From: Lepidostoma basale
Taxonomy: Eukaryota > Arthropoda > Insecta > Trichoptera > Lepidostomatidae
Assembly (NCBI GenBank): GCA_022606425.2
Contig: JAHDVF020000172.1
Coordinates: 806,001 to 870,000, forward strand
Reading direction: 5' to 3'
Length of the DNA: 64,000 nucleotides
Shown in pieces: positions 1 to 64,000 of the stretch (positions within the stretch are counted from its first letter, which is position 1; every line of letters starts with the position of its first letter). A program made the translations under genes and the position numbers. The notes under the pieces were generated by a model that saw only the letters and a list, made by a program, of their open reading frames with translations, was not told the origin of the DNA and ran no database searches.

Positions 1-117
1 TCACCTAGCTAGGGAGATATCAAATGCCATTAGTTCTTATATACAAACAGCAATATATTACTAGCATAAAATATTATAAAACTTCTAGAACACATACGTT
101 TTTAACAATACAATACA

Positions 118-548
118 AACCATCACGCCGTTTCCCCGCAGGGGTAGGCAAAGAGAATGGACCGCCACACTACTCTATCCTGGCAAACCTCTTTAGCTTC
201 CTCCAAATTCACACAACGAGTCATACACGCACGTCGATTCCTCCGACTTCTAACATGACCAACCTTTAAAATTTGATTAATTTGGTCATGCCATGTTTTC
301 CTCGGTCTGCCTCGACTCCATCCTTTCATAATTTTGCTCATAATCATTCTTCCGCTCTACATTCCTTTCTTATATCAGCATTTGCGATTCTGTCGTATAT
401 CGTTCTACCACACAAACGTCTTAGGGACCTCATCTCTACCGCATTTATTCTGCTCTCATCCTTCTTCTGTCAGTTCCATGCTTCGCTTCCATACATTAGG
501 GTTGGGACCAGAACTCCATTGTGAAACGGCCGTTTTCGCTCTACGTTT
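118..548 (-). mobile_element. RTE1 non-LTR retrotransposon, 5'-truncated 3' end with internal deletion
   Basis: Minus-strand translation gives the RTE1 C-terminal blocks: GRPRKTWHDQINQI, VGHVRSRRNRRACMTRC and the end WRSILFAYPCGETA. Compared with the copy at 1401, about 100 bases covering the LRWFGH segment are deleted near 310. The element's 3' end lies at the left, next to a short CAA-rich tail. It is 5'-truncated near 545, where homology with the copies at 36000 and 44580 stops. Confidence 0.8.
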
Positions 549-1300
549 TTAAAAAGATTAATATTTCACATGGAAATACACAAATAAAATAAATCATACA
601 GACCCACTTTTTAAGAGCCAGCAGATCTCAAGAATTTCCAAAGTTAAACATTGGACGAAGTCAGTTAACATGATAGCCAAACTACGGCCACAGGAGAAGA
701 CACTTAACCCTCGGTAACTACTCAAGGGTCACCGTGACCCTGTGAACTTTGTAAACAAAATTTTCGTACGATAACTCTTAGACAACCCCTCTACCCCGTC
801 CATATATTCTCAGTATTGCAGTATTACGCCCACGCTTGCGCTTGGTGGGTGTGTTCAGCCGTTCTGTGCACATTTCGCGCTATACCAGAAGTGACGGGGC
901 CACGGTGACCCTTGAATATCATCAATGTCAGTAATAGATAACCATTGTTTTTTTAAATCGTTTTCTCTAGTTTAACATATTATTTTAAGAGGTTAATTCG
1001 CGTTATTTGGTAATCAAACTATGATCATGATCCCCAGATACCAACGAGACAACTATAAATTAGTATTAGCCAATATTGTTTCGTAATTACCTATATTTGC
1101 CGAAGAAGTAAAGGTATTTTCTGGCATAACTCAAACAACGCATTATATTATTTGTATCGGCCGAACGTCCATTAGTCACTAGAAGAGACAGGGCGAAAGA
1201 TAACAAATTAGAGGCAATATCTAATATTTTCTCCGAATGGATAAGACTTTGGTCCCGAAAACTAACATATGTGGGAACTGTGAAGTCAAATAAGAGAGGG
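269..1300. repeat. Large direct repeat, copy 1, ending at the assembly gap
   Basis: This segment is repeated almost base for base at 1401-2508, with an offset of 1216 near position 481 and 1208 at the end. The copies differ by substitutions, an approximately 100-base deletion here and a small indel near 990. Because the repeat runs exactly to the N gap, two overlapping or allelic contigs joined by a placeholder gap is the simplest reading. A real tandem duplication is the alternative. Confidence 0.85.
704..956. mobile_element. piggyBac-like non-autonomous element, possible
   Basis: It begins TTAACCCTCGGTAACTAC at 704, followed by the palindrome GGGTCACCGTGACCC. An inverted copy of that block (CACGGTGACCCTTGAA) lies near 901-916, and TTAA recurs at 953-956. 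TTAA targets and subterminal GGGTCA-TGACCC blocks are typical of piggyBac-like elements. The right terminus is decayed and there is no transposase, so assignment is by ends only. Confidence 0.45.
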
Positions 1301-1400
1301 NNNNNNNNNNNNNNNNNNNNNNNNNNNNNNNNNNNNNNNNNNNNNNNNNNNNNNNNNNNNNNNNNNNNNNNNNNNNNNNNNNNNNNNNNNNNNNNNNNNN
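1301..1400. other. Assembly gap of 100 N
   Basis: Exactly one hundred N, the usual placeholder for a gap of unknown size. Both flanks belong to the same 1.1-kb repeat. Any reading frame crossing it is meaningless. Confidence 0.99.
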
Positions 1401-1764
1401 AATTTGATTAATTGGGTCATGCCATGTTTTCCTCGGTCTGCCTTGACTTCGTACCCTATTTACATCATTAACGTATACTTTCTTAACCATTCTTTCTCCA
1501 TCCATGCGTTCCATATGTCCGAACCAACGCAGCGATCCTTTCATAATTTTGCTCATAATCATTTTTCCGCTCTACATTCCTTTCTTATATCAGCATTTGA
1601 GATTCTGTCGTATATCGTTCTACCATACATAACGTCTTAGGGACCTCATCTCTACCGCATTTATTCTGCTCTCGTCCTTCTTCTGCCAGTTCCATGCTTC
1701 GCTTCCATACATTAGGGTTGGGACCAGAACTCCATTGTGAAACGGCCGTTTTCGCTCTACGTTT
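1401..1764 (-). mobile_element. RTE1 retrotransposon fragment cut by the gap
   Basis: The minus strand encodes the RTE1 blocks SLRWFGHMERMDGERMVKKVYVNDVN and GRPRKTWHDPINQI. The 3' end of the element is lost in the gap. It shares its 5' truncation point (ctctacgtttttaaaaag) with the copy at 118-548, so both derive from one insertion. Confidence 0.8.
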
Positions 1765-1919
1765 TTAAAAAGATTAATATTTCACATGGAAATACACAAA
1801 TAAAATAAATCATACAGACCCACTTTTTAAGAGCCAGCAGATCTCAAAAATTTCCAAAGTTAAACATTGGACGAAGTCAGTTAACATGATAGCCAAACTA
1901 CGGCCACAGGAGAAGACAC

Positions 1920-2170
1920 TTAACCCTCGGTAACAACTCAAGGGTCACCGTGACCCTGTGAACTTTGTAAACAAAATTTTCGTACGATAACTCTTAAACA
2001 ACCCCTCTCCCCCGTCCATATATTCTCAGTATTGCAGTATTGCGCCCACGCTTGCGCTTGGTAGGTGTGTTCAGCCGTTCTGTGAACATTTCGCGCTATA
2101 CCAGTAGTGACGGGGTCACGGTGACCCTTGAATATCATCAATGTCAGTAATAGATAACCATTTTTTTTAA
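1920..2170. mobile_element. piggyBac-like element, second copy within the duplication
   Basis: Counterpart of 704-956: TTAA at 1920-1923, the GGGTCACCGTGACCC palindrome near 1941, its inverted partner near 2115 and TTAA at 2167-2170. It exists because the host segment is duplicated, not as an independent insertion. Confidence 0.45.
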
Positions 2171-2758
2171 AATCGTTTTCTCTAGTTTAACATATTATTT
2201 TAAGTTCGCGTTATTTGGTAATCAAACTATGATCATGATCCCCAGATACCAACGAGACAACTATAAATTAGTATTAGCCAATATTGTTTCGTAATTACCT
2301 ATATTTGCCGAAGAAGTAAAGGTATTTTCTGGCATAACTCAAACAACGCATTATATTATTTGTATCGGCCGAACGTCCATTAGTCACTAGAAGAGACAGG
2401 GCGAAAGATAACAAATTAGCGGCTATATCTAATATTTTCTCCGAATGGGTAAGACTGTGGTCCCGAAAACTAACATATGTGGGAACTGTGAAGTCAAATA
2501 AGAGAGGGTTTGGCTTCACAGCTAAAATAACAATGACATCATATGTTCCTAAAAAAATCAAAAGCTGTGGTTCTTATTTCTAGCATGCATCACGATAGCA
2601 AGATAGTTTCTGATCAACACAAAAAGCCGGAGACAAATTTTATAATGAGACAAGTCTGGGTTGACGCCTTGGACCAAAAGTGTGCCAACTTCTCAGTTGC
2701 CAGGGCAAGTCGACGGTGAATTTACGCTATGGTTAATATTACAACCGTCAATAGTTAA

Positions 2759-3110
2759 TTTTTTTTTTTTTTTTTTCAATAGCCGTTGTCGTCCACTGCT
2801 GGACACATAGGCCTCCCCCATACTTCTTCATGTATGACATGTCATACGGGGGGTGGTTGGCATTACAACGCCACGCTTGCCAGACGGGTTGGCGAGGTGT
2901 CCTTCCACGTTAGCCTATGCATCAATATTATCCACCGAGGTTATTCACACTCGATCTCTAACATTTCGCATAGTTTCCAGGGGAGACCAAAGTCGAGGAG
3001 GTGTGGATAGGCACTTGGGATCAGATCAATCCTCCAGCGTAGCATGGCCATCACCACGGTGATGGCCATGCACCGCTCGAAGAGTCAATAGGATCCCCCT
3101 TACTCCCCCT
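2759..3110 (-). mobile_element. Non-LTR retrotransposon 3' end with poly(A)
   Basis: A T run at 2759-2776 followed by tcgtccactgctggacac is the minus-strand end of a retrotransposon with a poly(A) tail. The phrase recurs at 54691 in a related minus-strand piece. Translation toward the tail gives broken peptide pieces such as LRWRIDLIPSAYPHLLDFG. Family assignment within non-LTR elements is uncertain. Confidence 0.55.
3042..3071. repeat. Perfect 14-bp hairpin inside the retrotransposon piece
   Basis: GCATGGCCATCACC and its exact reverse complement are separated by two bases (AC). It lies inside the 2759-3110 element, so it probably arose within that element. Confidence 0.8.
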
Positions 3111-3474
3111 AAATTTTATTACACATGTTGAAGTTACAGGAAAGCCATTTAATAGACCCAACAACGTTGGTATAGAGTTATGCCTGCCATACTCTCGTCA
3201 GCAATTTTACAATGAAAAGTACCCCGACAATTACGTATGAAACATCAAGGGTATTTAAACTGCTGCTGCCTGAATGATCTGTTCCAGCTGTCTCTAATGT
3301 TGCATCCAAAAGAAAGCTTTGCACTATTTGCCCACATAAAAAAGATCGAAAAACGAACAATGTTTGATCCTCTTTTAAAATTTTAATTTGCAACACTGCT
3401 AAATTTGTATGTCCAAACTATTTAGATAACAAGTAATCGTGTGTCATTTCATTACTAAATATTTATTTTTTCAT

Positions 3475-3673
3475 AATAATTAAATAAAACGATGTTTTTT
3501 AACTACTTCCACTTTTGTCTTTATTTAGACAGCGACCGGTTTCGCCAGGCTCGCTGGCACGACAGACTGGCATTGACCAGTCTGTCGATGCCAGCGAGCC
3601 TGGCGAAACCGGTCGCTGTCTAAATAAAGATAAAAGTGGAAGTAGTTAAAAAACATCGTTTTATTTAATTATT
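3475..3673. repeat. Family D foldback element
   Basis: Arms of about 93 bp (3475-3568 and 3581-3673) are nearly perfect reverse complements and contain CAGCGACCGGTTTCGCC and its complement. The right arm continues into the tandem repeat starting at 3579. A single left-type arm occurs at 23125-23215, and an internal piece at 40561-40635, so D is an interspersed family. Confidence 0.85.
3578..3618 (+). ncRNA. Hammerhead-like motif, family D unit 1
   Basis: In order: CAGU (stem I), CUGUCGA (core with A6 replaced by U), extra U, stem II GCCAG over CUGGC, GAAAC, CG, GUC, then GCUG, which pairs with CAGU if a G-U pair is allowed. Hammerhead layout, but the A6 change would be expected to weaken or abolish cleavage. 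Confidence 0.45.
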
Positions 3674-4020
3674 ATTTAAAATGAACTTCCATCGAGAGAT
3701 TTCAGTAAAATCATTTGATTTATTTTTTCATAAATAGTGTGTTTTATTTTTATATTTCTATTCGTAAACAAAATAAACAGTTTGTTTTTGAATGCATACA
3801 GTCTGTCGATGCCAGCGAGTCTGGCGAAACCGGTCGCTGTCTAAATAAAGACAAAAGTGGAAGTAGTTAAAAAACATCGTTTTATTTAATTATTATTTAA
3901 AATGAGCTTCCATTGAGAGATTTCAGTAAAATCATTTGATTTATTTTTTCATAAATAGTGTGTTTTATTTTTATATTTCTATTCGTAAACAAAATAAACA
4001 GTTTGTTTTTGAATGCATAC
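3579..4020 (+). repeat. Family D 221-bp tandem dimer
   Basis: Two direct copies of a 221-bp unit, 3579-3799 and 3800-4020, differ at only a few positions. Each unit starts with the hammerhead-like motif and ends gaatgcatac. A head-to-tail dimer with one motif per unit resembles the tandem terminal arrangement known in Penelope-like elements and retrozymes. Confidence 0.9.
3798..3840 (+). ncRNA. Hammerhead-like motif, family D unit 2
   Basis: Stem I is 5 bp here: ACAGU at 3798-3802 with GCUGU at 3836-3840, including one G-U. The 5' side comes from the end of unit 1, so the tandem junction itself completes the fold. The stem II hairpin, GAAAC and GUC are intact; A6 is U. Confidence 0.5.
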
Positions 4021-4140
4021 AAATACTTGTAGACAAATACTGGATTTTACCCATTGCAGGTTAATCAATTTTTAAGGATTAAAATAAAATGCAGTATTTG
4101 TCTACAAGTATTTGTATACATTCAAAAACAAATTGTATAA
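4012..4140. repeat. Family F terminal palindrome
   Basis: gcatacaaatacttgtagac near 4014 is followed about 85 bases later by its near-exact reverse complement (gtctacaagtatttgtat, near 4100). The same terminal sequence occurs at 7436-7465 and, diverged, at 39243, always at the edge of the family F repeat. Confidence 0.7.
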
Positions 4141-4179
4141 AAACTGGTCCAAGTTAGAAGCATAAAAATTGGAGATTGG

Positions 4180-4545
4180 ATCTCCAGGCGTGGTCTAGGA
4201 ATGTATGATAACTGCGTAGCCTTTCACATTGCATTAATAAAGATTTTTTGCTTAATGCTTACATATAATCTTAATAGATGTCGTTAGTGTAGATTGACCT
4301 AAAAAATGTGAAGTGTTTCTCAACATAGTAGCATATACTCGTATGGTATATATCTTTCAAAAATTTGTCAGACGTGGTGGTTGTAGGAAGGGTGGAATAG
4401 AGAATGTTGTTAACATAAAGCGATCACTTAACCCAACCAATGACAGGTCGTACTTCCTGTAAACGCCTCGGCCACCATATTCTGTTCCCAGAAAACAATT
4501 TACATCTTCGTCTCTATTGAGATACAATTAATCTTTAAAAAATAA
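4180..4545 (+). repeat. Family F interspersed repeat, copy 1
   Basis: Shared with 7185-7470 (reverse), 39240-39570 and 46735-47040. Conserved blocks: tagtgtagattga, aatttgtcagacgtggtgg, cctgtaaacgcctcg, and tattgagatacaattaatc at the end. No reading frame or recognised tRNA-like head; class unknown. Confidence 0.75.
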
Positions 4546-4559
4546 ACAGTGTTTTAATG

Positions 4560-4626
4560 GGAGGGTCAAATTGACCCTTGAATAGTAACCGTGTAACTTT
4601 TATTTTGGGTAGTAACCTAGTGTTAA
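4560..4626 (-). mobile_element. piggyBac-like terminus
   Basis: Read on the minus strand it starts TTAACACTAGGTTACTACCC and runs to TTCAAGGGTCAATTTGACCC. This parallels the end at 704 (TTAACCCTCGGTAACTAC, then GGGTCACCGTGACCC). Only one end is visible. Confidence 0.45.
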
Positions 4627-4894
4627 AGAAGAAAATTGTCGTGTTTATGAAAATTCAAGAGTGATTTAGTCCAAGGAATAACTTCTGGCTAACTTTACTC
4701 ACTGCTGTATACCGCATTATTTCCATATGCCGCAGTTTATCATTAACACTTGTATACTATGGGACTTATTCTACCGCTAGATTAGGTAGTAAAATTTTGG
4801 GCTTCTCTATGAATGTGGAGGGTGGAGGGTGAGTTATAACCAAGAACTGGAAGGTCTTTACTACGAGCCAAACATTGTGAAATTTATACAAATA

Positions 4895-5228
4895 CATTGC
4901 AGCATCAAGCGCCAAATTATATAAAAAAAATTACCATTAAATACAGAATCTTATATTAACACTGAAGAAGGACTGTTGGAGGAAGTGTTGTGTATACAAA
5001 GCATATAAAAAAGAAAAAGAGAAATTAACCATCATAACAACACAAAGTATGACGTATATAGAAGAAATTCTGAATGCAAGTGTAGCATCAAACGCGAAAT
5101 TATATTAAAAAAATTCACCATTAAATACAGAATCGTAGTAAATAGAATGTAAATACGACCAGTAAATAGAATCGTATCTCAACACTGAAGGAGGACTGTT
5201 TGTCCGAAACAGTCCTTGTTTAATATAA
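4895..5228 (+). repeat. Diverged higher-order repeat before the minisatellite
   Basis: Two related blocks share gcatcaa-cg-aaattatat, accattaaatacagaatc and aacactgaag. They alternate with the gtgttgtatatacaaag segment used in the array that follows. A 10-bp hairpin, AGGACTGTTT over AAACAGTCCT, lies at 5188-5217. Confidence 0.7.
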
Positions 5229-5684
5229 GTGTTGTATATACAAAGTATATAAAAAAGAAAAAGAGAAATATACCATCATAACAACACAAAGTATGGCGTA
5301 TATAGAAGAAATACATCGTAGATTGTTGGGACACCTCCAGCGTACACATGGAAGAAGACCAATTCGGTCTTCTTCCATAGGTGTTGTATATACAAAGTAT
5401 ATAAAAAAAAAAAAGAGAAATAAACCATCATAACAACATAAAGTATGGCGTATATAAAAGAAATACATCGTAGATTGTTGGGACACCTCCAGCGAACCTA
5501 TGGAAGAAGACCAATTCGGTCTTTTTCCGTAGGTGTTGTATATACAAAGTATATAAAAAAGAAAAAAAGAAATAAACCATCATAACAACACAAAGTATGG
5601 CGTATATAGAAGAAATGCATCGTAGATTGTTGGGACACCTCCAGCGTACCTATGGAGGAAGACCGAATTCCATGGAAGATTTTC
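5229..5684 (+). repeat. 152-bp minisatellite, three units
   Basis: gtgttgtatatacaaagtat starts at 5229, 5381 and 5533, an exact 152-bp period. Each unit carries atcgtagattgttgggacac, which translates to a retrotransposon-like LLGHLQR segment. The first two units end in an inverted repeat (ggaagaagacc over ggtcttcttcc in the first). The array seems to have grown from an RTE-like coding piece. Confidence 0.9.
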
Positions 5685-5870
5685 AATACAAGACCAGAAG
5701 AAAAACAAAGTGTGGAAAGACCAAAACTGAGATGAATGGATGGTGCGGAGGGGGACCACAGGGCAATTGGTGTTTCAAACTGTAGAATGCGGTCGATGGA
5801 CCGGGGAAAGCGGCAAATAATTTTGGAGGAGACTAGGGCTCATGGTGGGTTATAGCACCATTGTTGATTG
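5600..5870 (+). mobile_element. RTE-like 3' coding remnant after the minisatellite
   Basis: Plus-strand frames give HRRLLGHLQRTYGGRP, then after frameshifts a segment resembling the usual retrotransposon end with QIILEETRAHGGL. Broken; 5' side merged with the minisatellite. Confidence 0.5.
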
Positions 5871-6557
5871 ATTCTATCGTTAGATTTATATCAAAATATC
5901 AAGCATTATACCACTTAATTATGTATGGAAACTCAGTCATTTTATAGTTTCAAAAGCGGTCCCATTTTGAATAGCTAAACTATATTAATTAATTATTCTA
6001 TTGAATATAATGGCATTCAAAGGGTACACATTAAGTATCTGAATAATGTATTATTATCTTTCACCCTTTCTATGCTCTTAATAAATGCTAGCATACGTCA
6101 TCTTAATGGAGGAACAGCTGTCCCAGAACTAAAAGGGGCATTAGAGCCTTTTCTTCTCTTGTGTGTTCTAATGCACAACGCTCTCTTACCCTATATAAGA
6201 GATATGAGTACATTATGTAATACGTACTCCTTATTTAATAAGTTCACATGTGAGTTTATTATAGAACCCAAGACGTTATGTATTTCTATTTTCAACCCAA
6301 AAAGACTTGAATTTTAATGGAAAATAATTTATAATTATAACATTTGAATTTACAATTAATATATATGAAAAATTATGTGAACACTGTTACAAAGCAAAAT
6401 AATATATTGTTAAATTTTGAATCCGCAATGCAAAGTAATGGTAAATTTTGAAGAAAACGTATGTTTTATAGAATTTTAATTTAGTTTTAAATAACAACAT
6501 GTTCCGCTTAGATGAATTTTTTTTTACTCGTATACTTATTTATGTATATTTGTTGTA
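5870..6557. other. AT-rich DNA, nothing recognised
   Basis: No repeat family or coding signal seen. An 81-codon open stretch near 6072 has no family motif. Confidence 0.5.
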
Positions 6558-6680
6558 TGCGACAAAACATGCCATTTCTATAAAATAGAATAAAACTTCT
6601 AGAAAACAGAGGTTCTCATTTATTATATAATATATGAATTATTACGGAGTTTTACACCCAGTGTTAAAGAAACAATAAAG
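6558..6680 (+). repeat. Family E right arm
   Basis: Carries the family landmarks in order: gcgacaaaacatgccatttc, taaaacttctagaaaacag, acggagttttacac, gaaacaataaa. No inverted left arm is seen. Confidence 0.7.
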
Positions 6681-6778
6681 AAAAACATATTTCGTAATGA
6701 GTGTCGATTTATGAAACAAACGTTATGTCCAAATGTTGTTGAGAAAATATATGGATTCATTTAAGTGGGTTTAGTGAA

Positions 6779-6812
6779 AGGTCCCGGGTTCGATTCCCAG
6801 CGACGGCGCATT
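6779..6812 (+). mobile_element. tRNA-derived SINE fragment, B box only
   Basis: aggtcccgggttcgattccc matches the B-box half of the SINE at 26858. It directly abuts a family E arm, so a later insertion or deletion removed the rest. Confidence 0.6.
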
Positions 6813-6814
6813 TG

Positions 6815-6885
6815 AACAGGCGTTTTATTCGTGTTAATTATTTAACAAGGAGTTGTACATCATTGTTCGAGAAACAATAAATAAG
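6815..6885 (+). repeat. Family E terminal fragment
   Basis: ggcgttttattcgtgttaat through cattgttcgagaaacaataa matches the outer part of an E right arm. Confidence 0.65.
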
Positions 6886-7033
6886 TTTTACTACTTATAA
6901 CAATGCAGTTTTACAATAACCTGTCCAGTAGTGACTTTTTTGAACTCATTAAAATAATAAGAATTCTATGCCTAATCATAAAATATTAAAGGACGATACA
7001 TGTTACACTTTTACAATAAAAAATATCAATCAA

Positions 7034-7162
7034 ATGCGAATGAAAACGACTGTTTCCCATAAAAAAACTATTATATTTTATGTGAATGACATTCTTCGCC
7101 TGTCTAAGGCATTGTCAAATTATTTAATATGAAGTTTTACATCACTGTTCAAGAAATAATTA
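7034..7162. repeat. Family E, fused left arm and right terminus
   Basis: Left arm gcgaatgaaaacgactg through cgcctgtctaaggcattgtc, followed directly by the right terminus atttaatatgaagttttac and tgttcaagaaataat. The centre and the right hammerhead-like half are missing. Confidence 0.7.
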
Positions 7163-7184
7163 ACAATATTAATCGATTTAGAGG

Positions 7185-7470
7185 GGAAAAAGTAAATGCT
7201 TTTTAAGGATTAATTGTATCTCAATAGAGACGAAGATGTACATTTTTTTGGAAACAGAATATTGTAGTCGAGGCGTTTACAGGACTTATGATCTGTCATT
7301 GGTTGGCTTAAGCGATCACTTCATGTTAACAACATTACGCATTCCGCCCTTCTTACGACCGCCACGTCTGACAAATTTTTGGAACTTGTATATTTGCTTC
7401 TATGTTTAAATAACTTCACATTTTAAGGTAGTATTTGTTTACAAGTATTTGTAAACATTCAAAAAAATAA
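7185..7470 (-). repeat. Family F interspersed repeat, copy 2
   Basis: Reverse orientation: attgtatctcaatagagac, gaggcgtttacaggac and the terminal gtatttgtttacaagtattt near 7436. The terminal block supports 7470 as the element edge. Confidence 0.75.
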
Positions 7471-7474
7471 ATGC

Positions 7475-8365
7475 TTTTTCATAAATAGACAATCATTGGT
7501 CTATCACAACAGATCGCTTATTTGTTGAACACAATTAGGATTATATCAAGACGAAAGCTTCTTTTTCTTTTCACATAAAATTATCGAACATTATTTTTAT
7601 TGTTAAATTACACATAAAACGCAACCTGACATTATAAGGTTAACAAGCAACAGGAGAGTGATGACGTCACGAATATTTAAAATGTGAATTAGTCCATCGG
7701 TATTATAGCAACATTGGTTCAAACATTTGTATCAAATGGTTTAGGGGTGCCAGTGTCGTTCGGTATTCGGGATGAAATTAAATAATAAAATATTTGTATA
7801 CACAATAGTATATGTACTGACAAACCACTAGACAGGTTAACATAATTATTTAATATAGTTCTAAGAAGTAAGTTTTGATCATACTAGGATATTAAGAATT
7901 ATTAAAAAGAATACATATTTTGTTAACTAAATTTGGTAAGTTGTTCTGAAAGTTGTTACTTTGTAAAGTGTTTTCTGGGAGAAGGGGTCGTTGCCGCTTC
8001 CGGGTTAACTTCTAGAGTGACTTCATTCCGGTCCATTAGGGAATCGACTCTGTTCAGGTACGTAAAAGAAGTAATCTAGTGTTCTTAGAGAAAACCAAGA
8101 CGGGTTGGTTCTGATTTTAAAATAATGGAGAAATATGTTGGGTCAAGTTTAGGTCGCAATTGTGAGGAAGTAATATTGCAAGATGGTGTGATAAAATATT
8201 TCTAATACTCTTTCATGAAAGTTAAAACATTTGAACACATTATTAAAGAGTAATTTAATTCCTTAATTTAGAAAGCTTTCAAGTTTTTACACCTGTTAAC
8301 CTATTTTAATGCTTATATATCAATTATTTAAAAAATCACGAACAGAATAAATCAACAAACTTTTT
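7475..8365. other. Apparently single-copy AT-rich DNA
   Basis: No repeat or gene recognised. 7970-8110 is less AT-rich (ggagaaggggtcgttgccgc) and has no partner elsewhere in the window. Confidence 0.4.
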
Positions 8366-8367
8366 TT

Positions 8368-8550
8368 TATTGTTTCTTAATTAATGTAAAACTCCATATG
8401 AAATAATTAATACTGTGAATAACATATTGTATGTGAATGCAATATTGGCATTATCAAATGTCTTTGATAATGCCTCAGATAGGCAAGGAATAAACATTTG
8501 ATAATGTCTTAAACATTATTCATTCACATAAAATATAATAAAACTCCATT
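8368..8550. repeat. Family E foldback, degenerate
   Basis: Left arm ttgtttcttaattaatg with aaaactccatatgaaataat, a centre with three copies of ttgataatg or its complement, and right arm cataaaatataataaaactc. The GAAAC part of the hammerhead-like core has been lost. Confidence 0.7.
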
Positions 8551-8552
8551 CA

Positions 8553-8785
8553 ACTGCTCCGAGACATGTATTGCCAAATTACTACAAGAGTAAAAAGCCC
8601 CGCGGGCATCAGTGAACCATTTGCTGTGGAGGTCGGAGTCCATCAGGGTTCAGCCCTGAGCTCTTTCCCTTTTAACATGGTTATGGACTACCTTACCAGA
8701 AATATACAGCAGTCTGTACTGTGGTGCATTCTCTATGCAGACGACATAGTTTTGATTGCGGAAGGGAAAGAAGAAGAAGAGAAGA
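8553..8785 (+). pseudogene. RTE-like reverse transcriptase palm fragment
   Basis: Frame from about 8566 reads VGVHQGSALSSFPFNMVMDY and then CILYADDIVLIAE. These are the GVHQGS-LSP-LF motif and the catalytic YADD box of non-LTR reverse transcriptases; the usual P after LS is S here. It is interior to the protein, ends in a GAAGAA-rich run and is not continuous with the next, oppositely oriented RTE1 piece. Confidence 0.8.
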
Positions 8786-8815
8786 AGAAGTTTTCATTCG
8801 TATTAATTAACCGAC

Positions 8816-8966
8816 TAACCATCACGCTGTCTCTCCGAGGGGGAAGGCAGGTCGTTTCCACAATATTCATACATCGTGGTCATGCACGCACGTTGATTCC
8901 CCTCGACTCCTCACATGTCCGACATTTAATATTTGGTTGATTTGATCGTGCCATGTTTTCCTCGTT
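8816..8966 (-). mobile_element. RTE1 3' end fragment
   Basis: ccgactaaccatcacgctgt and tacatcgtggtcatgcacgc are the RTE1 terminus in minus orientation. Translation is broken. Confidence 0.7.
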
Positions 8967-9197
8967 TAACTAAAAAATAGAATTAACTGATAAAACAGTG
9001 CAAAGACGTATTATTGTAATAATCTTTATTGAAGAGGCCTACATGCACCTTTGTAGAGATGGCTAGTGAGAAGAATAAGAAGAACTCAAGTTTTTAAAAT
9101 TATGGGCGTGCATAGATGAATCGATATTATATCAAGAAGAACATTTTTTCATCATTTCTGCCTTTCTCTTTCGTGAAACGGGTTTTGTAATGAGTCT

Positions 9198-9496
9198 GTA
9201 ATCTGTTTTCTAGAAGTTTTATTATATTTGATATGAATGACGTGTTTCCCCTGTCTAAGGCATTATCTAATGTATTAATTCCTGTCCACTCTTTGAGCTC
9301 CCGAACAATGTACGCTCATTGTAAATTTCCCACCAACATTATGAACAAAATTGCTGACGATTAATCACAATTCACATTAAATAAAGAATATGAAACATGT
9401 CATTCTAATAAAATATAATAAAACTTCTAGAAAACGAACGTTTTCATTAGTATTAATTATTTAACATAGAGTTTTACATCATTGTTCAACAAATAG
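9198..9496. repeat. Family E element with both arms and unique interior
   Basis: Left arm 9198-9275 (tctgttttctagaagtttta to ctaaggcattatc), right arm 9385-9496 (tgaaacatgtcattc, aaacttctagaaaacgaacg, gagttttacatcattgttca). About 110 bases of unshared, more GC-balanced DNA separate them. Confidence 0.75.
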
Positions 9497-9904
9497 TAAT
9501 CTTATTTATATCCTTATCTATTTGTTATTATTACATACTCGTATATTGTTTTTTTATTAAATGATATCTCTTGAATCCATTTTTCTTTTGTAGATATGCT
9601 TTGAAATTCGGCTTAACAAAAATACATTCAATTCGTTCTTCTCTTCAATATCACGTCACATTATTTTATTTTATTACAGGCATGATTTGTTTCTGAATCC
9701 TATTAGATGTGCCAGGAAGCAGATTTCGTATATTTCCTCAGATACACCTGCGATTTATTGAAGACATGTCCACAAAAAACTATTCGCCAAATTATTTCAG
9801 ATTCGGATTCGTTTAATAACAACGATTTATCAAATCGAAGGACACCAGAATAAACGTTATTTAAGTCGTTTTATATACATATAATATGTACCAGTATTTT
9901 ATGT

Positions 9905-10015
9905 ATAATAAATGCTGACTTTTATTAATGGAAGTGAATCATGGAACTGGCTAAAAATGGATGAAAGTGGAATAATTGCAGTAGAAAACAGATCTCTTAA
10001 ACGAATAACTAACTA
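9905..10015 (+). mobile_element. RTE1 internal fragment
   Basis: gaatcatggaactggctaaa and gcagtagaaaacagatctct correspond to the ESWNW and AVE-RSL part of RTE1. Short and decayed; it runs directly into a minus-strand RTE1 end. Confidence 0.6.
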
Positions 10016-10132
10016 ACCATCACACCAGCTCCTCGAAGGGGGAGGCAAAAAGAATGGACTACCATATTTTATTTACTAACATATTTATCTTGCTCCATCA
10101 ACATTCATACATTGTGTCGTGGCCGACATTCT
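10008..10132 (-). mobile_element. RTE1 3' end fragment with TTAG-type tail
   Basis: aactaactaaccatcacacc followed by gaagggggaggcaaaaagaa is the RTE1 terminus. The tail (TTAG repeated on the element strand) marks the older subfamily. Confidence 0.7.
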
Positions 10133-10330
10133 TCTTCTTCTTTCTGTGTCTTGTCAGGTCTCCCTAACGTTGACTATCAATCTTGAGTAGGCCTCATGGT
10201 GAATATCCAGAGTGGTATCCCCTTGCCTTCTCTGGAGGATTTTCTGTCGGGGTTACCTTCCCTTAGCTGGGTGTATCCAGTTTTATTGCGCTGGAAGCTC
10301 GCCATTCGTCCTCTCTATCTGCTATGGCAC
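10131..10330 (-). mobile_element. RTE-like family H, 3' end
   Basis: Starts with a CTTCTTCTT tail followed by gtgtcttgtcaggtctccct, then aacgttgactatcaatcttg. The same order occurs at 12283, 13757 and 60386. Minus-strand peptides include SRLIVNVRET before a stop, parallel to QVIVIVGKT at 60386. Confidence 0.6.
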
Positions 10331-10448
10331 TAAATAATATGTGTCACATTGCCCGGGGTTCGCGAGGTCTTTAAAAATACCTCTCGTGGACGCTAGAGAG
10401 TTGGACTTGATAGTAGTGTTCAATATTTTTTATCATTATATGTTTATG

Positions 10449-10677
10449 TACACAACAGGTTGTTTGGACCCAATTACTGTATACAATTTTAATTTTTTAG
10501 CTATTATATTGATTCTCGTGACATGTGATAGGTAGCCAATCTATCACCATTTTATTGTCACGTGAATTCTACACCAGACCAATGACGGTGTGACAATCAC
10601 ACTGCCATCGCCGGGAATCGAACCCAGGACCTTCGGTATGGAAGTCAGAGCTCGTAACCACTCTGCCACGAAGGTCG
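10449..10677 (-). mobile_element. tRNA-derived SINE, full length
   Basis: On the minus strand: gaccttcgtggcagagtggt (A-box-like TGGCAGAGTGG), then GGTTCGATTCCC (B box), then a tRNA-unrelated body with gcagtgtgattgtcacac, gaattcacgtgacaataaaa and caatataatagc, ending gtatacagtaattggg. These two internal promoter boxes make RNA polymerase III transcription the expected mode. About 230 bp. Confidence 0.85.
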
Positions 10678-10689
10678 TCGACTAAGGAT

Positions 10690-11950
10690 TTCAACCAGAT
10701 GGAGAAAGAATATGATGTTAAATCATTATGAGTTGATACTAATGATTATTATTAAATTCGCTTACGTCGCTTTAGCAAAATTATGAATGGTCAACAGAGT
10801 TAACGACATGTGAAGAAGCGACGGATTTTATTATGTTTGGAAAAAATATCCAGTTATTCGCCACTAGACACAAAGTTTTCTGAAAATATGATACGTTTTA
10901 CGGGGTTTTTATTAGAAACTGAATCAAATTTTGCCCTCTCGGCCGAAATAAAACTTTTTGCGTTCTTCCACCGACTTTCTGCGCGGGGGATTTAATACAT
11001 GAAATCATATAACCGGTCAGCGATGCTTCGGACTTATAAAGTATAATAAATATTTACAAGCGAAGAAACAAAATAGAAACAAAAATTTGTCGTTCAACTG
11101 TTTAATTCGTTTTTCTTTTTTTAATGTGGGAAACTTTATATAGCGAATGTTTGAATTGAAAGATTTTACATTTGAGTTAACAACAATTACAAATATTTTC
11201 TCTTTATAGTATGTGAATATTTACAGTAACATGCATTATACAATATGTATTTTTGACACTTGATCAAACGAAATGTGCGAATATGAGCCAAAAAATTATC
11301 GATAAAAATGCGATTTCTTTTGGAAAAGTTTAAAAATAGGGGCGCTTTATTTATTTGTAATTGAAAAACTGATCTTTAATTTTTTTAGTTTTTTTTCTCT
11401 TCAAGTAAGTATAAATAAATAAATAAGACTATCAATATAGAACAGAAACTTATTTTTTAATAGGTTTCTGTTCGATATTGCAAGTCTTGTATCTTCCATG
11501 CGGTCTACATGATCCCTCCGAAAGGGCCTTTTGCTTCTTCCGCATCTCTCTATGTCTAAAAACACTACAGACAGACAGTTAAAATACATTTAAAAAAATC
11601 ATAATACCATACCATATTCCGAATGCTGTTCTCGTAATCGAACTATTTGTTCTAACTGCAAGTCGCTGAAATATCTGTGGAGTTTATCAAAACCATTTCT
11701 CTATATCTGGATCAGTAATTCCCTACGTGGGCAATATCCCCTTCATCAGTAGGAGATTTAAGTCGTTTGGTGGGCGATTCAGAGTAAAAATAAAATAGAG
11801 TCGCAAAGATACTACGTTTGGAAAACCTACCTATATGTCTACGGCAACATATGTTAATAAATGTAAAAAATATACATACCTTTCCATAATTACAGTGGTA
11901 ACTGAAAAAAAATTTATCTGAAAGAAGGCAATGGGATTAAAATTGTCGAA
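10690..11950. other. Mostly single-copy AT-rich DNA
   Basis: No family repeats found. 11470-11590 may hold a short minus-strand retrotransposon peptide (KRPFRRDHVDRMEDTR), too short to assign. 11740-11760 contains cttcatcag, but no GAAAC follows on the relevant strand. Confidence 0.4.
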
Positions 11951-11954
11951 AAGA

Positions 11955-12235
11955 TATGGCTAAGATCTTAATCTATATTCAATTTAATCTCGTCCATCCA
12001 ATGACATTTCTACGCCTTTTAGTTCTCTCATCCAAACCAGTTTAATGAACCTTTTATTATTTTGTTAACAAACGTTTTTATTCTCACTGCATTCATTTCA
12101 TATATCTGCATTTGGCACTCTGCCTTATAAAATTACCATACATTCGTTAAAGATATCTCATTTCTTTCATCCTTCTGATGCCTGTTCCACGCCTCTTATC
12201 CATACATTTCAATTTTACTTAATTTATATGTGAAT
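11955..12235 (-). mobile_element. RTE1, heavily decayed
   Basis: Order of ctcatccaaaccagtttaat, ttattattttgttaacaaac, tcactgcattcatttcat and cctgttccacgcctct follows the RTE1 minus strand as in 20690-20860, with no open frame. Confidence 0.55.
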
Positions 12236-12282
12236 AAATCTGTTTATTAAAATTTATCGTATGAAAAGATATTAGTTTTATT

Positions 12283-12835
12283 TTGATTTCTTCTCTTGCC
12301 GTATCAGGTTCCCCTGACGTTGACAATTACTCCGGCGAGACTTCTCTATCTTGTGCAACTCGGAACAGCTCCCACACATGTCTCATCCCGGTCCAGTTTC
12401 TTATGTTGCACAGCCAAAACGTTTGCCTTCTACCAGGACCACGCTGCCCCTCAATTTTTCCCATCAGTATTAGATGGAGCAAACTGTATATCTCCCCGCA
12501 GAATGTGACCCAGATATGAAATCTTACGGACCTTAACATCCTTTAGTAGTTGTCGAATACAATTGGCTCTCCTCAAAACCTCCAAATCGCTGACGAAATC
12601 TGTCCACGGTATCCGAAGCATTCTCCTGTGCAATCACATCTCGAATGCTTCCAACCGGTTCATTGTGTGCACTTTCAGGGTCCAAGTCTCCGAACCATAG
12701 AGTAGTACAGACCAGACATAGCACTTCAACATTCTCTGCCTTAGTTTCAAGTTCAAGTTTTCATTGCAGAATATTGATCTCATTTTGGCTGTTTCGATCC
12801 TGGACTTCACATCCATATCTATTTTGGTTTGCCAT
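12283..12835 (-). mobile_element. RTE-like family H, longest copy
   Basis: Minus strand, in shifting frames: RQRMLKCYVWSVLLYGSETWTL, then RRMLRIPWTDFVS, KVRKISYLGHILRG, and the end IEGQRGPGRRQTFWLCNIRNW with FRVAQDRE. These are the post-palm blocks of RTE-type proteins (LYGSE-W, RML-IPW, YLGHI-R, G-RGPGRR, AQDRE). At least two frameshifts break the copy. Confidence 0.75.
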
Positions 12836-12839
12836 ATAT

Positions 12840-13755
12840 AAAAGTAAGTATTATTGACTCGCGTAAAATGGTGATATTATACAACTGAAAAACTTATTTT
12901 GATACGAATCAATGCTGAGAATTGGAAGAAAACGTTACTCGCTTCACAGATGCTTTTAAAATATACAGTGGAAGATATAATATTGTAAGGTAAACATAGT
13001 AAGATTGCGGAATCGCGAGGATTGGAAAAGACTCTCGGGTTTCAGATCTCATATTTATTCAAATGATCCACAATCCGAAGAGCGATAACTCGCAAGGACG
13101 GAACAGTGATTCTAGTTCTTCTCATCAGAACATAATTCATGTGACACGTTATTAATTCTCAACGATAAAATATTTTATCAACATTGAAGCGAAAAGATAC
13201 GTACAGTGGTATTCAATTTGATTCCTGACGTCAGGGATTTAAAACGAGCATTCCCCGCGGCTCTATGCGGGGGTGAGAATACCACAATTCAGACATCCAC
13301 AAGATAAGGCTTGATTGCGGATAAATAAAAAAAACGGCTTGAAAACACAGCCAAGTCCCTATTTGGTATGGAAAAATCGGGAAGCTCTCCAGGAAAAGGA
13401 AAATAATATTGAAGTGATTCTGGTTTATTTTTGTATTCGGACGATGTTAAGAATACTAATATCACTCGTTTGCTGGAATAAAAACATTTCACAAAGGTTC
13501 AAAGTGTTTTCTACACAGATTTCGAATAGAACAATTGATGCTTGAAAATAAAGTTTAATGCAAAATCTATACAAATATTTGCTGATCTACAGATATTCGG
13601 ATATTTTTGATACCCTATCCTATCTCCTTGAATATTCTCAACGAAAAACATTTTGAATATACGTGATAAACGTATTGTTTTGTGACTAACAATAATCAAA
13701 AGGATAGATATCACTACTATTTTAAATTACATTGTGAATTTTTAAGGATAAGGTC
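12840..13755. other. Apparently single-copy DNA
   Basis: No shared repeat or convincing frame. It contains a small palindromic CCTGACGTCAGG near 13226 and the GC-richer run gcattccccgcggctctatg. Confidence 0.4.
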
Positions 13756-13756
13756 A

Positions 13757-13860
13757 TTTCTTCTTCTTCTCAAAGTGTCATGTCAGGTCCCCCCGACGTT
13801 GGCTATCACTCTGGCATATTAGCCAATTCAAAATCATCACGCCAATTTCGCAAAAATTAT
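13757..13860 (-). mobile_element. RTE-like family H, extreme 3' end
   Basis: cttcttcttctcaaagtgtc and atgtcaggtccccccgacgt match the terminus at 10131 and 60386. Only about 60-100 bases remain. Confidence 0.6.
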
Positions 13861-14054
13861 GTTCCTTAATTTTTTTTCTATCCTGAATAATTTACCGTGT
13901 CTAATATACACGTATGTAAAATATATTCAAACGACGTGTTATATAAAGATGTTGACTGTTGAATGCTCTCTATAGACATGATTTTCCCTTTATAACTCCC
14001 AACAAATTTTTATAAAGGTTAATTTTTATAATATATATATTCTTGTTTTTCTTT

Positions 14055-14260
14055 CAATGGTGTAACACTAAGTATTAAATACCGAATTCTTAGAAAACGT
14101 TTTCTAGATATTTTATTTTATTTTATGGTTATGACAATTTTCGCCAAGCTGATGTATTACGAGTATTACATGTTACAATATCTAAGTCATTTGATAAAAA
14201 GTTAGCAACGTGAAACATGTCATTTTGCAAGTTCTATAAAACAAAAGGCTTAATCAATAT
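14055..14260. repeat. Family E, decayed
   Basis: taccgaattcttagaaaacg and ttttatggttatgac on the left, tttgataaaaag and cgtgaaacatgtcattt on the right. The arms have diverged beyond clear pairing. Confidence 0.45.
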
Positions 14261-14329
14261 TGATTAAATCACCAAATATTTGCGTGAATTTATTAATATA
14301 CGAGTATGTTTTCTCTTATACGTATGCTT

Positions 14330-14760
14330 CTTCTATTTTATTGACTGTGTCCTGTTATTTCTCGGTGTCTGTTCCTGGGATGTAGATGCTTAACTGTAGC
14401 AAAATCTGTTGGTGCATTGTTTGCTGCTTCGCTTATCGCAGTTTCAGAAACCCTCTCTCTACATGATCTCTCTAGAAACATCTTCTCCCATTCCCTTCGC
14501 CCATAACACATCATCTTCGACATTGCAAATCCTCGTTATTTCAGAAATTCTCACTTTGTCCTATCTCTTATCTCAAAGTCCTATTTTCTGTGGACTTTTG
14601 TTCTGGTGTTGTCAGCCTTGGTCTCAAATTCAGTGACGTTATAAGTCGAACGCAGGTTTTATAGAATAAATTTTTGCGCTCATCCAGCCACAACGGCGGC
14701 TTTATATACTTGTTTTTTTTACTTCTTCGTAGAGTCCACTGCTGCTTGATACACCAAAAC
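14330..14760 (-). mobile_element. RTE-like family Z fragment
   Basis: Minus strand gives KNLFYKTCVRLITSL and, after frame changes, EKMFLERSCRERVSETAISE, followed by NAPTDFATVKHLHPRNRHRE. The YKTCVRP block recurs in the copies at 18241 and 42700. Confidence 0.55.
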
Positions 14761-15635
14761 ATAGTTACTTAAAATGCATTACTTGTTCTATTGTTTTATT
14801 ATCTAATGCAAGTTTTCATCGTACTGACTACCTTAATGTAACCGTGCTCATTGCTTTATCTATGGAAATGTTCATATTAAATCTTAGAGATGATACATGG
14901 ATTTTGTACACTCCAGAGTTTGCTGTTAGTACCTACCGTATTATTTGCATAACATATACTTAAAGGTTTTAGTATAACTGCTAAACAATATTATAGTAAT
15001 GAAATAATAATAACAAAAAAGTACGAATTTTTAAATACGGAGTTTTATTATCTCGGTAGCAATCGGAGATTGAAAAAGCTGTTTACAATACTGTAATTAT
15101 TTATTTATTTGTTTATTTATTGTTGGTACACAAACAAAGCATCCAATATACAGTAGTGATAAGTAATAAAATATATATTAAGATTAGATGCCTCAGTTAG
15201 ATGTGCACACCAAGAACCAAGTTTAATTCAATATCAATTGAATTCTATACGTTTTCTCGAAATCTCATCAGAACAAGTGCTCTACGATTTTTCTACAAAC
15301 TACGCGAGTGGTTAAACCTTTTTCAAATTCTCTAAACACAATCTTCTTGACTGACTATCATTGTGAAAATACCAAAGAAATAATCTGAAATAAAAAATGA
15401 ACTGGAATAGAAATTTTAAAACGTTTTCGCAATTTTTTTCGCCAGTTCACGAGTTCTGGATAAAGATTAGTTCAATTCAGAAGTCGACGATCTTTGGCAT
15501 TTAAAATATTATATTTTTTTCAAATACAGAAGAGGTTCTTGAATAAGGAAAACTTCAGATAAGAAATGTGGGTCTTACGTTTGATGATCAAAAATACAAC
15601 AGATATTATTCCCAAAGTAATATGTAACCAAAATA
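14760..15635. other. AT-rich DNA, nothing assigned
   Basis: Short TTTA microsatellite near 15100. No family repeat or coding motif seen. Confidence 0.4.
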
Positions 15636-15636
15636 A

Positions 15637-16180
15637 GATAACTAACTATCTAACTAACTCTTCCCGAAAGGGTAGGCAGAAATAACGGACTGCCACACTT
15701 TTCTTTCCTGACATATTTCTCTCGGTTCCTCAACATTCATACATCGTGTCATGTACGAGCGTCGATTTCTCTGACTCATCACGTGGTCGACATTCAATAT
15801 TTGATTAATTTGATCGTACTACGAGGAAAACCTCGGTCTTCCTCTATTTCTAGTTCCATTTACATCGTTAACATATAATTTTTTACCATTCTTTCTTCAT
15901 TCATTCATTCCATGTGTCCAAACCATCTTAATGATATTTTCATTATTTTGTTATCCACACATTCGTCTAAGAATTCCATTTCAGCTGCATTTATTCTACT
16001 TACATCCTTCTTATGCCAGTTCCATGCTTCGCTTTCATACATAAGGGTCGGTATAAGAACACCATTGTGCTCTGCCATTTTAGCTTTTTTGGATATGTTT
16101 TTGTTTGCGATGACAACTTTAAGTGCACCATTCACTTTGTTGCCTGCCCCAACCCTTCTTTCAATAAGTTAACGATAAAT
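15637..16180 (-). mobile_element. RTE1, TTAG-tailed subfamily
   Basis: Tail ctaactaact at 15650, then ccgaaagggtaggcagaaat. Minus-strand frame from 16135 gives NGALKVVIANKNISKKAKMA, LIPTLMYESEAWNWHKKD and SLRWFGHME. Truncated near 16180 at RRVGAGN. Confidence 0.8.
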
Positions 16181-17265
16181 AAGATACCAAAATAAGGTAC
16201 TTAATGAATTTAGATTATTTATTTACGTACGTCTGAAAGTAAATTGATTTATTGTTCATTAAGTTGGCTAAATTCAGAAGATTGTCTATTTGCTACTTAA
16301 TCGAGTGCATATCATATATGAGGCTTTGAATAAAATTCTTACTCAATATATAATATATAATATGTCTCGCTTATGAACAATCTACAACATATTATAATAA
16401 CAATGTGTTATAATAATTATTTATTATAACTTAATAATGCATGGAATAATGTAAATCTGAAATTGATTATTTTGGAAAATGAATTGAATGATATACGGGT
16501 AGTAAAACGAAAAATAAAATGCCATTGTCTGAGCGGTAAAAACGTAACGATATTAGGTATTTCGTTCAATGACAAAATTGATGATTTTGTGCATGTTGAC
16601 GAAGACTTGTAGACTTATGGGCTTCCTGCAGAAAGTGATATTATGGAAACTATACTCAATAAAGATCTCGACAATAAATTATGATGATGTGGCTAATGAA
16701 TGTCATATTGAGAAATCCAAATCAGTAACGAGGATCATCCTTAGCATGTCTTTATATGATGGGTATTTATGTAATCATTTAAAATACCTTTTCTCTGATA
16801 TAACGAGTAACGCTTGTAACGACCAATTTCGTTCGGTCTCAATCTGTTTATATTATCGTTCGGTCTCAATCTGTTATTTTACGAGTATATCTAATGTTTT
16901 TATTACTGTACTCCAGTATTATATTTTTACTTCGATAATCTCTCCTATCACATGTCAAAATGTAACAATTCCATTAAAAAATATTTTCTTTTTTTGACAA
17001 AAGGTAACAATTGCATTCAACACCTATTTTTTTAAATATACATAATTTTTTTGTGAATTTATTTACCGATATCTTATAGATAAAGTTATGCTACGTATAT
17101 TTACAATTGAAATAAACAATTTGGAACACAAATTGCATTAAATTTTCGTATGAAGCATTCACTTTGTGGTAATACATTTATTTTTTTATTATTATTTAAA
17201 TTTAAAATAAAATGGGAATAAAAACACTGCACTTTGTTTTTCACCACTATGCGGTTATTTTAATT
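16181..17265. other. AT-rich DNA without assignable feature
   Basis: A 142-codon open stretch (16569-16997) has no family motif and an AT-driven composition. gttcggtctcaatctgtt is repeated in tandem at 16831 and 16859. Not believed to be a gene. Confidence 0.4.
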
Positions 17266-17303
17266 GCCGACTAGTTTCACTTGTACCCGAGCTTCCTCAG
17301 GGC
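17266..17303 (-). ncRNA. Hammerhead-like motif, family I
   Basis: Minus strand: GCC (stem I), CUGAGGA (complete CUGANGA core), extra A, stem II GCUCG over CAAGU (one C-A mismatch, one G-U), GAAAC, UA, GUC, GGC pairing with GCC. The only copy of this family seen here; no inverted partner identified. Confidence 0.5.
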
Positions 17304-17527
17304 TTCGTAATAACTTTTTACGATACCCTATAACAAATAACATATTTATAAATAATCAGAAGGATGTAAAAATCTTATTTTTGCTTCCATGTAAAATTCG
17401 TAAAAAAAGCAGTTGGGACCTTTTGCCAAATAGGTACCGATATAAGCTTGAAGAAATTATACGATTTCCTCAAAATAAGTTATGAGATTTAAACCATTTC
17501 TTGAGGGGTCGTGTATCTTTATAAGGA

Positions 17528-17587
17528 GGTCAACAACTGATGCAAGAGATTAAAAGTGTTTTTTCGCCCGTGAAAGTTTGCCGACCC
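17528..17587 (-). mobile_element. hAT-type terminal inverted repeat, single end
   Basis: The minus strand starts CAGGGGTCGGCAAACTTTC, a typical hAT terminus. No matching left end or 8-bp duplication was found nearby, so only a remnant is claimed. Confidence 0.5.
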
Positions 17588-18109
17588 CTGGTTAACCTAA
17601 CCTATATTTCCGCCTGGCTGACCATTTCAACTGTCCGGTGGTTTGATAGTGCCAGATCAAGTGAAGTGGATAACTCGGATAACACGTCATAGGTGACGTC
17701 ACTGCCTGTTTCCTCTGCTCGTTAATATGCCCTAAATTTATAGCGTCCACTCACACGTATAGGGAAATGGTGTGATATTGATAAATTGCATTAATATTAG
17801 TTGCTACGAAAATAAATACAGTATCAAATTGAGAGAATAATCCACTTATTGAACTTATTATCTTATTATTTAATTATTTATTGAAGTTATTAAATTTGAA
17901 TTTATTTTTCTACATTACAATTTTTTTATATATTTTTTTATAATATCATCATGTATTAATATTATTTATTAGTTCTTACTGTTTAAAAATAATTGTTAAT
18001 ACCTACTTATAACAAATAGCAGAGGTTAATTTTTAAATTTGAATTATTGTATCGAATTTGAAATGCGTTTTTTATTAGTCTTTGTTTGTTTAGTTTTTAT
18101 AATATTTTT

Positions 18110-18148
18110 ACACCTGAAGATGGAGGTATCCTCCGAAACATGTCGTTT
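18110..18148 (+). ncRNA. Hammerhead-like motif, family B
   Basis: CUGAAGA (18114-18120, complete CUGANGA), extra U, perfect stem II GGAGG-UAU-CCUCC (18122-18134), GAAAC (18135-18139), AU, GUC (18142-18144). Stem I is weak: G-C, U-A, a mismatch, U-A. Confidence 0.6.
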
Positions 18149-18210
18149 TTTTTAAATATATTTTTTTTTAAATAGTGGATTAAACAAAGTTTTTCAATTT
18201 CCTTGTATTT
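18110..18210 (+). repeat. Family B element, right arm
   Basis: Shares tcctccgaaacatgt and aatagtggattaaacaaagt with the foldback at 26312-26499. A left arm is not seen here. It abuts the SINE2 piece at 18214. Confidence 0.8.
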
Positions 18211-18213
18211 TTT

Positions 18214-18755
18214 CTTCATAAGCTATTTTCTGCTCATATTCTTTTTCTTCTTCTTCTTTTAATATATCTGATGATCTGTGACACAGAAATCATGTATTAT
18301 CGGATGATAAGGTTCAGTTGTCCTTCCATTTCTTAGGCGGTCTTCCAGGTGGGCGGTGTCCGGAGGGGATTTCATAAGCAGCTGTATATGCAAGTCTGTC
18401 ACCATCCATTCTGGCTTCACGGTCCCTCCAGTATCTTCTTCTGGATCTACTCCACTGAACGATATCCTTATTTCGCAAGTTTTCTGATGTCTACATTGCG
18501 GACACGATCTCGGAGAGTTTTTCCAGTAATTGATCTAATCTTCATCTCCGATGTTCTTAGTAGTCCCTTGGTTTGCACAGTGTCGGCCCGGGTCTCTACA
18601 GGGTACGTCATGATAGGTCGTACGCATGTTTTATAAATTCTGATCTTGCTTTCGTACAAAAGATAGATGAGTTTGGTGAGGTACTCGTAATTTGACTCCC
18701 AGGTACCCTTCAAGATTGTAAAATAAATTCTAATATCATTGATTTAAATATTTAT
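18214..18755 (+). mobile_element. SINE2 tail split by a retrotransposon
   Basis: taagctattttctgctcat at 18219 and ttctaatatcattgatttaa at 18728 are adjacent in the intact SINE2 at 53011-53165. Here they are separated by the minus-strand element 18241-18708. The SINE2 head is missing. Confidence 0.65.
18241..18708 (-). mobile_element. RTE-like family Z, nested in SINE2
   Basis: GAA-type tail at the left (cttcttcttctttt). The minus-strand frame gives ESKIRIYKTCVRPIMTYPVE, TRADTVQTKGLLRTSEMK and TGKTLRDRVRNVDIRKL, the usual block series after the palm domain. Frame broken before the terminal tcttaggcggtcttccaggt segment (a G-PPK-W type motif). Confidence 0.75.
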
Positions 18756-19090
18756 TGTTAGACCTTTAAAAAAAACATGTATAATGAAATATCAAAATAT
18801 TGTATGCTTTCAGCATTTCGTACAAAACATTATATACTCGTACTACTGATGAAAACGTAAGCTTTTACAGTTAGGTTATACCTGGGGAACGATAAAGCAT
18901 TCAATATTTTCCTCCAAAACTAAATATTTATAGAAATAATTGATTATATCAGTATCTTCCATAAACATTAAATAATCAATAAACGCACGCTTGAGATCCT
19001 GATGCGCAAGATTTATTAATCTGACCAAAGTCATATTAATAGGTCATGCGCAGTAGGCATTTAATATTAAACTTGTTATTTTATTTTCAG

Positions 19091-19745
19091 GGTGAACTAT
19101 TTGCAGTTCTCGAATGGAGAAAGATAAATATACTAACTGATTCCATGAGCGCGACGAAAGCCCTGAGCGACGGCTCGCCGAACAACCCTCTGGTCTTCGA
19201 TATTCAGTGTAAATCGAAGCTATTAAGGCAGGCTTCCTGGGGATAGGAGGCAACGACGGATTGCGGGGAAATGATAGAGTAGACGAGCTGGCGAAGGATG
19301 CCGCTCTTTAAGTAAGGACTTCAAAATGCTTCACTGATTTTTCCCTGACCAGGTACACCACCAGAGAACGGATGCTCGAAATTTGGGAACAGAGATACGA
19401 GACAAACGGCAAAGGCACGAAGATATTCCTCCGCGCCATCAGGGAGGCCGAGAGAGTTCAGGAAAAAAACATCACTGACGATCGAACTCTCCCAGATATT
19501 CACCGGCCACGGAGCGACGTTATCCTATCTCTGCAGATTTTCAATCCGGAAATGCCAATGTGACAATGCAACCGAACAAACTATCGTGCACGTTATTCTG
19601 CATAGCCCGATGTTAGTAAGCGATAGATGGAAGCTGGAAAAAGAGACCCAGAAGAAGGCGGTCTCCCTCGACGACTTTCCGGATATCTTCAATAATCAAG
19701 ATTTGCGCCTGACATTCCAGGAGATGGCTACAAGCATAATAAATA
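19091..19745 (+). pseudogene. R1/I-like non-LTR ORF2 C-terminus with RNase H domain
   Basis: RNase H: WRKINILTDSMSATKAL followed by NNPLVFDIQ, then in another frame GIGGNDGLRGNDRVDELAKDAAL, matching the GI-GNERADELAK signature. Downstream come YTTRERMLEIWEQRY, QIFTGHGATLSYLCRF and KCQCDNATEQTIVHVILHSP, the Cys/His-bearing tail of R1/I-type proteins, with a stop after IINKLNY. At least three frameshifts or stops; no 5' part remains. Confidence 0.8.
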
Positions 19746-20112
19746 AATTAAATTATTAAATAAATTAAATGTTTGTAAATTTAGTAATTAATCATATAGA
19801 CTTAAGCTACATTAAGTGTACACATTTTATATAATAAACATTTTCGAACATCTTCTTATTCTCCCCATAATCATACCCTAAATGTTCCGGTTGTGGTTTT
19901 CCTTGCTTTCCTCAGCTGTAAGGCGAATGTCGGAATAAATATAGATAACCCATGGACCCCAAAGCTTGACTGAGTCAGCGAGAAAATATATTTGCATTTA
20001 ATTTGTGTTCTAAAATTACAATTGCACATCTTTTCATTGTTTTTTTTTTTAATTTTTATTGTAGAACATGTTATTGAAAATTGTTTGAAAGGCTCACTTA
20101 ATTAAAGTTGAT

Positions 20113-20402
20113 GAATTAACACTTAATTAAAGTTGATCTGTGTCACAGATCGTCAGATCTATCAAAAGAAGAAGAAGAAGAAGAAGAAGAATTAATAAAG
20201 AAAAAAATGTATTTTTTATTATCTGGACCGCATGCAGAATATGCAAATTTCAAAAAATTGTTAAAGGAAAAAATCCTAGCAGGAAAAGATTACCAAGAAA
20301 GCCGCCGAAGAGACGGAGAGATGGCTGGACATCATCATTCCGGAACAGCTGTCCTAAACTCACTGTCATAAACAGGTAATACAACAAAATAAAGAAGAAG
20401 AA
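20113..20402 (+). mobile_element. Retrotransposon 3' ends with GAAGAAG tails
   Basis: tctgtgtcacagatcgtcag followed by (GAA)n at 20168-20189 is the family Z terminus (compare the complement at 18270). A second piece to 20402 encodes PKRRRDGWTSSFRNSC and ends aaagaagaagaag, directly abutting an RTE1 tail of opposite strand. Confidence 0.55.
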
Positions 20403-21070
20403 GACTAACTAACTAATCATCACGCCGTCTCCCCGAAGTGGTAGGCAGAAAGAATGGACTGCCACACTTTCTTTCCTGACATTTTCTTCTCGATTCCTCA
20501 ACATTCATACATTGTGTCATACACGCGCGTCGATTTCATCGACTTCTCACGTGACCGTCATTCAATATTTAATTTATTTGATCTTGCCAAGTTTTCCCCG
20601 GTCTTCTTGTTTGTCTAGTTTCATTTATCGTCAACATATACATTTTTTACCATTATTTCCTCATTCATTATTTCTATGTGTCCAAACCATCATAATGATC
20701 CTTTCATTATTTTGTTCATAACACCATCATTCGCACCGCATTCACTTTTTATATTTTCATTCGACTCTCTATCATACACAGAGTATCCACAAATTCGTGT
20801 AAGAGATCTCATTTCTATTGCATTTATTCTGGTTTCATCCTTCTTTTGCCAGTTTCATGATTCGCTTCCATACATAAACGTCGGTACAAGAACACCATTG
20901 TGCACTGCCATTTTAGCTTTTTTGGATAGGTTTTGTTTGCGATGACAACCTTAAGTGCACTGTTCACTTGGTTGCCTGCCCCAACCCTTCTTTCAATATC
21001 CCTCTGCACTCGCCCATCTTTTGATAACATACTATCCGAATACACGATACCAAATACCAAATATCAAATT
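20403..21070 (-). mobile_element. RTE1, TTAG-tailed, long copy
   Basis: Tail aactaactaatcatcacgcc at the left. The minus-strand frame 20824-21060 gives GIVYSDSMLSKDGRVQRDIE, RRVGAGNQVNSALKVVIANK and CTMVFLYRRLCMEANHE. Stops and frameshifts mark it as dead. It preserves more of the region upstream of LRWFGH than most copies. Confidence 0.8.
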
Positions 21071-21074
21071 CTCA

Positions 21075-22480
21075 TCTACTTGCTCCAAATATTCACCTTG
21101 TATCTTTTTATCACCTGTCATGATTTCTTCTTTTTAGAAGAAGAATAAGTTTTTTTATATATTTTTTGTCGTTGTTAAGTGTTATATCAAATATTATCAT
21201 AAATACCTGTATATTGTAATATAATATATCACCATAATGCGGATAGAACATGTCTTTTACTTGGTTCAATCTGAAAATAATGCAAAGGGATCTTTTTAAA
21301 TGTATGTATTGAAATGGATTTTTAAAACGTCTTTTCTCTTTTCTTTTATGGAGAATGTGCCCGTGTAAAATAGTTTAACAAAAAATAGTGCTCCCTTATG
21401 AGTTGTCTGCGAAGGGATTTATCCTGTGAGGATTTGAAGGGAAAACTAACGAACCCTGGTAAGGCCGGAAGGCTTTTTGTATGTTCGTTGCGTACCCTTT
21501 TTGTGGGGAAATAAAAGCTCTATTTGGTCGTTTCTATTCTGCCAATTTAAAACCTTTTTACCCGCGCGAACATTTGCGAATTTTCCTTCTAAACCTTTCA
21601 TCCAATGCGAGGTGAATGTACTTAATGCATCATTAAAGATTTTGAAAAATAAAGTGTCGTCACGCGAGACTCTTTTATACAAGATAAGAAAAAAAAGTTT
21701 CGTATAGAAAACTTGCCAAAATGTGATGTTTCATCAATATATATTTTTTTCATAAGAACAGCAAACCGCATAAAGTAAATTTGAAATTTAAAAAATAATT
21801 CATCAATATAAATATTTTGTATTTTAACTGCAAAGGGGTAATTAATATAAATTGTAAGTAAACCCCAGTTTCGCTTGTCAGTGTTAAATAAATTAGTTAG
21901 TATTTATAAAAACATTTGGTTTTAATCAAGAATAGCGCCATCTACGAAAAAAATATATTACTATTATCTAATCTCGTTTGTAATTTAAGGTTACAAAAAA
22001 AAGTTTCAATTGTTGGTCAAGATTCTGACACCATTTAAGAAAGCTATCTATTAAGAATACACAATTCAATTAACTTATTAATGTATTCAATTAATTACAC
22101 AGTAACTAAGGTGACGATTAATTAGAAATGAAAAATATTAGCACCAAATACGGACGCGTTTTACGTGTAACGTTTTAGTTTAGCTACTATTTCACAGATG
22201 TCGCTATAGTAAATTCATTTTCGCGATATTATAACAGCATAGAATTTTATTTTTAAATAATATATATTAAATATTGAAACTTAATACTAAGTCAGAAAAT
22301 ATTTTTAAGAATATGTATTTTTCTCGAAACATAAACGTTTCCCTGTTAAGATTATTTTTTTTATATTTTTTCATCTGGAGAACGATATTGAATTTAAATC
22401 ATTCTCCGGATTTTGAAATTAAAATACCCCTGTGACATAATTTCTTCTTCTTCCTCGCCTTCTTCCTTATTAGATATGTT
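21075..22480. other. Apparently single-copy DNA
   Basis: No window repeats recognised. 21400-21690 is less AT-rich (tgaagggaaaactaacgaac) and open in both directions for about 77 codons without motifs. Function unknown. Confidence 0.4.
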
Positions 22481-22600
22481 GATCTATTCTGGCAAAAAGC
22501 TGCTTATTTTGGAACATAGAAATTCAACTCTCCCTACATTTTTTAGGCGGTCTTCTAGGAGAACGATGACCAAGTAGAATTTTAAAGCTGAAACGAAAAT
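22481..22600 (-). mobile_element. RTE-like family Z, extreme 3' end
   Basis: ttttttaggcggtcttctag and a preceding ttcttcttcctcg match the ends at 18241 and 52738. Confidence 0.5.
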
Positions 22601-22746
22601 CGAAATCAAATCTAATAACAAAATGTCTAAGTTTATCGAAAATTAAATTTATAATTTTATAAATTTTTTTTTATATTTAGCGTGTTAGATTTTTCAATTA
22701 ATGGATTGCGAAGATGGATCTGATGGCTATTTTATCCTATAATTGT

Positions 22747-22782
22747 TAAAGATAATCAAATGATTTTACTGAAATTTCTTGA
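22747..22782 (-). repeat. Family D internal fragment
   Basis: agataatcaaatgattttac is the reverse complement of D-unit sequence (compare 3705-3722 and 40618-40638). It abuts the retrotransposon fragment that follows. Confidence 0.5.
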
Positions 22783-23120
22783 AGAAGCGTCTTCGACAGC
22801 GTCAGCACATACTGTTTTATCTCCCAGCATGCAGAACCAACCTGCCTCTGGTGATGCCGGTGGAGAGAGCAATCAAACTGCTGAACATGATGGCTTCGGA
22901 GATCCATGTCTTTCATATTCGTGAAAGTACTTTCAGAATACAAATACTCTTGACTTTGGAAAGTATCTTGTATTCCTAATGTCGAACCATCTCTCATGCG
23001 TTCCTGGTATTATATTAAATATTTATTATATTTTACCTGTTCTCAATAGATGTCTTAAACTATTATATAATAATTGTTTGTAATATCTTTTGAGAAAATA
23101 AACTGATTTGATTTGATTTG
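22765..23120 (+). mobile_element. CR1/Jockey-like non-LTR 3' end, copy 1
   Basis: Frame 22779-22979 reads LRQRQHILFYLPACRTNLPL followed by VMPVERAIKLLNMM and SEIHVFHIRESTF. This is colinear with the copy at 24345, so the reading frame is real retrotransposon protein. It is followed by a 3' UTR ending in ctgatttgatttgatttg, a microsatellite-type tail. Confidence 0.65.
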
Positions 23121-23124
23121 AAAA

Positions 23125-23215
23125 TAATTAAATAAAACAAGTTTTTTAACTATTTACTTCCACTTTTGTCTTTATTTCGACGGCGACCGGTTTCGCCAGG
23201 CTCGTGGCATCGACA
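23125..23215 (-). repeat. Family D arm with hammerhead-like core
   Basis: attaaataaaacaagttttt to gcgaccggtttcgccaggct matches the left arm at 3475. Minus-strand core reads AUGUCGA, stem II, GAAAC, CG, GUC; C3 is changed. The inverted partner is absent. Confidence 0.7.
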
Positions 23216-23254
23216 TACTGGTCTGTTCCACTATTATTATTATTATTACTGTTA

Positions 23255-23515
23255 AAATTTATAAGACTGTTATAATATCACAATTTATTTTTATTCACTG
23301 AGAGTGTCGGGTCAGCTGTTTCGCCAACTGCTGTTGGCATGGCCAGGCATTGTAACACCTGATGATGCCAAAACAGCTGTCGCGACACTCTCGCTGAATA
23401 AAAAGTAATTGTGATATTATAACAGTTTTATAAATTTTAACTGTAATAATGTTGAAGTATTTTAGTGTTTTGGCCAAAACAATCGACTATTTAATTATTA
23501 TTATTATTATTATTG
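23255..23515. repeat. Family A foldback, both cores damaged
   Basis: Arms agagtgtcgggtcagctgtt and aacagctgtcgcgacactct face each other. The right core keeps CTGATGA, but the second half of stem II and GAAAC are deleted. The left core has lost CTGATGA. Right terminus tagtgttttggccaaaacaa. Confidence 0.8.
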
Positions 23516-23517
23516 GA

Positions 23518-23690
23518 GTGAGATATTTTACCTCGCTAGGGTATCAAACGTATATTATTGTTCCATTTCAAGACGATGCATGTCATTCCTATTAAATATC
23601 ACAAAAAAACTCCTAGAGAAATCGCAATTTCATAATCATTAAGTATTTAATTTGAAGTTTTACCTACATATTTTTCAAGAAATAATATAA
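23518..23690 (+). repeat. Family E, decayed
   Basis: gatgcatgtcattcctatta, aactcctagagaaatcgc, atttaatttgaagttttacc and tcaagaaataata preserve the E right-arm order. Confidence 0.5.
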
Positions 23691-23699
23691 CAATTAAAA

Positions 23700-24340
23700 C
23701 TATTAACAAGGGTTTTTCGTTTTTTTTATCATCAGCGTAATAGGAGTATTTATTTTTTGTAGATTTTAGTCTACAATCTTTAAATCAAATCAATTGTACA
23801 AACATATATATATTGCACAACTTTCGAAAGAAAACTTTTTATTTTTTTATACTCTTGAATATTTTATACATTTAAAAAAAATTATTAAAAAAAATATTTA
23901 TTAAAAAAAATTATCAAAGGTACATTATGCGTGCAAACTTTAATATTGAAAACGCTATTTATAATGAGTAACTTTGTTATAAGAAACCTTTAATAATAAT
24001 AAATAAATAAAAATAATGCTAATTAACTTAAAAGGGAGAAATTATGAGGAAGTGAAACAATAGTTATATGCCGTATGCATACATAGTATTTGAAATATTT
24101 TTCTGTACATACAAACAAAAAATGTATTATATATTTTTTACTAATTCTAAGTACATTTCTAGTTGGATTTTTCTCAAGTAAAAAAGATATCCAATTTCAT
24201 ATATTAAATGGACATATAAATAATATTCTTTAAATAATTACATATGCTGTTATTTTATTTGCAGATTTTCTAATAGTTAATCCTCTATTTAAACGTAAAC
24301 CGTGTGATTTTTTTACTAGTTCTCTATATCCTGGAGGGTT
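23700..24340. other. Very AT-rich DNA, nothing recognised
   Basis: Runs of A and T only; no repeat family or coding signal seen. Confidence 0.5.
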
Positions 24341-24344
24341 TTCG

Positions 24345-24690
24345 GCTTTTTATCCCTGATATATATCTTCGACGGCGACAGCATAGATTGTTTTACCTAC
24401 CGGCCGCCACAACCAACCTACCTTTGGTGACACCGGTGGAAAGAATAATCAATCTGCTGAACGCTGTCTCCTCGGAGATCGACGTCTTTCATATTATTGA
24501 AAGTACGTTCAAAAGGCAAATACTCTTAATTCTGGAGAGTATCCTGTCTTCCTAATTTTGAACCATCTCTCATGGGTTTCTGGTAGTATACTATACACAA
24601 TATATTATTTTACCTGTTCTCAATAGATGCCCTAAAAATTAATTTTGTAATGTCTATTTATGAAATAAACTGATTTGATTTCATTTCATT
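24345..24690 (+). mobile_element. CR1/Jockey-like non-LTR 3' end, copy 2
   Basis: LRRRQHRLFYLPAATTNLPL with TPVERIINLLNAVSSEID and FHIIESTFKRQILL, colinear with copy 1 at 22765 in protein and in the 3' UTR (ttacctgttctcaatagatg). Ends ctgatttgatttcatttc. The shared downstream tail supports one retrotransposon family. Confidence 0.65.
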
Positions 24691-25089
24691 TGATTAAACC
24701 ATATTTATATTTTTTATAATAATATCAAACCAAAATTCTATTATATTTCCTAAAACATTGGTTATTCATGTGGTATGTTTTTTTAAAATAAAATATTATG
24801 TGAAAATTTTTTCTAGAATTTCAATATTACATCAAAATGATAATAACATTTATTTAACAATACCAATTTATTAACACATTTTTAGAATAGTTAAAAGTGA
24901 TTGAATCGTTTATGTTTGTGATGGATGTAAACGCAATTGTTTTGTCGATTTTATAGAGATTTTAATTCTAATGAAAATGTTAACATTAGTAACAAATTTG
25001 TTTCGCCTAGCGAGGACACACTCAAACTTCGTCACTAATATTAAACATTTTATATAAATAAAATATTCAAAATCTATTGGCCCCAAACA

Positions 25090-25420
25090 GTGTCAAATGC
25101 CGTTCTCTGGACCATGGCAGGTGAAAAGCCAATTAGAGAACAAGTCGCTAGGCGCAAATGGCAGTGGATCGGTCACACTCTGAGACAGAACCCAGCCTGC
25201 ATCGCTCAGGGCGCACTAGACTGGTCCCCAATGGGGGGAAAGAGAAAGCGAGGCAGACCTAGAGCCACCTGGAGAAGAACCCTGCAGGACGAGGTTAAGG
25301 CAGCAGGTCTCACTTGGGACGATGTTAAGCATCAGGCATGCGATAGAGTCGGGTGGAGAAGATTCCTTGAGGCCCTATGCACCACGGAGGTGTGACAGGA
25401 CAAAAAGAAGAAGAAGAAGA
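25090..25420 (+). mobile_element. RTE-like family K, 3' end
   Basis: A single 101-codon frame: REQVARRKWQWIGHTLRQNP, GALDWSPMGGKRKRGRPRAT and WRRTLQDEVKAAGLTWDDVK, with DRVGWRRFLEALC at the end. The stop is followed by ggacaaaaagaagaagaag, the element tail. The intact frame over the retained part suggests a fairly young copy. Only one copy in the window. Confidence 0.85.
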
Positions 25421-25494
25421 TATAAATAAATATACCTCTATAGTTAGTTAGTACCTTTATATGTGGGAGATGCCTATTGGTGGCGATGAGGTTC

Positions 25495-25625
25495 GCAACC
25501 CATCACACCGCGTCTCCCGCGGGGCGAAAAGAGAAGGATGGAGTGCCGCATCGGTTAAAATGTGACAGTCCATTCTTTCTGCCTACCCTTTCGGGGAGAC
25601 GGCGTGATGGTTAGTTAGTTAGTTA
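25495..25625. mobile_element. Two inverted RTE1 termini
   Basis: caacccatcacaccgcgtct is a minus-strand RTE1 end. ccctttcggggagacggcgt followed by gatggttagttagttagtta is a plus-strand end with TTAG tail. They meet head to head within about 130 bp. Confidence 0.65.
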
Positions 25626-25703
25626 TATACCTCTAAAACCAACAAAACAATCGCGTTTATATTATAATTTTTAATACGAATTAAAATTTTCTATTTTCTA
25701 GAT

Positions 25704-26016
25704 CCTAGGTTCTCAAAGTGGGCGATAACGCCCCCTTGTGGGCGTTTGAGACATTCGGGGGGGGGGGGGGGGCAGTAGAAGACCCAAAAAAATTGAGAGC
25801 GTGGGCAGATAAAAAAATATAGTCTAAAAAGACAAAAAAACATGCTATTCACGTAGGTAGTAATAAAGCAAATTAAACTTAAATGTTGGTTTATTTTGTT
25901 ATTGTATGTGTTATAATCATTTTCCCATATTTCGAATAATTTTATGGGAGGGGGGCGTTGAACGTTTATTTTTATCGTAAAGGGGGCGGTGGCCCAGAAA
26001 AGATTGGAAACCAATG
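25704..26016. mobile_element. Non-autonomous hAT-type element, 313 bp
   Basis: Flanked by the exact 8-bp duplication TTCTAGAT (25696-25703 and 26017-26024). Ends cctaggttctcaaagtgggc and, reversed, cattggtttccaatc are imperfect hAT-style termini. Internal cgcccccttgtgggcgtttg and a 16-base G run (25757-25772) are typical of such elements. No transposase; open frames across it are incidental. Confidence 0.85.
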
Positions 26017-26050
26017 TTCTAGATGATACAATAAATCTTTTTTTAAATCT

Positions 26051-26276
26051 AACATGTTTCACCATTCTAAGGCATTATCAAATATTTTTATATTTTCTTT
26101 ATAATTGTTGATAAATCTTGATAATTGATATTTAATAATGCTTTAGAAAGGCGTAACATGTCATTCCCATTAATTATAATAAAACTTCTAGAAAACATAC
26201 GTTTTCTTTCGTAATAATTATTGATTATGGAGTAACATCATTGTTCAAGAAACAATAAATAGAATTCCACAGTGAA
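26051..26276. repeat. Family E foldback
   Basis: Left acatgtttcaccattctaag and gcattatcaaat; right taatgctttagaaaggcgta, acatgtcattcccatt, acttctagaaaacatacg, tgttcaagaaacaataaata. Arms pair for the central 30 bases. Confidence 0.75.
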
Positions 26277-26311
26277 CGTTTTAACCTTTAATATATAATA
26301 TTATATATAAA

Positions 26312-26499
26312 TTAATATACTTAGGAAATTGAAAATAACTTTGTTCAATCCACTATTTATTAAAAAACTTGACATGTTTCGGAGAATGCCTTCATCTTCC
26401 AAGATGGAGGTATCCTCCGAAACATGTGGTGTTTTTTTAAATATTTTTTAAATAAATAGTGGATTAAACAAAGTTATTTTAAATTTCCTAAGTATATTA
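26312..26499. repeat. Family B foldback, complete
   Basis: A near-perfect palindrome of about 90-bp arms with virtually no loop: tatacttaggaaattg left, aatttcctaagtatatta right. The right core reads CAAGA, U, GGAGG-UAU-CCUCC, GAAAC, AU, GUG. The left core on the other strand has GGAAGA and keeps GAAAC and GUC. Both cores are hammerhead-like but altered at C3/U4 or the cleavage base. Confidence 0.85.
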
Positions 26500-26857
26500 C
26501 TATGGAATTTTACATTGTTAATGCCTTAGCGTTCAATAAATATAAATTTATAAAAACTTCACTACAGCAGTATACTTAATGTAAGTTTCCCTGGTTTTTC
26601 CACTGTAGTTAACTATCAGTTGAAAGCATTCATTGAATGCATTCTATTATGTAGTTCCTCTCTGCAAAATGCTGAAAAGAAGGGAGATAAAAACGGATAG
26701 CTTTCCTTCTTAAGTGGGTCACCGGGATATTTAGTTTATTCTTCGTATATATGTACATATAACCCACTTCCGCAAGGATACGTACATATTATTTTTCTCG
26801 GAAGAAGTAAATACAATGTCATTGGTTTACAATAAATATATATTATATTATATATGA

Positions 26858-27070
26858 AGACCTTCGTGGCAGAGTGGTAAGAGCTTTGACTACCATTCCG
26901 TAGGTCCTTGGTTCGATTTCCGAAGATGGCAGTGTGATTTTCACACTGCCTTTGGTCTGGTGTAGAATTCACGTGACAATAAAATAGCGATAGATTATCT
27001 ACCTAACATATGTCACGAGAATCAATATAATAGCTTAAAAAACAAATTGTATACAGTAATTGTTGTATAA
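26858..27070 (+). mobile_element. tRNA-derived SINE, plus strand
   Basis: gaccttcgtggcagagtggt at the head, B box ggttcgatttccg, body cacgtgacaataaaa and atcaatataatagc, end gtatacagtaattgttgt. Complete with slight decay in the B box. Confidence 0.85.
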
Positions 27071-27232
27071 AAAAATTTTTTAAATGTAAGAGCCCGAACG
27101 AAATAATGATTATGGATGATTTCAATAGTGTTATATAAATCTTGAATTCAGTTTAAATAATATACATGTTTTAATAATATATAGGTATGTTAATCGTACA
27201 TTAAGTTTAAATAGTATAATGTAACAATAACA

Positions 27233-27285
27233 ACAACAACAAACCATCACGCCGTTTCCCCGTAGGGATAGGCAGAGAGAATATA
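27233..27285 (-). mobile_element. RTE1 extreme 3' end, CAA-tail subfamily
   Basis: caacaacaacaaaccatcac followed by gccgtttccccgtaggg. Only about 50 bases of element remain, a very short 5' truncation. Confidence 0.75.
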
Positions 27286-27494
27286 AGGAAGATTTAAACT
27301 TCTCAAATATTTTTTATATTTGAAAAAGTCCGTGAACATTTTTTAGAATACAAGTGAAAGCCATTCAATTAAACTTGGAAGGCGTTTTACATTCTGGGTT
27401 CAATAAATTTTTAATTATGTTAATGTTTTGAATATAGAAATCCGCTGATTGGATTATAATATCAAATTAAGTTAAACCAATATATTTTCATTGT

Positions 27495-27725
27495 TTCTTG
27501 AACAACGATGTAAATCTCCTCGTTAAATAATTAATACGAATGAAAGTTTATCATAATTAATGAGAATGGCATTTTCGCCTTTCTTAAGCATTATCAAATA
27601 CCTTTCAATTATCAATATTTATCAAAATTATCAATAACGCCTTAGAAAGGTTAAACATGTCATTCCCATAAATAATAATAAATCTTCTAACAAACAGACG
27701 ATTTCATTCGTATTAATTATTACCA
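27495..27725. repeat. Family E foldback
   Basis: Left arm cattgtttcttgaacaacga, gcctttcttaagcattatca; right arm aataacgccttagaaagg, ttaaacatgtcattcccat, aatcttctaacaaacagacg. The right core has TAAAC in place of GAAAC. Confidence 0.75.
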
Positions 27726-27777
27726 GCACATTGGGACCAAATCAAATGGAAACGTATTTCGCATTCAGCCATTATTA

Positions 27778-27940
27778 AGTGATTTGACTGCCATACCGAA
27801 GGTCCCGGGTTCGGTTCCTGGGGATGGTAGTGTGATTGTCACACTATATTTGGTCAGGTGCAGAATTCACGCGACAATAAAATGGCGATAGACTAGCTAC
27901 CTACTCGTATCGCACGTCACGAAAATCAATATGATATTTA
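27778..27940 (+). mobile_element. tRNA-derived SINE, head truncated
   Basis: Starts in the anticodon-like part (actgccataccgaaggtccc). The B box ggttcggttcctg and the body to acgaaaatcaatatgat are present. The A box is missing. Confidence 0.8.
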
Positions 27941-28017
27941 TACTCTTTACATCGATTTGGCTCGCGCTGCAATGATGTAAAGAGGGATTATACAAAATAA
28001 TAATAATAATAATAATA

Positions 28018-28255
28018 ATAATTATCCATTGTTTTGACCGAATCACTATTGTACGTCTACAATATTAACTGTTTAAACATAAAACGCTGTTTATGGTATG
28101 ACAATTTTTAATTATTTTTTAATTTTCGCGACAGCTGTTTCGTCAAACAATGTTTAATAATTATTGTAACGCCTGATGATGCCAAGATATGTAGACGAAA
28201 CGTGATACCATAAACAGCGTTTAATATTTTAACAGTAAATAATGAATAGTCCATT
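28018..28255. repeat. Family A foldback
   Basis: Outer sequence tccattgttttgaccgaatc left; aatagtccattgttttggcc right. Arms carry tttcgcgacagctgtttcgt and cctgatgatgccaag, then agacgaaacgtgataccata. The right copy has CUGAUGA and GAAAC, but the GUC segment is replaced by GUG. Confidence 0.8.
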
Positions 28256-28344
28256 GTTTTGGCCGAAACACTGTGATACTTAAACATTATAAACTGTTAA
28301 ATTAAAACACTTTGTTTTATGTATCACAATTGTATTTTTATTTT

Positions 28345-28390
28345 ACGCGACAGTTGTTTCGTCAACCTATGTTGACATCATCAGGTGTTA
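28345..28390 (-). ncRNA. Hammerhead-like motif, family A, minus
   Basis: Complete core on the minus strand: CUGAUGA, extra U, stem II GUCAAC-AUAG-GUUGAC, GAAAC, AACU, GUC. Stem I is poor: GCG after the cleavage site lies opposite CAC, giving two pairs and a C-A mismatch. Confidence 0.55.
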
Positions 28391-28404
28391 CAATAATATT
28401 ATTG

Positions 28405-28451
28405 TAATACCTGATGATGTAAACATATATGTTGATGAAAGAGCTGTCGCG
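28405..28451 (+). ncRNA. Hammerhead-like motif, family A, plus, altered
   Basis: CUGAUGA at 28411-28417, stem II weakened (AAC over GUU with AU loop), GAAAG instead of GAAAC, AGCU, GUC. Faces the minus-strand motif across the central palindrome. Confidence 0.45.
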
Positions 28452-28539
28452 TAAAATAAAAATACAATTGTGATACCTACATAAAACAAAGTTTTTTTAA
28501 TTTAACAGTTAATAATAATAATAATATTATCTTTGTCTC

Positions 28540-29470
28540 ATTTGATTGATACAATTATTAAATTATTATTATATAAACAGTTACACTTACAAATAGCACA
28601 AAAACTAGGCTACCACTGAATTCTAGGAAGACTATTTTCTTAAAATTGTTTACACCTTTAAATAATTATTTGATTAATTTTAATACAGGTATGTGCTAAT
28701 TGGAGGCTTGTCAGTAATCGACTAGATCAAATTGACTTGTAGCATTCCACCACACCTAGTTTCTGAAAATTGCTCGAGTAATTATTTAATTATCTTTATT
28801 TAGCTGTTGCGTGTCAAGTCTGCTATTCCCCCAATCAAGCTGCAGTCGCCATCATTAGCCAAGAGGTTTAGAGTTGTTTACCGCAATTAGCCGTTCGATA
28901 ACCGCGAGTTAAATGGCCTAGCCGATGCAAAACACATCATTTACATCTGTTATACATTCCAAAGTGGGAGTTGGCGATTTCGCAGATAGCCTAAGGAGAA
29001 CTCTTCCCATTGGTCCATCGGTCGAAAGCGAGAATTTTCAAAGGCCCGGTTGGTTACGTGGGGCGAAGACAGCCTCTTACCAATCATCTCGTGGAGCAAA
29101 ACTAATTGCCTTGTCGTGTTATGTTTATTTTTTTCGCCTCGGGAATATAGTTGTACATAATTGTCGGTGTAAGAACTGACTGGATGATTTTTACTCTGCA
29201 CACCGGTGATTGGTGAAGCAGAGAGATATGTACTGGATGTTTATGTTCTAGAGCGGCTAACAACTTCACAAAGTTCGTTGGCACTGCTTTTTACGCGAGT
29301 TCAATGATATCAAATTTGATTTATAGCATTTTAAAGATGTAACTTCAATGTACACTGATGATGAATAAGTTATTAGATTAGAGTATTATCAAACCGACGT
29401 AACGTTTTCTTAAAGAAAGCGTCGACCTTTTTCTAACGCGTAAATTTACAGACAAATTATAATTTAACAT
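28540..29470. other. Single-copy, GC-richer island
   Basis: 28700-29300 stands out from its AT-rich surroundings (ccaatcaagctgcagtcgcc, ccgttcgataaccgcgagtt) and shares nothing with the repeats. Open frames of about 84 codons overlap on both strands without motifs. Possible conserved non-coding DNA or an exon; unproven. Confidence 0.35.
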
Positions 29471-29474
29471 TTTT

Positions 29475-29690
29475 TTTACGAATGAAAACGTCTGTTTTTA
29501 GAAGTTTTATTATATTTTATAGGAATAATATATTTCGCGTTGCAATTTTTTAATCAAATGATTGATAATGTCTAAGCAAGGCGAAATGTGTCATTTCCAT
29601 AAAATATAATAAAAATTCTAGAAAACAGACTTTTTAATTATTCAATACTGAGTTTTAAATCATTGTTCAATAGACAATATATATAATATT
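29475..29690. repeat. Family E foldback
   Basis: acgaatgaaaacgtctgttt and tatttcgcgttgca left; gattgataatgtctaagcaa, ggcgaaatgtgtcatttcca, aattctagaaaacagac right. The core has GAAAU in place of GAAAC. Confidence 0.75.
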
Positions 29691-29699
29691 ATATTAAAT

Positions 29700-31140
29700 A
29701 AGTGTATGTTTTTTTTATGAATTATATAACTAAAAAATTATACAATAATTGAAATCCAATTAATCACAATAAGATTATTTTTACTTAGTTAAAATTTATT
29801 TGTTTTATTAAAATATAATAGAAAAGGTTGATAGGCTTTATTGGATATATTGATTTAATTCATCAATTTTTTTTTATCTAATTAGAAAATCAAAATTTAT
29901 AAGTTTAAATTTTAGTAATCTAACTGATGTTTCATATTTTTGTCACATTTGTCTTGTTCTTCTTAATATCATCATTTATTTAATTTTAATTTAGTTAAAT
30001 ACACTTGCACATTGAATAAAACTCCAAAACATGTGTTAAATAATTTAATTTTTATAAAACTATTTTAGTGTCTATTTTTTATAAAATTTCGTTATCTTGG
30101 TACTTTTTGTAATATATAAAAATATCACTTCATTTTGAACACTTTTAATATTTTTTATAAAACTGTTACGTTTAAAAATATGAACACGAACGAAATCCGG
30201 TTGGTTAAAGCTTCTAATCACTTTGCACAAAATCACAAATAACTGTCGAAAGTGTGTATTCAATCTAAGAAAAAAAACATTTATTTATGTAAATAAAATA
30301 ATAATAAATATAATAAAAATATGCAATATTGTTAGATTGGTCGATATAACGGACCTGAACTTCCACGGTGGAAGACGATGTCTTGCAAAGATCTTGCTCA
30401 GTAAAATGTTTTCACTGCGGTGGAAATCGAGGTTTTTATACTGTGCTGGGGTTCAATTCCTGGTAGGTCACCCTCGATGGAAACAGACCGTCCAATTCTC
30501 AAGAAGAACCGATTTTACTAGGAATCAGGGTTTAATGATTTTTAATACACTCACACAGGTATCCTTAGCTATCAGACCTTTCAGTGTATTGGACACCACA
30601 CCAACACTGCCAAGACACATTTGGAAATGATTTATAACAAAGTTATCACGGATGTGTATTGGTCGAAGAGATTAATCTCTGCAGCTTCAATTGCGATGGT
30701 GATCTTTGATTTATCTCTTAGCATGTTCAATGGATTTCCTAGGAATCGCGGCCATTTTGTGGCTGGGTAGTTAATCAAATTGCTTGAAGGGGATCGACAG
30801 TGATTTTCATCGCGCGTCTCCTGGCTTGGTCCACGGCTCGCAGCCGAAGTCAAATCTCTTACACGGTGTTGGTATTTCAAATTAACTTTTTATTAGTAAC
30901 TGCTGTTGATTAGAGGCGGAACAAGGAATTTTCAGGTACATTTTTTGTTTCTAAAACAATGATTTATAAAATATATTAAAATGTATGTATGAAGGAAAAA
31001 AAACTTTAGTAATATTATAAATACTTAAAATTAATGAATACATTTTAATATATATAAAACCTTATATTTTAATAAAAAATCCTTGAAGACGGGCATTTAT
31101 ATTGTTTAGAATTCCATAGTTAAACTGGAAGGAGCATTTT
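29700..31140. other. AT-rich DNA with one unassigned island
   Basis: 30340-30860 has mixed composition and a 135-codon frame ending at 30630, with no family motif. gggttcaattcctggtaggt near 30451 resembles a tRNA B box but lacks an A box. No call made. Confidence 0.35.
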
Positions 31141-31146
31141 TTTTCT

Positions 31147-31372
31147 TGTGTACAACGGGTCGATTGAACCAAATTACTGTATACAATTTATTTTAGCTAT
31201 TATATTGATTCTTATGCCATGTAAGAGGTAGCCAAACTATCGCCATTTTATTGTCACGAGAATTCTATACCAGACCAAAGACAGTGTGACAATCACACTG
31301 CCATCGCCGGGAATCGAACCTGGGACCTTCAGTATGGAAGTCAAAGCTCTTACCACTCTGCCACGAAGGTCG
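31147..31372 (-). mobile_element. tRNA-derived SINE, full length
   Basis: Minus-strand head gaccttcgtggcagagtggt at 31372, B box GGTTCGATTCCC, terminal gtatacagtaatttggttc. Same orientation as 10449. Confidence 0.85.
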
Positions 31373-31984
31373 GCAATTTATAATACTATAATATTAATAT
31401 CCACTTAATTTATTGAATATTTAAAAAATAAAAATCGCTTTTTTCAAAGGTAACCCCATCCTCAGGTGTAAATAAAAGTAATGTAAAATTATATAATAAA
31501 AAATATATTTCTTCCATTATTATCTGGCCATACTAAATTATATTTTCTTAACATGTCTGTCAACTTTCCAATCATAGGGAAAACGATGTTTTAATTTACA
31601 TAAAAATCATGTTTTCTATTTTAATTACAGTTTTTAAAATCGGTTACAATTTTCGAATGTTTATATGAAGTTACGGTTTAAAGTAATGTTATTTTTTCGT
31701 TATATTACTGTGGAAGAAATGAATAATCCTATATATTTTAATTAATACGAATGAAAACGTTAGTTTCTAGAAGCTTTATTATATTTTATGAGAATGCCAT
31801 GTTTTGCCCTTCTAAGACATTATCAAATGTGGCGAAATTTCAGCTCGTTGCTGTTTATATATGTTAAACTAGTAAATGGAGCAGAATATGGTAATTAACA
31901 ATAATTAATGTGGCTTTATATAATTTTAACAAATAATTATTCAGGTAGGCCCAGAAATACTGAAAAGTGTTTCTTGGAACTCGT

Positions 31985-32200
31985 TAAAAAAATTATGACA
32001 GCTGTTTCATCAACCTATGTTGACATCATCAGGTGTTACAATCTGTGATATTGTCAACATAGGTTGCGAAACAGCTGTCGCGTAAAATAAAAGTAAAAAT
32101 ACAATTGTGATACATAAAACAAAGTTTTTTTTAATTGAATAGTTTACAATATTAAAGTATCATAGTGTTTCGGCCAAAACAATGAACTATTTAATGATTA
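31985..32200. repeat. Family A element nested in the large foldback
   Basis: Left arm ttatgacagctgtttcatca, right arm aggttgcgaaacagctgtcg, right terminus agtgtttcggccaaaacaat. The right core has lost CUGAUGA. Confidence 0.8.
31995..32040 (-). ncRNA. Hammerhead-like motif, family A
   Basis: Minus strand: CUGAUGA, extra U, stem II GUCAAC-AUAG-GUUGAU, GAAAC, AGCU, GUC. Core complete; the closing pair of stem II is G-U; stem I not evident. Confidence 0.55.
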
Positions 32201-32579
32201 CATAGTAAGTGAATACTAAATGACATTATATAAATCAAAATAGTTTTTTGAGGTGAGACGAAATAAAGTGTTTCTAATAAAAACATATTTTTACAAATTG
32301 TTTACAAATGATTTTACATATTTCAAGGAAATTAATGATTATTTGATGAACATGTATAAAGCCACATAAATTTTCGTTAATTACCATATTCTGCTTCATT
32401 TACTAGTGTGCATATATGAACAGCAACGAGCTGAAATTTCGCCACATTTGATAATGCCTTAGAAGGGCTAAACATGTCATTTCCTAATGTAATAAAACTT
32501 CAAGAAAACTGACGTTTTCATTCGTATTAATTATTCAATATGGAGTTTTAGATCATTGTTCAAGAAACAATAAAATACT

Positions 32580-33855
32580 TGTACATTTTGTTTATTGGTC
32601 AATTCAAGACGGCCACATACATTGTTAAGTTATAAAAGTGCTACGCCTCAGATAAATAATTCGAGATCCATCTTCAGCTGAAGACTGAAATTAAATTAGT
32701 CTATCTATTAATAATGATTACGGCAAAAAAAGTTCTTTCATTGAGATATGTAACGTTGTTATTTAACTCTCCATCTTCGGCGTTACTATTACTAGCATAT
32801 TTTATATTATAAATCGTATGTACATGCACATACCTATATAACCAATAAGTATACCTACCTATAAATAATAATTGTAACAAAAAATAATTCATAACAATAT
32901 TTAAATACATTGATCACTCAAATCGTTAAGTACTTATTTCGAACGCATTTATAGTGCATACTTATTATTTTGTTCTAATTTTAAAATATGTTTATTATAA
33001 AATTTACTCAGTATTATAAAATTTTGTAAACAATTAAATCATTTATTGACTAAGGGTTTCGATATAATATATTTATAGAGAATATTATTAATACAAAATT
33101 ACAAGTTGTCTTTACACGAGATGGTGCAACAAGATGGCGTCCGTGGGCATACCGTCATTTGAAATTGTGAAGTCATGTAGTTTTTTATGCATTTGACATT
33201 TGTTTTAGTTCTTTTCGGAATGTGAGTTGATTTAAATAAAGTTCCATATATATGTATGTGCATTATCGTGAATTTTGTTTTTATAGTGCTTCATAATGGA
33301 AGTAATGTCACACTATGTGCGCTCTCAGATCTAAGTTGTGTTTCATTCAGCACGCCTTCGTCTGGTTCAGGCATCAAATCAAATCCACCACGTCTTTCAA
33401 GAAACCCTACTCTCATCATTCATCAATATCTAAACTCAAAACCCAAGAAACAAATTGCTTACATGTGGTGGCGCAATAGTCTCCAGGTTGGTACTCCCGA
33501 GAAAACAAGAACAAAGTCAAGTCAGTATTATAAAATATATAATTATATTTATTTAATAACGGAGAAAATGTCTATTTTCTATAAGTTTTATAATATTTTA
33601 TATGAATTACATATTTTACATATTTTACATATTTTTACTTTTAATTTTGTCCTTATTTCTACTACTATTATTATGTTTAACTCTCAATTATTTTGTTTGA
33701 CCGTATTTTGCCTTAGCTAAAATTAAATTAACTGTTTATTGTATTTGTGGTAGCATGTAATTGGCTTTATTTATTATTTATCTTAATGTTTTTTAATTAA
33801 TATATTGATATCGCTGTATGCTGCCCTTACTGAATAAATAAATAAATAAATAAAT
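32580..33855. other. Mostly unique DNA with an unassigned open frame
   Basis: 33131 has caagATGGCGTCCGTGGGC, a start-like context followed by a short frame. 33340-33540 encodes PPRLSRNPTLIIHQYLNSKP without recognised homology. Ends in an AATA microsatellite at about 33834-33858. No gene call. Confidence 0.3.
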
Positions 33856-33857
33856 AT

Positions 33858-33975
33858 TTCGCATTTCGTGAAATATAACGAACTTCTAGAAAACATACGA
33901 TTTTATTCATATTATTCATGGTATACTGGTATAAGCGAATTATAAGATTTTATGTAATCTGTTCAATGAAAAAAT
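33858..33975 (+). repeat. Family E right arm, diverged
   Basis: ttcgtgaaatataacgaact, ctagaaaacatacgatttta, agattttatgtaatctgttc keep the E order. Confidence 0.55.
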
Positions 33976-34449
33976 AATAATCTACCTTAACTGAAATGAT
34001 ACTATAACATTCTTAATAGCGGATACATTAAATGTTTTGTGTAATTTTTGAGTATTCTTATTACGAATACAAACAATATTTAGTTGATTTTTAGAAAAAA
34101 AATAATAATCGTAATTTGGGTTTTTCCAAAAAACAGGGAAAATGCTTAATTTCTGTTGTGACTCGTACATAGTTAACACTTATAATTCTGATGAAAAACG
34201 TAAAGTCATTTATTTGCCAAAAATCTGTCTAATATTATATTTCATGTTAATTAACCTGTCACAAAATCTTTTTCTGAAAACATCTAACATTTATTAAAAC
34301 AAGATACATTTTGTATGAAAGTGGGTAAAATAATAAAAACGCGCATAGATTTGATCTTGAATCAATTCCTTTCGTAATTAGAAAAAATGAAATATGGATA
34401 ATATATGTACGGAATTTGAATTACATATTTTTAAATATTCAAAAGTATA

Positions 34450-34760
34450 AGAAACAGTTCTTCTATTTAACTGTTTATGGTATTCATAAACTCTGTTTAT
34501 GGTATCATATGTTGACATCATCAGGTGTTATTATATTAAAATTATTTTTCATGATTTTTAATTTTGAAAAATAATTTTAATTGTTGAAAAAATATTGTAA
34601 CACCTAATGATGTCGACATAGGTAGACGAAACAGTGGTCGTGAAAAAAAATGTGATACCATAAACAGCGTTATACATAATATTTAAATAATTTTGAAGTT
34701 TCATAGTGTTTCGGCCCAAGCAATAGACTTTTAAACGAAATTTTTTTTTAACATTCATAA
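34450..34760. repeat. Family A foldback with longer loop
   Basis: Left catatgttgacatcatcagg; right acctaatgatgtcgacatag with gacgaaacagtggtcgtg. The right core has CUAAUGA (G5 to A), keeps GAAAC and GUC, and GUG after GUC pairs fully with CAC upstream, a stem I of 3 bp. Right terminus tagtgtttcggcccaagcaa. Confidence 0.75.
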
Positions 34761-34887
34761 TTTTTGTAGATTGATACATTTATATCATATAATAAGAACA
34801 TTCCGGAAAACATGCATATTCCTTCCCATTTCTTTATTTATGTGGAATAATTAAAAATATAATATAATATTTAATAGTGCATTTGCG

Positions 34888-34959
34888 CTAGCATTAGTGC
34901 ATTTTAAACGTCCATTTTAGCATTAGTGCATTTTAAACTTGTCACCCCCCCCCCCCCCC
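34888..34959 (+). repeat. Short tandem repeat and C run
   Basis: agcattagtgcattttaaac occurs twice about 30 bases apart, then 15 C at 34945-34959. The C run is likely length-variable. Confidence 0.8.
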
Positions 34960-34964
34960 ATATT

Positions 34965-35040
34965 CTACCAAAAAACAGATATTAAAATTGTTTTTATTAT
35001 TTAATGTAGAGTGAAACATCATTGTTTAAGAAACAAATAA
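34965..35040 (+). repeat. Family E terminal fragment
   Basis: accaaaaaacagatattaaa, then aatgtagagtgaaacatca and tgtttaagaaacaaataaat. Confidence 0.55.
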
Positions 35041-35204
35041 ATCATAATAATATTGCGTTACACGTTATAATTCGTTCGTGATTATTATTTAATCAACAAT
35101 GACCAACGAATTTGTGCCAAGCATGTTTTTATATCTATAACATCTTAAACGATGGGGCATTAATATATATTAAGTCATTTATTTATCGTATATTGGAGTG
35201 TTAA

Positions 35205-35410
35205 ATAAAACCCCACATAAAATACCTATATAATATCGATGAAAATTTCCGGTTTCATGAAATTTATTATGATCTATTTATTCATATACTTTTTGGGTGA
35301 CATGTTTCCCCTTGATTTTTCATTATCAAAGATTTTTATTGTTTTTGTGTTCTCTGATAAAATTGTTTTAAAATTGATTACACACTACAATTGATAATGC
35401 TGTACCAAAG
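35205..35410. repeat. Family E, decayed
   Basis: gtgacatgtttccccttg and cattatcaaagat left; ttgataatgctgtacc right. Weak but ordered. Confidence 0.4.
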
Positions 35411-35483
35411 GAAAATTGTTAAAACGTTTGTGTGAAGAACTTAATTTGTGGTGTTGCATTATCAAAAACAATTTAAAACACAA

Positions 35484-36440
35484 CAACAACAACAACAAAC
35501 CATCACGCCGTTTTCCCGCAGGGGTAGGCAGAGAGAATGGACCGCCACACTACTCTATCCTGGCAAACCTCTCTAGCTTCCTCCACATTCATACAACGAG
35601 TCATACACGCACGTCGATTCCTCCGACTTCTAACATGACCAACCTTTAAAATTTGATTAATTTGGTCATGCCATGATTTCCTCGGTCTGCCTCGACTTCG
35701 TACCCCATTTACATCATTAACGTATACTTTCTTAACCATTCTTTCTCCATCCATGCGTTCCATATGTCCGAACCAACGCAGCGATCCTTTCATAATTTTG
35801 TTCATTATACTTTCTTCCGCTCTACATTCCTTTCTTATATCAGCATTTGAGATTCTGTCGTATATCGTTCTACCACACATACGTCTTAGGGACCTCATCT
35901 CTACCGCATTTATTCTACTCTCATCCTTCTTCTGCCAGTTCCATGTTTCGCTTCCATACATTAGGGTTGGGACCAGAACTCCATTGTGAACGGCCGTTTT
36001 CGCTTTCATTGATAAATTCTTGTTTCCAATAACTATTTTAAAAGCTCCATTCACTTTGTTACCCGCACCAACCCTTCTTTCGACGTCACTATCCGTTCGG
36101 GCATCTGCTGTGAACATACTACCTAAATACACAAATTCTTTCACCTGTTCCAAGTTCTCTTCGTTCACACTTATATTACAAACTGTCATTTGCTCTTCCC
36201 TTTCGAAAACCATCACCTTTGACTTTCCGACATTCATCATTAAATCATTTGACTTGCATACCTCATACGAGTACATTCTCGACACCAAGACTTGTAATTC
36301 GTCCGCACTATCCGCAAGGAGAACGGCATCGTCCGCGTAAAGCAGACAGTTTACAGACAGATCAATCATCTTAGCACCAGCATTTATACCTTTAAGTTCT
36401 TTCATACACTTGTCCATATACAGATTGAACAACCATTTTA
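35484..36440 (-). mobile_element. RTE1, CAA-tail subfamily, best copy
   Basis: Tail (CAA)n at 35484-35499, then catcacgccgttttcccgca. 5'-truncated at about 36440, just upstream of WLFNLYMDK. Near-identical to 44060-44605 over the shared part, so the subfamily moved recently. It stops directly against a family H2 foldback. Confidence 0.9.
35503..36432 (-). CDS. Partial reverse transcriptase, 309 codons, RTE-like
   Basis: Uninterrupted frame covering the last part of the polymerase palm and the C-terminus. Catalytic box LLYADDAVLLAD has YADD at residues 32-35. Then come MMNVGKSKVMVFE, EFVYLGSMFTAD, VERRVGAGNKVNGAF, VPTLMYGSETWNWQKKDESR, LRWFGHMERM, GRPRKSWHDQINQI and the end VWRSILSAYPCGKTA. 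The fingers, most of the palm and the endonuclease are missing, so it cannot act alone. The ATG is internal to the original protein. Clade placement near RTE rests on the arrangement of C-terminal blocks. Confidence 0.85.
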   Translation of the reverse strand: MFNLYMDKCMKELKGINAGAKMIDLSVNCLLYADDAVLLADSADELQVLVSRMYSYEVCKSNDLMMNVGKSKVMVFEREEQMTVCNISVNEENLEQVKEFVYLGSMFTADARTDSDVERRVGAGNKVNGAFKIVIGNKNLSMKAKTAVHNGVLVPTLMYGSETWNWQKKDESRINAVEMRSLRRMCGRTIYDRISNADIRKECRAEESIMNKIMKGSLRWFGHMERMDGERMVKKVYVNDVNGVRSRGRPRKSWHDQINQILKVGHVRSRRNRRACMTRCMNVEEAREVCQDRVVWRSILSAYPCGKTA

Positions 36441-36600
36441 TTTCATCGAACCAACCGGTTTCGCTCCCCCCGAAGCTTCGGCAGGGTTACAATAGCAAAC
36501 TGAACGTCAGTTCGAAAGTCACTTAAAACGTCACTTTGTTTCTTCACCTTAACGAAGGGCAAATGGCAGTGAAACCGGTTGATTCGATATAATAAATGAA
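36441..36600. repeat. Family H2 foldback
   Basis: Arms tcgaaccaaccggtttcgc and gaaaccggttgattcga face each other around about 100 bases. The plus arm core (36551-36580) reads UUAACGA, A, weak stem II, GAAAC, CG, GUU and is degenerate. Confidence 0.7.
36449..36488 (-). ncRNA. Hammerhead-like motif, family H2
   Basis: Minus strand: AACC, CUGCCGA (A6 to C), extra A, stem II GCUUC-GGGG-GGAGC (one U-G), GAAAC, CG, GUU, then GGUU pairing with AACC as a 4-bp stem I. All parts are present except A6. Confidence 0.5.
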
Positions 36601-36873
36601 AGTGGTGTGAAAACACATTACAGAAATGTTTAAAAAAATATATAAAACGCGTAAACCCCATAAAATAAAGTAAAACTGTGAATATGAACGTTTTTATAAT
36701 TTTTTCAAACAAATCTTCCATTTATGATGTTAATTAGATTTTCGTTTTTTAGTATTAGAAAATGGGCTAATAATATTAACCCTTTATTTCATGGCGTAGC
36801 AAATATGCTACAAACCGAAATTTTACTATTATAATATTTTAATTTCGTACATATTCTGGCTGTACGCTATACT

Positions 36874-37380
36874 CAAGGTATATAGAATAATATGGTAAGA
36901 TATTGCGCACGTAGCATGCTATCCCTTTCTAATAATTTGCTGTCAAGTGACGTCATGTGGTGAACTCGAAATCGAAACGAAACTATAAACAAACCTAAAT
37001 AACTATAAACAAGCTAAATCAAATGGAGTTGATTTGCCATATCCAGTTAAAAATCTTTTTTATCGATGTAAAATGTTTTTCAAAATAAGAACAATGAACT
37101 TAAAGCTCATTGAAGATGCTAACTCTAAAAAAAGAAAAATAAAAAAAACAATAACTTAAATAAAGAAAACGATTTGTCATAATTTATTTAATACAATTAC
37201 AAAAACTTCTTTTAATTAGACGTAATAAATAAACAAAGAAAAATTCCATACCCAATGTATAAATATATACTCAACTCATACTACACAACCTAATGCTTGG
37301 GTCTCCACGTGACGTAGCTGCGCAGTAGATGTCAAAAATAAAACGCGGAATATCTTACCATATTTATTCTATATACCTTG
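36874..37380. mobile_element. Non-autonomous DNA transposon, 507 bp, 9-bp TSD
   Basis: Terminal inverted repeats of about 35 bp, beginning CAAGGTATATAGAATAA at both ends, are nearly identical. Flanked by the exact 9-bp duplication CGCTATACT (36865-36873 and 37381-37389). A 9-bp duplication fits Mutator-like elements among known superfamilies, but the termini were not matched to one. No transposase. Confidence 0.85.
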
Positions 37381-37429
37381 CGCTATACTCTACATTCCCA
37401 TCTACATAATTAGTTAAAACTAACTAATA

Positions 37430-37625
37430 TTTTCAATAACGTGGTCAGTATTAGCAGATATTAAAAATATATTTTTTTAATATTCGTCACAATTGACCAC
37501 ATTCATGAACATTTTGTTTAAATATTTATTTTGTATAAACAAAAAACTAACAACACTGATGAAGGGCTTCTGTGTCTAAAACATGTTTGTATTTTAAGTT
37601 TTAATAAAGGTAGTGTTGTTTACAA
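37430..37625 (+). repeat. Family C element, right half
   Basis: Interior gacaattgaccac-type sequence and tttaaatatttattttgtat are shared with 60890-61050. It ends with the hammerhead-like motif and taataaaggtagtgttgttt. No left motif remains. Confidence 0.7.
37553..37590 (+). ncRNA. Hammerhead-like motif, family C, altered
   Basis: ACA, CUGAUGA (37556-37562), extra A, stem II GGGC over GUCU, then AAAAC (G12 changed to A), AU, GUU, UGU pairing with ACA. Loss of G12 should inactivate it. Confidence 0.45.
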
Positions 37626-37649
37626 AGAAATAAACATTATCACGGTTAA

Positions 37650-37890
37650 AATTTAAAAAACCTGTTATAATATCACAATTTCTTTTTATTCACTAAGAAT
37701 GTCGCGACAGCTGTTTCAGAATTTATTGTAACACCTGATGATGCCAACATCAGTTGGCGAAACAGCTGTCGCGACACTCTCAGTGAATAGAAAGAAAGTG
37801 TGATATTATACATTGTTTTAAATTTTAACAGTAATAATGTTGAAGAATCACAGTGTTTCGGCCAAAACAATGGACTATTTGAAATGAACA
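37650..37890. repeat. Family A foldback, left core deleted
   Basis: Left arm cactaagaatgtcgcgacag then tgtttcag breaks off. Right arm complete to tgaatagaaagaaagtgtga. Right terminus cagtgtttcggccaaaacaa and tggactattt. Confidence 0.8.
37731..37776 (+). ncRNA. Hammerhead-like motif, family A, cleanest plus copy
   Basis: CUGAUGA (37735-37741), extra U, perfect 6-bp stem II GCCAAC-AUCA-GUUGGC (37743-37758), GAAAC (37759-37763), AGCU, GUC (37768-37770). Stem I again only GCG opposite CAC with the middle pair mismatched. Confidence 0.6.
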
Positions 37891-37924
37891 TTGTTTAAAA
37901 ATACGGCAAAAGAAGGATTAAAGT

Positions 37925-38345
37925 AGTATTAATGCAGTAGAAATGAGATCTCTTAGACGAATGTGTGGATACTCTGTGTATGTTAGAGTGTCGAATGGAA
38001 ATATAAGAAGTGAATGCGGTGCGAATGATGGTGTCATGAACAAAATAATGAAAGGATCATTAAGATGGTTTGGACATATGGAAAGAATGAATGAAAAAAG
38101 AATGGTAAAAAAATTATATGTTAATGATGTAAATGGAACCAGAAATAGAGGAAAACCGAGGAAAACGTGGTACGATCAAATGAATCAAATATTGAATGTC
38201 GGCCATGTGAGGAGTCAGAGAAATCGACGCGCGTGCATGACACGATGTATGAATGTTGAGGAAGCGAGGGAAATATGTCAGGAAAGAAAAGTGTAGCAGT
38301 CCATTCTTTCTGCCTACCCCTTCGGGGAGACTAGTTAGTTTCAAA
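37925..38345 (+). mobile_element. RTE1, TTAG-tailed, plus strand
   Basis: Frame 37943-38296: MRSLRRMCGYSVYVRVSNGN, SLRWFGHMERMNEKRMVKKL, GKPRKTWYDQMNQILNVGHV and CMNVEEAREICQERKV, without interruption. After the stop, ccttcggggagactagttag. 5'-truncated. Confidence 0.85.
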
Positions 38346-39235
38346 AATACAGATTTGGTTAAAATTAAAATAAATAATTAAATGAAGGGTATTAACCACA
38401 AAATAACGCGTGAGCTCGTACCTAGATAATTAATACAGGTTTACCGTGCGTTTTGAAACACAATGGATTCGTCCGTGTCTTCGGCGCGTCTCAAGGATCG
38501 TTGGTGTCGAAGTGTACGAGTATCGGAGCTGTCCCTATTATTGGTCGGCCCATCACTCGCGGAGGTAATGCACTCGGACGGAATCACACTAGCGCATAGT
38601 GTGGCATCAAGATCCCCTTTGATCCACCTGCGAGCCGTCTCAATAGGCCAATTCCTAGAAATTCTGTACTCGATTCCACGACAGAAAACGAGGCGGCAAA
38701 TTAAAGTGACTTACTTTCGTTTACATTACGGGCTTCGGGAGGTTTTGTTCTTTTACTGTTCCCATCAGCGGCCGCGGGAGAATGCCGGGATGATAAATTG
38801 GATTTATAAAATCTTTATTATCATCTAAGGGACCCAAAGGAACTTATTGATTTCGTTAACGGTGCATAGAATGTTATTGTGCCGGTTGCCTAATTTCTCA
38901 CGTTCAGTCTTGCCGTAATTATATGACAATATTCCTTTAGGCGGATTATTAATAAATACGTGAAAATGTCTTTGTTATTGTATATCGCCTCTTTGCAAGA
39001 ATAACGTTTATCTCGAAAAATTTAAAAATGAAACAAGATACCCGTCTGAAAGAGACAACGTGAGTACACAATATACCACTGTTGTGTTGTCTCTTTCCCT
39101 CATAAATTCTTTATTTTTCACTTTAAAAATACCATGTTTTTATAGAAAATAATGCTGAACACGGCGGATTTGATTTTCGAAATGTCACGTTATTCTTGCA
39201 AAGAGGTGATATGTCTTTTGATAGAAATAAACTAC
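38346..39235. other. Single-copy island around 38450-38800
   Basis: A GC-richer block (gacagaaaacgaggcggcaa, catcagcggccgcgggagaa) with a 121-codon frame from 38463 that has no recognised motif. It shares nothing with the repeats. Conserved non-coding DNA or an exon is possible. Confidence 0.35.
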
Positions 39236-39239
39236 ATGT

Positions 39240-39570
39240 TGAATGTATACAAATGCTTGCAGACGAATATTGGATTTTACCCATTGCGGGTTATCATTTT
39301 TAAGGATTAATCCAATCTTAATAGATGGCGCTATTGTAGATTGAACTAAAAAATGTGAAGTGTAGTTAAACATTGTAGGATATATACATCTTCCAAAAAA
39401 AATTATCAAACGTGGTAGTTGTAAGAAGGTCGCAATGGGGAATGTTGTATTACATAAAGCGTGCGCTTAACCCAAACAATGACAGGTTATAAGTCCTGTA
39501 AACGCCTCGACCACCATATTCTGTTTCCAATTTGCATTTTCGTCTCTTTTGAGATACAATTAATCCTTAG
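39240..39570 (+). repeat. Family F interspersed repeat, copy 3
   Basis: Starts at the terminal block tgtatacaaatgcttgcaga, then ttttacccattgcgggttat, aatagatggcgctattgtag and gagatacaattaatcctta. The most complete F copy; about 330 bp. Confidence 0.8.
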
Positions 39571-39810
39571 AAATAAACTAATTTGTTTGTTTGATTCATA
39601 TATTTCAAAAGTAGAGTATTCCAGTGATCATTAAGTTTCATTTAAAAACCTTATCATTATTTCATACTGTATACAGTAATAAATTGGTAACATCTTATGA
39701 ATTTTTTTAGTATTGACAATAATTATATTCGGGCAAGTAAATTATGTACAAATGTATATATATAAATTTATATGAATGAAAACGTGTGAAATATCATGGT
39801 ATAATAAATA

Positions 39811-40118
39811 AGTGCAGTACGAAAGAAAGTGTTATGAACGAAATAATGAAAGAGACGTAAGTTTGGTTTGACTAGTTGGAAGGCGTGAATGAGGAAATAA
39901 TGATAAAGAAAGTAAATGTTAATGATGTAAACGTAAAAATAAATAAAGATCGTGGAAAACTGGCGTGATCAATCAAGTATTAATTGTCGGCCACAAGAGA
40001 AATCGACGTGCATGCATGACACGATGTGTGAATATTGATGAAGCTAGAGAAGTGTGTAAGCTCATTATTTCTGCCTCCCTTTTGGGAAACGTTGTGATGG
40101 TTAGTTAGTTAGTTATTT
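39811..40118 (+). mobile_element. RTE1, decayed, plus strand
   Basis: gtgttatgaacgaaataatg, gtaaatgttaatgatgtaaa, aaatcgacgtgcatgcatga and gatggttagttagttagtta mark the RTE1 end and TTAG tail. Confidence 0.65.
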
Positions 40119-40129
40119 AGTTTAAACGT

Positions 40130-40240
40130 TTGTTTTCTAGAAGATTGATTACATTTTAAGGGCATGACATTATTAAATTAATATTCCTTAGGACGGTGAA
40201 ACATGTCATTCCAAAAAATAGACGTTTTCATTTACATTTA
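40130..40240 (+). repeat. Family E fragment
   Basis: cgtttgttttctagaagatt left, acggtgaaacatgtcattcc right, with a shortened centre. Confidence 0.55.
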
Positions 40241-40399
40241 AGAATTAAAATGTACAATACAAAATAATAATTAAAAAAGGAAAAATGTATAATCTATAAC
40301 AATGAACACCAAAACATAATCACGTATAGATAATACAAGGAAAATATATTCACGTTAATTATTAGTTAATAACTCACAAATACATAATAATGAAATAAA

Positions 40400-40545
40400 A
40401 CGATTATTTATTGTTTCTTGAAAAATGATGTAAAACTCCATATTAAATAATCAATACGAATGAAAACGTCAGTTTTCTAAAAGTTTTATCATATTTTATG
40501 GGAATGACATGTTTCGCCCTTCTAAGGCATTATCAAACGTACATC
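40400..40545 (-). repeat. Family E left arm, well preserved
   Basis: ttattgtttcttgaaaaatg, aaactccatattaaataatc, aatacgaatgaaaacgtcag, gggaatgacatgtttcgccc, ttctaaggcattatc. The right arm is missing; it is followed by a family D piece. Confidence 0.75.
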
Positions 40546-40560
40546 GTGTGAGTATATATA

Positions 40561-40635
40561 AAAAAAACAATCGTTTTATTTAATTATTATTTAAAATGAA
40601 CTTCCATCAAGAGATTTTAGTAAAATCATTTGATT
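40561..40635 (+). repeat. Family D internal fragment
   Basis: tcgttttatttaattattat, tgaacttccatcaagagatt and agtaaaatcatttgatt match the D unit at 3652-3722. Confidence 0.7.
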
Positions 40636-40907
40636 ATCTTAACTCACAAATACGTTTGTATTTATCGTATAATTACGTGTAATTCGTTTATTTAAACGCT
40701 TGTTCCTAAGATCTCTTTGTCTTTTCAAAACCATTTATTATATTTTGCAAATTAAAATTCTTATTTATTACTATTCCCGCATGTTAAAATAGTGACAATA
40801 TTATTTAAATATATCTAATCTAGTTACTAGAATTAATTTTTAATGAAATATTTATTAATTGTTCTAGATTAATGTATATGTTATCACACATACATTAACC
40901 GACCAAG

Positions 40908-41075
40908 GACCGCAAACAGAAATGCAGATCTACCTCAACTACAGTGGAAGGATGACTTGAACCAATACGTCGGTACGACCTGGATGCAGTCTGCAAGAGA
41001 CAGAGTGGTGTGGAAGCAAATGGAGGAGGCCTTTATCCAAGGATGGTAATAGGCTGAAGAAGAAAAAGAAGAAAT
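40908..41075 (+). mobile_element. RTE-like family J, 3' end
   Basis: LPQLQWKDDLNQYVGTTWMQ, then SARDRVVWKQMEEAFIQGW and a stop, then ctgaagaagaaaaagaagaa. Matches the copy at 46281 and the EEAYIQHW end at 43098. Confidence 0.75.
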
Positions 41076-41079
41076 GTTA

Positions 41080-42430
41080 TCATTGGAAAGTTTATCAAAC
41101 AAGGTAATGTAATTTTTTGCGAAACCGTAGAGTTTGCATTTAAAATTATCGATTATATTTTCTTTTCGAGCGATTCAAGCGGTGCACAAAAAATCACCTA
41201 CTCAATACTCTCGTTTGAGTAGGTATAAGTTTAAGGAAAACTTCGATAACCGCATTGAAATAAGGTCAATTTCTAATGCATATTAAATTCTATAGATGTG
41301 TGCCTGTTAGCTCTCACAAGAAATTTCTTTCACAAATCCAATCAGAATCGGTAAACCGCAAAGTCATTCGGGTACCTGCCGTTGTAGTTTAGATTTTTTG
41401 CACAAAAAATCCCATTTGTTTTGCTAACAATCACAAAGAATCATTTAAGCGATTGAATGATCCATTGGAAACAAAACAAGAGCATTCTTATTTTGAAATA
41501 GCAATTTTTCACATTATTTTCGTCCGCCAAAGGGATCGGAAGGTTTGTAAACTACATATATGAACCCTTTAGTGTTTAAGAAATACCGCAAATCATTGTT
41601 TAGCACCCGTTTTGTGTTCTGTTTGGCGTCAGGCTGTCTGCAAGGATCGTGGAGCAAGGGATTCCTGATTCATTGATTGATTGAAAAACCCTTTATCCGC
41701 CTTGCGTTGGTGATTTGCTAAACGGAATTTCTTTCAAACTCCCGGTTAATGTATCAAATTAGACGTGTTGACAATAAAACTACTTAGAACACCTGCAAAC
41801 TATACACCGCATTTATTATGACAAGATGAGATTTAGGGGCATCATAATGGAATTAATATATTTTTTAAACTCTTAAATGATTTCAGCATTTTTATTACAA
41901 ATTATTCAATCAATGTCTCAAAGTTTGCACTTAAATTAGTATTTTATTTAATATGCATAAACGTGTAGCCTTTTTAGGTGAAATCAATAGTTCTTAGAAA
42001 ACAAGTGCCATTTAGAAAGATTTGTATTTACTATTTGCAGACGCATAATGGTTATTTTTAACTGTTATGAATAAATTTCGTTGTCAAGTTTATTAATCAT
42101 TATGATTCGATAATTGTTATAAATATATATTTCTAACACATTATCGGGTTAAGCAGACAATTATTAGGCCAAAGTAAATAATCTATGCAAGCTTTTTAAC
42201 AATGTCATTAAACTTATCACACTTTAAAAAAATATTTAAATACAATATTTTAAAAAACTAATTTCCGGAATATTTTATTAACTTTCCTATCAGTTAACCA
42301 TAATCTGAAAATAAAAATAATTTTATTAATTTATTTAACATTTATTTGGGTCATAAGAGTATGAGCAAAAAATGCTTCAGTTTTATACAAACATAAACTT
42401 CTATATTGTAGATATTCAAACACAGCTTCT
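41080..42430. other. Single-copy stretch
   Basis: 41100-41770 has balanced composition (gggtacctgccgttgtagtt, gtgttctgtttggcgtcagg) and no repeat partner or frame. A candidate for conserved non-coding DNA. Confidence 0.35.
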
Positions 42431-42482
42431 ATGTAACTAACTAACTTACTAACCATCACGCCATCTCCCCGAAGGGGTAGGT
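42430..42482 (-). mobile_element. RTE1 extreme 3' end
   Basis: aactaactaacttactaacc followed by ccatctccccgaaggggtag. About 50 bases including the TTAG-type tail. Confidence 0.75.
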
Positions 42483-42699
42483 ATAAAAAAAAGCTTCTAT
42501 GTACATTTAATAATTTCGTGTTTTTATTTGTAATTCATATTTTAATATTCTATTTACCATCTATTGATTACAGTTAATAGTAAAACACTTTGTTAAAAAT
42601 AAAATGCAATATATGGTATCTTTATAATCGAAAACCATACACGTAGCGTATTCATGGTAATTTTTTTTTTTAATATATATTTAGTTAAAATCCACATTT

Positions 42700-43097
42700 T
42701 TTTAAATGTGGATTCAGTGAAATCCACATGCGCATTGACAGCAAAATTAAAGTTTATAAGACATGCGTGCAACCTATCATGGTGTATGCTGTAGAGACGC
42801 GGGTCGATACTATACGAACCAATGGGCTTCGTAGGTTCAAAGTTCCATTACTGACAAAACTTTCTAAGATCGTGTCCGTAACGTAGACTTAAGAAAAACT
42901 TGCTAAACACAGGACATGTTTAGTGGAGTTCATCCAGATGAAGATACTAGAGGAACCATGTTACCAGAATGAATAGTGATATACTAGAATATACAGCCGC
43001 TAACGCATATATTCGTATGTATGGTATCTACTATGGACAGCGTCCACTTGGAAGACCCCCTAAGCTATGAAGGGACATTTGGACCTCATCATATCTT
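42700..43097 (+). mobile_element. RTE-like family Z, plus strand
   Basis: DSKIKVYKTCVQPIMVYAVE and TRVDTIRTNGLRRFKVP early, then RPLGRPPKL near 43060 as the end block. Stops in between. Confidence 0.65.
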
Positions 43098-43330
43098 CTT
43101 CTTGTTCATGTTGTTCCTCTTCTATTGGAGGTTTAACAGCATCCTGGGTATTTCTACCATTGGTACATCATCATATCGAGAGAGATAATTTTTGTACGTA
43201 TTCTTCTTCTTTCTTCTTTGCCAACCTTTTCCCCTCCAGTGCTGAATGTAAGCCTCTTCCAATTTTCTCCACTCGTCTCTATCCTGCCCCTTTTGTATCC
43301 AAGATTTGTACGTATTACTGATCGTCAAAT
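43098..43330 (-). mobile_element. RTE-like 3' end, probably family J
   Basis: Minus strand: WIQKGQDRDEWRKLEEAYIQ, then HWRGKGWQRRKKKNTYKN. Tail side contains cttcttcttgttcatg. It abuts the end of the plus-strand family Z element. Confidence 0.65.
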
Positions 43331-44055
43331 CTTATTAAAGAAAAATGACCAATACAAGTATCCATAATCTTTTCATTTACCATCTTAACTGCTTAGCAGT
43401 TGATAGTTGATGCTATTGACAGGACTTATATTATAGATATAAATGATCCCCCCCCCCCTAGATATAATATATAGTTTCTCCATTTGTGACTGCTCCCGAA
43501 AATTCAAATAACATATTTCAGTGGCGAAGTCAAAAAAGTTACCCTTTAGACCAACTAATACTGGGCGCTAGTAGAAATGCGCTGGACATAATGCAGGTGA
43601 CACTCGTTTTTTTATCCTTTGGAATTACACTTTTGTCAAAATCGCGGAGGATACTGAAATGGATGCCTGAATAAATCCGCCATTACAGGTGCAATCAAAG
43701 GCACGAAGGTGGGCAATTACTGTCTCATTATTATATAGAATTATGCAATTAAAACCCCTGGCAAAAAGCACGAGCTGTTAACTACAGCGCACGGAAAAAC
43801 TTCAGACATATTTTCGCAAATTCAATCCCGTAGGCTATACGGCTGTCGTCCAATTATCGAGACGAATGCTTGTGCTAATGGACATTAATTTGTCCCCGTT
43901 TGTCCCTGCTTTCAGAGGCCTGTAATCGCGTTCTAGGAACGCTCGGGCGGCGAGGCACAGAGCCGGGCGGCGAACCACCACAGCATCAGCTGTGCGTACT
44001 AGGGCTTGGGTTCGATGGGTTCCATCGATCTTAAAACAGTGCATCTTTCAAAACA
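43330..44055. other. Single-copy island, GC-rich in part
   Basis: C run at 43448-43458. 43680-44030 is the most GC-rich part of the window (cgctcgggcggcgaggcaca) and is not repeated. An open minus-strand frame of 69 codons has no motif. Confidence 0.35.
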
Positions 44056-44059
44056 AAAC

Positions 44060-44605
44060 AAACAAACAAACAAACCATCGCACCGTTTCACCGCAGGGGT
44101 AGGCAGAGAGAATGGACCGCCACACTACTCTATCCTGGCACACCTCTCTAGTTTCCTCCACATTCATACAACGAGTCATACACGCACGTCGATTCCTCCG
44201 ACTTCTAACATGACCAACCTTTAAAATTTGATTAATTTGGTCATGCCATGTTTTCCTCGGTCTGCCTCGACTTCGTACCCCATTTACATCATTAACGTAT
44301 ACTTTCTTATCCATTCTTTCTCCATCCATGCGTTCCATATGTCCGAACCAACGCAGCGATCCTTTCATAATTTTGTTCATTATACCTTCTTCCGCTCTAC
44401 ATTCCTTTCTTATATCAGCATTTGAGATTCTGTCGTATATCGTTCTACCACACATACGTCTTAGGGACCTCATTTCTACCGCATTTATTCTACTCTCATC
44501 CTTCTTCTGCCAGTTCCATGCTTCGCTTCCATACATTAGGGTTGGGACCAGAACTCCATTGTGAACGGCCGTTTTCGCTTTCATTGATTCATTTGGCATC
44601 AAAGT
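44060..44605 (-). mobile_element. RTE1, CAA-tail subfamily, young copy
   Basis: An open minus-strand frame spans it: NESMKAKTAVHNGVLVPTLM, YGSEAWNWQKKDESRINAVE, GSLRWFGHMERMDGERMDKK, ending WRSILSAYPCGETV. Tail aaacaaacaaacaaac at 44056. Nearly identical to 35500-36010; truncated near 44605. Confidence 0.9.
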
Positions 44606-44734
44606 TTTTAAAAACTGTATCTTAAATATCTTCATAATTTTTTTTTTATGTTTCAATCGTAGGGATTGATTTGCAGCAAGTCTAAGATCTTTTGCTGGTT
44701 CTGGGGAAGCACTTGGGACTTTAATGCAGTAGTT

Positions 44735-44805
44735 TCACACTGTCATCGCCTGGAATAGAGCTCGTGATCATTGGTGTGGCATCCACTCTGCCACGAATGT
44801 CATCT
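44735..44805 (-). mobile_element. tRNA-derived SINE fragment
   Basis: cactgtcatcgcctggaata and tccactctgccacgaatgtc retain the B-box and A-box regions in minus orientation. The body is absent. It lies next to a full copy in the same orientation. Confidence 0.65.
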
Positions 44806-44875
44806 TGTATTACTATTATACAATTAGTATATTACTTGAGTCCATTTCTTTTGGTTATTTCGTGTATTTTTTTTC

Positions 44876-45106
44876 CTTGTATACAACTGGTCGTTTGAAC
44901 CTAATTACTGTATACAATGTATTTTTTAGCTATTATATTGATTCTTATGACATGTGATATATAGTCAATCTATCGCCATTTTATTGTCACAACAATTCTA
45001 CATCAGAGCAAAGACAGTGTGACAATCACACTGCCATCGCCGGGAATCGAACCCGGAACCTTCGGAATGGAAATCATAGCTCTTACCACTCTGCCACGAA
45101 GGTCGA
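44876..45106 (-). mobile_element. tRNA-derived SINE, full length
   Basis: Minus-strand head gaccttcgtggcagagtggt at 45106, intact B box GGTTCGATTCCC, body acaataaaatggcgatagat, end gtatacagtaattag. A best-preserved reference copy for the family. Confidence 0.85.
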
Positions 45107-45139
45107 CGTATTGTATGTTTAATGATTACTGCGCTTATG

Positions 45140-45230
45140 TTTATGAATTATTATACTTACTTCCTCTGGCCATACAACTCTTGAAGAGTTTTAGCCTCAT
45201 TGATGATTTTCCGCCAAGTTCCTGAATTAT
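45140..45230 (-). mobile_element. RTE-like family L, extreme 3' end
   Basis: Minus strand TWRKIINEAKTLQELYGQRK and a stop. Same end type as 47772, which has AWRKIIKEIIGSRSN. Confidence 0.5.
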
Positions 45231-45234
45231 TATA

Positions 45235-45740
45235 CGTATTTTTAACTTATATATAAAGACAAAAGGGCTTGTACGAAATACGTTATAATTTCGATGTAAA
45301 AATGTCTTATGTAAACGGCCCTGACGCTGGTAGCGGCGGCCCGCCTGCATTCATCCTGGCGTATGGTGTATGTGTTACATCAGTCAACCGGCGATGTGCG
45401 TGTCCCTTGCATTATAGAACGGCTTTGTCGCTTAGCGCTGAGGTCATTTTTTGTGTGAAATGCATCACATTGTTGCAGTCTTCTATGATACTAATATCAT
45501 TTACCATTAAACGGGCTACTCTTACGTGCTTTTACGAACAATTGTTCCTGTAAAAAACCTGATTAATATTTTAAGACTACACATGAACTAAATCGACAAA
45601 AAATTTATACATTTCTTTATGTTGTCTGAACCATTAAAAAGAAAATTAAGAATTAGTTATTGTAAAGTGTTTTTGTTGTTAATTGAAAATTCTTAGTAGA
45701 AGCATCTTGAAATAATGCGTAAAAAAACTATTTAGTTTCA
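45235..45740. other. Single-copy island
   Basis: 45269-45553 is open for 94 codons with GC-rich start (cctgacgctggtagcggcgg) but no recognised motif and no repeat partner. Could be an exon or chance. Confidence 0.3.
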
Positions 45741-45835
45741 ATTAATGCGAATGAAAACGTCTGTTTTCTAGAAGTTTTGTTATATTTTATGTGAATGACA
45801 AGTTTTGCCTTTATAATTATTGTATAATAAAACTC
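45740..45835 (-). repeat. Family E left arm
   Basis: atgcgaatgaaaacgtctgt, tctagaagttttgttatatt, atgtgaatgacaagttttgc. Followed directly by an RTE1 piece. Confidence 0.65.
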
Positions 45836-45844
45836 ACCATACGT

Positions 45845-46720
45845 CGGTCTTCCTATATTTCCCGTTTCGTTTACATCATTTGTGATTTCTTTACCAAATT
45901 ATTAGTCCATTTAATCTATCCATGTATTTAAACCATCCAAATAAATCATTTTTAATTTTGTTTTAACGTTTTCATTTGCACTGCATTCACTTCATATACG
46001 AGTATTTACATTGACACTCCATCATAAATGGATTTATCACACATTCGTCGTAAGAGATCTCATTCATACAATTTATCTTTATTTTGATAGCTGTATGCTT
46101 TACTTCCTTGCGTAAATGTCTGAACAAGAACACCATTTGTGGAATGCCATCTTAAATTTTTAAGTGGTTATTGTTGCATTTAAGATTTTTTAATTTGATT
46201 TTGTTTGCGATGACAATTTTAATAGCACCAATTATTTTGTTGCTTGTGCCAACCCTTCTTTCAAAATCCCTCTACACTTGCCTTCTTCTTCTTCTTCCTC
46301 AGCCTATTCCTGTTCACTCCTGGACAAAGGCCTCCTCCATTCACTCCCATGTCACTCTGTGCAGACTGCATCCAGGTTATTCCGACAAGTCTGTTCAGGT
46401 CATCCTTCCACCGTAGTTGCGGTCGTCCTGCACTTATTTTTGCCGTCCACGATCTCCAAGTCAGCAGTCTTTTTGTCCACTTTTCATCTGAGCATCTGGC
46501 TACGTGACCCGCCCATTGTCATTTTAGAGTCGCCACCCGGTGGATGATGTCAGTGACCCTTGTTCTTTGCCTACACTTGTCTACCCTTTGTAAACATACT
46601 TCCTAAATATAAAAATTGATATACTTTTTCTAGAATCACCATTCGCGCCAATATTGCAGACTGTCATGCCTTCTTTTTTTCGAAAATCATTACCTTAAAA
46701 TATAATACGTAACTTAATCA
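45845..46720 (-). mobile_element. RTE1, old copy interrupted by family J
   Basis: Order of cggtcttcctatatttcccg, gatgacaattttaatagcac, ccaacccttctttcaaaatc, then after 46580 gtaaacatacttcctaaata follows the RTE1 minus strand. The segment 46281-46570 is foreign. Confidence 0.7.
46281..46570 (-). mobile_element. RTE-like family J inserted into RTE1
   Basis: Minus strand: WAGHVARCSDEKWTKRLLTW, SAGRPQLRWKDDLNRLVGIT and WMQSAQSDMGVNG, tail CTTCTTCTTCTTC at the left. Flanked by CTACACTTG at 46272-46280 and 46571-46579, a 9-base or longer target duplication. Confidence 0.8.
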
Positions 46721-46734
46721 TTTCTTTCTTAGCC

Positions 46735-47040
46735 TTTCACATTGCGTTAAAAAGATCTTCTGCTTCATGGTTAAAATCCAATCTTCATAGATGGCGCTAG
46801 TGTGTAGATTGAAACTACCATGTAAAGGGTGGTGTTACAGATTAACATATATACAACTTCCTAAAATTTGTCAGACATGGTGGTCATAAGAAAAGGTGGA
46901 ATGGGGAATGTTGTATTACATAAAGCGTGCGCTTCACCCAACCAATGGCAGGTCATAAGTCCTGTAAACACCTCGATCACCATATTCTGTTTCCAATTTG
47001 CATCTTCGTCTTTATTGAGATACAATTAATCCTTTAACCA
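46735..47040 (+). repeat. Family F interspersed repeat, copy 4
   Basis: gcctttcacattgcgttaaa, catagatggcgctagtgtgt, aatttgtcagacatggtggt, gagatacaattaatccttt. The terminal palindrome is missing. Confidence 0.75.
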
Positions 47041-47044
47041 TTTC

Positions 47045-47655
47045 TGTTTGTAGGCGTATAACATTAGCTGTACTTTTAATAACATTGTACGAGTATATAT
47101 GTGTTTATGGAAATTATAATGGTGGTGTATAAATAAGTAGTGGTAAGCGGCGTGGATTGGTCAAGAACCGATCATAATTTAGTTCTTCGAGTTCCCCGTT
47201 ATACTCAACTGTTTAAACTCTATTAAAGCAAGCATGTAACGTAATATAATTATAGATAAGAGTAATTGAATTGATAAAGCTGATGGCGGCAGGCGGTTAA
47301 CGGTTCTAACATGACATGAAAATGTTGTACATAAGGGAATCTAATTTACTGTGTATTTACTCCACACCGATTATATGCCCGTCGAGAAAAGCTACATAAT
47401 TACACGAACGGAAAACACTGTTTAAGAAATTTGTTCCAGTACGTGTGAGTAACATGCTGCATTGCATACTTACTTATTAGTCTACTTTGTGATATGATGC
47501 GACATGTATGTATTGCGCATCCAGGGCCGTCTTATTGTGTGGATTTCTAACGTATGAGGCGAGGGTTCTAGATTTTTAATAGAAATTAAAATTGATTCTA
47601 CGGAAATTATTTGCAATTGACTTATGAATTAAATGTTTTTTTATTCATTTATGAG
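47045..47655. other. Unassigned DNA
   Basis: No repeat or coding signal seen; mixed composition, apparently single copy. Confidence 0.4.
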
Positions 47656-47771
47656 TTAATTTATCTCGACATGTTTCGGAGGCTTTACAATTTCATCATC
47701 GGGAGACAATATAAACTATATCGTTCTTCCAATGATATAGTTTATATCGTTCTTCCGATGATGGAGGTGTA
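47656..47771 (-). repeat. Family B-like foldback with hammerhead-like core
   Basis: Minus strand: UUGUCUC, CCGAUGA (U4 to C), extra U, a mispaired stem II ending CCUCC, GAAAC, AU, GUC, GAGAUAA. The two flanks give a 7-bp stem I (one G-U). The facing copy starts at 47755 (ccgatgatggagg) and is interrupted by an RTE-like insertion. Confidence 0.6.
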
Positions 47772-48110
47772 CTTAATTACTTCTACTTCCTATGATTTCC
47801 TTGATGATTTTTCGCCAAGCTCCTCGATCCTGTGCCTTTTGCTCCCAGCAGTCCGATTCACCCAGCCTAGCCAGGTCAGCCAGAACATTGTCCATTAGGC
47901 GCTGTCTAGGCCTTCCTAAAGGTCTTACTCCAGTCGGTCTAGGCGCGTACAGGGTTTTGATTTCTCTGGTCTCTTCGGCTCGGCATACGTGCCCAATCCA
48001 TACTAGGCGACCGGGTCTCACGGTTTTTATTATAAAGGGCTGCCGGGTCATCGTACGGATCTCATGGTTTGTCCTATGCCTCCAAGTTCCCGCTGAAATA
48101 CATGGTCTGG
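47772..48110 (-). mobile_element. RTE-like family L inserted in a hammerhead-like element
   Basis: A 92-codon minus-strand frame: VRPGRLVWIGHVCRAEETRE, GVRPLGRPRQRLMDNVLADL and AQDRGAWRKIIKEIIGSRSN. Flanked by GATGATGGAGGTGTA (47757-47771) and GATGATGAAGGTGTA (48111-48125), a 15-base target duplication with one difference. Confidence 0.85.
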
Positions 48111-48136
48111 GATGATGAAGGTGTAATGCCAGAAAA

Positions 48137-48364
48137 TTGAAAACTGAAAAAAACAGTGTTCTAATTCATAAACAATTCGGCATTAGGCGAAGATTAGTTG
48201 AGCTAAAGCGCAACCCCCGGTCAAATTTAGGAGATCGGGCTTTCGTAGTGGCTGGTCCGTCTGCCTGGAATATGTTTCCTGCACGCCTCAGATGCGTTGA
48301 CAATCCGACAGATTTTAAAGCTCACCTAAAACCCACATTTTCAAAATATCGCATAAAATGTTAA
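48137..48364 (+). pseudogene. CR1-like non-LTR C-terminus
   Basis: Frame: QFGIRRRLVELKRNPRSNLG, DRAFVVAGPSAWNMFPARLR and DNPTDFKAHLKPTFSKYR. The GDRAF-VAGP-WN-LP series is the conserved end of CR1/L2-type reverse-transcriptase proteins. No polymerase domain is left. Confidence 0.75.
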
Positions 48365-48900
48365 CAACGGTTATCTGATTGCTGGTGTCAGATACAGCTC
48401 TCATGTGAATGAAGTGAGCTATTCACGAAAACGGGGTTATACAAATTAGCCTGATTATTATAATATTATTATGGAATTCCACAGTGTTAGCGCCTTAAGT
48501 TTAACTGAAGTTATTTGCGTACCGACAGCGTAGTAAAGGTCTGTTACTATTAAATTTAATTAACTCAACATTCACATATGTATCACCCTGATAATCATGG
48601 GCAAGATAAAGAGACGGGAGTAGGCAGTTGTCCTGACTACAAAATATAAGGGGTTAGATAGGAATGAGGACAGTTGAGGGCCTATTTCGACTGGTGCAGG
48701 ACATATGGATTCCCTACAATGATCGTTAATGTTGAAGCAGATTTGACACGACACCAAAAGTAAAATAAGAATCACATCGAAGATGGATGTTGCAATGTCT
48801 GAATAATATATTATACAAAAAACACTGACATTCTCTTGGCTCCGCTAATCATTCTAACAAACATAATATCACTCACAAAATTAATATATCAACCAAAGCA
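48365..48900. other. Unassigned DNA
   Basis: No repeat family or coding motif recognised. A 67-codon minus-strand frame (48572-48775) lacks motifs. Confidence 0.35.
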
Positions 48901-48904
48901 AAGA

Positions 48905-49450
48905 TGCCGCCCTAAATTATGGAGGTGAAGCTTGGAGTTGGTTAAATAATAATGAAAGTATGATAAATGTCGTAGAAATAAGATCAATGAAAAGAATGTG
49001 TGGAAAATGATGTACATATGATACATTAAATTTCACAATTATTGTTGTCATTCGCGTTAAATCAGATAATCTGGAGTTAAATTTAATTTTTATTTATTTA
49101 TAAATATAAATATACCCACTAAAGCAAAGATGCCAGTACATAAGAATGAAAGTAGGATTAATGCCGTAGGAATGAGATCAACTGGAAAATATTATAGAAT
49201 ACCGAACGACGAAATGAGAAAGAAATGTAAGGCAGATGATAACATCATAAACAAATTTAAAAAAGGATCCTTTTGATGGTTTGGACACATGGAACAAATG
49301 GACTAAAGAAGAGTTATTTAAATGTTGTATACAAGCAGTATGAGTGAAAAGAGAAGCCGTAGAAGATCAAGGAAAACATGGCATGACCAAATATATCAAA
49401 TACTAAACGGTGGCCACAGGGAAACGGCGTGATGGTTAGTTAGTTAGTTA
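48905..49450 (+). mobile_element. RTE1, two decayed pieces in tandem
   Basis: ggaggtgaagcttggagttg and tgtcgtagaaataagatcaa at 48930-48990; then gccgtaggaatgagatcaac, gatggtttggacacatggaa and the TTAG tail at 49432. The start segment ccaaagcaaagatgcc appears in both pieces. Confidence 0.65.
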
Positions 49451-49454
49451 ACTT

Positions 49455-50145
49455 TTTATGACGATTATTATTCATGTCTTTATACAGGGTTCAATATAAA
49501 CTTACCCGTTAAATTATCATTTGTATCACATAAGAAACTATATAATTTATGATACTTGGTTATCGACAGTTTTTGGTCTTACTTTCATTTCCGAAAAATC
49601 ATTATTTTCCTTTGCCGCTTTCTAATAATAACAAGGTAACCACATACGGGGATGATTATTGATTAGATTATCGAAACTATGAATTGAAACTATTATTAAT
49701 TACCAGCGAAGCCCTGATTTAATATCGGGAAGGGTCAATTCATTACTTTTTCTATAACATGCATACAATACCGACAAGTCCAGACATCATTACAAAGCAT
49801 TGCATTTTTCCAGGAACTGGTACAATACAGGCACAATCGTTAATCTGGTATACGTCTATCCGGTATGCAGTAACAAAGAAAGTAGAATAGAGTTTGTTGT
49901 AGAAGTGTAACGTTTTAAATAACCAGCATATTTTATATCAATTAAAAAAGCTTTTGCACTTTTGGTAAACATGTGTCAATCGATAAATATCTTGGTAGAT
50001 TTTGAAATAGAAAACATTGTAGCAATGTTACATAATGTTATCAAATCAAGGTAACCAAGAATTTGTACATGTGATGGGCTTTGAAAGATTTTTGATATTT
50101 CACATTTAAATAAATACATATACTTATGCCTTCCCGAAATTAATT
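49455..50145. other. Unassigned DNA
   Basis: No shared repeat, RNA gene or coding motif seen. Confidence 0.4.
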
Positions 50146-50149
50146 ACTT

Positions 50150-50820
50150 TTATTATGGATAACTAACCAACTGAAAACTACCTAACCAAGACGCCGTCTC
50201 TCCGAAGGGGTAGGCAGAAATAATGGATTGCCATGCCTTTCTTTCCTGACGTATCTACTTATCTCGCTTCCTCAACATTCATTTATCATGTCATGCGGAT
50301 TCGATTTTCTCCGACTCATCACTTGGCCGACATTAAATATTTGATTTATTTTATCGTTCCACGTTTTACTAGGTCTTTCTCTATTTCTAGTCCCATTTAC
50401 ATCATTCACATTTTTTTTCCATTCTTTCCATGTGTCCACACCATCTCAATGTTCCTTATTTTGTTTATAACACTTTCATTCGCACTGCATTCACTTCTTA
50501 TGTACGGATTTCCATTCGACAGTCTATCATACACAGATTTTCTACATATTCGTTAGATATTCGAGATGTTAATTCTTCTGCATTTATTTTACTTTAATCC
50601 TTCTTTTGCCAGTTCCATTCTTCGCTTCCATACGTAAGCGTTGGTACAAGAACACTATTGTGCATTGCCATTTTAACTTTTTGGATAGGTTTTTTTTTTG
50701 CGATGACAACTTTAAGTGCACCATTCACTTGTTTGCCTGCCCCAACCCTTTTTTCAATATTCCTTTCCACTCACCCATATTTTGTAAACATGCTACATAC
50801 ACATACAAACTCATCTACAT
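50150..50820 (-). mobile_element. RTE1, TTAG-type subfamily, long copy
   Basis: ccgtctctccgaaggggtag at the 3' end; ttcttttgccagttccattc, ccattttaactttttggata, gtttgcctgccccaaccctt follow the order of the 20403 copy. Frame destroyed. It faces a plus-strand RTE1 piece across about 40 bases. Confidence 0.8.
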
Positions 50821-50861
50821 AAAAAAAAATATATTCGAATTGAAATAGAATGCGTCCTAAA

Positions 50862-51152
50862 TAAAATTAATAAAGAGTCACTAAGATGGTTTGGAAATAT
50901 ATGGAACGATTGGATGTAGGAAGAATGGTTAAAAAGATATATGGAAGTAGTGCAAATGGAAAAAAGTAGTCGCCAAGGAAGAGAAGAAAGGCGGCCATGT
51001 TCGGAGTCGCAAAAATTGACGAGCGTGCTTGTTACGGTGTGTAAAAGAGTCGCAAGAGTTATGTCAGGATAGAATAGTTTGGCGGTCCGCCCTCTTTGTC
51101 TATTCCTCCGGGAAACGCCGTGATGGTTCATTAGTTAGTTAGTTATGTTAAT
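50862..51152 (+). mobile_element. RTE1, decayed, plus strand
   Basis: aagagtcactaagatggttt, ggaagaatggttaaaaagat, cgccgtgatggttcattagt and the TTAG tail. Abuts the next element of opposite strand. Confidence 0.7.
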
Positions 51153-51480
51153 TTCTCGGTGCAACATCCCGGTGTGGGACTTGGCCTCCTCCAAAACGGT
51201 CCTCCACTGACTTCTGTCCCTGGCCATCTCTCTCCATTCCCCGGCTACTTCCAGTTTCTTCCAATCTTCTTCCACGCAATCCGCCCATCTTTTCCTCAGT
51301 CTGCCTCTTGGTCTCTTTTCGCGGGGCACCCATCTGGATATAATTTGTGGTGTTTTACCCTCTGAAATTCTTTCTTGTTTTACAGAATCTCACTACTTTT
51401 TCCTGGTTTATCAGTACTTCAAGTTCAGGGTTTCTTTTTATTCTGTAAGTCCCAGCGTGGGTCCAATTTTTTTTCTTATT
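51153..51480 (-). mobile_element. RTE-like family M, 3' end
   Basis: Minus strand: RPRGRLRKRWADCVEEDWKK, then EVAGEWREMARDRSQWRTVL and EEAKSHTG, the usual basic/Trp block and DR--WR end. Upstream, ttttcctggtttatcagta may continue it. Only copy in the window. Confidence 0.75.
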
Positions 51481-51629
51481 AGTTAGTTATGTACATAGAA
51501 TAATTTAGAAATGTATTGCAAATATATATGACAGGGTTTTAAAACAATTTTAATTCAATTTAACAATTCATGAATATTGGTATTTAAAATGGTAAAAATG
51601 TTAGGTTTCAAAGAATTCTGTTTAATTTT

Positions 51630-51775
51630 AGTGTGATACGTTTCACTTCGGTAGGGTTTTATCACGTTGAATTGCAAGACATGTGACGCCTATTAAATAA
51701 AAATAATTAATCGACATTATATATTTAAAATGAAATTTTTGTTATTGTGCAGGAAACAATAAACGTATGATATTA
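51630..51775. repeat. Family E, decayed
   Basis: gtgatacgtttcacttcggt, gcaagacatgtgacgcctat, tgtgcaggaaacaataaacg. Low identity but correct order. Confidence 0.35.
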
Positions 51776-51877
51776 TTTTAATTAAATAATAATAATAATG
51801 ATAATCTTTGTACAAAATTTCACTTTATACATTGTTTAAGAATATATTTTTTAGAAAAAAATAAAAATATTAATTGC

Positions 51878-52205
51878 ATAGTTTCCACGGAGGGCGGAAA
51901 GAGATAATGGACCGCAACACTTCTATCATGATATGCTTCTCTATTGTCTTCTAAATTTCTATATACGTAGAATGTAATGCACGCAAGAAAATGTTTCCGA
52001 ATCTTTTATTAATTGCATGAATTCAATTACTAATTTTTTTCCTTGGAGTTCCTCGTTTCATTGATCTTTTTACATAATTATTATAATATATACATTCTTC
52101 ACAGTCCTACGCAAGTGAATTAACCATATTATTGAATTTTTCTTTATTTTGTTCAACAGGGCTTCCTTTTCCATACTTTCCATAATACGCATTGCACACC
52201 TTTAA
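51878..52205 (-). mobile_element. RTE1, heavily decayed
   Basis: agataatggaccgcaacact, cgtagaatgtaatgcacgca, ttttccttggagttcctcgt and ttattttgttcaacagggct match the RTE1 minus strand loosely. Confidence 0.5.
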
Positions 52206-52458
52206 ATACATTTTGGAGGAAAGAAATTTGCCGAAAATTGGAAATTAAAAACGCTTCAGAAGACTTTATTCCTACATGAGATAACAAAGAAACTGACTGC
52301 TTTGAATGAACTTGGAAATGTCATTTTTTAAACGAATCATAATTCATTTATATTTACAAGGTATCTGTTTTGTATGAAGATCTTTATACTGTACGTGGAT
52401 GTGAATAGACGATAAATAGATCAGTGGTAGTACAAGACGATTACGTATATTATTTGTT

Positions 52459-52563
52459 CACGCACAAAGGTGCATTAAGGCATTAAACGATCAATAAATA
52501 AATATAAAATATAAAATATTATATATTTATTGGTTATCTCATGCCCTAATGTACCTTTGTGTG
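52459..52563. repeat. Short foldback element, about 105 bp
   Basis: cacgcacaaaggtgcattaa on the left and aatgtacctttgtgtg on the right are imperfect inverted repeats, continued inward by aataaata and tatttatt. No second copy found here. Confidence 0.6.
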
Positions 52564-52737
52564 ATTAAAAAATGATGATTTAATTAAACTTAATATTTTA
52601 TGAAATATGTTGAATTCTGCACTGCAATTAAGTTCTCCCTAGGTACCTTTTATTCTTAATTAATGGTATAATGATAATGGTATAATAAAAATTCTGGAAT
52701 ATAATATAAAACAATAAAAACATGTCAGAGTTATTTT

Positions 52738-52990
52738 TCTTTTAAAAGATCTGACGATCTGTTAATCAGAAATTATTATGTATCCCGAGATGAGGAGGTC
52801 CAATTGGTCCTTTATATCATAGGCGGTCTTCCAGATGGACGGGTTCCGGTGAGAATTTCGACTATCACTATCCATTCTGGATACAAGGTTCCTACATCAA
52901 ACTTAGTCCCATATTCATCTTCTTTCTAATTTAGTTTTTCTTATTTTTATTTTACGGGCACGATCTGGGTGAATTTTCGGTAAAATGGAT
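52738..52990 (-). mobile_element. RTE-like family Z, 3' end
   Basis: agatctgacgatctgttaat, cataggcggtcttccagatg, ctatccattctggatacaag parallel 18260-18440. Frame broken. Confidence 0.6.
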
Positions 52991-53010
52991 AATAATCCGA
53001 TAATAATAAA

Positions 53011-53165
53011 TCGGGTGGTGGTCTAGGGGATAGAACGCTTGGCTCCTGATCCAGGGGACATGGGTTCAAGCCTGGACACGACCAGATTCATTCTTCATAA
53101 TAATGAGCTATTTTCTGCTCACATTGAAGATTGCAATAATAAATTCTAATATCATTGATTTAAAT
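53011..53165 (+). mobile_element. SINE2, tRNA-like head, complete
   Basis: gggtggtggtctaggggata resembles an A box (TGGTCTAGGGG), and atgggttcaagcctgg a B box (GGTTCAAGCC). The body contains tgagctattttctgctcaca and ends ttctaatatcattgatttaa. Different from the other SINE in every part. Pieces at 18214, 54981 and 56603 belong to it. Confidence 0.7.
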
Positions 53166-53239
53166 CCTTGGTATTAGTCTTTTTAAAAAAAAAAAAAAAA
53201 AATTGGACCTTCATCTCAGGTCTGTCTCAACAGCATATG

Positions 53240-53560
53240 TCTTATAATTTTTAAAACTGTTAAATTAAAATAACTTTGTTTTTATATCACAATTGTATAT
53301 TATTCTACGCGACAGCTGTTTCATCAACCTATGTTGACATCATCAGGTATTACAATAATATATCAAATGTCAAATTTTCGTGATTTTTCGAATCTTTATG
53401 TGTATGTTCCCATGTCAATTTGAATAATTTTTTTGATATTATTTTAAAGTTCTTGCTGAAATTGAGTTAAGTTATTTTAATTCAACAGTTTTAAAATGTT
53501 ACGATATCATAGTGTTTCGGCCAAAACAATGCACTATATAATTGTTTACCGTGCTGTTAA
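53240..53560. repeat. Family A, long form with internal segment
   Basis: Left arm ttaaaactgttaaattaaaa to catcatcaggtattacaata. The internal segment ttcgtgatttttcgaatctt is shared with 62170-62215. Right terminus agtgtttcggccaaaacaat. The long form may be closer to a parent element than the short foldbacks. Confidence 0.8.
53308..53350 (-). ncRNA. Hammerhead-like motif, family A long form
   Basis: Minus strand: CUGAUGA, extra U, stem II GUCAAC-AUAG-GUUGAU, GAAAC, AGCU, GUC. Core complete. Stem I weak as in other A copies. Confidence 0.55.
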
Positions 53561-53564
53561 TACA

Positions 53565-54370
53565 GATGTGCTCGTTCTTGCAAAGAATCTGGTCTGTTAT
53601 TAAAAACAACAAAAATGGCAATATATAACAAATATTGTATTACTTTCTCTCGCCGGATCTTATACAAGTGTCAACAATTGTCAAATGCATCTTTACTACT
53701 TATTTTGCTCTTAAATATAAATTACTAATGTAAATAGGACGAACCGCCACACTGCTCCGTCCTGACATACACCTCTGTCTTAAATATTCTTATTTTGTCG
53801 TTTCCTCATTACTGAGGGTCGTGATCCATGAAACAAAACGCCTCCGATCCTCTCTGTTCTCCGCAGCCCGCACTACCAAGTAGAGTTCTCCCCCTTAATC
53901 TGGTCACACCACCGCGCAGGAGATCTGAAATATATTCAATCATAATTTATATATATAGCACGGGTATGTTTTTATGATTGAATAAAAATCTTAACTAAAT
54001 AGTTGGACGCCGTCACTGAAATAGACTGACGGGTACACCTGCGAGTATTTTCGTCAATTCCTGGAATCGTATCGGCCTTCGATAAGTTCAAATCAAATTA
54101 CGTTCATGTCTAGGACTGGCGGCGGCTCGCGGTCGCGGAGAGGAGCAGCGGGTATCAAAGATACAACATCTTTAATAAAACGCATAATGCTTTCCATTTG
54201 TGACGATTTGTGGTAGTTACATAACTAACCGAATCATTAATATTGTTTAATTTTGTAAATGTCAATTAAGTGCTCGATACAACGATGGGCAAACTAATGT
54301 TTCTTTATAAGTAGGTGTGATCGAAAACGAGAATTTAAGTTTTCTATCAAATTCATCTTCTTCTCTGGTT
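53565..54370. other. Mostly single-copy DNA
   Basis: 53735-53790 holds an RTE1 scrap (ggacgaaccgccacactgct). 54000-54170 is a GC-rich island (ctggcggcggctcgcggtcg) without repeats or motifs. Confidence 0.35.
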
Positions 54371-54530
54371 TCAATCCTGGGATTGGTTTGCAGCAATTTC
54401 CTCTATTCTTCTCTTCCATTCTTCCCTGTCTTGTGCGGCTCTTTTGAAATCTGCATATGATGAGCAGCGCACGTCCACCAACAGGTCCTCCAGGTACTCT
54501 CGGCGTGGGCGTCCCCTGCGTTCGGCCTAC
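54371..54530 (-). pseudogene. RTE-like family N, C-terminus
   Basis: Minus strand open segment: AERRGRPRREYLEDLLVDVR, then CSSYADFKRAAQDREEWKRR and IEEIAANQSQD before a stop. GRPRREY and AQDREEWKR are the standard terminal blocks. Only 53 codons. Confidence 0.75.
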
Positions 54531-54679
54531 AGTCAGCAGCTTTGTTTTGTCCTTATTTATTTATCTATCTTTATTTATCTTAAATTAATATACCTATTCG
54601 TATATTTTCTAAGAGTTTTGTAGTATATATTTTGAAGTGGCGTATTTCACGTTACTAGGGCATTTTCATAGTTTTTCAT

Positions 54680-54780
54680 ACTTCAAACGATGTCGTCCAC
54701 TGCTGGACAAATGCCTTCCCCATTCTTCTTCGCTTCTTTTCATTTTGTGTCTTTCGCATCCAGTCACCAGTAATTTTTTA
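54680..54780 (-). mobile_element. Retrotransposon 3' end scrap
   Basis: gtcgtccactgctggacaaa matches the block at 2789. About 100 bases. Confidence 0.45.
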
Positions 54781-54980
54781 TAACTAAGCAAAACAATTTT
54801 TATAAATGATTTATAACTGTGAAATAAATCTTAGAGTAAATCTGTATAATTAATAACTGTCTAACTTATTTTGTTTCTCCTAATAGAAAACCAAAAGAAT
54901 TTATTTATTTATTTCTATGTTTTATTTAAAAAATTACTAACACCAATGATATAATAATTTATAATGCAATCTGAAAAATA

Positions 54981-55014
54981 AGCAGAAAATAGCTTATTAT
55001 TGTGAAGAAGGATT
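54981..55014 (-). mobile_element. SINE2 tail scrap
   Basis: agcagaaaatagcttattat is the complement of the SINE2 body at 53095-53117. Confidence 0.5.
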
Positions 55015-55049
55015 AATATTTCATAAATCAAATCTTTAAATTACTTAAT

Positions 55050-55190
55050 ACATTTTAAAGAGAAGTGTTTCGCCTTCATGGTGCATTTTATACTTTTTTA
55101 ATGGCTCTAAAAATATAATTTTAAAACTCTAATATTTGGTATGTAATTTTACATCGTTATTTAAGCGATACAAAACATACTTATGTATTA
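55050..55190. repeat. Family E, decayed
   Basis: gaagtgtttcgccttcatgg, tttggtatgtaattttacat, cgttatttaagcgataca keep the E order weakly. Confidence 0.35.
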
Positions 55191-55194
55191 CGGA

Positions 55195-56200
55195 GATGTC
55201 AGATTTTTCCGAGCCCTTTTGTTACCATTTATATTTACAGTACCTTTTTCCTAAAAATTTATTAATTTATTTGAATAAAATCACACACATTACAAACATA
55301 TAATTCCAGATCGTTTGCAATTACATTATAAGAATTTATAAGAGAAGCATAAAAAAAACATTAAGATTAAGAATTAGAAAGAATCATAACAATGATATTG
55401 CATCCCTGAGGCAACTCATACTATCACGAAATATGTCGACCTCCGAGGCGACCCGATTAAGCAATAAGATTTCTCTACCCACAAGCATAACATAAATGAA
55501 ACAATCTGTGCTGTCTTTGACAAAGGTCAGGGACAAATAGACTTATATCACTCAGGACATCCGAGTCATGTATATGGCCGCCAATCAGCTGAAAGAAAAG
55601 TGGATATTCTTCCTTTTCTCCAATGAGTGGTCGCTTAGCATAGCAAACCAAACATATTGAATATTCCTACAATATGTTTGGTTCTTCTTTCAAAAAGTTC
55701 ATTTTACAGTAGGTATTATTAAATCAAAAGGAAAAAATAAACTGAATGCTCTTTGAAAACAGGATATTAAACTCTTTTCATCCAAAATTTCTTGTTAATT
55801 AATTGTTTCTTTTTAAAATATTGTAGTTATATACTTGCTAAGTGTCAGATTTTTTTTTTCAATAAATTAGTCGAATTAATGGATTATTATGTAAATATAT
55901 TAGAGTTTAGTTGTCATCATACACCAGAAAAGAGAGTTTATTAACCTTAACAGACACATGGTTATCTCTTTCTGTTGCCTCTCTATCTTCTCCTTTTCCT
56001 AGAAAAACCCCAGTAGCTGGCACTAAATTCAATGTCATTCAATTATCATGTTCACGACACCACATATGACTTCCAGATGTGCCCAATATCAAATAAACAA
56101 ATATTTTACTTACGTACTTACATGTGAGATATTACTAATAGTATTTATTTGGCGAATCCTAAATGGTATTTTGTGATAATTGATATTACGAATATAATAA
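55195..56200. other. Unassigned DNA with a small hairpin
   Basis: 55646-55683 is a perfect 14-bp hairpin (AACCAAACATATTG) with a 10-base loop. 55400-55640 is GC-richer and unique. No gene motif. Confidence 0.4.
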
Positions 56201-56204
56201 GATT

Positions 56205-56425
56205 TTAATTTCCCGTCTAAAACATACTAAAACATAATTAATAAGAATGACATGTTTCGCCTTTCTAAGGCAATATCAAATATAACATTTGATAATGCCT
56301 TAGAAGGGCAAAACATGTCATTCCCATAAAATACCATAAAACTTCTAGAAAACTGACGTTTTCATTCGAATTCATTATTTAATATGGAGTACATCATTGT
56401 TTAAGAAACAATAAATACTAACACA
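56205..56425. repeat. Family E foldback, type copy
   Basis: Arms meet at 56281: gaatgacatgtttcgccttt and ctaaggcaatatcaaat against atttgataatgccttagaag and gcaaaacatgtcattccc. The right arm continues acttctagaaaactgacgtt to tgtttaagaaacaataaata. Core skeleton: UUGAUAA, U, GCCUU over GGGC, AAAAC here or GAAAC in others, AU, GUC. Confidence 0.85.
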
Positions 56426-56602
56426 TGTTTTTGTAATGTCAGATAGTGTAACAATTATCTATATTGATATACGGCTATAGGCTCGTTTTTTTTAAGCTAG
56501 CGTTTAGCTTTTTCCTATTACATTGTTTTATAGCGCCATTTTTGTGAGAGATTCACTTCAAGGGCGCCCAATATAGTCTTAGAGATAATAGAGGGAAGGT
56601 AA

Positions 56603-56765
56603 ACGGGTGGTGGTCAAGAGGACAGAGGAGAGAAAGCTCGCCTCCCGATCCTAGGGACTTGGGTTCTAGCCCGGACACGCCCCGATTCCTTCTACATTCT
56701 TCTTATTCTTCCTAGTTACTTCTGCTCAGTTTCGAGATTGCGTAATAATTCTTATGCCATTAATA
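56603..56765 (+). mobile_element. SINE2, diverged copy
   Basis: acgggtggtggtcaagagga, B-box region cttgggttctagcccggaca, ccccgattccttctacattc, then ttacttctgctcag and taattcttatgccattaata. All parts in order, moderately diverged. Confidence 0.65.
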
Positions 56766-56769
56766 TACT

Positions 56770-57470
56770 TTTTTTTTTGTCTTAACAAAAAAGTTATTTT
56801 AAACATGCATTCATTCAGAAAAACCGTTATTATTATAAAAACTGAATGTTTAAAAAAATACGTAAAATAATTAACATATCTGATTGTACATGTTTTATCA
56901 ACATCTGGATTGAATTGGATTTCCGTAGCTGATCTAATGAATCTTGATTCGATTAGCAAAGACTCAAACCAGCGGTAGGCGCTACCCCCTACCGGGCAAG
57001 AGCGGAACTAACTTATATACCTCAAACCACCTTTGTACAGTTGAACGTAGTTAGGATATAATTAATTTTATTTTGGTGGGCGTTGACCTCAATTGTTGAA
57101 AATCTACTAACAAAGATTTAATTTTTATGTTTCATTAGATTATAAAAATAAATTATAGAATGGCATATAACGGGTAATCGAAATAAAAACTATTTTATAT
57201 TGCGCTATTTTCTTTCATATAATCTCAAGATCGCTGTGGCAATGTGTTTAATGTAGCAATTTGGACACTTGAATACATTAGAATGTATGGAAATATGAAA
57301 CGAATGTTCTAATAATAAAATGGCGAGGTGTTGAAAAACAATCAACATGTTTTCGATGACTGTATATATAATAGAATATTACCTACACCAGTTATTTGAT
57401 TGCAAGGTTAGTATTTCTTCTATATTCGCCATTACTTTGTGTTTAATGTTTCTTTTTTTAAATACTTAGT
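56770..57470. other. Unassigned DNA
   Basis: AT-rich with one less AT-rich patch (gcggtaggcgctacccccta near 56972). No family repeat or coding motif. Confidence 0.4.
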
Positions 57471-57505
57471 ATACAACACTCACTTTATTAAAAATATAAA
57501 AATTA

Positions 57506-57551
57506 AATACCAAACATGTTTCAGACTAATCAGCCCTTCATCAGTGATATT
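57506..57551 (-). ncRNA. Hammerhead-like ribozyme, best candidate (family C)
   Basis: Minus strand in order: AAUAUCA; CUGAUGA (complete core); extra A; stem II GGGCU-GAUU-AGUCU (5 pairs, two G-U); GAAAC; AU; GUU; UGGUAUU. Stem I is 7 bp (AAUAUCA with UGGUAUU, one G-U). Stem III is only A-U and C-G around two bases, too small to close as a monomer hairpin; known minimal hammerheads of this kind are thought to work as dimers. The H position is U, which is allowed. Confidence 0.7.
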
Positions 57552-57553
57552 AT

Positions 57554-58198
57554 TCTTCTTCTTCTTCTTCGATGGCCCTACAGCCCATATCGAGCCTTAG
57601 CATCCAGTATTCTTCGCCTCCAACTCCTCCTGTCCTCCGCTTCGACCCTCCAATCTGACACTCTTAACAATCTTGCTCCATCTCTCCCAACTTCATCCTC
57701 CCATCGCAGCCTTGGTCGTCCAATTGGTCTTCTACCACCTGGGTGCCACTCCAGCAATCTTTTTGGGGTTCGCGATGACGGCATCCTCTGCACGTGACCG
57801 GCCCATCTCAGTCTATTCAGTCTGACCTGTGTGGAGAGACTGGGAGCTTTGTAAATATTGTACAGCTCGTCATTATGCCGCACTCTCCAGCCTTCACCGT
57901 CATTCACAGGCCCCAGAATTCTGCGCAGCACCCTTCTCTCAAAAGTATCCAGTCGCTCTGCAGATTTCGCTGTCATTGTCCACGCCTCACACCAATAGGT
58001 CACTACTGTTCGGATGATTGTTTTATACAGAGTGATTTTGGTTTTCCAGTGTACGTTTCTTGATTTGAGCGCTGGTAGTAGAGAGAAGAATGTTTTGTTA
58101 CCAATTGTGATTCTTCTTTCGATTTCCTTGTGATCTTCGTTTTCTTTTGTTATAGACGAACCCAGGTAAGTGAAGTCCTCCACCATCTTAAAGTTGTA
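57554..58198 (-). mobile_element. RTE-like family O inserted in family C element
   Basis: Flanked by the exact 14-bp duplication ATCAGTGATATTAT (57540-57553 and 58199-58212). Tail TTCTTCTTCTTCTTC at the left is the element's (GAA)n end. 5'-truncated. The minus-strand frame is open throughout. Confidence 0.9.
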
Positions 58199-58249
58199 AT
58201 CAGTGATATTATGTAAATATAAATATTTAAAAATAATCATTTTTAACAT
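57578..58249 (-). pseudogene. RTE-like family O partial ORF, 223 codons
   Basis: Residues 26-34 FTYLGSSIT, 41-50 KEIERRITIG, LYKTIIRTVVTYWCEAWTMT (residues 74-93), RRVLRRILGPV (105-115), LRWAGHVQRM (147-156), GRPRLRWEDEV (177-187) and RSWRRRILDAKARYGL at the end. This is the region after the YADD palm motif. The first 17 codons lie outside the duplication in host-element DNA, so the annotated ATG is accidental. Confidence 0.8.
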
Positions 58250-58304
58250 CTGTCAAAACTGACCGCATTTGTAAAAAAATATATGTTATTTAAAATATTC
58301 ATAT

Positions 58305-58350
58305 AATATCACTGATGAAGGGCTGGTTAGTCCCCAAGATATTTGGTATT
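58305..58350 (+). ncRNA. Hammerhead-like motif, family C partner, inactive
   Basis: AAUAUCA and UGGUAUU (stem I) and CUGAUGA are preserved, but GAAACAUGUU has become CCAAGAUAUU. The fold survives while the GAAA core is lost. Confidence 0.5.
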
Positions 58351-58484
58351 ATTTTTTATTTTTCCAAAGTGATTGTCGTAATAAAAAAAAACATTAGAAT
58401 GTTAGTATTTTCAGATAAATATTTTACCGATTTCCGATAAAAAATTATAAAACAATATTTAACTTTTAAAAGACGCTTACACCT

Positions 58485-58700
58485 CCCTTATATTCTTTCT
58501 CCATATGTGTTATTTTGGCATTCTGTCTTTACGTCCTTTCCCCTTTCGTAGCTTCACTTTCATCTGTAAGCTTCGACACAATAACTCCATTATATACTCC
58601 CTTATATAATATTATTCTCTATTAAATTTATATGAACTTTAATATCATTTTTTTATCTACTTGCTTCAAGTAAACTTTGCGTGTTTCGGTAGACTTTCAA
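58485..58700 (-). mobile_element. RTE1, heavily decayed
   Basis: tgtcttaacgtccttt-like order with ctgtaagcttcgacacaata and actccattatatactccctt recalls the RTE1 minus strand. Weak. Confidence 0.35.
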
Positions 58701-59105
58701 ATACAATAAATCTAACCTCGTCAGTTATTTAAAAATAATAATTAAATTCATACAAATCTGAATCAACCAAAACGAGTTTTACTTTAGTTCATGTGAAGTA
58801 AATAATGTATATATTTTTTATAATTTCTGTCAGAGTTCCAATAATTAAGTTGATTATATTATATTGGATATTTATGATTTATATTTATTTTAATAAAACA
58901 CCTTTATTTTCACTTTATTATTGTTTCATTATTTTTTTAGTTAAAAATATTTAAAGTATTTTTTTTTTCGTTTTTACTGGTTTATTTTTATTTATTAAAT
59001 GTATATATTTGGTTATTTTGTTGATGGAATTTAAATACATTCATATAATCAATCGATTAGAGAAAATATGTTAACAGATATGTGGGAATAACAATGTTTA
59101 AGTTA
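58700..59105. other. Very AT-rich DNA, nothing recognised
   Basis: No repeat or coding feature seen. Confidence 0.45.
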
Positions 59106-59109
59106 ATAA

Positions 59110-59195
59110 TTAAAAATTTCTAGAAGGTTTATTAAATTTTATGGGAGTTTCGCCTTTTTAATTAATTATCAAATGTTTTTTTGATAATGCCTTAC
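59110..59195. repeat. Family E, short
   Basis: atttctagaaggtttattaa, ttatgggagtttcgcc and tttttttgataatgccttac. Confidence 0.5.
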
Positions 59196-59689
59196 CAATT
59201 ATTATAACTTATTTGTAACTAGATAAATAATTCATGTAAGTTTAGTTCCCACCTATTATGTAGTATATTAACGCAAAATTAACGCATTGTCATCACCGAC
59301 CCATTTAATATTGATTTCTTGCTCTCAGTCCCCAGTCAAGTCTTTTCACTTTTAAGTCCTCGTCTAGTGTCCTTTTTCACGGTAAATTATTATCCCTGTA
59401 GTAACGCATTTTTACCTGAAATACCTTAAAGCTTATGAGGCTTGTTAGAAAAACATACAAGTCTTTTGGCCCTTTACCTAAGAGTCAACACATTTGTCAC
59501 GTCTGTTCGTCACAACCTTTTTAAGTGAGTATGATGTCAATATCTAAAACACTTCAATAAGTTTTATGTTATATAAATTATTTGTATTGCATTTTATTAA
59601 TAATATTGACTTTCAAGCAATTCAATAGATCATCGAAATTTTAGTTTTTGAAAAATATAAAATACTTAAGCTATGGAATTCCATAATTA

Positions 59690-59885
59690 TATATGAACTA
59701 AAATATTATTTATTGTTTCTTGAACGAATGAAAACTTATATTTTATTGAATTTTTATTATATTTAATGTGAATGACATGTTTTACCTGTCTAAGGCATTA
59801 TCAAATATTTTATTTGATAATGATAATCACAAAAACAGACGTTTTAATTAGTATTGATTACTTATTGATGTAACATTTTTTTTTA
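59690..59885. repeat. Family E foldback
   Basis: Left ttattgtttcttgaacgaat to acctgtctaaggcattatca; right tttgataatgataatcacaa, aaacagacgttttaattagt. The right hammerhead-like half is deleted. Confidence 0.65.
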
Positions 59886-59899
59886 ATGAAAGAAATAAA

Positions 59900-59995
59900 A
59901 CGAGTAGTTGATAGAAGTGTAAGACGAATGTATTGACCCCAAAATAATAGTGAATTGCTGTATTAGAACTGTGAGAATGATTTCTGCGCGGCTGA
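59900..59995 (+). mobile_element. RTE1 internal scrap
   Basis: gtgtaagacgaatgtattga and gatttctgcgcggctgatga resemble the RR-C and C-A-D positions of RTE1. Low confidence. Confidence 0.35.
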
Positions 59996-59999
59996 TGAT

Positions 60000-60385
60000 G
60001 GACATGATTTTTTATAATCGGGGTAACCTGACAACAAAATATGTGAAATAAAATCTGATTGCGTAGCTTTGCAATTATTTATTTTCGAGTGTTTAATAAG
60101 CGTGAAGATTTCATTAAGCTAAGAGAGTGCCAAAATTTCAAATATCAAAGAAATTATTTAATAATAATGAAAACATTATTATACGAAGTGAGGAATTCGG
60201 ACTTTGAAATAAGATACTTTGTTCCATATAGGAAGCAGCCGCGTATATTTACTGTGTCATTTGGCTGCGAGAGAAAATTTAACGTTTTAAAACACTATTT
60301 AGGATAAGAAATACGTGTGTATAATGGTTTATGTAATTGAGCAATGTTTATGCGTTCTTGGGATATTTATATATATTATGTTTTT
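60000..60385. other. Unassigned DNA
   Basis: An 82-codon frame from 60059 has no motif. Apparently single copy. Confidence 0.35.
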
Positions 60386-60570
60386 CTTATTCTTCTTCTT
60401 CTTCCGATGTCATGTCAGGTCTTTCCGACGATGACTATCACCTGAGAGTAGGCGTCTATGTTCCTGGCAGCTCGAAACAGCTCATCGACGCTCCTCAAGC
60501 CTGTCAAGTCCCTTGGGTTTTGGAGTCAAGAGATTCGCCTCCTGTAATCACAACGTATGGTAAATATGTA
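60386..60570 (-). mobile_element. RTE-like family H, 3' end
   Basis: Tail cttcttcttcttccgatgtc, then minus-strand LQNPRDLTGLRSVDELFRAA and RNIDAYSQVIVIVGKT with a stop. The coding end is intact over about 45 codons. Confidence 0.7.
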
Positions 60571-60799
60571 GGTAAGTAAAATAATTAATGATTATTGGAT
60601 TGTGTCTTATTTTCCCGGGTGGTTTCACGATATAAAGGCTACTAAGTTTCTACTTTATACTGAAACTATGCATGATTTTGTAAAATATAACGCACCACCA
60701 AGTTTTTTTTCCATTTAGGTATCATTGAAAATTTCTTAAAATTATTAAATCTATTTCACAGCAAATAAACACAGCAGTGGAAAATAAATATATTTATGA

Positions 60800-61140
60800 T
60801 TAAACAATATATTTTTACTTGTAACAGAACACTTTATTTTTAAATACAAACATGTTTCGGGACACAGAAGCCCTTCTTTAGTGTAGTTAAAATATTTTAA
60901 ATACAAAATAAATATTTTAAAGAATTTTATCAAGAATATGGTCAGTTTTGAAAAATATTAGAAAAATGTTTTTTTTTACGTCAATCTGTCAAAATTGTTT
61001 ACATTAATGATAAAAAATGATTAAATATTTATTTTGTATTTATAACATTATATTTAAACTACACTAATGAAAGATTCGTGTGTTTCGAAACATTTTTGGG
61101 TTAATTTGTAATTTTTAATTATATTTGTATTTAAAAAAAA
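60800..61140. repeat. Family C foldback, complete but diverged
   Basis: Left caaacatgtttcgggacaca and gaagcccttctttagtgtag; interior gaatatggtcagttttgaaa and gtcaatctgtcaaaattgtt; right cactaatgaaagattcgtgt, gtttcgaaacatttttggg. The left core (minus) has CUAAAGA with GAAAC and GUU; the right has CUAAUGA. Both have lost G5. Confidence 0.75.
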
Positions 61141-61144
61141 TGGA

Positions 61145-62150
61145 TTGTATTGCAAAGAGAAAAATATTGTTCAATTATGATTCAGCAAGACAAAGTAATG
61201 GAGAATATAGAAGAACTATTTTTGATTGATATTTCACTCAATTTAACGTGGACATGTTTTGTTGTGATATTTACCAACCGGGTGTATTATTTTTTTTACT
61301 AATTTATGGCCATCAAATACATTTTGTTTCATTTTAAAATTGGCTATAATAATATTAAAACTACATTTTAAAATTTTATGATTTTAGATTACATTAATAG
61401 TTGCATAAATATCGTTTCGGTCTGTAGATATCATTAAAACATCCATATTACGGTACATGCTACCTGTGAATCTTAACCGTTACTCGCATCTACATAGATT
61501 TCACATAATAAAATAATTAATCAAATCATTCAACATTAAAATACCAACCTTATTATGTATCGGTTGTTTCTTTTTCCCAATAGTTCACTCCCGCCCGTAC
61601 AAAGGATGGCGATTCCCAGAATCGCGGTGACCAGACATTCTGTCCGCACAACCACCCGATCTCCGTCATCCTGTCTCCTCTCAACGTGACGGCTAATGAT
61701 GCCCGATAGTACTCACACCCGATGATCCAAGGATGAAATTATAACAATGAGAGGTGTCTAGGACTCAAATTGAACAGAAAACCACTGGATATATGATAAG
61801 TACCTTTTCTTGCATCTATATATCTTATAAACTATTAAATTAAAAATAACTTCATTTATACAATCTAGCAAAAAATAATATTACTACCTTCAACTTTTGT
61901 CACATTTTTTATTAATCTAATCTGCTTCCTTTATTATTATATTGTTTATCGTCTTTAATTTATTGTGTTTCATCGTTTTCGACTCTATATTATGTATAAT
62001 TGTTCCTTTTAATTACTGATTTTATTATTATTGTCATTATTTAATTTAATTTTATTTTACCTTTAATATTTTCTCCTATAAATAGTAACTACACGTTCTT
62101 TCAATTAAAATAATTAGGTACCTACTCCAGCAACAACTTCAAAATTGTAT
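61145..62150. other. AT-rich DNA with a GC-richer island
   Basis: 61570-61790 (tagttcactcccgcccgtac, ccacccgatctccgtcatcc) is unique, with no open frame of note. The remainder is AT-rich. Confidence 0.35.
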
Positions 62151-62320
62151 CAAAGAAATTTTTCAAATTGACATAGGAACAAATACGCATAAAGGTTCGA
62201 AAAATCATGAAAATTTGACATTTACTATATTTTTGTAACACCTGATGATGTCAACATAGGCTGACGAAACAAGTATCACGGTGTTTCGGCCAAAACAATG
62301 GACTATTTAATTAAACATAT
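62150..62320 (+). repeat. Family A long form, right part
   Basis: Internal segment gttcgaaaaatcatgaaaat matches 53375-53395 reversed. The core CUGAUGA at 62243, stem II GUCAAC-AUAG-GCUGAC and GAAAC are present, then the sequence jumps to the terminus cggtgtttcggccaaaacaa without GUC. Confidence 0.75.
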
Positions 62321-62632
62321 CTTTCATATTTTTTTTTTGTTAAACAAGGCGTTAACACTGAACTTTCATAATGACAAATATTTTTATGAATTAAAACACC
62401 GTTTTTTTCACTTTCGTTTTAATTCATTGTAAAAAGATTTGTCGTGTATTTGTATATATTAAAACACATATTCATAAAACATATTTTAATATTGCGCATA
62501 CCGTTTTTGTCTGCAACGATTTTTCTATTATTATTGAGATTTAATCCATGAGATTGGTTTATAGCAAAGTCTAATATATTTGGTGGCTGACACATGGTCA
62601 TAAAATGTGACAGTTTCCCTTGCTTTCCTCAT

Positions 62633-63097
62633 TTTTGTAAACAACAGGTTATTTTAACCCAATTGAAATTGGGCCGGCCATATTGCGAGGACAGCGGATG
62701 ATCGGTGGACCAGACGCACCTTGGAGTTGCGACCAAGAACCGGCCACAGAAATCATGGCAGACTACAAGCAAGATGGACTGATGACATCAAAAGAGTGGC
62801 ACGAGGACAATGGCACAGAGGGGCAAAGGATAGAGAGTTATGATCGGGAAGGGAGCTTATGTCCAAAACTGGACAACTTAATACTGATGATGAAGATGAT
62901 CAATTACTGTATACATTTTTTTTAACTATTGGTTCTAATGACATATGACAGAAAGCTAGTCTATCGCCATTTTATTGTCACGTGAAATCTACCAAACCGA
63001 TGACAGTTTTTTTTTCACAATGACATGGCCGATAATCGAACCCGGGACCTTCGATGTGGCAATCATAGCTGTTCACTTTGTCAAGGAGGCTGTCCTA
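62633..63097 (-). mobile_element. tRNA-derived SINE split by a retrotransposon
   Basis: Outer end ttgtaaacaacaggttattt, then after the insertion caattactgtatacattttt, gccattttattgtcacgtga and B box complement ataatcgaacccgggacctt. The A box is decayed. Confidence 0.75.
62665..62899 (+). mobile_element. RTE-like 3' end nested in SINE
   Basis: WAGHIARTADDRWTRRTLEL, GHRNHGRLQARWTDDIKRVA and GQWHRGAKDREL, then a stop where W is usual, then a tail actgatgatgaagatgat. CAATT lies on both sides (62660-62664, 62900-62904), a short possible duplication. Confidence 0.75.
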
Positions 63098-63252
63098 AGT
63101 TATTTATTAATAACGTACGTGATTTTTATACCTCCCAAATATATGTAGTGAAATGTAATAATAGTAACCTGTTCTAAGGAGGGATTTATACATAAAGTAC
63201 AATATACACAAATATATTATGATAATAATAATTATAATATAATGGAATAATC

Positions 63253-63306
63253 AGTGTTCATTTTTGATAAACTTATTTATTATTAAGTTTATCAAAAATG
63301 AACACT
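63253..63306. repeat. Perfect 23-bp hairpin
   Basis: A 23-base stem starting AGTGTTCATTTTTGATAAAC is perfectly complementary to 63284-63306 across an 8-base loop (TTTATTAT). No second copy seen. It could be a small foldback remnant or a source of small RNA. Confidence 0.85.
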
Positions 63307-63424
63307 TGAAAAAATAAATAAAAGTTCCTTTTTATTGAAAGGTATTTTTTTATGAATTATATCACAATTTTTCCCACTTATGAGTTGATTTTTCTAGACG
63401 TGTTGTGATGTCAAACATCATATT

Positions 63425-63600
63425 TAATACTGAATACTACTGAAAACATGCGTTTTCTAGAAGTTTTATTTATGGAAATGACATGATTCGATAAAATTAA
63501 CTATGATAATGCCTTAACAAAGCGAAACATATTATTTCCATAAAATATAATAAAACTTTTAGAAAACAGACGTTTTCATTTGTATTAATCACTTAAAGAG
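63425..63600. repeat. Family E foldback
   Basis: aacatgcgttttctagaagt and gaaatgacatgattcgat left; ctatgataatgccttaacaa, agcgaaacatattatttcca, acttttagaaaacagacgtt right. The GUC position reads AUU. Confidence 0.75.
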
Positions 63601-64000
63601 CTCGTTTTTGAGCAGATATCATCAAATCTTTCTTTAACCATAAATTCACAAACCATCTACAGCACACAGGCTACAAAATCTATTTTGATTCTTGCATTAG
63701 ATTTATTATCAGTTTTTCACGCGATACTTTATTTAGTTTGACCGCACATTCTTGTTTAATACTCGATAAAATCTGGAAGCTCTCTTACCCGCCCGTTCTA
63801 TTTTAGCTGTAAGAAGCCGTCAAGTAAAATGAAAAATCGCTCGCGTTTGAAGAATGTAACGTCAATAGCCATTCGCATTAAAAAAAGAATAAATTCAGAT
63901 GGTGTAAAAAAATTATCACATGATATCAATTATCGATAATAATTTTTTTTTTGTAGAAAAATCGGCAATTAAGAGAAAATAAAAGGCATTTATGAATGTA
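63601..64000. other. Unassigned DNA to window end
   Basis: No repeat family recognised; mixed composition in 63600-63870, AT-rich beyond. Confidence 0.4.

What the first reader, a model, noticed from the sequence alone, without database searches (positions are those of the whole stretch)
3475..62320. Seven unrelated-looking repeat families share one hammerhead-like skeleton
Families A, B, C, D, E, H2 and I differ in arms and interiors, yet each places a (C)UGANGA-type block, one A or U, a G-C-led hairpin, GAAAC, 2-4 bases and GU(C/U) in the same order. In the intact cores (A and C CUGAUGA, B CUGAAGA, I CUGAGGA) the only variable base is the seventh, the one free in known hammerheads. Shared constraint on an RNA core explains this better than common descent of the DNA. 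E is the weakest member.
Basis: partly seen in the sequence, partly recalled or inferred. Interest (0 to 1): 0.85.

Follow-up and report, generated by a model that had tools for sequence, protein, structure and literature searches.

The report
Hammerhead ribozymes of Penelope retroelements
The repeats are leftovers of several Penelope-type jumping genes, each carrying its own version of a tiny self-cutting RNA that seems to need two copies to work; the kind is known, but the copies here are very numerous and share one small deviation in the cutting core.

Summary
Nine window sites have a perfect hammerhead (HHR) core CUGANGA, one extra base, stem II and GAAA; shuffles give 0.07. Genome-wide, two core patterns match 35,979 times against 38 for the patterns reversed. 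Stems I and II covary between families.

Stem III is mostly a loopless palindrome (81 of 97 sequences) that differs between families, so cleavage should need a dimer. These are the minimal type I HHRs known from Penelope-like elements (PLEs). Elsewhere in this genome families A and B flank GIY-YIG endonuclease frames (A: stop-to-stop 758 aa, RT plus GIY-YIG). Links of family C and of a relative of I are weaker. The repeats are 5'-truncated pLTR copies; close neighbours are mostly head to head.

Two features are less ordinary. Exactly one base, A or U in 95, separates A9 from stem II in 97 of 97 sequences. Family A, the most intact lineage seen, has U6 in all 24 copies listed. The extra base has a viroid precedent. 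I file this as a new member of a known kind. Cleavage could not be tested.

The parts
3571..3624 (+). Family A hammerhead, core CUGUCGA (A6U), stem III ACCGGU; first of two direct copies
   Evidence: 47.2 bits; training row of the model
3792..3845 (+). Family A hammerhead, second direct copy (221 bp period)
   Evidence: period 221, 98% matches; 44.9 bits, not a training row
3524..3576 (-). Family A hammerhead in inverted orientation, head to head with the copy at 3571
   Evidence: (spacer 16 nt)
23175..23227 (-). Degenerate family A hammerhead
18103..18154 (+). Family B hammerhead, CUGAAGA-U-GGAGG, stem III ACAUGU
26361..26438 (.). Family B inverted pair of hammerhead remnants (26361-26405 minus, 26390-26438 plus)
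28339..28395 (-). Family C hammerhead, CUGAUGA-U-GUCAAC; lies in an inverted repeat whose other arm reaches 28516
31987..32043 (-). Family C hammerhead, stem III ACAGCUGU
34593..34649 (+). Degenerate family C hammerhead (CUAAUGA)
37724..37780 (+). Family C hammerhead (GCCAAC/GUUGGC stem II) in an inverted repeat
53301..53357 (-). Family C hammerhead with about 170 nt of upstream sequence shared with the copy at 62242
62242..62277 (+). Family C hammerhead core, 3' side lost
57503..57555 (-). Family D hammerhead, CUGAUGA-A-GGGCU, stem III ACAUGU
37545..37597 (+). Family D-like hammerhead copy
   Evidence: 38.0 bits, not a training row
58301..58353 (+). Family D-like degenerate copy
5174..5225 (+). 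Family D/K-like hammerhead with core CUGAAGG
60839..60892 (-). Family E hammerhead, core CUAAAGA; inverted partner at 61053-61106 (+)
61053..61106 (+). Family E degenerate hammerhead, inverted partner
   Evidence: 14.1 bits, weak
36443..36495 (-). Family H hammerhead, core CUGCCGA, stem III ACCGGU
17259..17311 (-). Family I hammerhead, CUGAGGA-A-GCUCG, stem III ACUAGU
47658..47713 (-). Probable degenerate hammerhead, stem III ACAUGU
   Evidence: 20.1 bits; the viral control had one match of 20.0 bits

Best explanation
The families are pLTR-derived fragments of several lineages of Penelope-like retroelements in an insect-like genome. Each carries its own minimal type I hammerhead ribozyme: a short stem I, the CUGANGA/GAAA core with one extra A or U after A9, stem II, and a mostly loopless palindromic stem III that can only pair between two RNA copies. 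Inferred working: the element RNA is tandem or is brought together as a dimer by the Penelope protein, the two palindromes pair, and each copy cuts after GU(C/U). Reverse transcription starts at a preferred site some 140-170 nt downstream of the core (family C) and usually stops early, so many genomic copies hold little more than the hammerhead and its 3' tail, often as head-to-head pairs. Shown here: the sequence skeleton, covariation, palindromes, the extra base, GIY-YIG linkage (firm for A and B, weaker for C and a relative of I), 5' truncation and head-to-head orientation of close pairs. Inferred: catalysis, dimerisation, the reverse transcription start and the role in the element's cycle.
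For: Covariation of stems I and II between families and of stem II within family C (92.6% paired; pair 21-34 with CG 21, UA 21, UG 2, GC 1). Genome-wide matches 16,817 vs 17 and 19,162 vs 21 for reversed patterns. Stem III palindromic in 81 of 97 distinct sequences and, for its free dinucleotide, in 91 of the 100 listed of 16,817. Family A: inverted 456-nt arms (99%) with HHRs around a stop-to-stop 758-aa frame with RVT_1 and GIY-YIG; family A HHRs in 17 of 30 GIY-YIG loci, two pairs of which overlap. Family B: 219-nt inverted arms around a GIY-YIG frame. Relative of I: HHR about 40 nt after a frame whose GIY-YIG score, 21.5 bits, is under the 22.6 cut-off. Family C: GIY-YIG-like sequence upstream in 3 of 30 loci (tblastn E 8.5e-13, 1.3e-6, 4.2e-5). 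Upstream homology ends spread from 48 to 491 nt before the end of the 28-mer used to find the copies; 14 of 29 copies end 137-168 nt after the core. Among neighbouring hits within 500 nt in two lists of 100, 24 pairs point outward, 1 inward, 3 are direct. Published parallel: the Anolis Penelope protein cuts and extends both strands, starts reverse transcription 111-118 nt into the ORF with the HHR cut 26 nt into it, and its HHR cleaves only with protein (PMC11167929, main-text section).
Against: The searches asked for the core, so they do not themselves show that the core is conserved. Within family C the core-proximal stem I is weak (55.6% of cells paired; the 2.2:1.2 pair fails in 39 of 45), and over its whole structure 78.8% of cells are paired against 76.8% in shuffles. 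RNAalifold on the same alignment predicts another pairing in which core CUG pairs with CAG of stem III. Of nine monomers folded, six show stem II and four show stems I and II together. Family A, the most intact element seen, has U at position 6; a natural A6C hammerhead was measured below 0.1 per minute (passage of PMC3088659). One family (GAAACGUCGGUC) has no palindrome in 5 of 5 sequences. No ORF link was shown for families D/K, E and H, or for I itself. No PLE protein lies in the window (six query frames, E<=0.01). Half of the family C copies end elsewhere than the preferred 3' end. Six of 20 head-to-head pairs have asymmetric and 14 symmetric junctions, so the origin of the pairs is not settled.
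Confidence: 0.9

Rival explanations
1. The hammerhead-like motif is a structure of the Penelope pLTR that is no longer catalytic: for example a binding or packaging signal for the Penelope protein near the reverse transcription start, with the catalytic residues carried along by descent.
For: [quoted passage not shown] A review calls the in vivo role of these minimal HHRs a mystery (passage of PMC7761336).
Against: Full cores far exceed chance in families whose stems have changed completely, though the family comparison itself was made on sequences chosen for a near-intact core. The Anolis HHR does cleave with protein.
Confidence: 0.2
2. The repeats are animal retrozymes: non-autonomous tandem repeats of about 170-400 bp with type I hammerheads that spread through circular RNAs.
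For: Family A at 3578-4021 is a direct tandem with a 221 bp period, a retrozyme-like size; retrozyme-like repeats are reported from insects among others (passage of PMC7229834).
Against: Of 28 close pairs 3 are direct and 24 head to head. The family A repeat is the pLTR of an ORF-bearing Penelope element. Invertebrate retrozyme HHRs are described as having a stable helix III, minimal ones as the PLE kind (passages of PMC7761336).
Confidence: 0.06
3. The motifs are chance or are one DNA repeat family that has drifted.
For: Sites with one core mismatch and 0 or 2 extra bases are at chance level in the window.
Against: Perfect cores with one extra base 9 vs 0.067, genome matches several hundred-fold over reversed patterns, and 54 cells with changes on both sides that keep the pair against 20.5 in shuffles (the number of such pairs, 9, does not exceed shuffles).
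Confidence: 0.02

Closest known systems
Minimal type I hammerhead ribozymes of Penelope-like elements (Cervera and De la Pena 2014; Lunse, Weinberg and Breaker 2017; both known to me by recall and citation only, neither is held)
   Same: pLTR location, vanishing stem III, proposed dimer requirement, thousands of copies in animal genomes (reviewed in PMC6155905 and PMC7761336: passages; PMC7229834: passages and part 1 of 3 of its Results)
   Different: An extra A/U after A9 in nearly all sequences counted here, and A6U in one lineage. I could not check whether the 2014 and 2017 papers already describe the extra base; from memory of other animal genomes I expect it is common in PLE hammerheads.
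Poseidon PAc element of Anolis carolinensis (PMC11167929, main-text section read)
   Same: RT plus GIY-YIG in one ORF; hammerhead a short way upstream of where inserted copies end at their 3' side
   Different: In PAc the ORF starts inside the HHR and copies are in tandem. In L039 two family A copies are inverted around the ORF, with the downstream HHR 389 nt after its end. Cutting and extension of both strands, seen for PAc, was not testable here.
Penelope families of the rotifer Adineta vaga (PMC3846280, passages)
   Same: Inverted, most often head-to-head pLTR arrangements with palindromes at the junction, and 5' truncation
   Different: No hammerhead is mentioned in that text (0 occurrences).
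Plus-strand hammerhead of chrysanthemum chlorotic mottle viroid (PMC3705267, passage)
   Same: One extra residue between A9 and G10.1; natural A, U faster in trans, C and G with major detrimental effects
   Different: A viroid ribozyme; not tied to retroelements or to a palindromic stem III in the passage seen.

Membership tests
Hammerhead ribozyme, type I | Core C3 U4 G5 A6 N7 G8 A9 ... G12 A13 A14, U16.1 H17 | tested here: met
   9 perfect-core sites in the window (one, 31465, doubtful) and 35,979 pattern matches genome-wide. Not met at A6 by family A (CUGUCGA) or 36484 (CUGCCGA).
Hammerhead ribozyme, type I | No base between A9 and stem II (10.1:11.1) | tested here: not met
   One extra base in 97 of 97 sequences, no ties, when 0, 1 or 2 were allowed. 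In the listing 79 of the 80 with a stem of 3 bp or more choose one base and one chooses none. A known natural exception exists in CChMVd.
Hammerhead ribozyme, type I | Stems I and II supported by covariation, open at stem I | tested here: met
   between families. Stem I is weak inside family C.
Hammerhead ribozyme, type I | Stem III | tested here: met
   Only as a self-complementary loopless palindrome, in 81 of 97 sequences and 15 of 15 A3 rows; it needs a second strand.
Hammerhead ribozyme, type I | Loop I-loop II tertiary contact | not tested
   -
Hammerhead ribozyme, type I | Self-cleavage after H17 | not testable with these tools
   -
Hammerhead ribozyme, type I | Match to an Rfam hammerhead model | tested here: not met
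   No hammerhead match in the window at gathering or at E<=10, nor in 6 single loci at E<=10.
Penelope-like element | One ORF with RT and C-terminal GIY-YIG | tested here: met
   L039 frame: RVT_1 51.5 bits, GIY-YIG 23.6 bits against a cut-off of 22.6; named homologs include insect reverse transcriptases. Both domains in one frame were shown for family A only; B shows GIY-YIG (30.5 bits), the relative of I scores 21.5, C has tblastn matches only.
Penelope-like element | Direct or inverted pLTRs around the ORF | tested here: met
   L039 456-nt arms, L040 219-nt arms.
Penelope-like element | Fixed 3' end with optional tail | tested here: inconclusive
   14 of 29 family C copies end 137-168 nt after the core, 14 end 21-115 nt after it, one is unplaced.
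Penelope-like element | Target-site duplication | not tested
   -
Animal retrozyme | Tandem repeats of about 170-400 bp | tested here: inconclusive
   Met by the 221 bp pair of family A; direct neighbours are only 3 of 28 close pairs.
Animal retrozyme | Circular RNA | not testable with these tools
   -

The most novel reading that the evidence does not exclude
Penelope hammerheads of this genome form a structural variant of their own. A fixed A/U bulge between A9 and stem II, together with a loopless palindromic stem III, is a design for a ribozyme that is silent as a monomer and is switched on by RNA dimerisation or by the Penelope protein near the reverse transcription start. The most intact lineage has begun to lose catalysis (A6U) without losing mobility.
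Probability: 0.3. Interest if true: 0.62.

Novelty: new member of a known kind. Interest (0 to 1): 0.38.

Why it matters
Penelope hammerheads are very numerous ribozyme-like sequences in animal genomes, yet their role is unknown. A single genome with at least eight motif families, tens of thousands of intact matches, changing palindromes and one lineage with an altered core is a natural mutational series: it lets one ask which parts of the ribozyme mobility really needs. In the stretches tested Rfam release 15 gives no hammerhead match, so routine annotation would report the head-to-head pairs, if anything, as weak microRNA-like hairpins.

Tried and rejected
Rfam scans gave no hammerhead; sub-threshold microRNA matches reflect the palindromic foldbacks and were set aside. 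The viral collection was scanned for A/U and for C/G at the extra position: 58 and 42 stretches, of which 6 and 2 have stem II of 4 bp or more; seven of those eight have no continuous stem I and the eighth has 2 bp. I take these as chance, so the viral collection gave no relatives. Retrozyme and chance readings were considered and rejected (see rivals). I first thought the head-to-head pairs might be clean evidence for priming on both DNA strands. The junctions are symmetric in 14 of 20 and asymmetric in 6, and PMC3846280 argues for self-priming, so I leave the origin open. Notebook entries that the calls do not bear out: says 8 perfect-core sites (one search has 9); one search says C or G 'abolish' viroid cleavage (the passage says major detrimental effects); one search says about 15 of 29 3' ends (14).


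Full report
What is there. The window is G000:C750:806001-870000 of a 768.8 Mb genome in 1572 contigs without a name. Among the 120 listed of 1343 protein matches to its Penelope protein, those that bear a species name are insects: Phthorimaea first, then Euphydryas, Schistocerca and Diabrotica. The host is therefore probably an insect. Scattered over the window are repeats that contain, in this order: a short 5' strand of stem I, CUGANGA, one A or U, a hairpin of about 3-6 bp, GAAAC, two or four bases, GU(C/U), and the 3' strand of stem I.

Chance. With a perfect core and exactly one base before the hairpin the window has nine sites; 30 dinucleotide-preserving shuffles average 0.067. With one core mismatch and no or two extra bases the window is at chance level, so weak members should not be counted one by one. 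Across the genome, CTGANGAN{8,22}GAAACNNGTC matches 16,817 times and CTGANGAN{8,22}GAAACNNNNGTC 19,162 times; the same patterns read backwards match 17 and 21 times. A few sites may satisfy both patterns. The patterns fix the core, so their hits say nothing about core conservation beyond the excess over the control; the stems and the extra base were left free.

Structure. I aligned 15 copies from about eight families that share the two-base stem III (A3). With the hammerhead pairing, 88.7% of cells are paired against 59.1% when partners are shuffled (0 of 500 reach it), the covariation score is 0.763 against 0.217, and sliding the partners by 1-3 columns gives 29-47%. The number of pairs with a two-sided change (9) does not exceed shuffles; the number of cells (54 against 20.5) does. 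Since relatives inflate such counts, I also took one consensus per cluster. Stem I pairs with its own partner in 25 of 32 positions for the 8 clusters with more than one member (14.6 when partners are exchanged, p=0.00025). For all 17 clusters, some of which are stray copies of the same families, it is 47 of 68 (27.6 expected, 0 of 20,000 shuffles). Inside family C, 45 copies (of the 52 sequences, those with the standard spacing) show stem II 92.6% paired with clear compensations, but stem I next to the core only 55.6% and a possible outer part of stem I 60.4%; RNAalifold prefers a different local pairing there. In nine monomers folded alone, stem II appears in six and stems I and II together in four.

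Stem III. Of 97 distinct sequences in the fetched loci and the window, 81 have a perfectly palindromic stem III. Of the 100 listed two-base copies, 91 are palindromic (ACAUGU 83, ACUAGU 4, ACCGGU 4). Family C uses ACAGCUGU. Such a stem cannot fold back on itself; it can pair with a second copy. One family with GAAACGUCGGUC is not palindromic (0 of 5) and may close a two-pair hairpin instead.

The extra base. When 0, 1 or 2 bases between A9 and stem II were allowed, all 97 sequences with at most one core mismatch chose one, without ties; the base is U 74, A 21, C 2. In the listing of 100, 79 choose one base, one (a changed family B copy) chooses none and 20 have no stem of 3 bp; the base after A9 is A 57, U 40, C 2, G 1. 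A review states that the chrysanthemum chlorotic mottle viroid hammerhead has an extra A at exactly this place, that U there is 3-4-fold faster in trans, and that C or G have major detrimental effects (PMC3705267, passage). The fit with A/U is striking, but the families are few and the genome is AT-rich, so it is a lead.

What carries it. A Pfam GIY-YIG search of the genome gave 62 matches among 150 scored of 541 candidates; 30 loci were cut out. Family A hammerheads occur in 17 of these 30 loci (two pairs overlap), in the 24 distinct copies listed always with core CUGUCGA (which allowed one core mismatch and counts one copy from another locus). In L039 a stop-to-stop frame of 758 aa with RVT_1 and GIY-YIG lies between inverted arms of 456 nt, 99% alike, with one outward-pointing hammerhead in each. 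Family B flanks a GIY-YIG frame in the same way in L040. In L042 a hammerhead like that of family I follows a frame by about 40 nt whose GIY-YIG score is just below the cut-off (21.5 against 22.6). For family C, 30 loci were drawn by an upstream 28-mer, not by the hammerhead: GIY-YIG-like sequence lies upstream in three (L212, L231, L211). For D/K, E and H I found no ORF link. No Penelope protein matches in the window itself.

How copies are made. Family C copies share upstream sequence over lengths from 48 to 491 nt before the end of the 28-mer, the usual mark of 5' truncation; L206 and L207 are one duplicated stretch. Fourteen of 29 copies end 137-168 nt after the core, fourteen end 21-115 nt after it, one could not be placed. 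Of neighbouring hits within 500 nt in two lists of 100, 24 are minus-then-plus, that is pointing outward, 1 is inward and 3 are direct; most listed hits have no intact partner that close. This head-to-head arrangement is already described for rotifer Penelope elements (PMC3846280, passages). In the Anolis element the protein cuts and extends both strands, reverse transcription starts 111-118 nt into the ORF and the hammerhead cut lies 26 nt into it (PMC11167929, main text). If these elements do the same, every new copy must begin with the tail and the hammerhead, which would explain why these short pieces are so many without any selection on the copies themselves. Of 31 family C copies so ascertained 14 have the full motif. 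Whether the pairs come from priming on both strands or from self-priming is open: 14 of 20 junctions are symmetric, 6 are not.

What it does. Most likely the hammerhead acts on the element's own RNA, as a dimer and with help of the Penelope protein; the Anolis hammerhead cleaves only with protein, and its mutants still insert in vitro. Family A, which has the most intact ORF seen here, has U6; a natural A6C hammerhead elsewhere was measured below 0.1 per minute (PMC3088659, passage). So catalysis may be optional for mobility. Nothing here tests cleavage.

Verdict. It is the known minimal hammerhead of Penelope-like elements (reviews PMC6155905, PMC7761336, PMC7229834: passages and part of one Results section; the primary papers are not held). 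What I have not seen described in the texts I could read is the constant extra A/U in these elements. The searches listed no paper that I recognised as being about it, but I opened only some of those papers, and the two primary papers were out of reach and may well show it.

Noticed in passing
window 35503-36432 (-): 309-aa frame with a partial RVT_1 domain (31.4 bits), a reverse transcriptase fragment that begins shortly after the family H hammerhead; a similar-looking frame lies at 44048-44656 (-) without a Pfam match.
   Followed up: partly
window 57578-58249 (-): 223-aa frame that by eye looks like the C-terminal part of a non-LTR element (recalled, no Pfam match); the family D hammerhead starts about 35 nt after its end.
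   Followed up: no
window 45032-45103, 31299-31370, 10603-10675 (-): Three tRNA-like matches, one just over the Rfam gathering score and two below it; possibly tRNA-derived SINEs.
   Followed up: no
L049, L057, L069, L080, L086: A hammerhead family with core CUGAAGA, long stem II and GAAACGUCGGUC, whose stem III is not palindromic but could close a two-pair hairpin with loop GUCG or GUUG; it might work as a monomer.
   Followed up: partly
window 5225-5670: 152-bp tandem repeat, 2.9 copies, that follows a D/K-type hammerhead and shares its downstream sequence but seems to have an inverted repeat in place of the hammerhead (by eye).
   Followed up: no
L086, L096, L093, L094: The head-to-head hammerhead pairs score as sub-threshold microRNA precursors in Rfam (up to 100.9 bits); such foldbacks could be a source of small RNAs or of false microRNA annotations.
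   Followed up: no
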